Of a stretch of 53,717 bases of DNA, positions 1-53,717 are shown one piece after another. The translations under genes and the position numbers were made by a program. Source of the DNA: an uncultured beta proteobacterium (GTDB lineage Bacteria > Pseudomonadota > Gammaproteobacteria > Burkholderiales > Burkholderiaceae_C). How positions within the stretch are numbered: position 1 is the stretch's first letter; each line of letters opens with the position of its first letter. Where the stretch lies: positions 1 to 53,717 of the forward strand of contig CAIJOK010000087.1 in NCBI GenBank assembly GCA_903822205.1. Reading direction: 5' to 3'. The notes beneath the pieces are model-generated. The model was not told where the DNA came from and made no database searches. It saw nothing but the letters and a program-made list of their open reading frames with translations.

Positions 1-629
1 GTTGCCAGTGCGCCCAGAGCGCGGTGGTTTTTGTACAAAGGCAGCAGGCGCTTGAGTTTTTCCATGCGTTCCAAGTGCTTGTCCACATGCGCCAGGGTCA
101 ATTGGCTTTTACATTCCACGGCAACCAGCACACCGTCATTCACCACCAGCAGGTCGATTTCAAGGCCCTCGCCATTGCGTTTGGATGCCACGTTTGAAAA
201 GAATTCGTGAACCTCCAGGCCTTGCTCTTGAAACAGGCGCACCACGGCTGGTGCAACCATGTGCTCTACAAATTCACCCAGCCAATTACCCAACTCGCCC
301 AGTTGTTTGCTCAGAACGGCAGAGCGTTCCTTCATCACGCGTTCAGTCTCGGCCAAATGCTCTTTCATCTGGCGTTCGGTTTCTGCCAAATGCTCTTTCG
401 TCTGGCGTTCGGTCTCCCTCATCTGGCGTTCGGTCTCCCTCATCTGGCGATCGGTCTCGGCTGAACGCTCTTTCATTTGGCGTTCGGTCTCCCTCATCTG
501 GCGGTCAGTCTCGGCCATGCGCTCTTTCATCAAGCGATGGTCTTCCTTGGACTGTTGGGCATTTTCTTGAAACATGCGCCAGACATCTTCAAATGTCGGG
601 GCAGGGGTGGCAAACTGGATGGGTGGCAT
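1..629 (-). CDS. DUF3782-like coiled-coil protein with PD-(D/E)XK nuclease-type domain (3' end outside window)
   Basis: Reading frame open from ATG at 629 off the left edge, at least 209 codons. An AGGA Shine-Dalgarno lies 8 nt before the ATG. Residues about 33-103 are a charged helix built of repeated 7- and 11-residue units (RQMRETE, RQMKERSAETD), a near-certain coiled coil. Residues about 105-175 follow the pattern of DUF3782-type proteins: a hydrophobic helix, a GLEVHEFF segment, then GEGLEID with acidic residues E157/D159, and VAVECKS with E172 and K174. That spacing (E-x-D, strand, E-x-K) is the PD-(D/E)XK nuclease-fold signature. In the family these are uncharacterised proteins, often multicopy. 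Nuclease activity is inferred from the motif only, and the C-terminus is not visible. Confidence 0.8.
   Translation of the reverse strand, partial: MPPIQFATPAPTFEDVWRMFQENAQQSKEDHRLMKERMAETDRQMRETERQMKERSAETDRQMRETERQMRETERQTKEHLAETERQMKEHLAETERVMKERSAVLSKQLGELGNWLGEFVEHMVAPAVVRLFQEQGLEVHEFFSNVASKRNGEGLEIDLLVVNDGVLVAVECKSQLTLAHVDKHLERMEKLKRLLPLYKNHRALGALA
346..531 (-). repeat. In-gene 21/33-nt repeats encoding the coiled coil
   Basis: Within the coiled-coil gene, a 21-nt unit (GCGTTCGGTCTCCCTCATCT on the plus strand, plus one base) recurs several times. It is interleaved with 33-nt units containing GGCCAAATGCTCTTTCATCT or close variants. Each unit keeps the frame and adds 7 or 11 residues, so copy-number change would lengthen the coiled coil without breaking the protein. 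Confidence 0.75.
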
Positions 630-864
630 GGTGTTGATCCTGAAAGGAAATTGATTCTCATTTTAGTGAATAGCCCACATAAAGCGTCAGCGCAAGACTT
701 GAACCCCAGCGGCATTGGCAAGCGATTGCTCTGCTGCGCTGCTGCCCATGGTGAATGTGCCTGATGGGATGACTCAGGGCAGTCTTTGAACACATGGCCC
801 ACTTCCGTCATTTCGCTCATGGCTTTGTTTCGCCATTGATCTCTGTTGGTTTCTTTCAAGCATG

Positions 865-2436
865 TCACTTGCCTTTACCTTTACCCTCATCTTTACCCTC
901 ATCTTTACCCTCACCTTTGCCCTGATTCGCAGCAGACCGGTACAGCGTCCAGCCGGCCCCCTGATAAAACACCGTCCAGCCTGGCACTTTGGGCGTTGGG
1001 CTGGTTTGTTTGCTTGCAGGCATCACCAGCCAGCCCCCCGGGGATGCGCCTGCTTGGGTCAGCGTTTGCAGGGGTTGCAGGGAACGGGCCGCTGCTGCAT
1101 CAAAATCTGCGCCCTCAAACAGCTCACGCTGCCAGCCGTCACCCGCCTGCCGTCGCAGCATGGGCCAGTCAGCCATAACGACCAGGGGCCGCGTGGTTTG
1201 GGCATAAAACGGCAGGTCATATGGATACGCACCCATTACGTACACCGTGTCGTCAGGACGGGCAGCGCAGGCCAATGCCCGGGCCACATCCTGGGCGCGG
1301 CCAGAGCGCGTCACATCGCCAACCAGCGTCACCAAAATGACAGCCAGGCACAGATTAAACCCGCACACCCCCCCAAACACCCTGCCGGCATGACTGCGCC
1401 GTGCCATCAGTCTGTCCCAGCCCAATGCCGCCAACAGTGCCAGTGGCGGCAAGACCGGCAGGATGTAGCCGATCAATTTGGAGTGGGGAATCGAGAAAAA
1501 GACCCCAATGACCAGCACCCAAGCCCAGCATAAGCGCCACCAGGCTGTGCTCATCACCAAAGACCGGGTCAGTGTCAGGGCCGTGACCCTGCGCACCTGA
1601 CCCAGCGCCAAAAACACCCACGGAAACAACAACACGGCCAGTGCCAGAGCATAAAACCACCAGGGCTGGGGGTTGTTATAGACCGCTGCGGTGTAACGGT
1701 GAAACTGCTGCCCCACAAACATGTAGTTCAAAAAATCAGGATAGGTGTGCTGCGCCAACACAAACCACGGCAGGGCGACAAGCCCCCATAAGGCCAGGCC
1801 GCTGATCCACGGCAACTGCATGAGTTTTTTGACCTGACCCATCCAGATCAACCAAACCAGAATCACCCCGCCGGGCAAGACCACCCCAATCAGCCCCTTG
1901 CTCAGCATGCCCAAGGCACAAGCCACAAAACCCATCCGCGCCAGCCACAGCGACGGTTTGGGGCTGGCCATCAGGGCTGTGGCAAAGCACCAGATGGCAA
2001 CGCTGATCCAGGCGGCCACCAGCATATCGTGATTGACATACTGCCCCCCCACCCAAAACCCCAGGCCCGTGCCCAACATGATGGCCGCACGGCGTGCCAC
2101 CACGTCAGTGCTGATGGCACGGGCCGCCAGATACAAGGCCACTAGCATCAGCCCCGCGTGCAAAGCCGGCACCAGGCGCAAAGCCCAGGCATGAACCCCA
2201 AAGGCCCACAGGCTGATGGCTTCTAGCCAATACAGGTAGGGGGGCTTGTGAAAGAACGGGATGCCGTTCAAGCGGGGAGTCAGCCAGTCACCGCTCACCA
2301 GCATCCACCGGCCAATCTCGCCATAGCGGCCTTCATCGGGCACGGCCAGCGGCCGCAGCGCAGCCAGCACCAACAGCACCAGCCACAGCGCGGCCAGGGT
2401 GAGCCAGGATTTTTGAGGGGCGGTCAGGGGTTTCAT
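865..2436 (-). CDS. ArnT-like glycosyltransferase, GT39/PMT superfamily
   Basis: 523-residue polytopic membrane protein of the GT-C fold. These enzymes use polyprenyl-phosphate sugars to glycosylate lipid or protein acceptors on the periplasmic side. The first transmembrane helix (about 10-30) is followed by the loop motif PDEGRYGEI (33-41), with the acidic pair expected at the active site, then HKPPYLYW (63-70). Both are hallmarks of the ArnT/YfhO-type group. Many further hydrophobic helices follow. The start ATG lies 17 nt after the stop of the upstream deacetylase gene, so the two are probably cotranscribed. The C-terminus ends in a GKGEGKDE-type repeat encoded by a 12-bp tandem repeat. 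Donor and acceptor cannot be told from sequence. Lipid A or another envelope glycan is a guess. Confidence 0.85.
   Translation of the reverse strand: MKPLTAPQKSWLTLAALWLVLLVLAALRPLAVPDEGRYGEIGRWMLVSGDWLTPRLNGIPFFHKPPYLYWLEAISLWAFGVHAWALRLVPALHAGLMLVALYLAARAISTDVVARRAAIMLGTGLGFWVGGQYVNHDMLVAAWISVAIWCFATALMASPKPSLWLARMGFVACALGMLSKGLIGVVLPGGVILVWLIWMGQVKKLMQLPWISGLALWGLVALPWFVLAQHTYPDFLNYMFVGQQFHRYTAAVYNNPQPWWFYALALAVLLFPWVFLALGQVRRVTALTLTRSLVMSTAWWRLCWAWVLVIGVFFSIPHSKLIGYILPVLPPLALLAALGWDRLMARRSHAGRVFGGVCGFNLCLAVILVTLVGDVTRSGRAQDVARALACAARPDDTVYVMGAYPYDLPFYAQTTRPLVVMADWPMLRRQAGDGWQRELFEGADFDAAAARSLQPLQTLTQAGASPGGWLVMPASKQTSPTPKVPGWTVFYQGAGWTLYRSAANQGKGEGKDEGKDEGKGKGK
873..923 (-). repeat. 12-bp tandem repeat coding the GT39 C-terminal tail
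   Basis: About four copies of a TTTACCCTCATC-type unit (plus strand) encode the repeated Lys-Asp-Glu-Gly tail of the glycosyltransferase. The period is a multiple of three, so slippage stays in frame. Confidence 0.85.
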
Positions 2437-2453
2437 AGGATGTCATCTTCCGG

Positions 2454-3326
2454 TCATGGGGGGGGGTGGGGAGGTGATGCGTGAGCCATACCGTGGTGTG
2501 GCCCTCGTGCCAGCTCAGCGCTGGCACATTGCAAGTCGGCCAAAAACTGGATGCCGCCCAGATAGACAAACTCTTGCCACCGTGCCACACCCAAAGCGTC
2601 CCCTGGCTCTGCGGCCTGGGCCGGATGGCACATGATGATCCCACCGTTTGGAATCTGGGCCAGCCATTGCACCATCAAAGTTCCAAAGCGACTCGCGCCC
2701 CCCGCAAAGTCATACACCCCCAGCAGGCTGGTCACGCCTGTCAATTGGGCATGGTGCGCTATTCTGATCAGCGCATCAGCCCCCATCAAGGCGATCAAAC
2801 GGGCCTTGGGATAGGCTGCGCCACGCGGGGGGCGCGAAATACGCAAATAGGGCCGGCAAGGCAGACCGGCGTAGCGGTGGGTCAAGACCTCAACCAGCGC
2901 TGACCGGATGCCCGAAAACTGTTGCACATGCTGGTGACCATCCACATAATCTGGCGGCCTGTGCCAGTGCCGCTCAAACAAGTCAAGTTGCTTGTCGATC
3001 ACTGCGCGTGAACGCGACACATCAAAACCGCCCAGCACCGCCCTGCACATGGCGGCCTCCAGGGACATGCCGTGCCCAGATGACTGGGCGCAACTGCTGG
3101 TCCAGTCTAGGTGCAAGCCCACGTCGATTCGGTCACATACGGGCCGCAGCAAAGAGGCATCCTGCGCCCAGCGCGGTGACAACACCATCACGCTGGCCGC
3201 GCTGATGCGCCCCTGGGCCGCCAGCGCAGCGATGCCCAAAGACACGCTGGCGTTGATGGCAAAGTCGTCAGCGCAAATGATGATGCGCTTAGGGGGCGGC
3301 GTGGCGTGAGGATGTCTATGCGTCAT
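2454..3326 (-). CDS. hpnK: ChbG/HpnK (YdjC) family carbohydrate deacetylase
   Basis: 290-residue protein of the YdjC/ChbG family, metal-dependent deacetylases of acetylated sugars. The HpnK branch is associated with hopanoid or lipid biosynthesis. The metal-binding and catalytic motifs are in order: CADDFAIN with D20/D21, GLHLDWT with H72 and D74, and VDGHQHVQQF with H131 and H133. The N-terminal HRHPHATPPPKR stretch is weakly conserved in character, so the true start could be a few codons later. The gene runs directly into the GT39 gene (17-nt gap). A deacetylase next to an ArnT-like transferase suggests joint modification of an envelope glycolipid. The symbol is a family-level guess, since no other hopanoid genes are visible here. 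Confidence 0.8.
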   Translation of the reverse strand: MTHRHPHATPPPKRIIICADDFAINASVSLGIAALAAQGRISAASVMVLSPRWAQDASLLRPVCDRIDVGLHLDWTSSCAQSSGHGMSLEAAMCRAVLGGFDVSRSRAVIDKQLDLFERHWHRPPDYVDGHQHVQQFSGIRSALVEVLTHRYAGLPCRPYLRISRPPRGAAYPKARLIALMGADALIRIAHHAQLTGVTSLLGVYDFAGGASRFGTLMVQWLAQIPNGGIIMCHPAQAAEPGDALGVARWQEFVYLGGIQFLADLQCASAELARGPHHGMAHASPPHPPP

Positions 3327-3470
3327 GATGCAAACTGTACAGGGGTTTGCATCGCCTTGACCTGCCGAGCAGCATACAAAAAGTTATCAACACAATACGA
3401 AAGGCAAAAAGAGCGCCTGATGCTTGTCAAGAGTGCATATGGTGCTATCATTTTCATCTATGATCATGTC
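3232..3470. repeat. Direct repeat copy A: hpnK 5' end and leader
   Basis: This segment (first ~95 bp of the deacetylase gene plus ~145 bp upstream) is closely matched by 5420-5618 in the same orientation. Copy A carries an extra ~46 bp around 3329-3372 that is absent from copy B. Shared blocks include AAGACACGCTGGCGTTGA, CATACAAAAAGTTATCAAC and GCTATCATTT. The two copies bracket the TPR gene. Confidence 0.9.
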
Positions 3471-3471
3471 G
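3422..3471 (+). repeat. AT-rich dispersed intergenic element, member 1
   Basis: GCTTGTCAAGAGTGCATATG followed by GTGCTATCATTTTCATCTATGATCATG. It matches member 2 (5574-5637) almost throughout because both lie inside the duplicated leader. It is the only member not pointing at a nearby gene start; plus-strand reading runs into the 3' end of the TPR gene. Confidence 0.75.
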
Positions 3472-3563
3472 CGACCATCCTCGGCGGCATAAACCAGGAA
3501 TTGACCCTTGCCGGGTGGTGAGGGATTGGGATTGTCTGCTGCAAATAGCGCCCCGTGGCCCGA

Positions 3564-5291
3564 TCAATCACCCTGGAGAGATTCAAATTCAAATAACAAT
3601 CTGCTCAGATTTTCTTTAGCGTCGTGGTTGCCGGCCGCTGATGCCAGCGCTTTCTGTGTCAATAGCAAACTGCGGTATTCGGTGCGGTGAAACTGTTCAC
3701 GCTCCATCAGCCCGTCCAATAAATGGTGTGCTTCTTTGAGCTTACCTTTGCGAGCATGACAGCGTGCCAGTCCACATCGCGCAAAAAGATAGTCCGGAGC
3801 CAACTCATAAGCCCGACGGTAAAGGGCAGCAACCTCTTCAACAGAGTGCCCAAGTCCCTCTTTGATCGCGGCCAGATTGGATAGGGCAAGTGGATCGTCA
3901 GGGTACATTTTGAATAATGTCTGCGCCAGTATCAGCGCTTTTTGATATTGGTGATGTTCGACGGCTTGGAGGACTTGCTCGTGGATGGCTGCACCTTCAG
4001 GTGATAAATGACAGGGGCGTGGCTCATCTGTAATGCACACATCGTATGACCGAATGGTCTGCAATTTGCCAGATAGCCAAATCTGAACAGGATCAGATCG
4101 TTTTTTCAATCCTTGCTCAGTGAACCAATGCAAGGTATCCATCCGGACCTTGTCCGGCCCGTTGGAGTGTGTCAGTAAGGTTTCCAGGCCTGCTGTTGCC
4201 GCAGGGTCGGATCGCTTGGCGCGTTGCTTGAGAACGGACAACGCAAGAAAACGTGTTGTGGCATCGCCCAAATCGACAGCACGGACAAGATAATCCACGT
4301 GGGCATCACAGCTTGCAATTTCAGCCTCACAGCTTGCATTCCATTGAGACTCTGTGGATATTTTGTTTTTGTCAATAAATTTTGTTAATTGTTTTATCCA
4401 TGGCTCAGGAAACCACATGTAACTGCTGCCGGGTAATTCTGACCCCGGTTCTTTCAAACTGACAAATGTTTTTCGAAAACTATCGGCAGCATCATGCCAG
4501 TACGATGCATTTTTTGAACTTTGCCAAGCCCGTTGAACCGCTTTTTCGTCACCCAAAAAGCGTAATGCTGTAATTTGTGCCATAGCGTCTTCAACGCGGC
4601 GTGGTCGGGTATGTTGCAATGGGGCGGCAAAACCCATGCAGCGATCCAGGCCGTCCACCCAGCACCGCCAGCGCACGGCGCTTTCTAGGGCAAACAGGTT
4701 GTCTGGATAAGCCCGCCAATTGGCTTCAATGACATCGCGTGCCTGCACCAGGTCACCGGATATGAACAGCGCAAGGGCCAAATTGTTGCGTGCCGACGGG
4801 TGATCAACGTTTTTCAGCACTGCTATTGCAGCCGCTGAATTGCCATCAGCAAGGTGCATTCGTGAAAGATCAATCGCTTCAGCCTGCTCCAGACTCATTG
4901 TGCCAAGCTCAGAGTCGAATGATTGGGGAATTTTTAAGTCGTCTTGCTCGTTTTCTATCGCAGACAGACGTTGAAGAGCACAGGCACAGATGGCTGAATA
5001 GCCTGCAGAGAGGGAACTTTCGGACAAGGCCCTCAGTGCCACGCCGCTGCGGGGTGCGGCTCGATGCCATTCGTACGCACGGGCTGTGGCAAAAACAGGA
5101 TGACCGCCGCTATCTTCTATGTCCCAGGCCAATTTGAGCAAGGGTTTGAAGTCGGGATATGACTTGCGCAATGCGTCAAGACGCTTTCGGGCCTGCACCG
5201 TGTCACCACCATCGATCAAGCGGCGCACCGCATCGATCTGTGCTGAGTTGGGTGCAGTGATGTGTTTTTGGCGTTGATTCGACTTGGACAT
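3564..5291 (-). CDS. TPR-repeat protein, function unknown
   Basis: 575 residues from ATG at 5291 (MSKSNQRQ). The frame stays open upstream to a TTG at 5420, but that part lies in a duplicated deacetylase fragment and is not convincing; neither start has a clear Shine-Dalgarno. The protein has no signal peptide or membrane segment. It is helical throughout, with recurring TPR-like A/W-L-A-G-Y-F patterns. The clearest lie near the C-terminus (PLALSNLAAIKEGLG, then LYRRAYELAPDYLFARCGLARC), ending in a helix-rich tail. Such solenoids mediate protein-protein contacts; no catalytic motif is visible. Base composition looks less GC-rich than neighbouring genes, and the gene sits between 200-240 bp direct repeats, which suggests insertion or duplication. 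Confidence 0.75.
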   Translation of the reverse strand: MSKSNQRQKHITAPNSAQIDAVRRLIDGGDTVQARKRLDALRKSYPDFKPLLKLAWDIEDSGGHPVFATARAYEWHRAAPRSGVALRALSESSLSAGYSAICACALQRLSAIENEQDDLKIPQSFDSELGTMSLEQAEAIDLSRMHLADGNSAAAIAVLKNVDHPSARNNLALALFISGDLVQARDVIEANWRAYPDNLFALESAVRWRCWVDGLDRCMGFAAPLQHTRPRRVEDAMAQITALRFLGDEKAVQRAWQSSKNASYWHDAADSFRKTFVSLKEPGSELPGSSYMWFPEPWIKQLTKFIDKNKISTESQWNASCEAEIASCDAHVDYLVRAVDLGDATTRFLALSVLKQRAKRSDPAATAGLETLLTHSNGPDKVRMDTLHWFTEQGLKKRSDPVQIWLSGKLQTIRSYDVCITDEPRPCHLSPEGAAIHEQVLQAVEHHQYQKALILAQTLFKMYPDDPLALSNLAAIKEGLGHSVEEVAALYRRAYELAPDYLFARCGLARCHARKGKLKEAHHLLDGLMEREQFHRTEYRSLLLTQKALASAAGNHDAKENLSRLLFEFESLQGD

Positions 5292-5419
5292 TGGATGATG
5301 GGTTGATTTTGGCTTGACTTGAATTTGGCCACTGCATTGAATTATCACGTAGCAGATCAACCTAAATGCATCAGTTACCTCGTAGTCTGCCCGAGCTGCA
5401 CGGACAAATTGAGCGGTCA

Positions 5420-5522
5420 ATGCTTAAAGACACGCTGGCGTTGACGGCAAAGTCATCAGCGCACAAGATGATGCGTTTGAGAGGGCGTGGGTGAGTTTGT
5501 GGGGTGAGGAGGTCTATGCATC
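5420..5522 (-). pseudogene. Broken N-terminal fragment of a ChbG/HpnK deacetylase
   Basis: The minus strand encodes LKRIILCADDFAVNASVSLS, nearly identical to residues 13-32 of the intact deacetylase at 2454-3326. The only nearby ATG (5522-5520) is in a different frame from this segment, so a frameshift separates start and body. After the SVSLS block homology ends and the frame soon stops. It is a remnant of a duplicated gene, not a functional enzyme. Confidence 0.85.
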
Positions 5523-5618
5523 ATCATACAAAAAGTTATCAACATAATACGAAAGGCACAAAAAGTGCCTAACGCTTATCAATCGTGCATACAGCGCTAT
5601 CATTTCCATCTATTATCA
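5420..5618. repeat. Direct repeat copy B: hpnK 5' end and leader
   Basis: Second copy of the segment at 3232-3470, same orientation, lacking ~46 bp of copy A. It contains the deacetylase remnant and an AT-rich element. With copy A it forms direct repeats around the TPR gene. Confidence 0.9.
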
Positions 5619-5637
5619 TGTATGTAATTTATTTTGT
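5574..5637 (+). repeat. AT-rich dispersed intergenic element, member 2
   Basis: Reads GCTTATCAATCGTGCATACA then GCGCTATCATTTCCATCTAT and TATCATGTATGTAATTTATT. I used it as the reference copy for the family. It points toward the DUF3108 gene, ending about 110 bp before the chosen ATG. Confidence 0.85.
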
Positions 5638-5747
5638 ATAATGATTGTATTCGTGCTGTCTTGTCATGTCGGGTGATGCCCGCTGTGCTCATCCGATCGA
5701 CGAGACCCAACCTGTTTTCATCGTTGTTTTCATCCTTCTTTGCCCCT

Positions 5748-6923
5748 ATGACACTTCAACCTCGACTGATTTTGATCGCACTGGTGCTTGCAGCGCACCT
5801 GTCACTGTTGCAGGCCTTGTCTGCGGCATTGCCACTTGCATCACCCGTGGTGCAGTCCCCTGTGGTGATGCGTGTCATCCCATCGGCTATCAACGCTACG
5901 AACGCCACGAACGCCATTAACACCACCCTTGCCACCACGGCCACCTTGTTGCCTGTGCCGGCGGTTTTGACAAAGGCAAAGACCGTGACCGTCCAAGCGA
6001 CAGGCAGTGCCCCCGCACGGCCCAAACCTGTGGTGTCAAAACCAGCATCACCGCCACTTCCACTTGTTGGCAGCCTGAGCGATTTGGCATCCGTGGCCAC
6101 AGGGGAATCGCCTGTGAATGAGATCAACGAGATGAACCAGAACAAGGTTGAAGGGGGCAGCGTCACAGCTTCATCGTCCGCTTTATCGTCTGCTGTACCA
6201 GCCCAGGCATCCACCCAGCCGTTGGCACAGGCAGGGCCTATCGCCCCAACCTCTGCCAGCACACGTTCTGTCGTGGTCAATCCAGACAAAGTGCCCGCCT
6301 CGGTCAAACTGTTGTACCAGATTGAGTCGAGCAAGTTTCCATTGCCCCTGCACGGTGAGCTTTTGTGGATACGGTCGGAGCACAGTTACCAGGCACGCTT
6401 GAGTTTTGGGGCTTTGGGGCAGTCCAGAGTCCAGACCAGCCGAGGCCAGATCGGCGATGAAGGCTTGTTGCCCGATCGCTTTTCTGACAAATACCGCAGC
6501 GAACTGGCCGCGCATTTCAACCGTGAACGCGGCTTGGTGACGTTCAGTGCCAACACGCCTGATGCTGTACTGCCAAACGGCGCACAAGATCGCTTGAGTG
6601 TGCTGGTGCAACTCGCAGCCCTGGTGGCCAGTGCGCCAAACCGGTACGGCCCGGGCACAACCCTGACCCTGCCCACCATTGGCCCGCGCGATGCCGACCT
6701 GTGGGTGTTTGCCTTTGGCGCTGCCGAAACGCTGGACCTGCCGGGTGGCGCACAGCCCGCTATCAAACTGGTTCGCAGCCCGCGCCAAACCTACGATCAA
6801 AAAGTGGAAATCTGGCTCGTCCCCGCGCTGGGCTACCTGCCTGGCCGCATCCGCATCACCGAGTCCAACGGCGACGCTATGGACCAAAAATGGGTGTCCA
6901 GCGAGGCCCCTGTGTCACCCTGA
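5748..6923 (+). CDS. DUF3108 domain-containing protein
   Basis: 391 residues from ATG at 5748 (MTLQPRLILIALVLAAH), which gives an N-terminal hydrophobic signal/anchor segment. The frame is open back to 5634, but the extra 38 residues look non-conserved. A low-complexity stretch rich in Asn-Ala-Thr (NATNATNAINTT) and a Pro/Ala/Ser-rich linker follow. Residues about 190-385 match the DUF3108 pattern: YQIESSKFPLPLHGEL, RVQTSRGQIGDEGLLPDRF, then LPNGAQDRLSVLVQLAAL and EIWLVPALGYLPGRIRI. DUF3108 proteins are envelope-associated beta-rich proteins of unknown function, common in Burkholderiales. No operon partner is visible. The Shine-Dalgarno is weak. Confidence 0.8.
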   Translation: MTLQPRLILIALVLAAHLSLLQALSAALPLASPVVQSPVVMRVIPSAINATNATNAINTTLATTATLLPVPAVLTKAKTVTVQATGSAPARPKPVVSKPASPPLPLVGSLSDLASVATGESPVNEINEMNQNKVEGGSVTASSSALSSAVPAQASTQPLAQAGPIAPTSASTRSVVVNPDKVPASVKLLYQIESSKFPLPLHGELLWIRSEHSYQARLSFGALGQSRVQTSRGQIGDEGLLPDRFSDKYRSELAAHFNRERGLVTFSANTPDAVLPNGAQDRLSVLVQLAALVASAPNRYGPGTTLTLPTIGPRDADLWVFAFGAAETLDLPGGAQPAIKLVRSPRQTYDQKVEIWLVPALGYLPGRIRITESNGDAMDQKWVSSEAPVSP

Positions 6924-7263
6924 AAGCTGATGACAGTAAATTTGTTACCTAAAAAATTTAATAAAGTCGGCTACTATGCTTACCAGCAAAGCATAGTGCG
7001 CTATGAATATAGATTTTATTAGGTAGGTATTTTATTTTGCGAAATGACCTGGCCTTACGATCAGGATATGGCCCTTGACACGACATTCTTGCGACATGCT
7101 TGCGACATGCTTGTATCTGACACGCCGATCTGATCACCACTGGGTTTGCGTCATAGCCATGTCACATTTTGGCTGGGTGACGGGATGCCACCCTTATTTC
7201 AACTTCGGTTAGCATCTTCACGGCCTTCTTTTACCTCATTGATACAGACACTCTTAACACACC
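6924..7263. other. Intergenic region upstream of ccmF
   Basis: A 340-bp spacer with no convincing gene. It holds AT-rich element member 3 near its left end; the rest is unstructured to the eye. No ccmE-like coding sequence is present, although that gene often precedes ccmF. Confidence 0.6.
6978..7038 (+). repeat. AT-rich dispersed intergenic element, member 3
   Basis: Reads GCTTACCAGCAAAGCATAGT then GCGCTATGAATATAGATTTT and ATTAGGTAGGTATTTTATTT. It aligns with member 2 across its length (GCTTA-CA, GCATA, GCGCTAT, ATTTTAT, GTA, TTTATTTTG). It is oriented toward ccmF, ~225 bp upstream of its ATG. Confidence 0.8.
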
Positions 7264-9246
7264 ATGATCCCTGAAATCGGACATTTTGCATTGATTCTTG
7301 CACTGCTGGTCGCTACGGCAACCGGCGTTTTAAGCCTGGCTGGTGGGCAAACCGGACGCACCGACTGGATGGCGCTGGCCAAGCCTGGCGCACGGGCACT
7401 GTGGTTTTTAAGCAGTTTTGCCATCGTCTGCCTGACCTATTCGTTTTACACCAGCGACTTTTCTGTGTTGTACGTGGCCGAGCATTCCAACACCAAACTG
7501 CCAGACATTTACCGCATCGCTGCGGTCTGGGGCGGCCATGAGGGTTCCTTGCTGCTGTGGCTGGTGATGTTGTGCTCGTGGATGATGGCCATCTCCCTCT
7601 TTTCGCGCCAGTTGCCTGATGTGATGGTGGCGCGGGTATTGGGGGTGATGGCCCTGGTGGCCGTGGGCTTTTTGCTGTTCATGTTAGTCACCTCCAACCC
7701 CTTTATTCGCCTGAGCGACATCCCTGCCGATGGTCGTGACTTAAATCCTTTGTTGCAAGACCCTGGCCTGGTGTTTCACCCGCCCATGCTTTACATGGGC
7801 TATGTGGGCATGGCGGTGCCGTTTGCTTTTTCGATGGCCGCCCTGCTGGGAGGGCGGCTGGATGCGGCCTGGGCACGCTGGAGTCGCCCCTGGGCCACTG
7901 CCGCTTGGATCTGTCTGACACTGGGCATTGCGTTGGGGTCGTGGTGGGCCTATTACGAGCTGGGCTGGGGCGGCTGGTGGTTTTGGGACCCCGTTGAAAA
8001 CGCTTCCTTTTTGCCCTGGTTGGTAGGCACTGCGCTCATCCATTCGCTGGCCGTCACCGACAAACGTGGCTTGTTTCGCAATTGGACCATCATCTTGTCC
8101 CTGCTGGCCTTTGCGCTCAGCCTATTAGGGACATTTTTGGTGCGTTCCGGGGTGCTGACCTCTGTCCATGCGTTTGCGTCCGACCCCAAACGCGGTGTGT
8201 TTATTTTGGTGTTTTTGGCCGTGGTGGTCGGCAGCTCGCTGCTGCTGTTTGCGGCTCGTGCCGGAAGGGTTCGTTCAAGCGGTACGTTTGCCTTTGTCTC
8301 GCGTGAGACCTTTTTGCTGCTCAACAATGTTTTATTGACCACTGCTGCGGCGGCCGTGCTGCTGGGCACGCTCTACCCCTTGATCATCGACGCACTCAAC
8401 CTGGGCAAGCTATCAGTCGGCGCGCCTTACTTCAACAGCGTTTTCGCGCCCATCATGTGGCCGGTGTTGTTCTTGATGGTGGCCGGGGCGTTTGCCCGCT
8501 GGAAGACAGACAGTGCGACCGATCTGGCCCGCAAACTGTGGCCACTGGCCGCCATATCGGTCTTGTTGGGCAGCACAGCGCCCCTGCTGGCGGGTGAATG
8601 GTTGGCGCTGGTGGCGCTTAGCTTGTCGCTGGCCATCTGGATTATTTTGGCATCGCTTTGGCAAATGGCCAGACAAATCAAAGACACCGCACACTGGCAC
8701 ATGACACCCCTTGCATTTTGGGGTATGCACGTCGCACACATTGGCATTGCCGTGTGCGTGGTGGGCATCACCATGGTCAAGGGCTACGAGGCCGAAAAAG
8801 ATGTGCGCATGGCCATTGGCGACACGGTGACTGTGGGGGGCTATACCTTACGCCTGACCGCCATCAGCCAACAACCCGGCCCCAATTACATGGCCGATGT
8901 GGGAACGGTTGAGCTGCTCAAGGACGGCCGGGTGCTTAAAACTTTGCACCCCCAAAAACGCACGTATTTTTCGTCGTCCATGCCCATGACCGAGGCCGCG
9001 ATTGACAGCGGTTTCATCCGCGATGTGTATGTGTCGCTGGGCGAACAACTCGAAGGTGGTGACAAAACCGCATGGGCGATGCGCGTCTACCACAAGCCTT
9101 TTGTGCCGTGGATTTGGGCGGGTTGCCTGCTGATGGCCTTGGGTGGCGGCATGGCTGCGCTGGACAAACGCTACCGCAAAAAAGTGACCCCACCCCAAGT
9201 AGCCCATCCCATCAACGTGGGCCTTGCAGCGGGGGTGTCAGCATGA
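7264..9246 (+). CDS. ccmF: Cytochrome c maturation heme lyase subunit CcmF
   Basis: 660-residue polytopic membrane protein, the usual CcmF length. With CcmH/CcmI it attaches heme to apocytochrome c in the periplasm (system I). The tryptophan-rich WWD signature WGGWWFWDPVENASFLPWL lies at about 235-255. Conserved flanks follow (SGVLTSVHAFASDPKRGVF), as do the many transmembrane helices and the late periplasmic domain. The start ATG follows a long spacer. The stop overlaps the ccmG start (ATGA), so translation is coupled. ccmA-E and ccmH are not adjacent in this window, so the ccm genes are split in this genome. Confidence 0.95.
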   Translation: MIPEIGHFALILALLVATATGVLSLAGGQTGRTDWMALAKPGARALWFLSSFAIVCLTYSFYTSDFSVLYVAEHSNTKLPDIYRIAAVWGGHEGSLLLWLVMLCSWMMAISLFSRQLPDVMVARVLGVMALVAVGFLLFMLVTSNPFIRLSDIPADGRDLNPLLQDPGLVFHPPMLYMGYVGMAVPFAFSMAALLGGRLDAAWARWSRPWATAAWICLTLGIALGSWWAYYELGWGGWWFWDPVENASFLPWLVGTALIHSLAVTDKRGLFRNWTIILSLLAFALSLLGTFLVRSGVLTSVHAFASDPKRGVFILVFLAVVVGSSLLLFAARAGRVRSSGTFAFVSRETFLLLNNVLLTTAAAAVLLGTLYPLIIDALNLGKLSVGAPYFNSVFAPIMWPVLFLMVAGAFARWKTDSATDLARKLWPLAAISVLLGSTAPLLAGEWLALVALSLSLAIWIILASLWQMARQIKDTAHWHMTPLAFWGMHVAHIGIAVCVVGITMVKGYEAEKDVRMAIGDTVTVGGYTLRLTAISQQPGPNYMADVGTVELLKDGRVLKTLHPQKRTYFSSSMPMTEAAIDSGFIRDVYVSLGEQLEGGDKTAWAMRVYHKPFVPWIWAGCLLMALGGGMAALDKRYRKKVTPPQVAHPINVGLAAGVSA

Positions 9247-9773
9247 AAAAAACCTACATCCCGTTGGCTCTTTTTGCGGTGTTGCTGGTGTTTTTGGCCA
9301 TTGGACTCACCCGTGACCCCCGTGAAATACCGTCGCCGCTGATCGGCAAACCGGCCCCGGCTTTTTCAGCCCCTGTGCTGAATGCGGCAGGGCAGCGACT
9401 GGGCAGCAAGGACATGTTGGGGCAGGTATGGCTGCTCAATGCCTGGGCATCCTGGTGTGTGGCCTGCCGTGAGGAACACCCTCTACTGGTTGAATTTGCA
9501 AAAACCAACACCGTGCCCATCGTGGGCCTGGACTACAAGGACAGCGACGCGGCGGGCACAACCTGGCTGTCACGCTTTGGCAACCCTTACAGCACCGTGA
9601 TCACCGACCACGATGGCCGTATCGGGATTGACTTTGGTTTGTATGGTGTGCCTGAGAGCTTTTTGATCGACAAAGCCGGCATCATTCGCTACAAGCAGAT
9701 TGGCCCCATCACGCAGCAGGCCCTGAGGGACAAAATTTTGCCCCTGATTCAGTCGCTTAAAAAACAGGGCTGA
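9243..9773 (+). CDS. ccmG: CcmG/DsbE thiol:disulfide oxidoreductase
   Basis: 176-residue membrane-anchored thioredoxin-fold protein that reduces the CXXC heme-binding site of apocytochromes c. An N-terminal anchor (about 5-22) precedes the thioredoxin domain. The redox motif is WCVAC, with C72 and C75, and the cis-proline loop is GVPES. The GxxAPxF segment typical of the TlpA/CcmG family is present (GKPAPAFSAP, 36-45). The start ATG overlaps the ccmF stop by four bases. No ccmH follows; the next gene is on the opposite strand. Confidence 0.93.
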   Translation: MKKTYIPLALFAVLLVFLAIGLTRDPREIPSPLIGKPAPAFSAPVLNAAGQRLGSKDMLGQVWLLNAWASWCVACREEHPLLVEFAKTNTVPIVGLDYKDSDAAGTTWLSRFGNPYSTVITDHDGRIGIDFGLYGVPESFLIDKAGIIRYKQIGPITQQALRDKILPLIQSLKKQG

Positions 9774-9894
9774 AGAGGACTTAAAGTAAAGTAACTCAAC
9801 TCAACGCTACACGCCGATGTTTGCGCCCAAACACCCTCCCCGCATCAACGGGTGTGGCCAACGGGTGTGGCTGTGGGTGTGGCGTGAACACCGT

Positions 9895-10515
9895 TTAGGA
9901 CGGGCAGGTGTCGATAAAACTGTTACGCTGCATCAGCTTGTCGTGCAAGCGGGCCAGATTGGTACAACGTCCGCGCCAGTCAACGCCCGGAAAGCGAAAG
10001 TCCAGGTAACCCAGAGCGACTCCCACGGCGATGTCGGCCAGACTTAAGTGAATGCCGGCGCAAAAGGGCTTGTCGCCAACGTCTAGGTTCATGGCGGCCA
10101 GTGCAGCGTCGATCTTGCCCATTTGGCGGCAGATCCAGGCCTGGCAACGCTGGTCATCGCTGCGCCCCACCCAAGTGGACTCAAGGCGCGCCAGCACGGC
10201 AGCGTCTAACACGCCATCTGCTAGGGACTCCCAAGTTTTGATCTCGGCGCGTTCACGTCCCACGGCAGGGATGAGTTTGCCAACGGGTGACAGGGTGTCT
10301 AAATATTCCACGATCACACGCGAATCGTGAAGAACCTCGTTGCCCTCCATCACCAAGCATGGCACCTTGCCGAGGGGGTTGGACTGGGCGATGCTGGTAT
10401 CGTCAGACCAAACGTTTTCAAGCACAAAGACGTAGTCAAGCTTTTTCTCGGCCATCACGATGCGCACTTTGCGCACGTAGGGGCTGGTGTTTGATCCGAT
10501 AAGTTTCATGGACAT
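9895..10515 (-). CDS. Glutathione S-transferase
   Basis: 206 residues from ATG at 10515 (MSMKLIGSNTSPYVRKV); ATG at 10509 is equally possible, and an upstream GTG at 10542 adds an unlikely leader. The thioredoxin-like N-terminal domain begins KLIGSNTSPYVRKVRI, with Ser in the position expected to activate glutathione. NPLGKVPCLV contains the cis-Pro, followed by a D-S glutathione gamma-glutamyl contact (HDSRVIVEYL). The helical C-terminal domain contains LADGVLDAAV and LSLADIAVGVALGYLDFRFP, the N-capping box region. Proteins with this pattern (YibF/GstB-like) are common soluble GSTs; the substrate is unknown. Confidence 0.88.
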   Translation of the reverse strand: MSMKLIGSNTSPYVRKVRIVMAEKKLDYVFVLENVWSDDTSIAQSNPLGKVPCLVMEGNEVLHDSRVIVEYLDTLSPVGKLIPAVGRERAEIKTWESLADGVLDAAVLARLESTWVGRSDDQRCQAWICRQMGKIDAALAAMNLDVGDKPFCAGIHLSLADIAVGVALGYLDFRFPGVDWRGRCTNLARLHDKLMQRNSFIDTCPS

Positions 10516-10630
10516 GGGAGGGTTGTGGAGATGAATGAACACGCACGACTTTGTGAGAGGCCTAATTTGCCGACTGATTCTATACAGTGGGATGACTGAC
10601 CGTCATGGGTTGGAAAACCACCCGCAAAGA

Positions 10631-10671
10631 TAAAAGAAACCCCGAACAGCCAGCGCAGGCTTGTCCGCGCT
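10631..10671 (-). terminator. Probable intrinsic terminator after nadA
   Basis: On the minus strand just after the nadA stop, AGCGCGGACAAGCCTGCGCT can form a GC-rich hairpin. It is followed by GGCTGTTCGGGGTTTCTTTT. The structure resembles the one at 32180-32221. Confidence 0.5.
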
Positions 10672-10679
10672 CCCGGGCA

Positions 10680-11843
10680 TCAAGCTGCACCCATTTGGGC
10701 CACTAGACTGCCTGCTGCGGCTTGACCGCTCCTGCGTTGGGCCGTAAAGGCCAGCATCCGGTCGATCGGCAAACGTGCCCTGTCGATCAGCGCAGGGTCA
10801 ATGTGAATGGGGTTGTCCAGGGTATCTAGCACGCTTGCGACATCGGCCAGGCCGTTCATGGCCATCCAGGGGCAATGGGCGCAGCTTTTGCAGGTGGCGC
10901 TGCTGCCCGCAGTGGGGGCTTCCATAAACACTTTGTGGGGGTTTTGGGCGCGCAATTGGTGCATCAAGCCGTTGTCGGTGGCCACAATAAACCTTGTGGA
11001 CTCCATGTCGCGGGCGGCCTTCAGGATGGCCGAGGTTGACCCCACCCCATCGGCCAAGGCAATGACACCCGGTGGAGATTCAGGATGCACCAGCACCCGT
11101 GCATCGGGGTGTTGGTGCTTGAGGGCCAATAGCTCAGCGGCTTTGAACTCATCATGCACGATGCACGCACCGCTCCACATCAGCATGTCTGCACCGGTTT
11201 GGCTTTGAATGTAGCTTCCCAGATGGCGATCCGGTGCCCACAAAATTTTGTGCCCGCTGTCGTGAAGTGCCAAAACGATCTCCAGCGCACAACTGGAGGT
11301 GACCAGCCAGTCTGCGCGGGCCTTGACCGCCGCGCTGGTGTTGGCATAGACCACCACGGTACGGTCGGGGTGGGCATCACAAAAAGCGCTGAATGCAGCG
11401 TCAGGACACCCCAAGTCAAGCGAGCACGTCGCATTCAGGTCGGGCATCAGCACCTGTTTGTGGGGCGACAAAATTTTGGCGGTTTCGCCCATAAAGCGCA
11501 CCCCGGAGACCACCAGGGTCTGCGCAGTGTGGTCCCGCCCAAACCGCGCCATTTCAAGCGAATCGCTGACGATGCCACCGGTCTCTGTTGCCAGGTCTTG
11601 CAGATCGGGGTGAACGTAATAGTGCGACACCATGACGGCGTTGCGCACTTTGAGCAGGTAGCGAATGCGGTCTTTGAGGGCCACTCGCTCGGTGGGTGAA
11701 GGCTCGACAGGCACCCGTGCCCAAGCGTGTTGGATGGTGCATACCATGCCACCTGATATCGCACCTGATATCGCACCTGGTGCATCACCTTGCTGTGGCT
11801 GTTCGTAGTCAAGCTGTCTTAAAACCTCTGTTGGCAGACGCAT
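10680..11843 (-). CDS. nadA: Quinolinate synthase NadA
   Basis: 387 residues. Condenses iminoaspartate with dihydroxyacetone phosphate to quinolinate in de novo NAD synthesis, using a [4Fe-4S] cluster. Candidate cluster cysteines are C140 ([10 protein letters not shown]), C227 ([10 protein letters not shown]) and the C318/C321/C324 group ([14 protein letters not shown]), matching NadA spacing. [13 protein letters not shown] and [15 protein letters not shown] are family motifs. The ATG at 11843 is preceded by AAGGAT. An N-terminal extension carries a [10 protein letters not shown] repeat from a 14-bp duplication at about 11749-11777. The gene follows nadC by 64 nt on the same strand, so both are probably in one operon. 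nadB is not in the window. Confidence 0.95.
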
Positions 11844-11907
11844 CGGTCATATCCTTGGGTGTAGGGACGCAGTTGAAATGAGGAGAGAAAAGAAAGGAGA
11901 GAGGCCA

Positions 11908-12792
11908 TCAAGAGGCAAATCGCATCGAAAAATCAATGGCTTTGATGGATTTTGTCAAAGACCCGATCGATATCCGGTCAACGCCTGTTGCCGCGATGGT
12001 GCGCACCGTTGCCAGGGTGACACCGCCTGAGACTTCCAAAATGGCCCGTCCCGCTGTGATGTGAACCGCTTCACGCAGTTGCGCCAGGCTCATGTTGTCA
12101 AGCAGCACCATGCTTGCGCCGGCATCCAGGGCCTCGGACAACTGGTCCAGGGTCTCAACCTCGATCTCGATAAATCGGGCCATAGGCGCAAGTTGCGCTG
12201 CGCGTTGCAAGACGGCAGTGATTCCACCGGCTGCGGCGATGTGGTTCTCTTTGATCAAAACTGCGTCGTACAGGCCCATGCGGTGGTTAAAGCCGCCGCC
12301 GGTGCGCACTGCGTATTTTTGGGCCAACCGCAGGCCCGGCAGGGTTTTGCGGGTATCGACGATCTGTGCGTGTGATCCGGGTACCTCGTGTATCGCCAGA
12401 ACATAGTCACGGGTTTGGGTGGCCACAGCGCTTAGGAGTTGCAAAAAGTTAAGCGCCGTGCGCTCGGCAGTCAGCAAGGCACGGGCAGACCCTTCAATCT
12501 CAAGCACCACCTGGCCAGGCTGGCAAAGCTGGGCCTCGGCAACCTGCCAGTTGATCTGGGCGGTGGGGTCAAGCTGTAGCAAAGCGGCTGACACCCAAGG
12601 TACACCGCAAATGATGGCTGCCTCACGCGCCAACACGACGGCCCGCGCCCGATGACGGGCATCGATCAGACCGGCCGTCAGGTCGCAGGCAGCATGACCG
12701 GTATCTTCTTGCAGCGCTCTGGCAACATCTGCCTGGGCCAGTGATGCCACTGATTCTGGCGAAAAATCAAAAAAAACACCCATCGTTGTCAT
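11908..12792 (-). CDS. nadC: Nicotinate-nucleotide pyrophosphorylase (quinolinate phosphoribosyltransferase) NadC
   Basis: 294 residues from ATG at 12792 (MTTMGVFFDF), close to the usual ~295. ATG at 12783 is possible, and a GTG at 12846 would overlap gpsA and is unlikely. Converts quinolinate and PRPP to nicotinate mononucleotide. Conserved QPRTase segments are visible: ALQEDTGHAACDLTAGL, ERTALNFLQLLSAVAT, DTRKTLPGLRLAQKYAVRTGGG with basic PRPP/quinolinate-binding residues, NHRMGLYDAVLIKENH, and the end SGGVTLATVRTIAATGVDRISIGSLTKS. It lies between gpsA and nadA on the same strand. Confidence 0.95.
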   Translation of the reverse strand: MTTMGVFFDFSPESVASLAQADVARALQEDTGHAACDLTAGLIDARHRARAVVLAREAAIICGVPWVSAALLQLDPTAQINWQVAEAQLCQPGQVVLEIEGSARALLTAERTALNFLQLLSAVATQTRDYVLAIHEVPGSHAQIVDTRKTLPGLRLAQKYAVRTGGGFNHRMGLYDAVLIKENHIAAAGGITAVLQRAAQLAPMARFIEIEVETLDQLSEALDAGASMVLLDNMSLAQLREAVHITAGRAILEVSGGVTLATVRTIAATGVDRISIGSLTKSIKAIDFSMRFAS

Positions 12793-12820
12793 CGTATTCA
12801 AGTCATGACCCCCATAAGGG

Positions 12821-13840
12821 CTATCCTGGTTCTGATGCAGGATCACGCCCCATCAGACTGGCAACTGCCTGTTGCAAAGTGCTCTGACCGTCCAGCAAAG
12901 CCACGACAGACTGGGTAATCGGCATGGTAACCCCCAGATGGACAGCGCGTTGCAGAACCGTTCGGGCACTGTAAACACCTTCAACGACAACACCAGACTG
13001 TGTGGACCGCGTGGCCTGCGCCAGCGTTTGCGCGGCAGCCAGCGCCAAACCCACCTGACGGTTGCGGGACATATCACCGGTGGCCGTCAATACCAGATCA
13101 CCCAGGCCGCTGAGACCCATGAAGGTTTCGGCACGAGCGCCCAAAGCCACGCCCAGTCGGGTCATTTCGGCTAAACCGCGGGTGATCAGCGCGGCGCGGG
13201 CATTCAGCCCCAAGCCCAAACCATCACACAACCCGGTGGCTATCGCCAACACGTTTTTAACCGCTCCACCCACTTCAACCCCCACGATGTCATCGTTGGC
13301 ATAGATGCGCAGAGCGGGGCAGTGAAATGCGGACACCAAGGCCTGGCGAACCTGTGCATGAACACTGGCCGCCACCAAGGCTGTAGGCAGCCCCCGCGCC
13401 AGTTCGGCGGCAAAGCTAGGGCCGCTCAACATGCCAACCGACAAACCGGGGGCGCTCTGCGCTTGAATTTCATGGCCCATCAGCCCCAGGTGGCCAGAAA
13501 TGGGGGCTTCAAAACCCTTGCAAAGCCAAGCCACCGGACAACGGACAAACTGCAAGATGCCCAAAATTTGGCGCAAGGCCGACATGGGGGTAGCGATGAC
13601 CGTCAGGTCAGCGCAAGACACTGTGCCATCCAGCCATTCAGGGCTATCCAAAGACGCAAACGCCAACGCGCCAGGCAGCACAACGCCCGGCAAATAGCGC
13701 GGGTTTTCACGGTGGTTTTGCAGACGCTGTAGGTGATCAGCGTCGCGCACACCAAGCGTTACCTGGTGCAGGGGGTTGGCTGTAGCGCTGACCGCAAGCG
13801 CTGTGCCCCAGGCACCGGCCCCGATGATGGCGATTTTCAT
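12821..13840 (-). CDS. gpsA: Glycerol-3-phosphate dehydrogenase [NAD(P)+] GpsA
   Basis: 339 residues. Reduces dihydroxyacetone phosphate to sn-glycerol-3-phosphate for phospholipid synthesis. The N-terminal Rossmann motif is [36 protein letters not shown] and [26 protein letters not shown] (with the catalytic Lys) are family signatures, as is [20 protein letters not shown]. It sits downstream of secB on the same strand, an order common in Burkholderiales (secB-gpsA), and 28 nt before nadC. Confidence 0.96.
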
Positions 13841-13859
13841 GGCAGCCTACGCCGCTGCT

Positions 13860-13912
13860 GCAAGCGTTATCACCATCGACACCACCATCGACATCACTAT
13901 CGACATCGCCAA
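13860..13912. repeat. ATCGAC-rich short repeats in the secB-gpsA spacer
   Basis: The 89-bp spacer contains repeated CATCGACA(C/T)CAC(C/T)ATCGAC-type units with a period near 12. No coding role is apparent. Confidence 0.6.
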
Positions 13913-13929
13913 GGAAGCATCGCCAGGTT

Positions 13930-14409
13930 TTACTGGACGGTGGCCGGCTGTTGAACCTGAAGCGATGCATCTGCCTGATCAGCCAGCGCCTTTTGTTGTT
14001 GCTCGTACATGGCCTGAAAGTTGATCTCGGACAAATGCACCGGCGGAAAGCCCCCGCGCTGAACCAAATCAGCGACGTTGCCGCGCAGGTAAGGATAGAC
14101 GATCTGGGGACAGGCAATGCCCAGAATGGGGTTCATCTGTTCGGGTGGAAGGTTGCGAATCTCAAAGATGCCAGCCTGTGTCACCTCGATCAAAAACACA
14201 GTTTTGTCCTGAATTTTGGTATGGACAGTCGCAGTGATGGCGACCTCAAAGATGCCCTCGGCCACAGACTGGGCATTGACGTTCAATTGAATGTCAATGG
14301 CGGGCGCGGTTTGCTCTAGCAAAATGGCAGGGGAATTGGGTTGCTCAAGCGAGGCTCCCTTGAGATAGACGCGCTGAATTTGAAAAATAGGGTCTTTGGT
14401 GTCTGCCAT
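13930..14409 (-). CDS. secB: Protein-export chaperone SecB
   Basis: 159 residues. Tetrameric cytosolic chaperone that keeps preproteins unfolded and delivers them to SecA. It begins with the typical [19 protein letters not shown]. The central beta region [18 protein letters not shown] and [37 protein letters not shown] match the SecA-binding and substrate-groove parts of the family. It is preceded by grxC and the rhodanese gene on the same strand and followed by gpsA. Confidence 0.96.
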
Positions 14410-14529
14410 GGTGGCTCTTTCGGTTAAAAAAATTCAGTGAAAAAAAATCCTGGTAACAAGAACGGTGCTCGGGGGCTGGTCCAGCCACAACCAGGCGATG
14501 CGGCGGAACTCAAAAAAGCGCTGATTATC

Positions 14530-14790
14530 TTAGGCGACTTGCAGCAGGGGCAGCAGACCACCTTGGGTATCCAGCGCGATCAAGTCATCGCAGCCGCCAA
14601 CATGGGTGTTGCCGATAAAAATCTGGGGCACTGTGCGCTTGCCTGTGATCTCCATCATCCGATCGCGGTCAGCAGGGTTTTGGTCAACGCGTATTTCGTC
14701 GATCTGCAACACACCGCGTGCCTTCAATAGTTGTTTGGCCCGCAGGCAGTAGGGGCACACGGCAGTGGTATAAATTTTGACGGTTTGCAT
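14530..14790 (-). CDS. grxC: Glutaredoxin 3 (GrxC)
   Basis: 86 residues, normal for class 1 glutaredoxin 3. The active site is CPYC (C12-C15), with the TVPQIF cis-Pro loop and the GGCDDL glutathione-binding motif. It reduces disulfides and mixed glutathione disulfides in the cytosol. It sits between the rhodanese gene (22-nt gap) and secB, the standard Burkholderiales order. Confidence 0.95.
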   Translation of the reverse strand: MQTVKIYTTAVCPYCLRAKQLLKARGVLQIDEIRVDQNPADRDRMMEITGKRTVPQIFIGNTHVGGCDDLIALDTQGGLLPLLQVA

Positions 14791-14812
14791 AGGGTACTGG
14801 GGTTAAAGACGT

Positions 14813-15223
14813 TTAGGAGGATTTTTCAAGCGGCAAATTGGCACTGCGCCAGGCATTCAGCCCACCGGCCAGCGATTGCGCCCTGTCGTACCCCAAACCT
14901 TTGGCGATGCCCACAGCACGGGCGCTGCGGCTGCCAGACTGACACACAAAAATCACCGGCAACGCCTTGTTTTTAACGGCCTTGACCAGTTTGTCGTCCA
15001 ACTGGCCCAGGGGGATGTTTTTGGCATCGATCACGTGACCGCTGGCAAACTCGCTGGCCTCACAAACGTCGATCACCACAGCCCTGTCACGGTTGATCCA
15101 CTGCACAGCCAGATCGGGGGTGAGATGGCCTTGCCCTGCACCGCTCAGTACAGGCAAAAACAGCATGATGCCCGCAGACAGCGCGACGGCAATGAGCATC
15201 CAGTTGTCCAAAATAAATTTCAC
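14813..15223 (-). CDS. Membrane-anchored rhodanese-like protein
   Basis: 136 residues from GTG at 15223, chosen because an AGGA ribosome-binding site lies 7 nt upstream and the protein then starts MKFILDNWMLIAVALS, directly at its transmembrane anchor (about 8-27). The longer frame to 15349 adds an implausible leader. The single rhodanese domain has DVCEASEFASGHVIDAKNIPLG and active-site C94 in VCQSGSRSARA. This is the usual gene upstream of grxC-secB in Burkholderiales. Sulfurtransferase activity is inferred from the active-site loop. Confidence 0.9.
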   Translation of the reverse strand: MKFILDNWMLIAVALSAGIMLFLPVLSGAGQGHLTPDLAVQWINRDRAVVIDVCEASEFASGHVIDAKNIPLGQLDDKLVKAVKNKALPVIFVCQSGSRSARAVGIAKGLGYDRAQSLAGGLNAWRSANLPLEKSS

Positions 15224-15372
15224 AAGCGTGTCCTGATGATGGGAGTTTAGGGGGGGGAAGCGGGGGGTATTGCGTTTTGGGCGATCATCGCATTTTAGGA
15301 TCGACGGCAGACGATCCACGATCCATCCACCAGCCATCCACCCAAGCACCCAAGCACCCAGGAACCATCACC

Positions 15373-16926
15373 ATGCACCCTCCCATTTGTCAAAATGACC
15401 TGAGCGAGTCCATCGCTGCAGCCCTACAGTTCATCAGTTACTACCACCCAACAGACTTTATCGCCCATTTGGCGCGTGCTTACCAGCGTGAACAGAGCGC
15501 CGCCGCCCGGGATGCCATGGCGCAGATTTTGACCAACAGCCGGCTGTGCGCCATCGGTCACCGGCCTATTTGCCAAGACACCGGCATCGTCAATGTCTTC
15601 CTCAAAGTGGGTATGGATGTGCGCTGGACAGGGTTTACCGGCACATTGGACGATGCCGTGAACGAAGGGGTGCGCCGTGCCTATTTGAACCCCGAAAACC
15701 CCTTGCGGGCCAGCGTGGTCGCAGACCCTGTGTTTTTGCGCAAAAACACGAGGGACAACACGCCTGCGGTCATTCACACCGAGATCGTTCCTGGCCACAC
15801 CGTGGACATCACCGTAGCGGCCAAGGGCGGTGGATCGGAGAACAAAAGCAAGCTAGCCATGCTCAACCCCGGCGACTCCATTGTGGACTGGGTGCTCAAA
15901 ACCGTCCCCACCCTGGGGGCGGGCTGGTGTCCACCGGGCATCTTGGGCCTGGGCATTGGCGGCACTGCCGAAAAAGCCGTCTTGATGGCCAAGCAAAGCC
16001 TGATGGACTGCGTGGACATGGACGAACTGCAAGCCAGGTCGGCCAGCGGTGCGGCACTCAGTCAGACAGACAGTCTGCGCCTTGAGCTTTACGACAAGGT
16101 TAATGCACTGGGCATCGGTGCCCAGGGGCTGGGCGGTCTGACCACGGTGCTGGACATCAAGATCAAGATGTACCCCACCCATGCAGCCAGCAAGCCTGTC
16201 GCCCTGATCCCCAATTGCGCTGCGGCCCGCCATGCGCATTTTTGTCTGGACGGCAGCGGCCCGGTTTATTTAACCCCTCCGTCTCTTGACCTGTGGCCTG
16301 ATGTCACGTGGATGCCTGACGACACCCAAAGTAAAAAAGTCGATCTGAATACGCTCACCCGCGATGATGTGGCCAGTTGGCAGCCCGGCGACACCCTGCT
16401 GTTGTCTGGCAAGATGCTGACCGGTCGCGATGCCGCCCATCAGCGCATCCAGGGCCTCTTGGCCGCAGGCAAGCCCTTGCCGGTCAGTTTTGCCAATCGC
16501 GTGATTTATTACGTAGGGCCGGTTGACCCCGTGGGCAATGAGGCCGTCGGCCCGGCCGGCCCCACCACGGCCACTCGCATGGATGGCTTTACCGACATGA
16601 TGCTGTCACAGACCGGCCTGTTGGCCATGATCGGCAAGGCCGAGCGCGGCCCGGTGGCCATCGAGGCCATCCGTCAACACCGATCGGCCTATTTGATGGC
16701 GGTGGGCGGTGCCGCCTATCTGGTGGCCCGGGCCATCAAAACCGCACGGGTGCTTGGTTTTGCAGACCTGGGCATGGAGGCCATCTATGAATTTGATGTC
16801 GTGGACATGCCGGTCACGGTGGCGGTGTCTGCCAGCGGGGCCAATGTTCACAGCACTGGCCCGGCCCAGTGGCAGCAGCGCATTGCCAGCGGAGAATTCA
16901 AGGGCATCACCATTGCATCTCGCTGA
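15373..16926 (+). CDS. Fumarate hydratase, class I (iron-sulfur)
   Basis: 517 residues from ATG at 15373 (MHPPICQND); the frame is open to 15277 but the extra part is a repetitive spacer. Interconverts fumarate and malate in the TCA cycle using an oxygen-sensitive [4Fe-4S] cluster. Three conserved cysteines are placed as in the family: CQDTG (C67), WCPPG (about C185) and NCAAARHAHF (about C282). The N-terminal alpha part and C-terminal beta part (GPTTATRMDGF, then VDMPVTVAVSASG) are fused, as in FumA/FumB-type enzymes. A related tartrate dehydratase is less likely given the single chain. Confidence 0.92.
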   Translation: MHPPICQNDLSESIAAALQFISYYHPTDFIAHLARAYQREQSAAARDAMAQILTNSRLCAIGHRPICQDTGIVNVFLKVGMDVRWTGFTGTLDDAVNEGVRRAYLNPENPLRASVVADPVFLRKNTRDNTPAVIHTEIVPGHTVDITVAAKGGGSENKSKLAMLNPGDSIVDWVLKTVPTLGAGWCPPGILGLGIGGTAEKAVLMAKQSLMDCVDMDELQARSASGAALSQTDSLRLELYDKVNALGIGAQGLGGLTTVLDIKIKMYPTHAASKPVALIPNCAAARHAHFCLDGSGPVYLTPPSLDLWPDVTWMPDDTQSKKVDLNTLTRDDVASWQPGDTLLLSGKMLTGRDAAHQRIQGLLAAGKPLPVSFANRVIYYVGPVDPVGNEAVGPAGPTTATRMDGFTDMMLSQTGLLAMIGKAERGPVAIEAIRQHRSAYLMAVGGAAYLVARAIKTARVLGFADLGMEAIYEFDVVDMPVTVAVSASGANVHSTGPAQWQQRIASGEFKGITIASR

Positions 16927-16960
16927 CCACTAACCACTAACCACTAACCACTAACCACTA
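16926..16960. repeat. 7-bp tandem repeat, five copies of ACCACTA
   Basis: Five perfect head-to-tail copies of ACCACTA begin at the fumarase stop codon and end 25 bp before the murI start. Confidence 0.97.
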
Positions 16961-16984
16961 ACCCAACGCGATTGAGGCGAATCG

Positions 16985-17752
16985 GTGAAGCATCCCATCG
17001 GAGTATTTGACAGCGGCGTAGGTGGCTTGAGCATCCTCAGGGCGCTACACGCTGAACTGCCCTGTGAAGACTTTGTCTATGTTGCCGACAGTGCCCATGC
17101 ACCTTATGGCGAGCGCGATCCTGATTTTGTGGTCGAGCGATCACGCCACATCGCCCGTCTCCTGGTTGAAGATCAGCCGTTGCCCGTCAAGGCCCTGGTG
17201 GTTGCCTGTAACACCGCCACAGCCGCCGCCATTCACCTGCTGCGCAGCGACTATCCTGGTCTGCCCATCATCGGTGTCGAGCCAGCCCTCAAGCCCGCGC
17301 TGGCTCTCAGCCAGACAAGGCGCATCGGTGTCATGGCCACACGCGCCACCTTGAACAGTCCCAAATTTTTGGCCTTGCAGCGATCCTTGTCTGACCGGGC
17401 CATCTTTGTCTGTCAGCCCTGTGACGGACTGGCCGATGCCATAGAACGCCATGACACTGCAAAAATAGTGGCACTGTGTGCCGATTACACAGGCGCTATG
17501 GGTGTGTTTGGCCAACAAGCGCATGAGATCGACACCTTGGTATTGGGCTGCACCCATTACCCCTTTGCGGTGGATCATTTAACCCGCCTGTTGGGGCCTG
17601 CGGTGCAGCTTGTCAGCAACGGCACACCCGTGGCCCGTCAAACTCGGCGCGTGTTGCCTCACCTGGCCGCCCCATGCCTAGAGGGGACTGTCACGCTACA
17701 AAGCACTGGCGATCACCTTAGCCTGGTCCAAGCCGCAAAACGGTGGCTGTAA
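16985..17752 (+). CDS. murI: Glutamate racemase MurI
   Basis: 255 residues from GTG at 16985, preceded by GAGGCGAATCG (Shine-Dalgarno GAGG). Makes D-glutamate for peptidoglycan. The N-terminal substrate loop IGVFDSGVGGLS and the two catalytic cysteine motifs are intact: ACNTATAAA (Cys near 75) and LGCTHYPF (Cys near 189). PYGERDPD is also typical. It lies 58 bp after fumarase on the same strand, separated by a short tandem repeat, and may be cotranscribed. Confidence 0.96.
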   Translation: MKHPIGVFDSGVGGLSILRALHAELPCEDFVYVADSAHAPYGERDPDFVVERSRHIARLLVEDQPLPVKALVVACNTATAAAIHLLRSDYPGLPIIGVEPALKPALALSQTRRIGVMATRATLNSPKFLALQRSLSDRAIFVCQPCDGLADAIERHDTAKIVALCADYTGAMGVFGQQAHEIDTLVLGCTHYPFAVDHLTRLLGPAVQLVSNGTPVARQTRRVLPHLAAPCLEGTVTLQSTGDHLSLVQAAKRWL

Positions 17753-17784
17753 CGATGGGTGTAACGATGGGTGTAACGATGGCT
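17749..17784. repeat. 12-bp tandem repeat at the murI 3' end
   Basis: Three copies of GTAACGATGGGT (the last ends CT) start inside the murI stop region. They lie between two convergent genes. Confidence 0.95.
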
Positions 17785-17800
17785 GTAGCGGACCGGAGGG

Positions 17801-18181
17801 TTATTTGGCCAAAGCAACAGGGTAGTTGGGATGTTGTGGATTGACGACCAGTTTTTGCAAACGCGGGTCAACCACCAAATCCATGGCTTCCAGAGGAATC
17901 ACGCCCAACAAAGGCTCATTGCCCAGAACAACAGCCTCCGTTACATAGCTGCGGTTTTCAAAAGCAATTTCGATGGGCGCAATTTTGGGCACTTTGCGCT
18001 GATGGCCATCTGCCAAAGTGACGGTTTGCAGGCTCACTTCGGTCGTGTCAAAACCCAGTTGAACGGCAACCTCTTCGGTGACACACATGAATGTTGCGCC
18101 CGTATCCACCAGGGCATTGACCGTGACAAACTGACGATTGAAAAGGTTGGTTAAACGCACGCTGGCATAAGTCAATCCCAT
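17801..18181 (-). CDS. Single-domain retropepsin-like aspartic protease
   Basis: 126 residues from ATG at 18181, chosen because AGGAG lies 8 nt upstream. The longer frame to 18553 runs through a dispersed repeat (its translation includes MKRSGIRG) and is spurious. The protein has the retropepsin triad-like motif LVDTGATFMCV (D26-T-G) followed by a beta-rich core. A hydrophobic second element, VVLGNEPLLGVIPLEAMDLVVD, matches the LLG-x-x-x-L-x-x-M pattern of clan AA single-domain proteases that act as dimers. No signal peptide or anchor is visible, so it is probably cytosolic. Its substrate is unknown. It is convergent with murI. Confidence 0.82.
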   Translation of the reverse strand: MGLTYASVRLTNLFNRQFVTVNALVDTGATFMCVTEEVAVQLGFDTTEVSLQTVTLADGHQRKVPKIAPIEIAFENRSYVTEAVVLGNEPLLGVIPLEAMDLVVDPRLQKLVVNPQHPNYPVALAK

Positions 18182-18265
18182 GAGGATCTCCTGTCGGCAG
18201 TTGATAGGCACTGAGAATTTTAGGGACACCAGCTTTGACGCTATCCCGATTTGGGTGTACGCTGA

Positions 18266-18328
18266 AAAAAATAAATAACTTACATGATAAGTACAAAAAA
18301 CATAGCGAACTATGCTGTACTGGTAAGC
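18266..18328 (-). repeat. AT-rich dispersed intergenic element, member 4
   Basis: Minus strand: GCTTACCAGTACAGCATAGT then TCGCTATGTTTTTTGTACTT and ATCATGTAAGTTATTTATTT. Strong match to members 2 and 3 (GCTTA-CA, GCATA, GCTAT, TATCATGTA-GT, TTTATTT). It points toward the retropepsin gene, about 85 bp from its ATG. Confidence 0.82.
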
Positions 18329-18426
18329 AGTGTAGCCTATTTTATGTAATTTTTGATGTATAAAAATTATTGTAAATTGATCATCCAGCCCCATCCCAGC
18401 GCAAAGAGCGTGGGAACGCGACACAC

Positions 18427-18457
18427 CCCGTATTCCGCTTCGCTTCATACGGGCTAC
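18427..18457 (-). repeat. GTAGCCCGTATGAAG-type REP-like repeat, copy 1
   Basis: Minus strand reads GTAGCCCGTATGAAGCGAAG then CGGAATACGGG. It differs from 52970-53000 at one base over 31. When translated, this repeat gives the well-known artefact MKRSGIRG. Only one arm is evident here. Confidence 0.88.
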
Positions 18458-18573
18458 CGGCTCGTGGTTTTGCGTCAGTTGCATATAAACAAATAGAAAA
18501 TCTGTCGTTGGCCAGGCCGGTATTGTGGGCACAATTGCCAGCTTATGCAGCATCCATTGTCCTTGTTTGTCCC

Positions 18574-19572
18574 ATGAAATTGAACTTAAAAACCGCTCTG
18601 ATGCTTGTCAGCACTGCATTGGTAGCTACACAATCAATAGCGTCGTCCGCTTTGCTGAATGCCTCTTACGACGTGTCGCGCGAGTTTTACAAAGAGTACA
18701 ACGCGGCTTTTGTCGCACACTACAAACAAACCACCGGTCAGGATGTCAGGGTCGATCAATCGCATGGCGGCTCAAGCGCCCAAGCGCGTGCCGTCAACGA
18801 TGGGCTGGAAGCCGATGTGGTGACCATGAACACCACCTCAGATGTTGAATTTTTGGCCGATGCCGGCATCGTGGCCAAAGACTGGGCCAAGCGTTTTCCG
18901 GACAACGCCGCCCCCACCACATCGACCATGCTGTTTTTAACCCGCACGGGCAACCCCAAAAACATCAAGGACTGGCGTGACCTGACGCGCCCTGATGTGC
19001 AGGTGATCGTGGTCAATCCAAAGACCGGTGGCAATGGTCGCATGGCCTATCTGGCGGCGTGGGGCTATGTGCGTAAGACCGGCGGCAGCGATGCCGATGC
19101 GGCTGAGTTTGTCCGCAAACTGTACAAAAACGTCCCCATTCTGGCCAAAGGCGGTCGCGATGCCACCACCATCTTTATCCAGCGCAACATTGGCGATGTG
19201 CTGATCACCTTTGAGTCCGAGGTGGTGTCCGTGCAGCGCGAATTTGGCGCAGGACGGGTGTCAGCGGTTCATCCGTCCGTCAGCATCCTTGCTGAAAACC
19301 CTGTTGCGGTCGTGGAGCGCACGATCGCCAAAAAAGGATCAGGCGCACTGGCCCGCGCTTACCTGGACTACCTTTACTCTGACACCGCCCAAGAAATCGC
19401 CGCCAAGCACGGTCTGCGCCCACGGTCACAGACGGTGCTTAAAAAGTACGCAAGCACTTTGTCGCCTATCCAACTGTTTACCGTGAGCGAATTTTTTGGG
19501 TCGCTCTCGCAGGCCCAAAAGGTTCACTTCAACGATGGTGGCCTTTTTGACCAGCTTTACACGGTCAAATAA
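18574..19572 (+). CDS. sbp: Sulfate-binding periplasmic protein
   Basis: 332 residues from ATG at 18574 (MKLNLKTALMLVST), giving a Sec signal peptide of about 25 residues; an upstream in-frame codon at 18508 would bury it. Periplasmic receptor of the sulfate/thiosulfate ABC importer. Typical Sbp segments include LLNASYDVSREFYKEYN, DQSHGGSSAQARAV (oxyanion binding), DVVTMNTTSDVEFL and GGNGRMAYLAAWG. It is followed by cysT, cysW and cysA on the same strand, completing the transporter. Confidence 0.95.
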   Translation: MKLNLKTALMLVSTALVATQSIASSALLNASYDVSREFYKEYNAAFVAHYKQTTGQDVRVDQSHGGSSAQARAVNDGLEADVVTMNTTSDVEFLADAGIVAKDWAKRFPDNAAPTTSTMLFLTRTGNPKNIKDWRDLTRPDVQVIVVNPKTGGNGRMAYLAAWGYVRKTGGSDADAAEFVRKLYKNVPILAKGGRDATTIFIQRNIGDVLITFESEVVSVQREFGAGRVSAVHPSVSILAENPVAVVERTIAKKGSGALARAYLDYLYSDTAQEIAAKHGLRPRSQTVLKKYASTLSPIQLFTVSEFFGSLSQAQKVHFNDGGLFDQLYTVK

Positions 19573-19610
19573 GTCGTGAGATTTGTGATTATTGCGAGAT
19601 CAGCCCTGTG

Positions 19611-20483
19611 ATGACTGCCCCCGCAGCAAAGACAGCACCCTCTGTCCGGCCCAGACGTACGTCGCGGCGCAGCCTGCCGGGCTTTCACCTGACACTGGGC
19701 TACACCCTGTTTTATCTGGCGCTGATCGTTCTGATCCCGCTGTCCAGTTTGCTGTTCAAGACCTGCACCCTCAGCCTGGACCAGCTTTGGACGGCCATTG
19801 CCAGTCCGCGTGTGCTGGCCTCTTACCGGCTGACCTTTGGCGTGTCGCTGCTGGCCGCTTTGGTCAATGGCGTGATCGGCCTGCTGCTGGCGTGGGTGCT
19901 GGTTCGCTATAACTTTTTGGGCAAAAAGTTCATTGATGCCCTGGTCGATCTGCCGTTTGCCTTGCCAACAGCGGTGGCGGGCATTGCACTCACCGCACTG
20001 CTAGCCAGCAATGGCTGGGTGGGACAGTGGTTTGCGCCCTACGGCATTGCGCTGGCCTTTAACCCCAAAGGCATCTTGATCGCGCTCATCTTTATTGGTT
20101 TGCCGTTTGTGGTGCGGACGGTGCAGCCTGTCTTGGCAGACTTTGAGGCCGAACAAGAAGAGGCCGCCGTTTGCCTGGGGGCCAGTCGCTGGCAAACCTT
20201 TTGGCATGTGATCTTGCCTGCGCTGATGCCCGCGCTGCTGACGGGGTTTTCCATGGCGTTTGCTCGTGCGGTGGGTGAATATGGGTCGGTCATCTTTATC
20301 GCGGGCAACATGCCCATGGTGTCCGAGATCACCCCGCTCATCATCATCGGCAAGCTTGAGCAATACGACTATGCGGGTGCCACGGCTGTGGCCACGGTCA
20401 TGCTGGTCATCTCGTTTGCCTTGCTGTTGGTCATCAACGCGCTGCAAAGCTGGCAACGTCGGCGTTTGGGCGGCAGATCATGA
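19611..20483 (+). CDS. cysT: Sulfate ABC transporter permease CysT
   Basis: 290 residues from ATG at 19611; a GTG codon directly before it (19608) is an alternative. One of the two inner-membrane subunits of the sulfate/thiosulfate importer. Several transmembrane helices precede the cytoplasmic EAA loop that docks CysA ([20 protein letters not shown], 20150-20210). [16 protein letters not shown] and the [13 protein letters not shown] segment are typical of CysT/CysU. The stop overlaps the cysW start (ATGA), indicating translational coupling. Confidence 0.95.
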
Positions 20484-21370
20484 GCACTTTACGCGTGGCC
20501 CGTCGTTCGGGCATCACAGAGCATTCTGCTGTCAGGCAAACGCTGATCGCTGTGGCGCTGGGCTTTGTGTTTTTGTTTTTGCTCTTGCCGCTTGCAGCCG
20601 TGTTTACCGAGGCCTTGCGCCAAGGCCTGCCTGCCGCAATGGCTGCTTTGCGTGAGCCTGATGCCTGGAGCGCCATCCGCCTGACCTTGATCACCGCTGC
20701 AGTGGCCGTGCCCTTGAACCTGGTGTTTGGGGTGTCCGCCGCCTGGGCGATCGCCAAGTATGAGTTTGGCGGCAAGGCCCTGCTGACCACACTGGTCGAT
20801 CTGCCTTTTTCGGTGTCGCCCGTGGTGGCTGGTTTGATCTATGTGTTGATGTTTGGCGCTCAGGGCTTTATCGGGCCATGGCTGGCCGATCACGATATCC
20901 ACATTGTTTTTGCTGTGCCAGGCATTATTCTGGCCACGGTGTTTGTCACTTTTCCTTTCATTGCCCGAGAGTTGATCCCGCTGATGCAAGCGCAGGGCAC
21001 CGAAGAAGAGCAAGCCGCAACCGTGCTGGGGGCCACCGGCTGGCAAACCTTTTGGCATGTGACACTGCCCAATATCAAATGGGGGCTGGTCTATGGGGTC
21101 ATCTTGTGCAACGCCCGCGCCATGGGCGAGTTTGGTGCCGTGTCCGTGGTATCTGGCCATATCCGTGGGCAAACCAACACATTGCCGCTGCATGTTGAGA
21201 TTTTGTACAACGAATACCAGTCGGTCGCGGCCTTTGCCGTTGCATCGCTGCTGGCCCTGTTGGCCCTGGTCACCTTGTTGGTCAAGGCTGTCGTTGAATG
21301 GCGATTTGAACGCGACTTGCAAGACAGCAACAGCCTGTTGCCACCATCGCCATCGCGTTTGTCCAGATAG
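20480..21370 (+). CDS. cysW: Sulfate ABC transporter permease CysW
   Basis: 296 residues, paralogue of CysT and its membrane partner. It shows [18 protein letters not shown], the CysA-docking loop [24 protein letters not shown], and [32 protein letters not shown] in pieces typical of CysW. ATG overlaps the cysT stop. A 32-bp gap separates it from cysA. Confidence 0.95.
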
Positions 21371-21402
21371 TCGTTGTATCACGTTCATTTTGCAGCCCCA
21401 CC

Positions 21403-22530
21403 ATGAGTCTTCAAATCAGCCATATCAGCAAAAACTTTGGCAGCTTTCATGCCTTGCAGGATGTCAGTGTGGACATCGAGTCGGGCGAGTTGGTCGCCCT
21501 GTTGGGGCCGTCAGGCTGCGGCAAAACCACCTTGCTGCGCATCATTGCCGGGCTTGAGACTGCGGATGCCGGCAACATTGTGTGCGACGGCAAAGACACC
21601 ACCCATGAACACGTGCGAGATCGCCGTGTGGGCTTTGTCTTTCAGCACTATGCCCTGTTCAGGCACATGAGCGTGTTTGACAACGTGGCTTTTGGCCTGC
21701 GAATGAAGCCTCGCGCCCTGCGCCCATCGGCTGCCGTCATCCGCCAAAAAGTCCATGATTTACTGAGTTTGGTGCAGCTTGACTGGCTGGCGGATCAGTA
21801 TCCGGCACAGTTGTCGGGCGGACAGCGCCAGCGCATTGCTCTGGCACGTGCGTTGGCGGTCGAGCCTCAAATGCTGTTGTTGGACGAGCCTTTTGGTGCC
21901 CTGGATGCCAAGGTTCGCAAAGAGCTGCGACGTTGGCTGCGCCGCCTGCACGATGACCTGCACGTCACCAGCATTTTTGTCACCCATGATCAAGAAGAGG
22001 CCCTTGAAGTGGCCGACCGCGTGGTGCTGATGAATGCCGGTCAGGTTGCGCAAATTGGCACACCGCAGGACGTGTGGGACCACCCCGCCAGTCCTTTTGT
22101 CTATGGTTTTTTAGGCGATGTCAATTTGTTTCATGGCCGCGCCCACGCCGGAGAAATGCTCATCGGTGCGGCACACCACGGGGTGCGGCTGGCCACGCCA
22201 GAGCACAGTCTGGTACATGACCAAAAAGCCTGTGCCTACGTCAGGCCGCATGATCTGGACGTTCAGCGTTACACCGCATCGCCCACGGTGGGCAATGCAG
22301 CCGGCAGCACAGACCAGCCTGGCGGCATCATCGCCACCCTTACCCGCGCTGTACCGGCCGGGCCCATCGTTCGGCTGGAGCTTCAAGCGCTTGACCCCCT
22401 GGCCACCGACGGTGGGCAGCTTATCGAAGCCCATATCTCGGCCCAGCTTTACCGTGACCAAGCCTTTGCCATTGGAGAAACCTTGCTGCTCACACCGCAC
22501 AAGGCACGGGTTTTTGTGGGGCAGGGATAA
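21403..22530 (+). CDS. cysA: Sulfate/thiosulfate import ATP-binding protein CysA
   Basis: 375 residues. ATPase of the sulfate importer. Walker [10 protein letters not shown] (35-43), Q-loop [11 protein letters not shown], signature LSGGQRQR (about 136) and Walker [12 protein letters not shown] (about 157) are all intact, followed by the H-loop [10 protein letters not shown]-terminal regulatory TOBE-like domain (about 240-375) contains [11 protein letters not shown], usual in CysA. It is the last gene of the sbp-cysTWA cluster and converges on ppx. Confidence 0.96.
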
Positions 22531-22589
22531 GCTGGGCATGATGGGCAGCGTGATTGGGACAATCGCTCAAAACATGGTGAGCGGCGCGT

Positions 22590-23531
22590 TTATGGCAGTC
22601 GGTGACCGCCCTCAAAGCGCCCTGAAATATCCAGCAACAACCCGTGTCGCAGCCCGCCTGTCGCCAGAACAAGCTGCCTGATGTCCAGCACATCAAACAA
22701 GGCACACAAAATACTCAAACCCCCGCCGATGATGGCTTTGCGGTCTTCACGCATGCCGGCCAGATGCAGCGAATGTGTGCTTTGTGCCTTGAGCAGTTGA
22801 GCTTTTAACCAGTCTAGCCCCGTGCGATCAACCGCCCCCGCAGGCCAGCCGGCCTCAGCCAGCACATCAGACACGGCGCTGACCGTTCCTGCCGAGCCAT
22901 ATGCCGTGTTCCACGCGGGCGATCGGTAAGCGCTTTGCACCTGGGCCAGCACAGCGCGAGCTGCGGCCTCGGCTGCGTCAAAGGACGTTTGTACAAACCG
23001 CTGGTCTGCAAAAAACTGCATGGACCACGAAATGCTGCCCACATGGCAAGAGTCCATGACCTCAGGCACTGCGCCCTGGCCCAAGATCAGCTCGGTTGAA
23101 CGCCCGCCGATATCGATCACCAGACGACGCTCAAGGCTGTGGGGCAGGGCCTGTGCCACCCCTTGATAAATCAGACGGGCCTCTTCTGTGCCAGAGATCA
23201 CGTGAATGGGAAACCCCAAAATTTTGGCCCCGTGCCCCAAAAAATCATCGCGATTGCAGGCTTCGCGCAGGGTTTGGGTAGCGACAGCCAGGACGTTGGA
23301 GCCATCAAATCCCACCAGACGCTGACCAAAACGCGCCAAGCAGTCCCAGCCACGCTGCATGGCATCCATTGTGAGATGGCCGTTGTGGTCAATCCCACCC
23401 CCTAAACGAACGGTTTCCTTTAAGTATTCGGTGCGTTCAAACCGCCCGTTGTCATAGACCCCCAGCTCAAGCCGAAAGCTGTTGGAGCCTAAATCAACAG
23501 CCGCTATGCGTCGTTCATGGGGTTGGGTCAT
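22590..23531 (-). CDS. ppx: Ppx/GppA-family phosphatase, short form
   Basis: 313 residues. Family members hydrolyse polyphosphate or pppGpp. The actin-like ATPase-fold motifs are present: AAVDLGSNSFRLELG (phosphate 1), GTEEARLIYQG, and DIGGRSTELILG (phosphate 2, with Arg where Gly is more usual), then GSAGTVSAVSDVLAE and ATGGLRHGLLLD. The length corresponds to the two catalytic subdomains only, without the C-terminal HD-like domain of ~500-residue forms, so exopolyphosphatase versus pppGpp hydrolase cannot be decided. Directly upstream lies AT-rich element member 5. Confidence 0.88.
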   Translation of the reverse strand: MTQPHERRIAAVDLGSNSFRLELGVYDNGRFERTEYLKETVRLGGGIDHNGHLTMDAMQRGWDCLARFGQRLVGFDGSNVLAVATQTLREACNRDDFLGHGAKILGFPIHVISGTEEARLIYQGVAQALPHSLERRLVIDIGGRSTELILGQGAVPEVMDSCHVGSISWSMQFFADQRFVQTSFDAAEAAARAVLAQVQSAYRSPAWNTAYGSAGTVSAVSDVLAEAGWPAGAVDRTGLDWLKAQLLKAQSTHSLHLAGMREDRKAIIGGGLSILCALFDVLDIRQLVLATGGLRHGLLLDISGRFEGGHRLP

Positions 23532-23557
23532 GATGGGTTTTTGATGTGAGAAATTTG

Positions 23558-23620
23558 AAAATAAAAAGTTAACTACGTGATAAAATCAAAAACAATAGCA
23601 GTCTGTGCAACAAAGACGTG
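23558..23620 (-). repeat. AT-rich dispersed intergenic element, member 5
   Basis: Minus strand: GTTGCACAGACTGCTATTGT then TTTTGATTTTATCACGTAGT and TAACTTTTTATTTTC. It aligns with member 2 over GTGCA-ACAG-GCTAT, TATCA-GTA-GTAA and TTTATTTT; its 5' part is more diverged. It points at ppx and ends about 27 bp before the ATG. Confidence 0.65.
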
Positions 23621-23684
23621 CATTAGCACCCACATGCAATCAAACATAATGTAGTTAATTTATAAAATATAGAGTTTCTAACGC

Positions 23685-24401
23685 TCACCCCTGTTCCACA
23701 AGGTAGGTCAAAACCTTGTCCATGAGACGGTTGATGGCGGCGTATGAAGCAAGGGGCACGGCACGCAGTGCCTGCTCGGTCTGAACATGGGGCTGTGGCA
23801 AACGCAATTCGTCAGCACAGTGGCAAATCAGGGCCAAAGCGCTGGTGGGGGTGGTCTCCAGATGAAATTGCAATCCCATCACCCGTGTGCCCACCTGAAA
23901 AGCCTGGTTGGGACAGACCGCACTGCAAGCCAGCGCCCTGGCCCCGGGGGGCAGGTCAAATGTCTCGCCGTGCCACTGAAAGACCGTGGTACAGGCCTCA
24001 AAGGCAAAGGTATCCGCATCCGCAGAAGGCGCAATGCCAAACACCGGATGCCAGCCGATCTCTTTGGCCACAGCCGGATACACCCGGGCCCCCAGCGAGC
24101 TGGCAATCAATTGGGCACCCAGGCAAATCCCTAGCACGGCCTTGTCCATGGCCATTGCGTCAGCCAAAAATCGCTTTTCGTCTTTTAACCATGCCAATGG
24201 GGCCTCGTCGTTGACGCTCATCGGCCCCCCCAAGGCGATGACAAGGTCAATGCCAGACAGATCAGGCCATGGATGCCCTTGGTACCCTTGGGGTGTTTCA
24301 AACAAGCGCGTCGTGGTGATGCAGGCAGACTGTTGTTGCAGCCACAAAGCCATACTGCCCAAACCCTCAAAGGGGACGTGTTGCAAGACGTGAACGTGCA
24401 T
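23685..24401 (-). CDS. Class I glutamine amidotransferase-like protein
   Basis: 238 residues of the GMP-synthase/YfeJ-like GATase group. VIALGGPMSVND forms the oxyanion region, GICLGAQLIA carries the nucleophile (C93), and GLQFHLE supplies the catalytic His-x-Glu. The GCL-type elbow and triad are complete, so it should hydrolyse glutamine or a glutamyl compound. No synthetase domain is fused, and the adjacent mreD gene (same strand, 12 bp upstream) gives no biosynthetic hint. Members of this stand-alone group are mostly of unknown role. Confidence 0.85.
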   Translation of the reverse strand: MHVHVLQHVPFEGLGSMALWLQQQSACITTTRLFETPQGYQGHPWPDLSGIDLVIALGGPMSVNDEAPLAWLKDEKRFLADAMAMDKAVLGICLGAQLIASSLGARVYPAVAKEIGWHPVFGIAPSADADTFAFEACTTVFQWHGETFDLPPGARALACSAVCPNQAFQVGTRVMGLQFHLETTPTSALALICHCADELRLPQPHVQTEQALRAVPLASYAAINRLMDKVLTYLVEQG

Positions 24402-24413
24402 GGTGGGTTCTCG

Positions 24414-24944
24414 CTATAGGGGCCGGTGGGCATCGGGGTCAGGAGCGCGCTTTTGAGGCAGCAACAACAGCACACTGACGACCGGCCACATGAGGGCCTC
24501 CAGTATCGGAGAAAAACACAGGGTCCAGTCCGGCCAACCATGACCGGCCATCAGTCGTACCAAACAGGTCAGCGCATGCGCCGCAACAAACAACAACAGC
24601 ACTTGGGCAGCCTGCAGAGGCATGCTAAACCATAGCAATCTGCGGTGAATGGCCATGGCCATAAAGCTCAGGGCCGAGTAGGCCATGGCGTGTTGCCCCA
24701 GCAAAGTGCTTTGGTGAACATCCAGCACAAGCCCCAGCGTAAACGCCACCGTCATCCCAATGATGCGCGGCTGGTGAACCGTCCAGAACACCAACACCAG
24801 GGCGACCAAGTCAGGCAGCCAGGCGGCGCGTACACCCAAACTCATGTTTTGCAACAGGGTGATGCCCAGTGCCGCCACCAGGCTACTCCAGATAAACAGG
24901 GGGTTGGCCGGCAGTAGCAACTGCTGACCTGGGCGCATGATCAT
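24414..24944 (-). CDS. mreD: Rod shape-determining protein MreD
   Basis: 176 residues from ATG at 24944, chosen because it overlaps the mreC stop (ATGA). The longer frame to 25070 runs through mreC coding sequence. Polytopic inner-membrane protein of the elongasome, about five to six hydrophobic helices, with LLLPANPLFIWSSL and LGLVLDVHQSTLLGQHAMAY typical of MreD. Third gene of mreB-mreC-mreD. Confidence 0.92.
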   Translation of the reverse strand: MIMRPGQQLLLPANPLFIWSSLVAALGITLLQNMSLGVRAAWLPDLVALVLVFWTVHQPRIIGMTVAFTLGLVLDVHQSTLLGQHAMAYSALSFMAMAIHRRLLWFSMPLQAAQVLLLFVAAHALTCLVRLMAGHGWPDWTLCFSPILEALMWPVVSVLLLLPQKRAPDPDAHRPL

Positions 24945-25861
24945 GATTTTTTGCCTTTGACGGGCTTGTCGGCTGCGGGTGGGGGCGTGGGCCGGGCGCT
25001 GATGTAGCCCGCCAAGGGCCGCATGATCAGAACATGCAGGCTGCCTGACACCAGCGCCAGGGGCTTGCAACTGATGCGGGCAAACGCTGCATCAGCACGG
25101 CGGTCGATTTTGTCCACTTTGGCAACAGGCAGTCCGGGGGGATAGACACCATCGACACCGCTGGTTGTCAGCAGGTCGCCAGACTTCATGTCAACATTGG
25201 CATCCATAAAGCGAAGTTCAAGCGCTCCGTGGCGCGATGAGGCATCACCAAAGGCAATGCCTCTGGTGCCCGTACGGCTGTTTTGTACCGGTGTGGCCTG
25301 GTCGCGATCGGTCACCAAGGTCACCTCGCTGACCATGGGGTAGACCCGGGTGATTTGACCCAAAACACCGGTCTCGTCCAACACGGGTGAGCCGGCTTCA
25401 ACGGCGGCCAATGTGCCTTTGTCGATGATGACTTTACGAGAGTAGGGGTCTGCAGCATCGTACAAAACCTGCGCCGACAGGGCAGGCAAATTGACCCTTT
25501 GGCGCAGATCGAGCAGGGCACGCAGGCGCGAATTTTCCAGGGTAAGCTGTTCAACCTGCAAGGCACGCTGTGACTGCAAGCCCAACTGGTAACGTGCTGC
25601 GGCTTCGCTGGCACGCGTTGTGTTCAGGGTTTCAAACTGGCTTGCCAGGCGATGCACCCAGCCCACAGGGCGCAGCAGCAGCCACTGCACGGGGTACAGC
25701 GCAGTGGCCACGACCGAACGCACTGGCAACATCATGTGAAAGCGGGTGTCAGCCACCATCAAAAAAATGGCCAAAGTGCTAAAAACCATCAGTTTGGACA
25801 GTGCTGACGGCCCCTGCCTAAAAAACGGCGGGGGAGGGCTGTCCAGCGTACCGAGCGGCAT
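24941..25861 (-). CDS. mreC: Rod shape-determining protein MreC
   Basis: 306 residues. Bitopic protein linking cytoplasmic MreB to periplasmic wall enzymes. A short Pro-rich N-terminus (SPPPPFFRQGPSALSKL) precedes one membrane helix (about 25-45). A coiled coil at about 75-105 (LQVEQLTLENSRLRALLDL) and the beta-barrel core (VIIDKGTLAAVEAGSPVLDETGVLG, LTTSGVDGVYPPGLPVAKV) follow. It lies 16 bp after mreB. Confidence 0.95.
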   Translation of the reverse strand: MPLGTLDSPPPPFFRQGPSALSKLMVFSTLAIFLMVADTRFHMMLPVRSVVATALYPVQWLLLRPVGWVHRLASQFETLNTTRASEAAARYQLGLQSQRALQVEQLTLENSRLRALLDLRQRVNLPALSAQVLYDAADPYSRKVIIDKGTLAAVEAGSPVLDETGVLGQITRVYPMVSEVTLVTDRDQATPVQNSRTGTRGIAFGDASSRHGALELRFMDANVDMKSGDLLTTSGVDGVYPPGLPVAKVDKIDRRADAAFARISCKPLALVSGSLHVLIMRPLAGYISARPTPPPAADKPVKGKKS

Positions 25862-25877
25862 CGCGGACTTTCGGTGA

Positions 25878-27098
<1,221 letters not shown>

Positions 27099-27123
27099 TT
27101 ACATCTTGTTTCGATTGAAATTT

Positions 27124-27423
27124 ATGCCTTTGACTGCTCTTGATCTGGATCGCCTTGCAACCCTGTCTCGTCTGGCCTTGACACCTGGCGAGCGCGACAC
27201 GATGTGTGTGCAACTCAATGATTTCTTTGGTATGGTTGAGCAAATTCAGGCCATTGACACCTGCGGTGTCGTGCCGCTGTCTCACCCGGTTGACGTACAA
27301 GGCGACATCGCTTTGCGCTTGCGATGCGATCTGGTGACAGAGACCGATCAGCGACAGGCCAACCAGCGCAACGCCCCAGCCTTGGAGAACGGTTTGTTTC
27401 TGGTGCCTAAAGTGATTGAATAA
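27124..27423 (+). CDS. gatC: Asp-tRNA(Asn)/Glu-tRNA(Gln) amidotransferase subunit C
   Basis: 99 residues from ATG at 27124 ([19 protein letters not shown]); an earlier ATG at 27082 adds a leader unlike the family. GatC stabilises GatA and bridges it to GatB. The helical N-terminus [14 protein letters not shown] and the ending [17 protein letters not shown] are typical. Divergent from mreB, as in many Burkholderiales. gatA follows after 146 bp of AT-rich spacer. Confidence 0.93.
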
Positions 27424-27569
27424 TGTATTGATATAGCTATAAATAATACTGCGCGCATAACAGTATGATGCAATGATGCAATGATGCAATATCAATATAA
27501 GTTGTAATATAAAGAATCAATGCAGTATTCAGCAATAACAACAATCGTTGTCCCCAGATAATTTTGACC
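27424..27569. other. AT-rich spacer between gatC and gatA with 8-bp repeats
   Basis: Unusually long and AT-rich for an operon gap. It contains ATACTGCGCGCATAACAGTAT, an imperfect palindrome, and three head-to-tail copies of ATGATGCA (27465-27488). It could be a very degenerate member of the AT-rich element family, but I could not align it convincingly. Confidence 0.6.
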
Positions 27570-29045
27570 ATGACCTCCATACCCTCAGAACTTCACGATT
27601 TGACTGTGACGCAGCTCTCCAATTTGCTGCAAACACGCCAGGTTTCGGCCCTTGAATCTGCCCAGCATTTTTTGGATCGCGCTCAGTCGCACGCCCACCT
27701 GGGTGCTTTTTTGGACATGAACACTGAGGCCACGCTGGCGCAGGCCAGGGTCGCTGATGCCCGTCTTGCCTGCGGCAATGCTGGACCGCTTGAGGGCATC
27801 CCCATCGCGCACAAAGACATCTTTGTGACACAAAACTTTGTCACCACAGCAGGCTCCAAAATGTTGGCTGGATACCGCTCACCCTTTGATGCCACCGTGG
27901 TGGCCCGGCTGGCCGCACAAGGGGCTGTGACCCTTGGCAAACTTAATTGCGACGAGTTTGCGATGGGGTCAGGCAACGAAAACTCGGCCTATGGCCCGGT
28001 CAAAAACCCCTGGGACGTGACGCGCACCCCGGGTGGGTCATCGGGTGGCAGTGCAGCGGCTGTGGCGGCGCGCCTGATACTGGCGGCTACCGGCACTGAC
28101 ACCGGCGGGTCTATCCGTCAGCCAGCATCCTTTTGCGGTGTCACCGGCATCAAACCCACCTATGGCAGGGCTTCCCGCTATGGCATGGTGGCTTTTGCCT
28201 CCAGTTTGGACCAGGCAGGCCCCATGGCACGTACGGCACAAGACTGCGCCTTGTTGCTGTCTGCCATGTGCGGGCCAGACCCGGATCGGGATTCAACATC
28301 TCTGGACGTGCCACCCGAAGATTTTTCGCAATCCTTGGGCGACACCTTGAGCGGTCTGCGCATCGGAGTGCCAACCGAGTTTTTGGGCGCAGGTCTGGAC
28401 CTGGACGTGCGAGCAGCCGTCGATGTTGCACTGCGGCAATACGAGTCAATGGGTGCCAAGCTGGTGTCGGTGTCCTTGCCACTTACCCGTCTTGCCATTC
28501 CTGTCTATTACGTGATCGCACCCGCAGAGGCTTCCAGCAATCTCAGCCGTTTTGACGGGGTCAAATTTGGTTACCGTGCGCCTGACTACCAGGACTTGAA
28601 CGACATGTACCGCCAAACCCGTGCCCAAGGGTTTGGCAACGAGGTGAAGCGCCGCATCATGATCGGCACGTATGTGCTGTCGCACGGTTATTACGATGCC
28701 TATTACTTGAAGGCCCAGCAAATTCGCCGCATGATTGCCGACGATTTTCAGCAGGCCTTCAAACTGTGTGATGTGATTGCCGGCCCCGTGGCCCCCACCG
28801 TGGCCTGGAAGCTGGGCGGTCACAGCCATGACCCCCTGGCGGACTACCTGGCCGACATCTTTACCCTGCCGGCCTCATTGGCGGGTTTGCCCTGCATGAG
28901 CCTGCCTGTTGGCTTGGGCTCTGCCGATATGCCCGTGGGGCTACAGCTCATCGGCAATTATTTGACAGAGTCACGTCTGCTGAATGTGGCGCACCAGTTT
29001 CAGCAGGCCACCGACTGGCATCAACGCCAGCCGGCACGACTATGA
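27570..29045 (+). CDS. gatA: Asp-tRNA(Asn)/Glu-tRNA(Gln) amidotransferase subunit A
   Basis: 491 residues from ATG at 27570 ([11 protein letters not shown]); a TTG two codons earlier is an alternative. Amidase-signature enzyme that releases ammonia from glutamine for transamidation of mischarged tRNA. The Ser-cisSer-Lys triad is in place: K82 ([10 protein letters not shown]), the Ser in [13 protein letters not shown] (about 157) and the Ser in [11 protein letters not shown] (about 181). GatB, required for the activity and normally the next gene, is not here. tRNA-Arg and an IS remnant follow instead, so gatB must lie elsewhere. Confidence 0.95.
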
Positions 29046-29073
29046 TCGCCATGCGTTGACACATGACAGCATT

Positions 29074-29149
29074 GCGGCTGTAGCTCAGTGGATAGAGTAT
29101 TGGCCTCCGAAGCCAAGGGTCGTGGGTTCGATCCCCGCCAGCCGCACCA
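29074..29149 (+). tRNA. tRNA-Arg (anticodon CCG)
   Basis: 76-nt cloverleaf including an encoded CCA (29147-29149). The acceptor stem is GCGGCTG/CAGCCGC. The D-arm contains AGCTCAGTGGATAGAG. The anticodon stem TTGGC/GCCAA encloses loop CTCCGAA with CCG at 29107-29109, and the T-arm is GTGGGTTCGATCCC. It decodes CGG. No duplicated 3' end was seen nearby, so there is no direct sign of an integrated element in this gene. Confidence 0.96.
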
Positions 29150-29374
29150 GTCATAGGTTTCTTGCTCACAAATTGATGAATTTGGTTCATTTTGATGATG
29201 CAGGCCAATCGTCGTTTTGTGAAATGAGTCTGTTTTAGACCAATCGTCGTGGTCAAGTCCTGGGTTATCCCTGTGCCCTGTATGTGCCCTGTCCGTGCCA
29301 TGCGTGTGCCTCAGGTTTTTCTTGCATGGATCCAACTGAGTATTGGCCCTGTGCCCTGCACGATGATGGCTTGG

Positions 29375-29770
29375 TCAAGCGTACATGTCGAATTTTTTGA
29401 CGCTACCGGGCGTGGAATTGAGTTTGAGCGCTTGGTAAATCCGCATCAACTGCGGCTCTGCTTTTTTGCTCTTGCGCACATGCACCGTCTGCCCGTCACT
29501 CCGGTGCATGCTGGTCGTCACGCGTTGTTGCACTTGCAGTGTCTTGCGCAATGTGGCCCAACTGTCATTGATGCCCTCCTTTTTGAGCCGTGTGCGTATG
29601 ACCTGCACACATTGGTAAGCCAGCACCGGGATGAACAGATGCCCATCTGCGAGATCCTCTTTTTGGTGGAACACAGGGCGTAACCCAAGTTCACCCTTCA
29701 GACTGCGAAACACACTCTCAACATCCGTCAGCAACGTGTATGTCTGCCACAGCTTTTCTTAATCCCAGTC
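29375..29770 (-). pseudogene. Remnant of an IS4/IS1634-type transposase (C-terminal part)
   Basis: The minus frame encodes EKLWQTYTLLTDVESVF then RSLKGELGLRPVFHQKED and HLFIPVLAYQCVQVIRTRL. This is the end of the DDE domain (with the conserved E-x-x-F-R-x-L-K-x-E-L region) of IS1634-like transposases. An in-frame TAA at 29759-29761 interrupts it directly upstream (VLDWD, stop, EKLW). No N-terminal two thirds with the first catalytic Asp is present. It is therefore a decayed, truncated copy. I could not define terminal inverted repeats. 29771-29948 has no recognisable gene. Confidence 0.82.
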
Positions 29771-29948
29771 CAGCACAGTTGCTGCGCTCCATGCTTATAA
29801 TTTTTGGCCATCAGCTCTTCCTCGCCACACAAACCAAGGGTTTTCACTCGCTTTGAGCTTGAGGACAACCCCTAAAATTCCAAGGGGTCTGCAGTGAGTT
29901 GACCCTGATAAGGCGTTCCACCACATAGCAAAATTTTTTTGGAGATCA

Positions 29949-30419
29949 ATGATGAAATTGTTTTCACTCTTGAAGGGGCTGCTGTGCGCAGCCGGCCTGA
30001 GTTTAATGATGGCCGGAGCGACCTACGCCGCTGACAAGGGCACAGCCGCTGAAGCTGAGGCCATGGTCAAAAAGGCAGTGGCCTATCTGAAGGCCAATGG
30101 CCCGGAGAAAGCCGCAGAGGAGTTCACCAATGGCAAGACGTTCAAAGACAGGGACCTGTATATCAGCTATTACGAACTCAGTGGCAAGGTCTTGGGCCAC
30201 GGTGCCAATGCGAAGTTGGTCGGAAAGGACTTGATCGGTTTGAAGGATCCGGATGGCAAACTGTTCATTCAGATGATTTGTGATCTTGCCAAGACCAAGG
30301 GCAAGGGCTGGACCGACAGTTACAAGTTTCGCAATCCCACCACTGACAAAATGGCGGAAAAAATAATTTATGTGGAACGGGTCGGCGAAACCTGGATTGG
30401 TGTGGGTATTTACAAGTAG
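29949..30419 (+). CDS. Secreted single-Cache-domain sensor protein
   Basis: 156 residues from ATG at 29949 (or the next ATG at 29952), with GGAGA Shine-Dalgarno just upstream. A clear Sec signal peptide ends AGATYA at about residue 27. The mature part matches stand-alone sCache_2 proteins: AEAMVKKAVAYLKANGPEKAAEEF, DRDLYISYYELSGKVLGHGANAKLVGKDLIGLKD, GKGWTDSYKFRNP and a C-terminal VGIYK, quoted in short pieces of a contiguous fold. There is no membrane helix or output domain, so it is a free periplasmic ligand-binding protein. It lies 37 bp before a chemoreceptor gene on the same strand, suggesting it presents a ligand to that receptor. Confidence 0.85.
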   Translation: MMKLFSLLKGLLCAAGLSLMMAGATYAADKGTAAEAEAMVKKAVAYLKANGPEKAAEEFTNGKTFKDRDLYISYYELSGKVLGHGANAKLVGKDLIGLKDPDGKLFIQMICDLAKTKGKGWTDSYKFRNPTTDKMAEKIIYVERVGETWIGVGIYK

Positions 30420-30456
30420 CTGCCACGGTCAGCTTGTCCATTGATGGGGAGCATCC

Positions 30457-32049
30457 GTGAACATGCGTGACATCAAAATCGGCCTGCGACTTGGGCTGGG
30501 GTTTGCCCTCATCTTGCTGGCCGCCACCGTCATACAGGTGGCAACACTCATCAACAACAGCAGCAGTCAGGCCATGCTGCAACAGACGCTGCAGCGTTTG
30601 ACCACCCAGCAAGATTTGGCCGACGAAATGGGCCGCGCACTGCTGAAAAGCGCGGTGTCCGTACGGAACATGGGGCTGCAAAGCAAAGTGGAAGGTGCGC
30701 AAAAATTCGAAGCCCATGCCAAGAAACACCGTGCTATCTACTTGGCGGCCAAGACCAAACTGGAGGCGTATGGGCTTGATACCAAAGAGCGTGAATTGTT
30801 TGGCCGCCTTGACGACATTGATCGACAGATGGAGATGCAGTTCAAGGATGCAGTGGATCTGGCCTCGCAGTTCAATACCGAGCAGGCCGGTGTCATCATT
30901 ACCGACAAGATTGACCCGTTGCTGACCCAGGGCATAGCTGAAATCGACAGTTTTGTCACGATCCAGAAACAGCATGCCGACGCTGTCACGGCGCAAACCA
31001 ATGCCAGCAATCAAAAAACCGTCAGTGTGATTGCCGGTGTCGGTGTCGTGGTGCTGGTGCTGGCCGGTCTGATGGCCTGGTGTCTGACCATCAGCATCAC
31101 CCAGCCGTTGCTGACAGCCGTAGCGGCCGCTGACCGTGTCGCCCAAGGCGATCTGGTGAGTGATATTGTTGTGAGCGGTCGCGACGAATCTGCCCGTCTT
31201 TTGGGTGCGCTGCTCCAAATGCGCGACGGTCTAGCCCGCATGGTCAGCGAGGTATGTACAGTCGCTGAAAATATTTCTACCGGTGCTAAAGAAATTTCAG
31301 CCGGCAACCGCGATCTTTCGCAACGCACTGAAACCCAGGCCAGCAACCTTGAGGAGACTGCCGCCTCGATGGAGGAGATCAGTGCTACCGTCAAAAACAG
31401 TTCCGAGACGGCACACCAGGCAAATCAGATGGCGACTCTAACCAATGCGGCTGCCGTCAAAGGTGGCAACTTAGCCGGTCATGTGATCAAAACCATGCAG
31501 GAAATCACCACCGCCTCTCGCAAGATTGCCGACATCATTGGCGTGATTGATGGCATTGCCTTTCAAACCAATATCCTGGCCCTTAACGCGGCTGTGGAGG
31601 CTGCCCGCGCTGGGGAACAGGGGCGTGGCTTTGCGGTGGTGGCCAGCGAGGTGCGCAGTCTGGCTGGGCGATCCGCCGACGCAGCAAAAGAAATTAAAAG
31701 TCTGATCGGCATCAGTGTGGAAAGAGTAGTTCTTGGTAGCAGACTGGTCGTCGAGGCCGGCGAGTCGATGGGGGACATCGTGACGCAGGTCAGGCGCATT
31801 GGTGAACTGATTGCTGACATCTGCTCCTCAGCCAACGAGCAGACAAGCGGCATTGACCAGATCAACCAGGCCATTGTCCAACTCGACAATGTGACCCAAC
31901 AGAATGCGGCCTTGGTGGAGCAAGCCGCTGCCGCTGCCGCAAGTCTGGACCAGCAGGCCGCACGTATGGTGGAGGTTGTACGTCAATTCAAGCTGAAAGC
32001 AAGGACTTATGACGAGGCGACGGAGTCACGGCAGTTGGCTTTGCGCTAG
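30457..32049 (+). CDS. Methyl-accepting chemotaxis protein
   Basis: 530 residues from GTG at 30457, preceded by GGGGAG at 5-6 nt; ATG at 30463 is the alternative. Transmembrane helix 1 (about 11-32) is followed by a periplasmic four-helix-bundle-like sensor (33-187), transmembrane helix 2 (188-212), HAMP (213-265) and the cytoplasmic coiled coil. The highly conserved hairpin tip for CheA/CheW contact is at about 366-400 (GIAFQTNILALNAAVEAARA). Methylation regions include TETQASNLEETAASMEEI. The C-terminus (RQLALR) lacks an NWETF-like CheR/CheB tether. No che genes are in the window. Confidence 0.95.
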   Translation: MNMRDIKIGLRLGLGFALILLAATVIQVATLINNSSSQAMLQQTLQRLTTQQDLADEMGRALLKSAVSVRNMGLQSKVEGAQKFEAHAKKHRAIYLAAKTKLEAYGLDTKERELFGRLDDIDRQMEMQFKDAVDLASQFNTEQAGVIITDKIDPLLTQGIAEIDSFVTIQKQHADAVTAQTNASNQKTVSVIAGVGVVVLVLAGLMAWCLTISITQPLLTAVAAADRVAQGDLVSDIVVSGRDESARLLGALLQMRDGLARMVSEVCTVAENISTGAKEISAGNRDLSQRTETQASNLEETAASMEEISATVKNSSETAHQANQMATLTNAAAVKGGNLAGHVIKTMQEITTASRKIADIIGVIDGIAFQTNILALNAAVEAARAGEQGRGFAVVASEVRSLAGRSADAAKEIKSLIGISVERVVLGSRLVVEAGESMGDIVTQVRRIGELIADICSSANEQTSGIDQINQAIVQLDNVTQQNAALVEQAAAAAASLDQQAARMVEVVRQFKLKARTYDEATESRQLALR

Positions 32050-32050
32050 T

Positions 32051-32122
32051 AGCCTGTCGGACTTATGGAACATCGACCGCAAAGGTCGATTCTCGCTATC
32101 AATGCCCTAAGTCCGACAGGCT
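32051..32122. repeat. Nested inverted repeat after the chemoreceptor gene
   Basis: A perfect 15-bp inverted repeat, AGCCTGTCGGACTTA (32051-32065) and TAAGTCCGACAGGCT (32108-32122), encloses 42 bp. That interior holds a second perfect 7-bp hairpin, ATCGACC-GCAAA-GGTCGAT (32072-32090). There is no T-tract, so a simple intrinsic terminator is unlikely. It looks like a REP/MITE-sized mobile palindrome. Confidence 0.92.
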
Positions 32123-32179
32123 CCTAGGGAAATGCATTGACCTTTGGAAATGTTGGTTTGATGCGAAAAACATTGAAAT

Positions 32180-32221
32180 AGCCGCGTAGGCAAGCCCGCG
32201 CTGGTTGTTTGGTTGTTTTTG
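32180..32221 (+). terminator. Probable intrinsic terminator downstream of the chemoreceptor gene
   Basis: AGCCGCGTAGGCAAGCCCGCGCT forms a GC-rich hairpin followed by GGTTGTTTGGTTGTTTTTGG, a T-rich plus-strand tail. Its stem and tail resemble the structure after nadA (10631-10671, minus strand). Confidence 0.5.
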
Positions 32222-32227
32222 GCAATG

Positions 32228-33430
32228 CTACTTTGTTTGTAGCGCGTCATGCAGTTTCAGTGCGCTCCACTGGCATTTTTGCCTGAACGCCAGAGTGCAA
32301 TCATCAGGTGTCACCAGCCAAGCATCCAGCAGCGGGGCCAGTGGGGTGGTGCAGGGGTCAGCCAGCAGCACGTAGCGCGCAGCCACATCGCCCGCAGGCT
32401 CTTGCAATGCGCCGATCCAGTCCATGTCGCACAGGCCTTCGAGCACAGGCTCAAGATGCAGGTCATTCACCCGCAGCAGCTCGGCCAGTTGGGGCAACGT
32501 CAGCCCCACCGGGGGCGCATGGCGCACCCTGGCCAAGTGTTGCAGGGTCTGTAACGCCAATAAAAATGGCCAGCCGTGCGCAAGCGCCGGGCGCTGTCCC
32601 TGTTGCGTCAGACTGGGCAGATGGGCGGTCAAAACGGCTCCTTGCAGCACGATCAGCCAGGCGACATAAATCCAGATCAGCAAAATTGGTACGGTGGCAA
32701 AAGCCCCATACAGCACCGAATAAGTGGGCACTTGGCCCAAATAGAGCACCAACAATTTCTTGGCCAGTTCAAACCCCGCAGACACCAGCAGGCCGCCCGC
32801 CCAGGCATGCGACCAGCGCACCTGGGTGTTGGGCACATAGTGGTACAGCGCCGCCATGCCCCATGCCATCAGCAAAAATTGCAGCACATCGACCAGCAGG
32901 TGTACCCCCCCCGGCATGCCGCTGACCAGGCCCCGCGAGGCCGAAACGGCATAGGATGTGAAAGTCAGGCTGATGCCCAGCAGCAGAGGCCCCAGCGTCA
33001 TGGCCGCCCAATACACCAGCACACGCTGGCCCAAAGGGCGCGGCCTGCGAACCCGCCAGATGTTGTTCAGGGTGTGGTCGATCGTCAAAATCAACATCAG
33101 CGCGGTGACCAATAACACCGCCAGCCCCACGCCACCCAGGCGACTGGCCTTGCCGGCAAACTGGGTCAAATAGCCCAGCACCTGGCGCGCAATGGTGTCG
33201 GGCACCAGGCTGTCCAATAGCCACTTTTGCAGCACGCCCTGAAACTTGGCAAAGATGGGAAAGGCCGTAAACAGCGCCAGAGTGACCGTGACCAGCGGCA
33301 CCAAGGCCATGATGGTGGTAAAGGTCAGACTGCCAGCGGTCAGCACCAGGCGGTCCTCAGCCAAGCGCCCGCGCAAGGTCGCAGCAGTCTGGTGCCATGG
33401 AAACTGCGAAAGCTGGGTTAAAAAAGCCAT
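32228..33430 (-). CDS. YihY/BrkB-family inner membrane protein
   Basis: 400 residues, longer than the ~290-residue core because of a C-terminal cytoplasmic extension. It begins AGSLTFTTIMALVPLVTVTLALFTAFP, the diagnostic first membrane segment of the YihY/UPF0761 family. SYAVSASRG, an NTQVRWSHAWAGGLLVSAGFELAKK block and further helices follow. The last ~120 residues contain LTLPQLAELLRVNDLHLEPVLEGLCDMDWIG, which looks like a winged-helix or similar small domain. Function is unknown; RNase BN assignments for this family are obsolete. The ATG lies next to AT-rich element member 6. Confidence 0.9.
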   Translation of the reverse strand: MAFLTQLSQFPWHQTAATLRGRLAEDRLVLTAGSLTFTTIMALVPLVTVTLALFTAFPIFAKFQGVLQKWLLDSLVPDTIARQVLGYLTQFAGKASRLGGVGLAVLLVTALMLILTIDHTLNNIWRVRRPRPLGQRVLVYWAAMTLGPLLLGISLTFTSYAVSASRGLVSGMPGGVHLLVDVLQFLLMAWGMAALYHYVPNTQVRWSHAWAGGLLVSAGFELAKKLLVLYLGQVPTYSVLYGAFATVPILLIWIYVAWLIVLQGAVLTAHLPSLTQQGQRPALAHGWPFLLALQTLQHLARVRHAPPVGLTLPQLAELLRVNDLHLEPVLEGLCDMDWIGALQEPAGDVAARYVLLADPCTTPLAPLLDAWLVTPDDCTLAFRQKCQWSALKLHDALQTK

Positions 33431-33440
33431 AAAACCGTTA

Positions 33441-33504
33441 TTTTCAATAAATAAGCTACTTTATAAATCCTGAAAAGATAGCGCTACAAGCACTATTGAT
33501 AAGC
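33441..33504 (-). repeat. AT-rich dispersed intergenic element, member 6
   Basis: Minus strand: GCTTATCAATAGTGCTTGTA then GCGCTATCTTTTCAGGATTT and ATAAAGTAGCTTATTTATTG. It matches member 2 at GCTTATCAAT-GTGC-T, AGCGCTATC-TTTC, TAT-A--GTA and TTATTT. It points at the yihY-like gene and ends ~11 bp before its ATG. Confidence 0.85.
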
Positions 33505-33614
33505 ATCTGTAACAAATTATTCAAAATAATGATGTAGATAATTTATTATATTATGCCTTTTGCACGCCATGCGTCATGGACGGAGAGCGTTCATCCACAA
33601 TTTGGCAGAGGCGA

Positions 33615-34577
33615 TCATGTCGGTGAAGGATGGGCAACAACAGCGCAATTGCGCCCTTGCTTCTTGGCCTGGTACAGCCTGGCATCCGCTTCGCGAAACA
33701 CACTGGCCACGCTGGCGACATTGGCAAGCGGCATCATGGCGCAGGCACACCCGACCGAAACGGTGACGATGCCCCAGGACTCGTTGTTCGCGTGGGGGAT
33801 GGCCAATTGGCGCACGGCCTGAACCACCTTCAATGCCAGTGTCCCGACGGCATCCTCACCTGCACCGGGGGCTACCACGGCAAACTCCTCACCGCCATAC
33901 CGTGCGGCAAATGCCCCCGGCGACAGGCTTTGCACTGTGGCAGACTGAGTGGTCTGATCGAGCGCATGCGCCACCTTGCGCAGGCAAGCATCACCGGCTT
34001 GATGACCGTCATGGTCGTTGTATTTTTTGAAGTTGTCGATGTCGATCATCAGCAAACCCAAAGACCCCTCTTGATCCGGCGAATGGGCCAGCAGTTGGTC
34101 GATACGCAAGTCCATGCTGCGACGGTTGCACAGGCCCGTCAGACCATCCTGATTGGCCAAGTCCATCAATTTTTGATTGGCCACAGACAGGCGCTGGCGC
34201 AGGGTGGCAATGCGGCTCATGGCCTTCATCTTGGCCTGTAGCACGGTCTCAGGAACAAACTTGGACATAAAGTCATCACCGCCGGCCTCGATGGCGGTGA
34301 CCAGGTTTTCAACCGTGTCAGACGATGTCAAAAATATCACCGGTGTCCAGGCCCATTGCTGGGTGGCCTCAAAGGCCCTGATGCGGTTGGTGGATTCAAA
34401 GCCATTCATCACCGGCATTTCAATGTCCATCAGCACCAGATCAGGGGCGGCGCTGGCAAACATCTGCACCGCCTGTTCGCCGTTGTTGGCACAGATCACG
34501 TCATAACCATAGCTGATCAGCCGGGTGGTCATGACCCTAAGCACCGACCGTGCATCGTCAACCAACAGTATCTTCAT
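33615..34577 (-). CDS. Response regulator with GGDEF domain (diguanylate cyclase)
   Basis: 320 residues. An N-terminal receiver domain (1-120) has acidic pocket D7/D8, phospho-acceptor D51 (LMDIEMPVMNGF) and K106. A helical linker leads to the GGDEF domain, with DGLTGLCNRRSMD, IDIDNFKKYNDHDGHQAGD and the active-site motif YGGEEF (about 228-233). The product would be c-di-GMP. The RxxD inhibitory site expected upstream of GGEEF is absent (SPGAFAARYGG). The ATG follows the thrC TAG with no intervening base, so it is translationally tied to thrC. The cognate kinase is not in the window. Confidence 0.93.
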   Translation of the reverse strand: MKILLVDDARSVLRVMTTRLISYGYDVICANNGEQAVQMFASAAPDLVLMDIEMPVMNGFESTNRIRAFEATQQWAWTPVIFLTSSDTVENLVTAIEAGGDDFMSKFVPETVLQAKMKAMSRIATLRQRLSVANQKLMDLANQDGLTGLCNRRSMDLRIDQLLAHSPDQEGSLGLLMIDIDNFKKYNDHDGHQAGDACLRKVAHALDQTTQSATVQSLSPGAFAARYGGEEFAVVAPGAGEDAVGTLALKVVQAVRQLAIPHANNESWGIVTVSVGCACAMMPLANVASVASVFREADARLYQAKKQGRNCAVVAHPSPT

Positions 34578-36047
34578 CTAGCGACAGCCGTTTGCATGCT
34601 CCGCAATAAAGGCCATGATCGTCCCGGCATCTGCCGGCATCATGTGGATGCGGCGGGGGCGGTTTTCGAGGCCGTCAAACCTGGCGGGCCGGTCTGGGCT
34701 GCGACCGGTGGCCTCGATCAGGGTTTGGGCAAATTTGGCCGGCAAAGCGGTCTCAAAGACGATCATCGGAACGCCAGGCTGACGGTATTCATGGGCGACC
34801 TTGACGGCGCAAGCCGTGTGCGGGTCGATCATCATGCCGTGGCGTTCATAAGTGTCTTGGATGGTGGCGATACGGTCGCTGTGCAGACTTTTGCCACTGA
34901 CAAAACCATAGCGGGCAGCCAGGTCACCAAACGCTGGATGCAAGCTCAAATCAAACTGGCCCGCATGCACCAGGGTGTCCGCAAACAGTTGCCGCGTGGC
35001 CGCAGGGTCACGGCCTTGAAGGTCAAACACCAGACGCTCAAAGTTGCTGGCCCGCGAAATATCCATGGACGGGCTGGAGGTGGCCAGTGTGTTGGCGCTG
35101 CCCCGCGGGCGATAGACACCGGTCTTAAAAAATTCGTCCAGCACGTCGTTTTCGTTGGTGGCCACCACCAGACTGGCGATGGGCAGTCCCATCTGGCGCG
35201 CCACGTGGCCGGCAAAAGCATTGCCAAAGTTACCGCTAGGAACGGCAAAACTGACGGGTTCAGTGTCCGTGCCCGTGCCCGTTCCCGTGTCGGTGGCCTG
35301 AAAATAGCCAGCAAAGTAGTACACCACCTGGGCCAACAGGCGTGCCCAGTTGATCGAATTGACCATGCCAATTTTGTAGTCGCGCTTAAAGTCCGCGTCG
35401 CTGCTGATGGCCTTGACCACATCCTGGCAGTCGTCAAACACGCCATCCACCGAGATATTAAAGATATTGGCATCGGTCAGACTGAACATCTGGGCCTGCT
35501 GAAAATCGCTCATGCGGCCCTGCGGGCTGATCATGAAAACGCGAACCCCGCGTTTGCCGCGCATGGCGTATTCAGCCGCGCTGCCGGTGTCGCCACTGGT
35601 GGCCCCCAAAATGTTCAGGGTTTCGCCCCGACGGGCCAGTTCGTATTCAAACAAATGGCCCAGCAGTTGCATGGCGACATCTTTGAAGGCCAGCGTGGGG
35701 CCGTTGGACAGGGCTTGAATCCAGAGGCCGTTCTCCAGGTGGCGCAGTGGCACGATCTCGCCCGTGCCAAAGACCAAGGCGGTGTAGGCTTTGTGGCAAA
35801 GCGCCCGCAGGTCGGCAGGTGGAATGTCGTCGATGTAAAGCGACAAAATCTCAAACGCCAGATCAGCGTAGCCCTGCCGGTGATAGACCTGCCGCCAGCG
35901 GCCCAGTGTGGCCGTGTCCACGGTGGGATAGCGCTTGGGCAAATACAGACCGCCGTCTGGTGCCAGTCCGTCGAGCAAAATGTCACAAAAGGGTTTGCAA
36001 TCAGAGTGTCCCCGGGTAGAGACGTAGCGGGTGGATGTGTCGTTCAT
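34578..36047 (-). CDS. thrC: Threonine synthase
   Basis: 489 residues, the long form found in proteobacteria and yeast. Converts O-phosphohomoserine to threonine with PLP. The start MNDTSTRYVSTRG and the segment NGPTLAFKDVAMQLLGH with Schiff-base lysine K122 are typical. So are NILGATSGDTGSAAEYAM (phosphate loop) and SFAVPSGNFGNAFAGH. An insertion TDTGTGTGTDTEP at about 255-268, encoded by short CCCGTG repeats (35262-35295), interrupts a surface loop. It is followed immediately by the REC-GGDEF gene. Confidence 0.95.
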   Translation of the reverse strand: MNDTSTRYVSTRGHSDCKPFCDILLDGLAPDGGLYLPKRYPTVDTATLGRWRQVYHRQGYADLAFEILSLYIDDIPPADLRALCHKAYTALVFGTGEIVPLRHLENGLWIQALSNGPTLAFKDVAMQLLGHLFEYELARRGETLNILGATSGDTGSAAEYAMRGKRGVRVFMISPQGRMSDFQQAQMFSLTDANIFNISVDGVFDDCQDVVKAISSDADFKRDYKIGMVNSINWARLLAQVVYYFAGYFQATDTGTGTGTDTEPVSFAVPSGNFGNAFAGHVARQMGLPIASLVVATNENDVLDEFFKTGVYRPRGSANTLATSSPSMDISRASNFERLVFDLQGRDPAATRQLFADTLVHAGQFDLSLHPAFGDLAARYGFVSGKSLHSDRIATIQDTYERHGMMIDPHTACAVKVAHEYRQPGVPMIVFETALPAKFAQTLIEATGRSPDRPARFDGLENRPRRIHMMPADAGTIMAFIAEHANGCR

Positions 36048-36136
36048 GGGGGTATTTCAAGCGCGTACATTGACAAAAAGGAAGGCCAAGATGCCTGACA
36101 TGGGTCTGGATAATAAGCCACAGACACCTTGCGGGA

Positions 36137-36553
36137 CTAAGGACTGTGCTGGCCGTGTCCATCCAAAAACTCAAGCACGCAGTAACTGACCGCATAGTCA
36201 GCTTCGTCGCTGAGACTGATGTGGGCGCGCAGGCCCTGTGCATCAAACCAATCCCGCAAACCGCCGTGCAGTACCACACAGGGCTGTCCACTGGCACGGT
36301 GGCTGATCTCGCACAGATGCCAGCTCATGGGTGGCCTGATGCCCAGGCCCGCAGCCTTGCCAAAAGCCTCTTTGGCACTGAACCGGCTGGCCAGGTAGCG
36401 CACACCGCGCTCAGGACAGACCGTGCTGCGCGACTGCCAGGTGGTGTACTCGGCGGGGCCGAGGATTTTGTTCGCCAAGCGGCTACCATGCCGATCCAAA
36501 CTGGCCCGAACGCGACGCACGTCGCAGATGTCCGTGCCCACCCCGAATATCAT
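36137..36553 (-). CDS. acpS: Holo-[acyl-carrier-protein] synthase
   Basis: 138 residues. Transfers 4'-phosphopantetheine from CoA to acyl carrier protein. The two group I PPTase motifs are present: [12 protein letters not shown] (metal-binding Asp at position 8) and [13 protein letters not shown]. The ATG overlaps the pdxJ stop by four bases (ATGA), the standard pdxJ-acpS coupling. Confidence 0.95.
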
Positions 36554-37314
36554 GCTGCGGCGCGAATGCAGCGCAGATAGTCCCTCACAGTGGCTGCATA
36601 GCCCATCTCCAGCGCGTCCGAGATCAGGGCATGACCGATCGACACCTCACGCACCCCGGGCACATGCGCCAAAAATGTTGCCAAGTTGTCGCGGTTCAAG
36701 TCATGACCTGCATTCACACCCAAACCTGCCACTTGCGCCGCCAGCGCCGCCTGTGCGAAACGCTCAAGTTGCAGTGACTGGCTTGAAGTTCCCCATGCTG
36801 CGGCATAAGGCTGGGTGTAAAGCTCGACGCGGTCAGCCCCGCAGGCTTTGACATCGGCCATCATGTGGGCATTGGCATCCACAAACACACTGACTTGCAG
36901 CCCCCAGGCGCGGGCTTGCGCGATCTTGGGCTCCAGACTTTTGGCATCAACTGGCAAATCAAAGCCGTGGTCGCTGGTCTGTTGCCCAACGGCATCAGGA
37001 ACAAACGTCAGTTGATGAACAGGCAGATGCGCCTCCACAAGAAGCAAGGCCACATCCATCAGATTATGGAAGGGGTTGCCCTCGATGTTGAACTGCCGCC
37101 CTGGCCACGATTGCATCAGGGCCGCCAGTGCAGTCACATCGCTGGTGCGAATGTGGCGCTGGTCAGGGCGAGGATGCACCGTAATGCCATTGGCCCCTGC
37201 TTGCAAACACAGGTCTGCGGCGCGCAAGACATCCGGGATGCCCAGCGACCGGGTATTGCGAACCAGCGCCACCTTGTTGAGGTTGACCGAAAGCGCAGGT
37301 ATCTTGCGTTTCAT
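36550..37314 (-). CDS. pdxJ: Pyridoxine 5'-phosphate synthase PdxJ
   Basis: 254 residues. Final ring-forming step of DXP-dependent vitamin B6 synthesis. The start [26 protein letters not shown], the catalytic [15 protein letters not shown] and [13 protein letters not shown] region, and [17 protein letters not shown] followed by [16 protein letters not shown] are all family-typical. It is coupled to acpS downstream. An 11-bp tandem repeat sits immediately before the ATG, leaving no standard Shine-Dalgarno. Confidence 0.95.
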
Positions 37315-37358
37315 GGGGTATCTTTGGGGTATCTTTGGGGCATCTTTGGGGCATCATC
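37315..37358. repeat. 11-bp tandem repeat abutting the pdxJ start codon
   Basis: Four head-to-tail copies of GGGGTATCTTT (two exact, two with C for T at position 5, the last also diverged at its end). The first copy touches the pdxJ ATG, so the repeat occupies the ribosome-binding region. Confidence 0.95.
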
Positions 37359-37394
37359 AGGTCTGTCGCTGCCCCGATGCTGAAAGGTGCTGCC

Positions 37395-38609
37395 CTATTG
37401 GTGCAAAACTTTGGCCACGGGGTGGTGGCGCAGCCGAAAGGCATCAGGCATGCCTGAGCCTAACAATGGACGCAGATAAAGTCTGAACGTGTCGGTGACA
37501 TCGGTGCCACTTTCGGTGATGAAGTCATCCTCCATGGTGCGCGTTTTGCCGGCAACAGCCTCAACGGGCAAGAGTTCATAGTCAACAGAATAAAACCCTG
37601 TGCGCTTGATGGCCACCGATCCATCACGGTCACCCCACATGGCAAACTGAACGGCTTTTTCACCCACTTCGCGAGCCTCACGCTGATCCACGTCGGACGT
37701 GCAACCGATGAAAGACCGCTGGAGATACCCAAAGGTATCGCCGCGAACGCGCTTGATGCCCAGCTTGGATTTGATCTCGTCGCACAGCAGATCAGCCAAA
37801 GCGCCGTTGCCCGAAAGCTGGACGTTACCGTGGGCATCGTGCTCAAGCTCTTTGGACAGCAGTGAGGCGATCGGTGTACCGGATGCATCGTGGATGCCCT
37901 CCGACACAGCGATCACGCAACGACCGTGGCGCTCGTACATGGTCTTGACATCGCCCAAAAATCGGGGCAGGTCAAAGGTACGTTCAGGCAAATAGATCAA
38001 GTGCGGGCCGTCGTCCGGAAACTTTTTACCCAGCGCTGACGCAGCCGTCAAAAACCCGGCGTGTCGGCCCATGACCACGCCCACATAGACACCCGGCAAA
38101 GCGGCGTTGTCCAGGTTGGCACCAGCAAAGGCCTGCGCCACAAAGCGGGCTGCTGACGGAAAGCCGGGGGTGTGGTCGTTGCCCACCAAATCGTTGTCGA
38201 TGGTTTTGGGCACATGAATGCTGCGCAACGGATAGTTGGCAGCGCGGGCCTCTTGGCTAACGATACGGACGGTGTCCGACGAATCATTGCCGCCGATGTA
38301 AAAAAAGTGACCGATTTTGTGGGCTTGCAAGACTTTGAAAATCTCGCGACAGTAGGCTTCATCGGGCTTGTCGCGCGTTGAACCCAGTGCAGACGATGGG
38401 GTGTTGGCGACAAGTTCAAGGTTGTGGCTGGTCTCTTGCGTCAAGTCCTCAAAATCTTCGTCAATGATGCCGCGCACACCGTGGTGCGCGCCGTAAATGT
38501 GGCCAATGTGGCCAAAGCGACGGGCTTCAAGGGCCACGCCTACCAGCGATTGGTTGATCACGGCGGTGGGGCCGCCGCCTTGGGCGACAAGTATTTTTCC
38601 GGGTGCCAT
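37395..38609 (-). CDS. pfp: 6-phosphofructokinase, pyrophosphate-dependent type
   Basis: 404 residues from ATG at 38609 (MAPGKILVAQGGG), preceded by AGGAAAATACC; an earlier in-frame codon at 38636 lacks support. Interconverts fructose 6-phosphate and fructose 1,6-bisphosphate. Phosphoryl-donor determinants are those of PPi enzymes: GGNDS at 106-110 instead of the ATP-type GGDGS, and VPKTIDNDL (about 133-141), where Lys replaces Gly of the ATP-PFK GTIDND motif. YVGVVMGRHAGFL and the EG-I loop (VSEGIH) are conserved. It is divergent from rplS. The donor is inferred from these residues. Confidence 0.9.
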   Translation of the reverse strand: MAPGKILVAQGGGPTAVINQSLVGVALEARRFGHIGHIYGAHHGVRGIIDEDFEDLTQETSHNLELVANTPSSALGSTRDKPDEAYCREIFKVLQAHKIGHFFYIGGNDSSDTVRIVSQEARAANYPLRSIHVPKTIDNDLVGNDHTPGFPSAARFVAQAFAGANLDNAALPGVYVGVVMGRHAGFLTAASALGKKFPDDGPHLIYLPERTFDLPRFLGDVKTMYERHGRCVIAVSEGIHDASGTPIASLLSKELEHDAHGNVQLSGNGALADLLCDEIKSKLGIKRVRGDTFGYLQRSFIGCTSDVDQREAREVGEKAVQFAMWGDRDGSVAIKRTGFYSVDYELLPVEAVAGKTRTMEDDFITESGTDVTDTFRLYLRPLLGSGMPDAFRLRHHPVAKVLHQ

Positions 38610-38753
38610 AGGTATTTTCCTGCTTGATCGGGTCAATGGGGTCAGTGAACGAAGGGCGGATTCTAGTCGTGCAAGTCCAGAAAACCCGCGTCAGGTGCAG
38701 CAATGGGGTGTCACGCCCAGAACGCGGTTGTGTGCAATTCCCGCCTATACAAT

Positions 38754-38783
38754 GCACCCCCCTGATAAGCACCCCCCTGATAA
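38754..38783. repeat. 15-bp tandem duplication just upstream of rplS
   Basis: Two perfect copies of GCACCCCCCTGATAA lie head to tail between a TATACAAT promoter-like box (38746-38753) and the AAGAGG ahead of rplS. Confidence 0.97.
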
Positions 38784-38803
38784 ATAAGAGGTTATACAAA
38801 ACC

Positions 38804-39256
38804 ATGAATCTGATTCAAACTCTTGAACAAGAAGAAATCGCTCGCTCAAACAAAACCATCCCTGACTTTGCGCCTGGTGACACTGTCGTGGTCAATCTGA
38901 ACGTGGTTGAGGGCAGCCGCAAGCGCATCCAAGCCTATGAGGGTGTCGTGATCGCCAAGCGCAACCGCGGCTGGAACAGCGGCTTTATCGTTCGCAAAAT
39001 TTCAAGCGGTGAGGGTGTCGAGCGCACTTTTCAGGTCTATAGCCCGCTCATCGCCAGCATTGAGGTCAAGCGTCGCGGGGCTGTTCGCCGCGCCAAACTT
39101 TACTATCTGCGCGACCGCAGCGGCAAATCTGCCCGTATTCGCGAAAAACTGCCGTCACGCTCATCTGCTCGCTCTTCTGTCTCGTCGCTTCTCCCGTCGC
39201 TTGTCCCTTCCTCAGCGCCGGTGGCGGTTGACAGTACTGTCCTGACGCAAGACTGA
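38804..39256 (+). CDS. rplS: 50S ribosomal protein L19
   Basis: 150 residues from ATG at 38804 ([12 protein letters not shown]). The L19 core is complete: [37 protein letters not shown] and [13 protein letters not shown], read in pieces, ending [19 protein letters not shown]. Beyond it is a Ser/Pro/Val-rich tail of about 30 residues not present in the ~115-residue standard protein. rplS is usually the last gene of rpsP-rimM-trmD-rplS. Here it stands alone, with pfp divergent upstream. Confidence 0.95.
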
Positions 39257-39348
39257 CACTTCCTTTGGAACCTCTCCGGTCGCACCAGGGGCTGACCGGT
39301 CGGGCTGTATTCGCAACGCCCCACGCTTTCATTGACCAGGGAGCTTTT

Positions 39349-41160
39349 ATGCCGCTCAGACACGTTCTTCGCAGATTTGTCCCCGCTGCACTGGCGCTCT
39401 TGCTGTGTGCGTTGGGGACATGGCATCCGGCCCACGCAGTGGATGAAAAATCATCCGCACTGGCTGAACTCAACCAAACACGCCAGTTGGTTGGACTGCC
39501 AACTGTCACACGCAATGACCAATTGGACCAGGCCGCGCAGGCCCATGCTGACTACCTGCAAACCAACCTTGATGGCATTTCGCACGACGAAACTTTAGGT
39601 CTGCCAGGATTTACCGGGGCAGCACCTGCAAATCGCCTGACGGCTGCGGGCTATGCGTGGAGCACCGTGAGTGAGGTCATCAGCGGCGGCATCAGCGGTG
39701 GGCAAAAGGCCGTGCGCAGTCTCGTGCAGGCCATTTATCACCGCTTTGGCATTTTGGCTCCCGCCATGGCCGAGGCTGGTTTTGGTATTGGCACAGTCAC
39801 CGGTAAGTCACCTAACCTGGTGATCGACTTGGGGGCTACATCCCGCAACGCTGTGACAATGCGCGCAGACTGGCTGGGCACGTACCCCGTCAATGGTCAG
39901 ACCGATGTGGTGCGTGACTTTCTGTCTGACAATGAGACACCTGATCCTGTGGCCGGCAGCAATCGGGTGGGCTATCCAGTCAGCATCCATGCCGGTGCCA
40001 GCGATTCTTTGCATGTGAGCAGCTTTACCCTTAAACCCGCTGGGGGTGCGCCGGTGCAGGTTCAATTGCTGGCATCTCCATCAGACCCCCATGTGCCCAC
40101 CAGCGCGGCCGCCATCGTGCCACTGTCTGTGCTGGACTATGGCACACAGTACCAAGCGGACTTTGTGGGCACCCGCAACGGTCTGCCCGTGTCGCTCAGT
40201 TGGACATTTACCACCATCGCTTACTCTCCCCTAAAGGTGGACATGCCCTACCAGCGCATTGTCGCTGGCCAGGCAGCCAGAGTGCAGGTCAGTGGTGGTT
40301 ATGGCGGCATTAGTTGGCAGAAAACCACCTATCGGTTGGCTGCAGCCAACGCGCCGGCCCCCACCGTCACCCAAATTTCTTCGGGCCTGTTTGAGGTTTC
40401 TGCCTCATCTGCCATGGAGGTCACGAATGAATTTTGTGACGCTGAGGGGCAGATCGTATCCGCCATCCTCAGCTTTGCAGACCCCCTGACTGAAACCGTG
40501 AACTTGGTGTCTGGCTGGAATCTGGTGGGCAATCCCTTGTTGTCCCCCATCATCATGCTCGCCCGCTTTGGCAGCGCTGACGCTCCTGTAGCGGGCGTGA
40601 CCGGTAGCGTGGTCACGGTCTGGAAGTGGCTACCGGCCCAGGCCCAGTGGGCTTTTTATGCCCCATCGATGACCGCCGCAAATTTGGCCGCTTATGCATC
40701 CAAAAAGGGTTATGCCGTACTGGAGCAAATTGCCCCGGGAGAAGGCTATTGGGTCAATACCAAAGCCGAGCTGTCTTTGCCAGATCGCACCGGTTTATCG
40801 GTATCGTCCTTGCCCATAGCGCCTCTGCCCAGTGGCTGGAGCTTGCTGGGCGTGGGTGCTGAGGCCCTGACCCCTGCGGCGTTTGACAAAGCCCTGTCCA
40901 CTGGTGTCATCAGCGGCTTGTCCTTGATCTTCACCACAGAGAGCTGGCGCATATCGAATGGCCTGGCCGCCGTTCCCAGCCTCAAGACGCTTTGGTCTTG
41001 GGACGCAGCGTCCGCCAAATGGCGGTTTTTTGCCCCAAGTCTGGCGCTGCAAGGTGGCACAGCCTTGAGCGACTATGCCACCTCCAAGGGCTATCAGCCG
41101 TATGACCTGGCAGAGCACCTGTATTTGCCGGTCGGGGCGGGTTTTTGGGTAAACAAGTAG
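39349..41160 (+). CDS. Secreted CAP/SCP-domain protein with duplicated C-terminal module
   Basis: 603 residues from ATG at 39349, with AGGGAG 6 nt upstream. The signal peptide ends AHA at residue 30. Residues about 35-175 form a CAP (SCP/PR-1-like) domain: LAELNQTRQLVGLPTVTRND, AAQAHADYLQTN, HDETLGLPGFTG, VSEVISGG and YHRFGILAPAMAEAGFG. A central Ig-like region leads to two ~100-residue tandem modules. Each starts SGW-(N/S)-L-(V/L)-G (about 387 and 496), has a W-x-W near the middle, F(Y/F)APS, an A/S-YA-(S/T)-KGY segment, and ends G-(Y/F)-WVN(T)K (about 465 and 603). Function unknown; probably extracellular or surface-bound. The 93-bp gap after rplS suggests possible cotranscription. Confidence 0.82.
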   Translation: MPLRHVLRRFVPAALALLLCALGTWHPAHAVDEKSSALAELNQTRQLVGLPTVTRNDQLDQAAQAHADYLQTNLDGISHDETLGLPGFTGAAPANRLTAAGYAWSTVSEVISGGISGGQKAVRSLVQAIYHRFGILAPAMAEAGFGIGTVTGKSPNLVIDLGATSRNAVTMRADWLGTYPVNGQTDVVRDFLSDNETPDPVAGSNRVGYPVSIHAGASDSLHVSSFTLKPAGGAPVQVQLLASPSDPHVPTSAAAIVPLSVLDYGTQYQADFVGTRNGLPVSLSWTFTTIAYSPLKVDMPYQRIVAGQAARVQVSGGYGGISWQKTTYRLAAANAPAPTVTQISSGLFEVSASSAMEVTNEFCDAEGQIVSAILSFADPLTETVNLVSGWNLVGNPLLSPIIMLARFGSADAPVAGVTGSVVTVWKWLPAQAQWAFYAPSMTAANLAAYASKKGYAVLEQIAPGEGYWVNTKAELSLPDRTGLSVSSLPIAPLPSGWSLLGVGAEALTPAAFDKALSTGVISGLSLIFTTESWRISNGLAAVPSLKTLWSWDAASAKWRFFAPSLALQGGTALSDYATSKGYQPYDLAEHLYLPVGAGFWVNK

Positions 41161-41172
41161 CCTGATAGGGTC

Positions 41173-43779
41173 CTAGGCCAGTGCTGCGAGCAGTTCGGTT
41201 TCGATCTCGATCTGCCCTCGGCTGTATTGCAATGCTGCCCCCTGGATCACAAACGTGTCCTCTACGCGCTCGCCCAGGGTATTGACTCTGGCCAGTTGCA
41301 GGTCGATGTGGTGGCGTGCCAGCACCCGTGCCACGCAATACAAAAGCCCTACCTTGTCACTGGCCGAGATGTAGAGCAGCCAGCGCTGTGCTCTATCGTC
41401 GGGCTTGAGCATCACGCGCGGTGTGATTGGAAAATTTTTGACCCGCCGCGACACACGGCTGCGCGCAGGTTCAGGCAGTGGCCCAGCCGTTGCGATCACC
41501 TTGGACAGCTCAGACTGAATCATGCTGATCAGCTCGCGGTAATGGTCGCCCAGATGGGTGGTGATGACCTCAAAGGTGTCCAGCGCATAGCCCTTCTGTG
41601 TCGTGTGAATGCGGGCATCCAAAATGCTGAATCCACCATGGTCAAAATAGCCGCAGATACGCGCAAACAGGTCAGCTTGGTCGGGGGTATAGACCACCAC
41701 TTGCAGGCCCTCGCCCACCGGAGACGGATGGGCACGGACCACCGGCGTGGTTGTACACAGATGCCGCGACAGTTGCCGCGTGTGCCAGGCAATGACGGAG
41801 GCATCGTGGCGCATGAAATACCCCACGTCCAAGGTATTCCAGAACGCAGTGTGTGCCCCAAACGGCAGTGCGTAAGGGGCCAATAACACCAAAGCCTCAT
41901 GCTGTCTTTGCTTAACTTCGGTGTCGGGGTCTGGCGTGTGACCCCCCAAAGCCCGCAGTGTGGCGCGGTACAAATCCTCCAGCAGCTTGCCCTTCCAGGC
42001 ATTCCAGACCTTGGGGCTGGTGGCCCGGATGTCTGCGACGGTAAACAAATAGAGCGCTGTCAAATACCGCTCAGACCCAAGCTGTTTGGCAAACTGGGTG
42101 ATCACGTCAGGGTCGCTGATGTCTGACTTTTGGGCAATGCGGCTCATGGTCAGGTGCTCGCGAACGATAAATTCGATCAACTGGCTGTCATCGTGCGACA
42201 GATGGCTTTGTCGGCAAAAACGTCGCACGGCGACAGCCCCCAGTTGGGAGTGATCGCCGCCCCTGCCTTTGGCAATGTCATGAAACAGCGCTGCCGTGTA
42301 CAGCACCCAGGGCTGATGCCAGTCGCTGGCCAGTTGCGAGCAAAACGGGTATTCATGGGCGTGCTCGACGATAAAAAACCGGCGCAGGTTGCGCAGCACC
42401 ATCAAAATGTGCTGATCGACTGTATAGACGTGAAACAGATCGTGCTGCATCTGCCCCACGGTGTGGCGAAAGGCCCACAGATAGCGACCCAGCACAGACG
42501 TTTGGTTCATCAGCCGCATGGCATGGGTGATGCCGTCTTGCTGCATCAAAATCTGGCAAAAGGTAGCCCGATTGACGGGGTCACGTCTGAATTTGCCATC
42601 CATCAAAGGTCGGGCGTTGTACAGGGCACGCAGGGTGCGTGCCGATAGGCCCAAAAGACCGGCATAGGTTTGATAGACCAAAAACGTCTGCAAAATGGCG
42701 TGAGGATGGCGGTGGTACAGGTCGTCGCTGGCCACCTCAACCATACCGGCATTGTCCAAAAAATGCTCATTCAAGGGTTGCAAGGGGCGGCTGGATGGGT
42801 TAAGCCGCGCCTCAATGTTCAGCAGCAATATTTGATTGAGTTGGGTGACGGCCTTGGCGGCCAAATAGTAGTGGCGCATCAGCTCTTCGCTGGGGCGTGC
42901 AAAAGCCCTGGCATCGGTGGCAAGGTCAGGCGGCTGATAGCCAAAAGACTGAGCCAGGACGCTTTGCAGGTCAAACACCAGGCGGTCTTCACGCCGCTTG
43001 GCGTGCAGATGCAAGCGCGCCCTGATCAAGTGCAGCAGAGCCTCGTAACGCATGATCTGCTTCAGTTCAAATGCCGTCGTCAGGCCGTTTTGGGCCAACA
43101 ACTTCCAGTCGCCACCAAAGCCCGCAGCCCGCGCCACCCATAAGACCACGTGCAAATCGCGCAGTCCACCGGGCGACTCTTTGCAGTCAGGCTCAAGCGC
43201 GTAAGGGGTATTTTCAAACTGGGTGTGACGCTGGCGCATCTCAAGGGTTTTGGCCACAAAAAATGCTCGCGGGTCGATAGTGGCCACAAATTGCCGATGC
43301 AAATCGTCCAGCAGGCCGCGACAGCCTGTGATCAGTCGGGCCTCAAGCAGCGCAGTCTGCACGGTCACGTCGGCTGCTGATTGCGCCAGGCAGTCGCTCA
43401 CATTGCGAACGCTTGAGCCGATCTCAAGACCCGCATCCCAGCAAGCGCTGATAAAGCCCTCGATGCGAACCTTCAGTGCAGGGTCGTCATCGGGCGACTG
43501 GTCTGACGGCAGCAGCACCAGCACGTCAATGTCCGAATACGGAAACAACTGTTGTCTTCCAAACCCGCCTACCGCTACCAGGGCAAAGCTGTCGTCAAAC
43601 CCCGCTTTGTGCCACAGGGTGATCAGCAGGGCATCGGCCAGATCAGAGAGCTGATGCAGCACGGTATGGATGCTGCGGGGTAAAAACCGGCGGTCGGCCA
43701 AGCAGGCTAACAGGGCTGCCTTGTCGGCACGGAATTGCCCACGCAGAATCGTCCAATCATTCACGGGCAAACTACTCAT
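41173..43779 (-). CDS. glnD: [Protein-PII] uridylyltransferase / uridylyl-removing enzyme
   Basis: 868 residues. Nitrogen sensor that uridylylates PII when glutamine is low and removes UMP when it is high. The nucleotidyltransferase motif GGFGRQQLFPYSDIDVLVL lies near residues 66-85. The central HD domain (HDIAKGRGGDHSQLG) carries deuridylylation activity, and two C-terminal ACT domains sense glutamine (VVYTPDQADLFARICGYF and LYISASDKVGLLYCVARVLA). Located downstream of map on the same strand, a common Burkholderiales order. AT-rich element member 7 ends at its ATG. Confidence 0.96.
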   Translation of the reverse strand: MSSLPVNDWTILRGQFRADKAALLACLADRRFLPRSIHTVLHQLSDLADALLITLWHKAGFDDSFALVAVGGFGRQQLFPYSDIDVLVLLPSDQSPDDDPALKVRIEGFISACWDAGLEIGSSVRNVSDCLAQSAADVTVQTALLEARLITGCRGLLDDLHRQFVATIDPRAFFVAKTLEMRQRHTQFENTPYALEPDCKESPGGLRDLHVVLWVARAAGFGGDWKLLAQNGLTTAFELKQIMRYEALLHLIRARLHLHAKRREDRLVFDLQSVLAQSFGYQPPDLATDARAFARPSEELMRHYYLAAKAVTQLNQILLLNIEARLNPSSRPLQPLNEHFLDNAGMVEVASDDLYHRHPHAILQTFLVYQTYAGLLGLSARTLRALYNARPLMDGKFRRDPVNRATFCQILMQQDGITHAMRLMNQTSVLGRYLWAFRHTVGQMQHDLFHVYTVDQHILMVLRNLRRFFIVEHAHEYPFCSQLASDWHQPWVLYTAALFHDIAKGRGGDHSQLGAVAVRRFCRQSHLSHDDSQLIEFIVREHLTMSRIAQKSDISDPDVITQFAKQLGSERYLTALYLFTVADIRATSPKVWNAWKGKLLEDLYRATLRALGGHTPDPDTEVKQRQHEALVLLAPYALPFGAHTAFWNTLDVGYFMRHDASVIAWHTRQLSRHLCTTTPVVRAHPSPVGEGLQVVVYTPDQADLFARICGYFDHGGFSILDARIHTTQKGYALDTFEVITTHLGDHYRELISMIQSELSKVIATAGPLPEPARSRVSRRVKNFPITPRVMLKPDDRAQRWLLYISASDKVGLLYCVARVLARHHIDLQLARVNTLGERVEDTFVIQGAALQYSRGQIEIETELLAALA

Positions 43780-43780
43780 A

Positions 43781-43838
43781 AAATGTTATTTACTTGATAA
43801 ATCATCTTTTTATAGCAATCAATGCAATTCAGCAGTGC
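43781..43838 (-). repeat. AT-rich dispersed intergenic element, member 7
   Basis: Minus strand: GCACTGCTGAATTGCATTGA then TTGCTATAAAAAGATGATTT and ATCAAGTAAATAACATTTT. It aligns with member 2 over TGCAT, GCTAT, TATCA-GTA, GTAA and ATTTT. It points at glnD and ends directly at its start codon, so it supplies the ribosome-binding region. Confidence 0.7.
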
Positions 43839-43882
43839 ATCAATGGTGTTTTTGTACGATTTATACCGTACTTAATTTCTTT

Positions 43883-44698
43883 TTATGTTTTGGCCGGTGA
43901 CAGCACAAAAGCGGGTACGTCAGGGCTGTTGGCGGACAGGGTGAGAACCTCATAACCCGTGTCGGTGACCAGCACGGTGTGCTCCCACTGGGCTGACAAC
44001 GAATGGTCTTTGGTCACGATGGTCCAGCCGTCGCTCATGGATCGGACATCGCGACGGCCAGCGTTCAACATTGGCTCAATGGTCAGGGTCATACCAGCCT
44101 GTAGCAACTCACCGGTGCCGGCCTTGCCGTAGTGCAGCACCTGGGGGTCTTCATGAAAATTGCGCCCAATGCCATGACCGCAGTATTCGCGCACCACGCT
44201 CAGGCCGTGGCCCTCAGCATAGATTTGAATGGCATGTCCCACATCGCCCAGACATGCACCGGCCCTGACCTGCAAGATGCCCTTCCACATGGCCTCAAAG
44301 CTGAGGCGACACAGGCGACGTGCAGCGATGCTGACATGGCCCACCATGAACATGCGGCTGGTGTCGCCGTGCCAGCCGTCTTTGATCAGGGTGACATCCA
44401 CATTCAGGATATCGCCGCCCTTGAGGGGCTTGTCATTGGGAATACCGTGGCACACCTGGTGGTTGACCGAGGTGCAGATGGACTTAGGGTAGGGGGTGTG
44501 GCCCTGCGGCGCGTAATGCAGAGGGGCCGACACTGCGCCTTGCACCCGTGTGGTGTAGTCCTCGGCCAGACGATCGATCTGGTTGGTGGTGATGCCCGGG
44601 CAAATGTGGGGGGTCAGGTAGTCCAACAGCTCTGCGGCCAGACGGCCTGCCACGCGCATTCCGACCATGCCGTCTGTGTCTCTAAGGTTGATGCTCAT
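43883..44698 (-). CDS. map: Methionine aminopeptidase, type I
   Basis: 271 residues from ATG at 44698 (MSINLRDTDGMVGMRVAGRLAA); the upstream extension to 44740 is not family-like. Removes initiator methionine. Metal ligands are in the expected places: two Asp in DILNVDVTLIKDGWHGDTSRMF, His in HGIGRNFHEDP, Glu in TIEPML, and Glu in QWEHTVLVT. It is followed by glnD after ~100 bp. Confidence 0.95.
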   Translation of the reverse strand: MSINLRDTDGMVGMRVAGRLAAELLDYLTPHICPGITTNQIDRLAEDYTTRVQGAVSAPLHYAPQGHTPYPKSICTSVNHQVCHGIPNDKPLKGGDILNVDVTLIKDGWHGDTSRMFMVGHVSIAARRLCRLSFEAMWKGILQVRAGACLGDVGHAIQIYAEGHGLSVVREYCGHGIGRNFHEDPQVLHYGKAGTGELLQAGMTLTIEPMLNAGRRDVRSMSDGWTIVTKDHSLSAQWEHTVLVTDTGYEVLTLSANSPDVPAFVLSPAKT

Positions 44699-44818
44699 GG
44701 CGCAAATTATCAGGGACAGGGGACCCGCCCGCGTACCCAAACAGGCAGCAGTTCAGACTGTGGCCCAGACTGCGACACCTCGTACGTGGTCGAGGCTGAC
44801 CTTGCTGCGGAAATTTCG

Positions 44819-45490
44819 CTAAGACCCCAATACTTGCCGTAAGAAATCAGATATATCAGCCACCTCGCGCGGCAAGACGCAGTGCGGCATGGGGTAAGTG
44901 TGCCACTGCACCGAATAGCCCAGGCTGTGTAGCAGGTCGCGGCAGGCTTGGCCACGGGCAGGCACCACCACCGTGTCGCGAATGCCATGGGCCATAAAGA
45001 CGGGGGTGTGGGCATTGGCCTGTGAGCGCTCGGCGGCCAAGGTGTCAAGCAGGGGCAAATAACCCGACAGCGCCACGATGCCGGCCAGTGACTGCGGGTA
45101 ACGCAAACCGGTGTGCAAGGCCATGGCGCATCCCTGCGAAAACCCCGCCAGCACGATGCGACTGGCGGCGATGCCGCGTCCCATCTCTTGCGCGATCAGG
45201 GCCACCACACGGCGCTCGGAAGCGCGAATGCCGGCCTCATCTTGGTGACTGACCAGGTCTGAACCATGAATGTCATACCACGCCGGCATGACGCAGCCGC
45301 CGTTCCAGGTGACGGGCATCACCGGCGCATGAGGAAAGATAAATCGGACGGCCTGCACACCGGTCAGATCAAGTTGTGGCACCAGGCTGGCAAAGTCGCC
45401 GCCGTCGGCCCCTAGGCCGTGCAGCCAGATGATGGCCGCTGTAGGGTTAGGGCCGGTTTCGACCTGAATGGAGGGCAGGAGATGGGTCAT
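44819..45490 (-). CDS. Alpha/beta-hydrolase, carboxylesterase (YpfH/phospholipase-type)
   Basis: 223 residues from ATG at 45490 (MTHLLPSIQVETG); the extension to 45538 runs into a tandem repeat. Carboxylesterase/acyl-protein-thioesterase-like family. IIWLHGLGADGGDFASLVPQL forms the oxyanion hole, GFSQGCAMAL the nucleophile elbow (Ser), HGIRDTVVVPARG supplies Asp and PMPHCVLP the His. The triad is complete and the protein is soluble. The natural substrate is unknown. It lies between ftsY and map. Confidence 0.9.
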   Translation of the reverse strand: MTHLLPSIQVETGPNPTAAIIWLHGLGADGGDFASLVPQLDLTGVQAVRFIFPHAPVMPVTWNGGCVMPAWYDIHGSDLVSHQDEAGIRASERRVVALIAQEMGRGIAASRIVLAGFSQGCAMALHTGLRYPQSLAGIVALSGYLPLLDTLAAERSQANAHTPVFMAHGIRDTVVVPARGQACRDLLHSLGYSVQWHTYPMPHCVLPREVADISDFLRQVLGS

Positions 45491-45499
45491 GGTCAAAAA

Positions 45500-45542
45500 G
45501 GTGCAAAAGGGTGCAATAAGGGTGCAATAAGGGTGCAATAAG
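45500..45542. repeat. 11-bp tandem repeat between ftsY and the esterase gene
   Basis: Three perfect copies of GGTGCAATAAG (45510-45542) and a fourth, diverged copy GGTGCAAAAG (45500-45509). The array begins 9 bp upstream of the esterase ATG. Confidence 0.95.
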
Positions 45543-45571
45543 GGTGAGCAAGGCGGATCAGATCAGCGACA

Positions 45572-46597
45572 TCAGGCCAGCAAAGCCTGGGAAAATTCTT
45601 GGGCATCAAAGGTTTCTAGGTCTTCCAGCTTTTCTCCGATGCCGATGAAATAGACCGGAATGGGGCGCTCATGGGCGATAGCGGCCAGCACACCGCCCTT
45701 GGCCGTGCCGTCAAGCTTGGTCACGACGAGGCCTGTTAAACCCAGGGCATCGTCGAAAGCCTTGACTTGGGCCACGGCGTTTTGGCCGGTGTTACCGTCG
45801 ATGACCAACAAAACTTCATGCGGGGCCGAGGCATCCGCCTTTTGAATCACCCGCTTGATTTTTTTAAGCTCATCCATCAGGTGCTTTTGGGTGCCTAGGC
45901 GACCTGCTGTATCGACCAACACAACATCATTGCCCCTGGCACGCCCCGCGTTCACCGCGTCAAAGGCCACGGCTGCGGGGTCGCCACCTGCCTGGCTGAT
46001 GATTTGGACGGCATTGCGGTCGGCCCAGATGCCCAACTGCTCGCGAGCGGCAGCCCTGAAGGTATCCGCTGCAGCCAGCAACACGGTGGCCCCCGACGCG
46101 GCGAGGTGTTGCGTCAGCTTGCCAATGGAAGTTGTTTTGCCGGCCCCGTTCACCCCCACCACCAAAATCACCGTAGGCTGGCACGGACCTATAACCAGTG
46201 ATTTTTGCAAGGGTCTTAGCAAATCGGACAACGCATCGACCAACAGGCCACGAACAGCCTGGGGATGAGTGGCTTGGGTTTCTTTGACGCGCAAGCGGAG
46301 AATCTTGAGCAAGCGGTCTGTGGCCGGACAGCCGGTATCGGCCATCAGCAATGCGGCCTCAAGGTCGTCGTACAGGGCCTCATCGATCTGCGTACCGACA
46401 AACACCCCGGCAATGGCCGACCCTGTTTTTTTGAGGCCTGCTTTCAGCCGCTCCAGCCAGGACCGGCGCACAGGTTGCACGGCGACATCTGCTTCTGTCG
46501 GTGGTAGCGAGAGGGGCGCAGAGGCGACACCTGAAACGTCCGCTGTGGGGGCAGGTGGTGGCTTGGCGAAGGATTTTTTTTTGAAGAAACTAAACAT
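45572..46597 (-). CDS. ftsY: Signal recognition particle receptor FtsY
   Basis: 341 residues. GTPase that docks SRP-ribosome complexes at the membrane. A short acidic, Pro-rich A region (about 1-45) is followed by the helical N domain (RSWLERLKAGLKKTGSAIAGVF). The G domain has VVGVNGAGKTTSIGKL (G1), LLAAADTFRAAAREQL, VLVDTAGRLGTQKHLMDEL (G3), VTKLDGTAKGG (G4) and FIGIGEKLEDLETFDA. The A region is much shorter than in E. coli, as in many betaproteobacteria. Divergent from rpsB. Confidence 0.96.
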   Translation of the reverse strand: MFSFFKKKSFAKPPPAPTADVSGVASAPLSLPPTEADVAVQPVRRSWLERLKAGLKKTGSAIAGVFVGTQIDEALYDDLEAALLMADTGCPATDRLLKILRLRVKETQATHPQAVRGLLVDALSDLLRPLQKSLVIGPCQPTVILVVGVNGAGKTTSIGKLTQHLAASGATVLLAAADTFRAAAREQLGIWADRNAVQIISQAGGDPAAVAFDAVNAGRARGNDVVLVDTAGRLGTQKHLMDELKKIKRVIQKADASAPHEVLLVIDGNTGQNAVAQVKAFDDALGLTGLVVTKLDGTAKGGVLAAIAHERPIPVYFIGIGEKLEDLETFDAQEFSQALLA

Positions 46598-46884
46598 GAG
46601 GTCAATGTCGGAAGGACCGACATTCTATGAAAGCCCCTGTCGCATGGGCCGCGCTTTGAAGTGGCGCAAAACGGGCCTGTACACATAGCCAAAACACACA
46701 AAAAGCCAGTGCTACACTTCAACAGCTTTTTGCGCCCTGAGCCTGTTTTGCAGGTAGATTGCAGGCGCACCGAAGCAATCGCAAACCAGCCTCCACAAGG
46801 TGTTGCCTCATGTCCCAGGTGGCTTTGATACGCCGCCCGTTAGGCAAAACAAGCTGGATTTAAGACCCAACCTTTGGAATTTTT

Positions 46885-47637
46885 ATGCCTATCTCCATGC
46901 AAGACATGCTAGAAGCCGGTGTCCATTTTGGCCACCAAACCCGCTTCTGGAACCCCAAAATGGCCCCCTACATTTACGGCCATCGCAACAAAATCCACAT
47001 CATCAACCTTGAGCGCTCCTTGCCCTTGTTTCTGGATGCAACCCGTTTTGTGCGCCAGGTCGCGGCCAAGCAAGGTGTTGTTTTGATGGTCGGAACGAAA
47101 CGCCAAGCCCGTGAGACCATCGCCGCAGAGGCCCTGCGTGCCGGCGTTCCTTATGTTGATCAGCGCTGGCTGGGCGGTATGCTGACCAACTTCAAGACGG
47201 TCAAAACGTCCTTAAAGCGCCTCAAAGACCTTAAGGCGCGACAAGAGGCGGGCTTGGACAGCATGAGCAAAAAAGAGCAATTGGTGTTTTCGCGCGAACT
47301 GGACAAGCTTGAAAAAGACATCGGCGGTATTCAGGACATGACGGGCCTGCCTGATGCCATCTTCGTGATCGATGTGGGTTACCACAAGATAGCGATTGCA
47401 GAAGCCCGCAAACTGGGCATCCCTTTGGTGGCTGTGGTGGATTCCAACCATTCGCCAGAGGGTATCGATTACGTTATTCCTGGCAATGATGACTCAGCCA
47501 AGGCCATCACTTTGTACGCTCGTGGCATCGCCGATGCCATCATTGAGGGTCGTACCAACGCCATGGATGAGGTGGTGCGGGCTGTCTCCGCCGAAAGCGA
47601 CGACGAGTTTGTCGAAGTGGATGAGGCTGCCGACTAG
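46885..47637 (+). CDS. rpsB: 30S ribosomal protein S2
   Basis: 250 residues. Starts [26 protein letters not shown], the canonical S2 N-terminus, and contains [58 protein letters not shown] and a characteristic DEVVRAV tail with acidic end. GGAA precedes the ATG. It is the first gene of rpsB-tsf-pyrH-frr-uppS-cdsA-dxr. The 287-bp spacer shared with divergent ftsY holds the promoters, but I could not place them confidently. Confidence 0.97.
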
Positions 47638-47655
47638 TCCCTTTGGCCTCTTCAC

Positions 47656-47678
47656 AAAGGGGCTGAACGGCCCTTTTT
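47656..47678 (+). terminator. Hairpin with T-run between rpsB and tsf
   Basis: AAAGGG-GCTGAACGG-CCCTTTTT gives a six-base-pair stem and a short U-run 19 bp after the rpsB stop and 36 bp before tsf. It may act as a partial terminator or attenuator that lowers tsf relative to rpsB. Confidence 0.5.
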
Positions 47679-47713
47679 GAATTGACTGTGTAAAAAACTG
47701 GAGAACAAAACAA

Positions 47714-48658
47714 ATGGCTGCAATTACCGCAAGCATGGTGGCAGAACTGCGTGGCAAAACCGATGCCCCCATGATGGAATGCAAACGCGCATTGACCGAG
47801 GCCGATGGCGACATGGCCAAAGCCGAAGAGCTGTTGCGCGTCAAACTGGGCAGCAAGGCCGGCAAGGCCTCTGGCCGCATCACCGCCGAAGGTGTCGTCA
47901 CCTATGGTGTCTGTACCGACGGTGTCAATGGTCTGTCTGTGGGCGCACTGCTTGAGGTCAATTGCGAGACCGACTTTGTCACCAAAAACGACAGCTTTTT
48001 GGCATTGGCCAACGCTGCCGCCACACTGATCGCCCAACACGGCCCCCAAGATGTGCAAGCCTTGGGTGTCTTGCCTTACAGCGCGGATGGTTTCGGCCCT
48101 ACCCTCGACGATGTTCGCAAGGGGCTGATTGGAAAAATTGGCGAGAACATGAGTTTTCGGCGTTTCAAGCGTTTTGCCAGTGCACATCAACTGGCCTGTT
48201 ACCTGCACGGCACACGCATCGGTGCAGTCGTTGAATTTGACGGTGACACGGCCGCAGCCAAGGACGTGGCCATGCACGTGGCTGCCATGAAACCTGTCGC
48301 CTTGTCCAGTCAGGATGTACCCGCAGAACTGGTGGCACGTGAGCGCTCGGTGGCTGCTGCCAAAGCTGCCGAGGATGCCGCAGTGGCCACCGCCGCAGGC
48401 AAACCCGTGCAGTCCCCTGAAATTGTGGTCAAACGCATTGACGGCGGGGTGCAAAAGTTTTTGCGAGAGGTTTCTTTGCTCAATCAGTCGTTTGTCAAAA
48501 ATGACAAACAAACAGTCGAGCAAATGCTGAAAGCCGCCAACACCACCGTGCGATCGTTCACGCTGTACGTGGTGGGCGATGGCATCGAAAAGAAATCTGA
48601 AGACTTTGCTGCCGAGGTCGCTGCGCAGGTGGCTGCTGCCAAACAATCAAGCTCGTAA
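47714..48658 (+). CDS. tsf: Elongation factor Ts
   Basis: 314 residues. Nucleotide-exchange factor for EF-Tu. N-terminal TAD motif ([39 protein letters not shown], read in parts), then [14 protein letters not shown], which contacts EF-Tu, and a dimerisation core with [11 protein letters not shown] and [11 protein letters not shown] Shine-Dalgarno-like GGAG lies upstream of the ATG. Second gene of the block. Confidence 0.96.
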
Positions 48659-48687
48659 CCATTCATTCAATTTTCACAGGGGTGTTC

Positions 48688-49410
48688 ATGTCCAATTCGA
48701 TGCCTGCCTACCGGCGCATTTTGCTCAAATTGTCCGGCGAAGCCCTGATGGGCAATGACAGCTTTGGCATCAACCACAGCACGATCGTGCGCGTGGTGGG
48801 CGAGATCGCCGATGTGACCCGGCTGGGCGTTCAGATCGCTGTCGTGATCGGTGGAGGCAATATTTTCAGAGGTGTCGCAGGGGGCGCGGTGGGCATGGAT
48901 CGCGCGACAGCCGACTACATGGGTATGTTGGCGACGGTGATGAACGCTCTGGCGCTGGGGGACACCATGAACAAAGCCGGACTTACGGCGCGGGTTATGT
49001 CGGCCATTGCCATTGAGCAGGTGGTTGAGCCTTACGTTCGCCCCAAAGCATTGCAGTACCTTGAAGAAGGCAAAGTGGTGATTTTTGCTGCCGGCACGGG
49101 CAACCCCTTCTTTACCACCGACACAGCGGCGGCTCTGCGAGGAGCCGAAATCGGTGCCGAAATTGTCCTTAAAGCCACCAAGGTCGATGGTGTGTATACG
49201 GCAGACCCCCAAAAAGACCCATTGGCCACACGCTACCACCAAATCTCTTTTGATTCGGCCATCGCACAAAACCTGGGCATCATGGATGCCACGGCGTTTG
49301 CCTTGTGTCGTGATCAAAAATTGCCGATCAATGTCTTTTCCATCTTGAAACACGGTGCTTTGGAGCGTGTGATCACCGGTCAGGATGAAGGCACTTTGGT
49401 GTATGCCTAA
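48688..49410 (+). CDS. pyrH: UMP kinase
   Basis: 240 residues from ATG at 48688, preceded by AGGGGTGTTC; a GTG at 48682 and ATG at 48700 are alternatives. Phosphorylates UMP to UDP (amino-acid-kinase fold). [55 protein letters not shown] and [14 protein letters not shown] are family signatures. Third gene of the block. Confidence 0.97.
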
Positions 49411-49440
49411 CTTTTTTGAACCCTGCTTCAGAGAGTCATC

Positions 49441-50001
49441 ATGTCAATCGCCGACATCAAGCCATCCACCGAGGCCCGCATGGGGCAATCCATCGAGGCC
49501 TTCAAACACAACCTTGGCAAAATTCGTACCGGCAGGGCCAACCCCGCCATTCTTGACACAGTGCATGTGGACTACTACGGTCAGTCGCTGCCCATCAGCC
49601 AAGTGGCTAACGTATCTTTGCTTGATTCACGCACGGTCAGCATTCAGCCCTGGGAAAAAGGCATGGGGGCCAAGATTGAAAAGGCCATCCGCGACAGCGA
49701 TTTAGGCTTGAACCCTTCGTCTATGGGCGACTTGATCCGAGTGCCCATGCCTGCCATGTCTGAGGAGCGTCGTCGTGAATTGACCAAACTGGTACGCAAT
49801 GAGGGCGAGGCTGCCAGGATAGCCGTGCGCAGCTTGCGGCGCGATGCCAACGAGGCCATCAAAAAAATGGTCAAAGACAAACAGGCTTCTGAGGACGACC
49901 AAAAGCGTCTGGAGCTTGAGATTCAAAAGGCGACAGACAAGCACATCACCGTGATCGACCAACTGGTGCTGGCCAAAGAACACGACATCATGGCGGTCTG
50001 A
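49441..50001 (+). CDS. frr: Ribosome recycling factor
   Basis: 186 residues, normal length. Splits post-termination ribosomes with [81 protein letters not shown] (in parts) and the end [15 protein letters not shown] match RRF. It lies 30 bp after pyrH and 6 bp before uppS. Confidence 0.97.
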
Positions 50002-50007
50002 TCTGCC

Positions 50008-50748
50008 ATGTCCGCCCCCACTGCTCTCGCTCCCCCCGTTCCCCACCATATTGCCATCGTCATGGACGGCAACGGTCGTTGGGCCTCCAAGCGTTTTTTG
50101 CCCAGAATTGCGGGTCACAAACAGGGCGTTGATTCGCTCAAGCGTTGCGCACGGGCTTGCGATGCCCGGGGTGTCAAGGTGTTGACCGTCTTTGCGTTTT
50201 CATCCGAAAACTGGCAGCGCCCAGTTGAAGAAGTCTCCGGCCTGATGGACTTGTTTGCCGTCGCACTGGGGCGTGAAGTTCCGCAGCTTCACGCCGACGG
50301 GGTTCAGCTTCGCTTTATCGGCGAGCGTGTCGGCCTATCAGCGCGTGTTCTTCAGGGCATCGAGAAGGCCGAGGCCCTCACCGCCCCGAATGCCCGTTTG
50401 ATTTTGAACATTTGCTTTAACTACGGCGGACGTTGGGACATTGTGCAGGCTGCGGCCCGTTTGGCCAGCCAAGGCATCGCAGTCACCGAGCAGCACTTAA
50501 GCCAAGCCATGGCCCTGGCCCATGTGCCTGACCCCGACTTGGTCATTCGCACCGGTGGCGAGTGGCGTATCAGCAATTTTTTGCTGTGGCAATCGGCTTA
50601 TTCCGAATTTGTTTTTACCGACAAACTGTGGCCTGATTTTGATGAAACTGAGCTTGATCTGGCCATCGCGGCCTTTGGTCGCCGAGAACGACGCTTTGGC
50701 AAAACCTCTGACCAGGTGTGCATTCCGCCGTCGCCCGCTGTGGCTTAG
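50008..50748 (+). CDS. uppS: Isoprenyl (undecaprenyl) diphosphate synthase
   Basis: 246 residues. Cis-prenyltransferase making C55-PP for cell-wall glycan carriers. HIAIVMDGNGRWASKR carries the catalytic Asp; GHKQGVDSLKR, VLTVFAFSSENWQRP, LNICFNYGGRWDI and the C-terminal LVIRTGGEWRISNFLLWQSAYSEFVFTDKLWPDF (in parts) are diagnostic. It lies close after frr, 19 bp before cdsA. Confidence 0.97.
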   Translation: MSAPTALAPPVPHHIAIVMDGNGRWASKRFLPRIAGHKQGVDSLKRCARACDARGVKVLTVFAFSSENWQRPVEEVSGLMDLFAVALGREVPQLHADGVQLRFIGERVGLSARVLQGIEKAEALTAPNARLILNICFNYGGRWDIVQAAARLASQGIAVTEQHLSQAMALAHVPDPDLVIRTGGEWRISNFLLWQSAYSEFVFTDKLWPDFDETELDLAIAAFGRRERRFGKTSDQVCIPPSPAVA

Positions 50749-50767
50749 GTCCACAGCGCTTTAGCCC

Positions 50768-51613
50768 ATGCTGCAACAGCGTCTGGTCACTGCTTTGGTG
50801 CTACTGGGCGTTTTGCTGTCAGCACTTTTGTATCCTGCGCCTTGGGTATTTGGCGGCTTGATGCTAGTGTTCTTGGCAGTGGGTGCTTGGGAATGGTCCA
50901 CACTGAACGGGCTGGGCAGATCGTCATCGTGGACGGTGTGTGGTTTGTCCCTGGGTGTCGGCAGTCTGTTGGGGTGGGCGGGGTTATGGCAGACGGCTCC
51001 GGTGTGGCTGTGGCCACTGGCCGTCATGATGTGGGTCTTGTTGGGGGGCGTTGTTTTGTACCTGGGAGTGCAAGTTTGGGCACTGTACCCTCGGTGGTTG
51101 CGTCTGGTATCGGGCCTTCTGGCGTTGGGAACGGCCTGGCTTGCACTGGTGCAGGCGCGGCAGGTGGGTATCAATTTTGTTTTTTCCGTGCTGGCGCTGG
51201 TTTGGGCGGCAGACATCGGTGCCTATTTTGCAGGCCGTGCCTTGGGTGGGCGGTTTTGTCGCCGCAAGCTGGCCATTTCGATCAGCCCCGCTAAAAGCTG
51301 GGAAGGCGTGGTTGGCGGTGTGGTTTGCGTGATGGTACTGGCCTGGGCCTGGCATCAGGCGGACGTGGCCCTGACTGTGGCCGTGCCCAGTTGGTTTACC
51401 CACGTCAATGCCAAGGGCACACTGTTTGCAGGCTTGGCGTGTGGCACCATGGTGGCCATGAGCGTGACTGGTGATCTGATCGAGTCTTTGGTTAAGCGCA
51501 GCGCTGGGGTCAAGGACAGCAGCGCCTTGTTGCCTGGTCATGGCGGTGTGCTGGACAGGGTAGATGCCCTGCTTCCTGCACTGCCTCTGGCCATGATGTT
51601 TTATACGTGGTAA
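50768..51613 (+). CDS. cdsA: Phosphatidate cytidylyltransferase
   Basis: 281-residue polytopic membrane protein forming CDP-diacylglycerol. The CDS signature lies at the C-terminal side: LAISISPAKSWEGVVGG, GDLIESLVKRSAGVKDSS and LLPGHGGVLDRVDALLPALPL. About seven hydrophobic helices. Between uppS and dxr, the conserved order. Confidence 0.95.
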   Translation: MLQQRLVTALVLLGVLLSALLYPAPWVFGGLMLVFLAVGAWEWSTLNGLGRSSSWTVCGLSLGVGSLLGWAGLWQTAPVWLWPLAVMMWVLLGGVVLYLGVQVWALYPRWLRLVSGLLALGTAWLALVQARQVGINFVFSVLALVWAADIGAYFAGRALGGRFCRRKLAISISPAKSWEGVVGGVVCVMVLAWAWHQADVALTVAVPSWFTHVNAKGTLFAGLACGTMVAMSVTGDLIESLVKRSAGVKDSSALLPGHGGVLDRVDALLPALPLAMMFYTW

Positions 51614-51621
51614 GGCCTTGG

Positions 51622-52839
51622 GTGTCTAAGTCTCACGCTTACCCCTGTCCCGTGCAAAGTGTGGCCGTGCTAGGCTCCACGGGGTCGATCGGCATCAATA
51701 CCTTACAGGTCATCGCCCGCCACCCCGATCGGTTCAAGGTGTTTGCTCTGTCTGCGCATACCCGGGTTGATCTGATGGTTCAGCAATGTGTAGCATTCCA
51801 GCCCCACTTTGCCGTCATGGCCAGTGCGTCGCACGGGGCTGATTTGGCCCACCAATGCCGTGCCTTGGGCCTGTCCACCCAAGTGTTATGGGGCGATGAG
51901 GCCATCGCTAGGGTCGCCGCAGATGCGCAGGTGGATACTGTCATGGCCGCTATTGTGGGGGCCGCTGGCTTGGCCTCGTGCCTGGCGGCAGCGCGCTCTG
52001 GCAAGCGTTTGTTGCTGGCCAACAAAGAGGCGCTGGTGATGGGTGGTGCGTACTTTTTGCAGGCGGTGGCAGAGGGTCACGCACGGCTATTGCCCATCGA
52101 CAGCGAGCATTCGGCGGTGTTTCAGTCCCTGCCTGATGATGCCAGCGTTTGGTCGCAACAGATCGACAAGATCATTTTGACGGCATCGGGCGGGCCTTTC
52201 AGGCAGCGGGACCCCGCCACCTTTGCCAGCATCACGCCTGAACAGGCCTGTAGCCACCCTACCTGGGCAATGGGGCGCAAAATCTCGGTGGACTCGGCCA
52301 CCATGATGAACAAAGCGCTTGAGGTCATCGAGGCGCACTACTTGTTTGGCGTTGATCCGGCACAGATCGAAGTGCTGATCCACCCCCAGAGCGTCATCCA
52401 TTCCATGGTGCAGTACCGCGACCATTCGGTGATCGCGCAATTGGGTACGCCTGACATGAAAGTACCCATCGCCTACGGTTTGTCGTGGCCTGACCGCATG
52501 GTGTCCGGGGCGGCCGCGCTTGACTTTCACGCAATGGCCAGTCTGACGTTTGAGTCTGTGGCTGAGCACGGACACGCCAAGCGTTTCCCCTGTCTGCCTT
52601 TGGCGTGGTCAGCGCTGGCCGCCACACCTGGCACCACGGCGGTACTCAATGCCGCCAACGAAGTGGCGGTGGCGGCATTTTTGTCGGGTCAGATCAGGTT
52701 TGACCAAATCTACGCCGTCAATCTTGACACCCTGTCTGCGGTCACGGTATCGGTGCCAACGTCCCTGGGGGACTTGCTGGCGATCGATGCACAAGCCCGC
52801 GATGTGGCAAGCAGGGCTGTGGGCAGGCTTGGCCTGTAG
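51622..52839 (+). CDS. dxr: 1-deoxy-D-xylulose 5-phosphate reductoisomerase
   Basis: 405 residues from GTG at 51622, chosen for the AAGG 7 nt upstream; GTG at 51607 (overlapping the cdsA stop) and at 51652 are alternatives. Second step of the MEP isoprenoid pathway. SVAVLGSTGSIGINTLQVI is the NADPH loop; LLANKEALVMGG, IDSEHSAVFQSL, TASGGPFRQ and HPTWAMGRKISVDSATMMNKALEVIEAHYLFGV (in parts) carry metal and substrate residues. The rseP-bamA genes that usually follow are absent; a repeat-bearing AT-rich tail begins instead. Confidence 0.96.
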   Translation: MSKSHAYPCPVQSVAVLGSTGSIGINTLQVIARHPDRFKVFALSAHTRVDLMVQQCVAFQPHFAVMASASHGADLAHQCRALGLSTQVLWGDEAIARVAADAQVDTVMAAIVGAAGLASCLAAARSGKRLLLANKEALVMGGAYFLQAVAEGHARLLPIDSEHSAVFQSLPDDASVWSQQIDKIILTASGGPFRQRDPATFASITPEQACSHPTWAMGRKISVDSATMMNKALEVIEAHYLFGVDPAQIEVLIHPQSVIHSMVQYRDHSVIAQLGTPDMKVPIAYGLSWPDRMVSGAAALDFHAMASLTFESVAEHGHAKRFPCLPLAWSALAATPGTTAVLNAANEVAVAAFLSGQIRFDQIYAVNLDTLSAVTVSVPTSLGDLLAIDAQARDVASRAVGRLGL

Positions 52840-52969
52840 TCACAGTCATAAATCCAAAGCGATGCCCATGATGATGAAGAATGGGCCTGCAAATGTTGCG
52901 ATGGTGGTCACATTAAGGGGCGCACCCCTGTCCATGTGCTTGCTGTTTCCAATGTGAAACAACGAACCT

Positions 52970-53048
52970 GTAGCCCGTATGAAGCAAAGCGGAATACGGG
53001 AGAGCAAACACGAATGCGCTGGATTCCGTTGCACTTCATCCAGGCTAC
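52970..53048. repeat. GTAGCCCGTATGAAG-type REP-like palindrome, copy 2
   Basis: Left arm GTAGCCCGTATGAAGCAAAG then CGGAATACGGG (52970-53000). An imperfect inverted right arm follows at 53021-53048 (GGATTCCGTTGCACTTCATC then CAGGCTAC), about 21 of 28 positions pairing, with a 20-bp loop. The left arm is 30/31 identical to the single arm at 18427-18457. Confidence 0.9.
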
Positions 53049-53108
53049 AGGGCCAATGTCATCATCCGGGGTGTCGCTATGAATGCATAACAGTGACAGG
53101 TTACTTTG

Positions 53109-53312
53109 TCATGGCGCTTTAATATAGTCCAACAATCTTTGTGCAGGCTTTAAATGATTTCTGAATTTTCTGTACCACGTCACAAACTTTCGCTGGGATT
53201 GGGACGTTAAATACCACGAAAGGTCTGCTTGGTCCACTGGCAAATGAGTACATTGTGATATTTCAAAATAATATGATATGCCGCGTTTGTAGTCATCTAT
53301 GGTCACAGGCAT
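53109..53312 (-). CDS. Small hypothetical protein or gene fragment
   Basis: 67 codons from ATG at 53312, in an AT-rich region. No clear Shine-Dalgarno. The frame is open a further ~11 codons upstream (IIELNQCPLTP, without a good start), which hints at a truncated gene. The product is rich in aromatic and basic residues (ISYYFEISQ, WYLTSQSQRKFVTWYRKF) with no motif I recognise. It could be a remnant of a horizontally acquired gene, or chance. Confidence 0.35.
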   Translation of the reverse strand: MPVTIDDYKRGISYYFEISQCTHLPVDQADLSWYLTSQSQRKFVTWYRKFRNHLKPAQRLLDYIKAP

Positions 53313-53599
53313 GGGTGTTAATGGGCACTGGTTCAGTTCAATTATTCAGTCAAGAAGTTGATTTATAAGCAATTCACTTTACAAGACATTGCTCCATATC
53401 CTGACGCAAGCCGACTAAAGATTGGACAGAAGATGTTTAGTGAAATTTTGGATCATTTGAATACATATTAAATAATTAGATTCCATGCACGATTTTACGG
53501 AATGCATGATTTTCTGATTTGAAATACTTGTAACGTAATCGTTTAGACCCCTCACCCTAACCCTCTCCCCACAGAGGGTAACCGTTTAGTCCCCCCGCC
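53313..53599. other. AT-rich intergenic tail with a CCCTAACCCTCTCCCC-type repeat
   Basis: No gene seen. From 53547 the sequence ACCCCTCACCCTAACCCTCT then CCCCACAGAGGG resembles a dispersed intergenic motif seen in many proteobacteria. It is flanked by short direct repeats CGTTTAG(A/T)CCCC (53540-53550 and 53583-53593), as if inserted. Confidence 0.55.
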
Positions 53600-53717
53600 T
53601 CATGCTGCAATTTGAGCGCCATCTTTCTCAAGCAGGTGTGCCGGAATAGCTGGTAAGGCAGGTGCAGGCCGAACATGGCGTGCAGCGTCTATCGCTTGGG
53701 CCAGCAGGTCAATCACA
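53600..53717 (-). CDS. C-terminal end of an unidentified gene (5' part outside window)
   Basis: A frame open from the right edge to TGA at 53600-53602 encodes 38 residues beginning VIDLLAQAIDAARHVRPAPA and ending LLEKDGAQIAA. The GC-rich coding character contrasts with the AT-rich stretch to its left. Too short to assign a family. Confidence 0.5.
   Translation of the reverse strand, partial: VIDLLAQAIDAARHVRPAPALPAIPAHLLEKDGAQIAA

Follow-up and report, generated by a model that had tools for sequence, protein, structure and literature searches.

The seven AT-rich spacer stretches found in the window (the whole stretch of 53,717 nucleotides analysed here) are, in the reading to which we assign a probability of about 0.55, copies of a mobile palindromic element that is non-autonomous and now fossil, and whose spread may have been due to a REP-associated-type tyrosine transposase (RAYT). 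It is well supported that the element at these sites, a core flanked by inverted arms (the armed element), is real, was inserted, and is the lineage form of a repeat of the Comamonadaceae. A set of unexplained spacer motifs thereby gains defined ends, an ancestor and a candidate for its transposase.

Anatomy and sites of the armed element

Re-reading of the window sequence located all seven stretches (m1 to m7) where they had been reported and with the blocks attributed to them. When the copies were lined up with their flanks, the 60-bp unit of the original prediction turned out to be just the 3' half of an element of about 107 bp, nearly palindromic, in which a core of about 65 bp stands between inverted 20-bp arms that had gone unseen. 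The left arm has the consensus AcAAtAAaTTAt.TACat.AT, the middle of the element carries GCaCGTC (or GCTTATCA), TGCATag and GCTAT, and the right arm is the left arm inverted; read in inverted order, the consensus of the arms matches itself, so that terminal inverted repeats are present. Column conservation is correlated between the two sides of the middle (r 0.43, with 60% complementary consensus), and some off-centre axes give an equal r of 0.43, though with less complementarity. The mean match to the consensus is 0.74 in the left arm, 0.76 in the core and 0.83 in the right arm. The right arm recalls the consensus of the IHF binding site, with which we compared it, but its best-kept letters fall on the free positions of that consensus, and an IHF site was rejected by reading.

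The copy m1 (3376-3472, plus strand), which has lost its right arm and whose core is the stretch 3422-3471 first reported, has a YdjC-like gene on one side and a TPR gene on the other. The others are full copies: m2 (5528-5636, plus) in the divergent spacer between a TPR gene and a DUF3108 gene, m3 (6933-7039, plus) after that DUF3108 gene and before ccmF, m4 (18267-18373, minus) between genes for an aspartyl-protease-like and a solute-binding protein, m5 (23560-23666, minus) between Ppx/GppA and GATase genes, m6 (33443-33549, minus) between BrkB-like and GGDEF response-regulator genes, and m7 (43777-43883, minus), which takes up all of the space separating a map-like M24 peptidase gene from glnD. 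Searching the window for each copy with an nhmmer profile of the other six recovered six of the seven at E ≤ 2e-4 (m1 1.9e-4, m2 3e-8, m3 4.7e-8, m4 5.3e-8, m5 9.3e-5, m6 6.2e-7). The copy m7 (E 0.096) was beaten by another stretch of the window, 2736-2764 (E 0.023), the top match outside the seven lying between E 0.018 and 0.11 across eight nhmmer runs in the window. The six-copy profile alone does not separate m7, which is a full-length match of the larger 107-bp model that contains the stretch first reported.

An unarmed copy of the core lies on the plus strand at about 18579-18644, within the opening part of the solute-binding-protein gene at 18574-19572 (a gene assigned by Pfam). It was detected at E 1.8e-5 with a model trained on the complete genome of a congener (G010, see below) and at E 1.1e-4 in the family-wide search, and the armed model finds 18572-18629 as a partial core match within the gene. 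Its frame is that of the same-strand copies within genes of G010, and by our own reading its product may be signal-peptide-like.

Copy number, divergence and insertion

The genome of the window (G000) comprises 3.05 Mb in 146 contigs, in which a model of the seven copies gave at least 147 matches at E ≤ 1 among the 150 of 715 candidates scored. The counts in two samples that follow rest on a model built from 35 full-length copies, which for the most part came out of the first sample itself. In this first sample (20 stretches amounting to 400 kb plus the window, 453,659 b with 52,351 b of spacers) we obtained 37 matches at E ≤ 0.01 and none in the reversed sequence, and five sets of Markov-shuffled spacers reached at most 7.9 bits. 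The second sample, 388,000 b of contigs without any training copy, yielded 28 matches and again none when reversed. The statement that there were at least seven copies, true as far as the seven are concerned, missed the real number: scaling from the 842 kb sampled (28%) we estimate about 220 copies in G000, a figure that may be somewhat high because both samples were drawn from contigs already listed with matches.

According to gene calls from our own simple gene finder, 35 of the 37 matches in the first sample and 25 of the 28 in the second (60 of 65 together) lie mostly outside genes. The remaining five comprise four partial core matches and one full copy that overlaps a called gene: the two in the first sample are partial core matches, one of them in the window, and the second sample holds the overlapping full copy together with two weak core-only matches. 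The description of the family as AT-rich and spacer-dwelling is supported, and the copies are single, with no tandem arrays in the samples. The stricter claim that they occur only in spacers is right for nearly all full elements and fails for the core, which also occurs in genes, once in the window.

That the family is diverged, as originally proposed, is confirmed by the pairwise identity of 52 copies, which averages 56% and nowhere exceeds 83%, no pair passing 90%. Since nearest neighbours are also distant (median identity 0.70 in 46 copies), we see no recent burst among the copies examined. Divergence has affected letters far more than lengths. Relative to the consensus, 46 copies show 1,515 substitutions and 8 indel events, and in both samples 16 of 57 full-length armed copies have a net length change, of at most 2 nt. 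This scarcity is not a detection effect, because 50-51 of 52 armed copies into which a single indel was artificially introduced were still matched over their full length in a test made with the armed model, as compared with 51 of 52 unaltered copies. Conservation among columns is far too uneven for uniform decay (variance 0.0424 versus at most 0.0072 in simulations).

Two sites that are empty in relatives indicate that armed copies were inserted. The map-like M24 peptidase gene is the direct neighbour of glnD in 78 of 80 relatives' loci. Their spacer in G000 measures 103 bp and is made up of m7, and in the first five listed loci (L060-L064, with GlnD 70-74% identical) it measures 24, -13, 37, 18 and 11 bp, lengths that in the relatives are estimated from the aligned GlnD start. 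This spacer is short in most relatives; one of at least 100 bp without the element occurs in 8 of the 78, and the armed model had no match at E ≤ 10 in the map-glnD spacers of the relatives' loci. At a second site, within an operon (C139:19435), the spacer is 113 bp in G000. It could be scored in 11 of 12 congeners, where it ranges from -16 to 54 bp, the genes overlapping in six of these. A third site (C16:79967) showed no synteny at the 25 loci compared, one being G000 itself. No target-site duplication above chance was found in 52 copies, the distribution being like that of shuffled flank pairs. Y1 transposases join DNA without target duplication, so its absence is as expected of such an enzyme.

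The core repeat in genomes and genes of Comamonadaceae

Outside G000 the armed model matched relatives mostly over its middle only. A core model was trained on 19 such matches from other members of the genus, with none taken from G010. In 400 kb of that complete congener it detected 48 cores at E ≤ 0.01, and 57 after three rounds of retraining, with none in reversed sequence each time, from which we estimate about 700 cores per G010 genome. The consensus is AAAT.GGCCT.TAGCGCTT.T.......GCGCAAG.AGCTAT.......TAGC. About 15 of 51 positions per G010 copy are off this consensus, and 55 of 55 cores with E ≤ 1e-4 are without net length change. In G000 the G010 model matches the core part of armed copies, and among 80 family genomes (G000 included) 33 match it at E ≤ 1e-3, 16 of them with at least 60 matches. 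Taken together with the homology of the core, this distribution bears out the suggestion that the element might be a lineage version of a Comamonadaceae repeat. In 60 genomes drawn from the order, G000 was the sole one to match, with no match in any other family tried. G000 itself has 22 matches at E ≤ 1e-3, among them unarmed copies and the core in the window, here placed at 18578-18644. Within the genus the number per genome varies from 0 to at least 118, and carriers among the loci fetched include Acidovorax temperans, Simplicispira metamorpha, a Polaromonas sp. and Xenophilus aerolatus.

The arms have a narrower range, the full armed set being confined to G000 among 41 genomes of the genus. 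G006 (3) and G005 (2) have related copies that align with almost all of the armed model and carry different outer arms, which by our own reading appear to be longer as well.

Cores within genes, which the original prediction had missed, are frequent in G010, where 20 of the 57 copies lie mostly within genes. A search confined to 342 genes of this genome gave 20 matches at E ≤ 0.01 and none in 10 codon shuffles, and the frames are regular: all 14 copies on the same strand as the gene use one frame, and five of the six on the opposite strand use another. This result concerns the core in G010 and not the armed form. The peptide encoded is about PVALVNKAQAATENIA. In PurL the copy amounts to an insertion of 10 residues when compared with the Salmonella protein, and in 16 of 58 PurL proteins from relatives' loci a core match overlaps a variable loop. 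Of the two models behind this count, one had some of those copies in its retraining set. The copy in a CoA-transferase sits where the best alignment stops, and that in RecC of G010 corresponds to no clear insertion. In a ligA-like region of relatives, core-like DNA occurs, by our own reading, without a change of length, and it was not counted as an insertion.

In-frame palindromic repeats are known mainly from Rickettsia, and the core would give a second group of them, in free-living bacteria and many genomes. The core resembles the Rickettsia palindromic elements in being a short palindromic repeat that occupies spacers and also stands in frame in unrelated genes, where it yields a recurrent peptide. 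Those elements are described as about 150 bp long, in spacers and in frame within unrelated genes (PMC10969869); the core differs from them in its length of about 65 bp, in its occurrence in Comamonadaceae and in the RAYT gene to which it may be linked in repeat-rich species.

Of the cores in G010, 34 lie in spacers, among which convergent ones are rather frequent (11 of 34, versus 20 of 154 for all spacers of at least 60 bp). In neither sample of G000 do armed copies favour convergent spacers (1 of 35 versus 13 of 142, and 2 of 23 versus 16 of 117), so that there is no common rule and a role as terminator was rejected.

Candidate transposase and rival explanations

No gene bounded by arms was seen in the 842 kb (28%) of G000 examined. 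Genes for Y1 transposases (PF01797) occurred in all 12 repeat-rich and in 8 of 12 repeat-poor family genomes, chosen by their core counts. With one gene per genome examined, a core at or across the RAYT stop codon, on the same strand and at E ≤ 0.01, was present in 5 of the 12 rich and in none of the 8 poor genomes; three more rich genomes have a weaker one, and in G058 a core stands upstream of the likely start. Within the genus the RAYT gene was found in 36 of 41 genomes, with no match in G000, G008, G042, G046 and G048. Among the 30 loci returned, a stop-codon core was found in 8 of 15 rich congeners (at least 72 core matches) and in 0 of 15 poor ones (at most 11), with p 0.0011 in a test that overstates independence because the sites are largely orthologous; with weak matches included the counts are 11 and 0. 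This evidence for a link is indirect, as rich genomes in any case have numerous spacer cores (34 in G010, with 154 spacers of at least 60 bp). The RAYT gene is also present in a good number of repeat-poor congeners, and it was not detected in G008, which is repeat-rich and 82% complete. The sole Y1 gene found in G000 (C55, L140) is of another type, by our own reading in a restriction-modification locus, and was not taken as partner; there is an unarmed core about 600 bp from it.

The distance between the stop-codon core and a conserved motif at the end of the RAYT gene, TGTCCCCAATT, hardly varies. This GGGGACA-type motif is close to the GGGGWSAS in which TIRYT genes end (PMC3733652), and by our own reading would fit it except for the last letter in most species. 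The family has features of REP/RAYT and TIR/TIRYT systems (REPtrons and TIRtrons), namely many copies, no target duplication and, in about half of the repeat-rich relatives, a copy beside a single-copy Y1 gene. It differs from REPs, whose length is 20-40 bp (PMC3733652), in its longer core, in a stem that is weakly supported, and in that no GTAG or CGTC tag was noticed. Two observations speak against a RAYT: the arms fit no REP model, and TGTCCCCAATT is a separate, conserved end motif of the RAYT gene itself.

Spread by a RAYT is on this evidence plausible, although we would put it at somewhat under even. The core would have moved in trans as single-stranded DNA through a chromosomal transposase of the RAYT/TIRYT type, whose joining would leave no target duplication and whose gene ends in a stop-codon core in about half of the repeat-rich relatives. 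A derivative with arms may then have multiplied in the ancestry of the G000 species, after which the transposase gene would have been lost and the copies left to decay where they stand, keeping their spacing better than their letters. A more specific history, in which a family-wide palindromic repeat was born at the 3' end of a vertically inherited RAYT gene, rose to hundreds of copies, supplied proteins with a reusable in-frame peptide and gave rise, after transposase loss, to the armed radiation that takes up a large share of the spacers of one lineage, is one that we put forward only tentatively. The range within the genus, from no match to an estimated 700 copies, makes the link between RAYT, repeat and protein change testable by comparison and experiment.

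The armed copies might instead be ordinary MITEs of a DDE-type insertion sequence, with the arms as its terminal inverted repeats and the core as a passenger. The inverted 20-bp arms, the many copies inserted in spacers, the presence of the full set in one species only among the 41 genomes, and the related copies with different arms in G006 and G005 all agree with this view. The Correia/NEMIS MITEs are also about 100 bp long, with inverted ends, hundreds of spacer copies and no coding capacity. Unlike those, the armed element has no target duplication, no parent insertion sequence was seen in the 842 kb examined, and its core is more widely spread than its arms. The core is also kept about as well as the arms, all 58 arm matches at E ≤ 30 in the 388 kb of the second sample fall at elements, and the 23 weak arm-like matches elsewhere in the first sample (best E 7.4) include no pair seen around a gene. 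We consider a MITE of this kind unlikely.

Less probable still is a DNA site under selection, for instance one at which a nucleoid or chromosome-maintenance protein touches spaced blocks, the copies being kept because they work. The fixed spacing argues for it, since G010 cores keep their length despite some 15 differences in 51 positions, and armed copies change theirs so little although indel-bearing ones remain detectable. Uneven conservation and rare length change could indeed reflect selection on the copies themselves, and the kept spacing leaves room for a present-day function. Against a selected site stand the empty sites in relatives, one of them in an operon with gene overlap in 6 of 11 congeners, the patchy distribution in the family and within the genus (from 0 to at least 118 matches), and the replication strand, for which no bias of the cores was evident in 20 stretches along the G010 chromosome.

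A structured RNA or a folded single-strand recombination site (attC-like) has, in our view, very little chance of being the explanation, and for the armed form it is largely refuted. The palindromic layout and the 18 of 52 armed copies that fold with z below -2 would suit it, but RNAalifold returned no consensus structure for the 52 copies, pairing of the arms takes in 71.8% of cells against 71.1% with partners reshuffled between copies, the two arms of a copy resemble each other no more than arms of separate copies do, and above the Rfam gathering score the window holds only a tRNA (29074-29146), the armed elements being without match. The check for covarying base pairs gave nothing in armed copies and nothing in G010 cores, where no stem stands out, and a weak signal for one hairpin in cores pooled across the family. 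In these 63 cores the hairpin 13-17/25-29 (TAGC.CTT..AAGCGC) was the best stem scanned, with 0.66 of cells paired versus 0.59 expected between copies and 1 in 2000 shuffles as good, uncorrected for the scan. It is still the best without the 21 copies at purL- and ligA-like sites, and on this weak signal a hairpin may once have formed in the ancestral core, a point that also speaks for the mobile palindrome. Chance likeness of AT-rich spacers, which are 8-10 points AT-richer than genes, is refuted by the reversed and shuffled controls against 37 and 28 real matches, and we give it practically no weight.

Our paper searches brought up no description of the repeat. The betaproteobacterial repeat element BRE is a small dispersed repeat, reported mostly in spacers and from Comamonadaceae also, which in Bordetella is 75-91 bp long with a mean of 69% GC, in part tandem and variable in number (PMC3110155). 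The armed element resembles it in being small and dispersed, in placement and in family, and is set apart from it by description, being AT-rich and free of tandem arrays in our samples.

Left arms of the armed copies

In three armed copies of the element (the near-palindromic form in which the core is flanked by inverted arms) the gene upstream (ending ..MINLQ*) seems to take its stop codon from the left arm, ACARTAA. One of these copies lies in the window (18373-18382) and the other two at locus L031 (1447 and 2338), 891 bp apart and each behind a similar gene end. The window copies m1 (3376-3472, plus strand) and m2 (5528-5636, plus strand) have in common an unusual left part that includes a short hairpin (in m2, AGGCAC..GTGCCT), and look as if one had been copied from the other. 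Two congeners, G006 and G005 (L142, L037 and L147), have related copies whose arms are longer and read approximately TAAGCC.TT.CC.GCAAGTTTTCTACGCAT.

Core copies within genes

An in-frame match to the core was found within a variable loop of PurL in 16 of the 58 loci of relatives (L060, L063, L065, L066, L073, L077, L082, L087, L090, L093-L096, L105, L107 and L113), the peptide read from these copies being ..ASS....SSYQK.SA... A gene of relatives that reads as ligA-like also holds a core-like stretch, its length apparently unchanged (L065 10772, L072 4722, L077 17067, L094 16351, L095 16705 and L096 15293), with rare-looking codons (TTA or TTG, ATA) that are conserved between genera. Some congener copies of the core (L149, L150 and L159) appear, in our own translation, as membrane segments or signal peptides.

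Y1 transposase genes

The sole Y1 (tyrosine) transposase gene found in the genome of the window (L140, on contig C55) has surroundings that read like a type I restriction-modification locus, and an unarmed core lies about 600 bp from it. Contig C1 of G063, a repeat-rich genome of the family, gave 20 Y1 transposase matches, several of them equal in score and some split.
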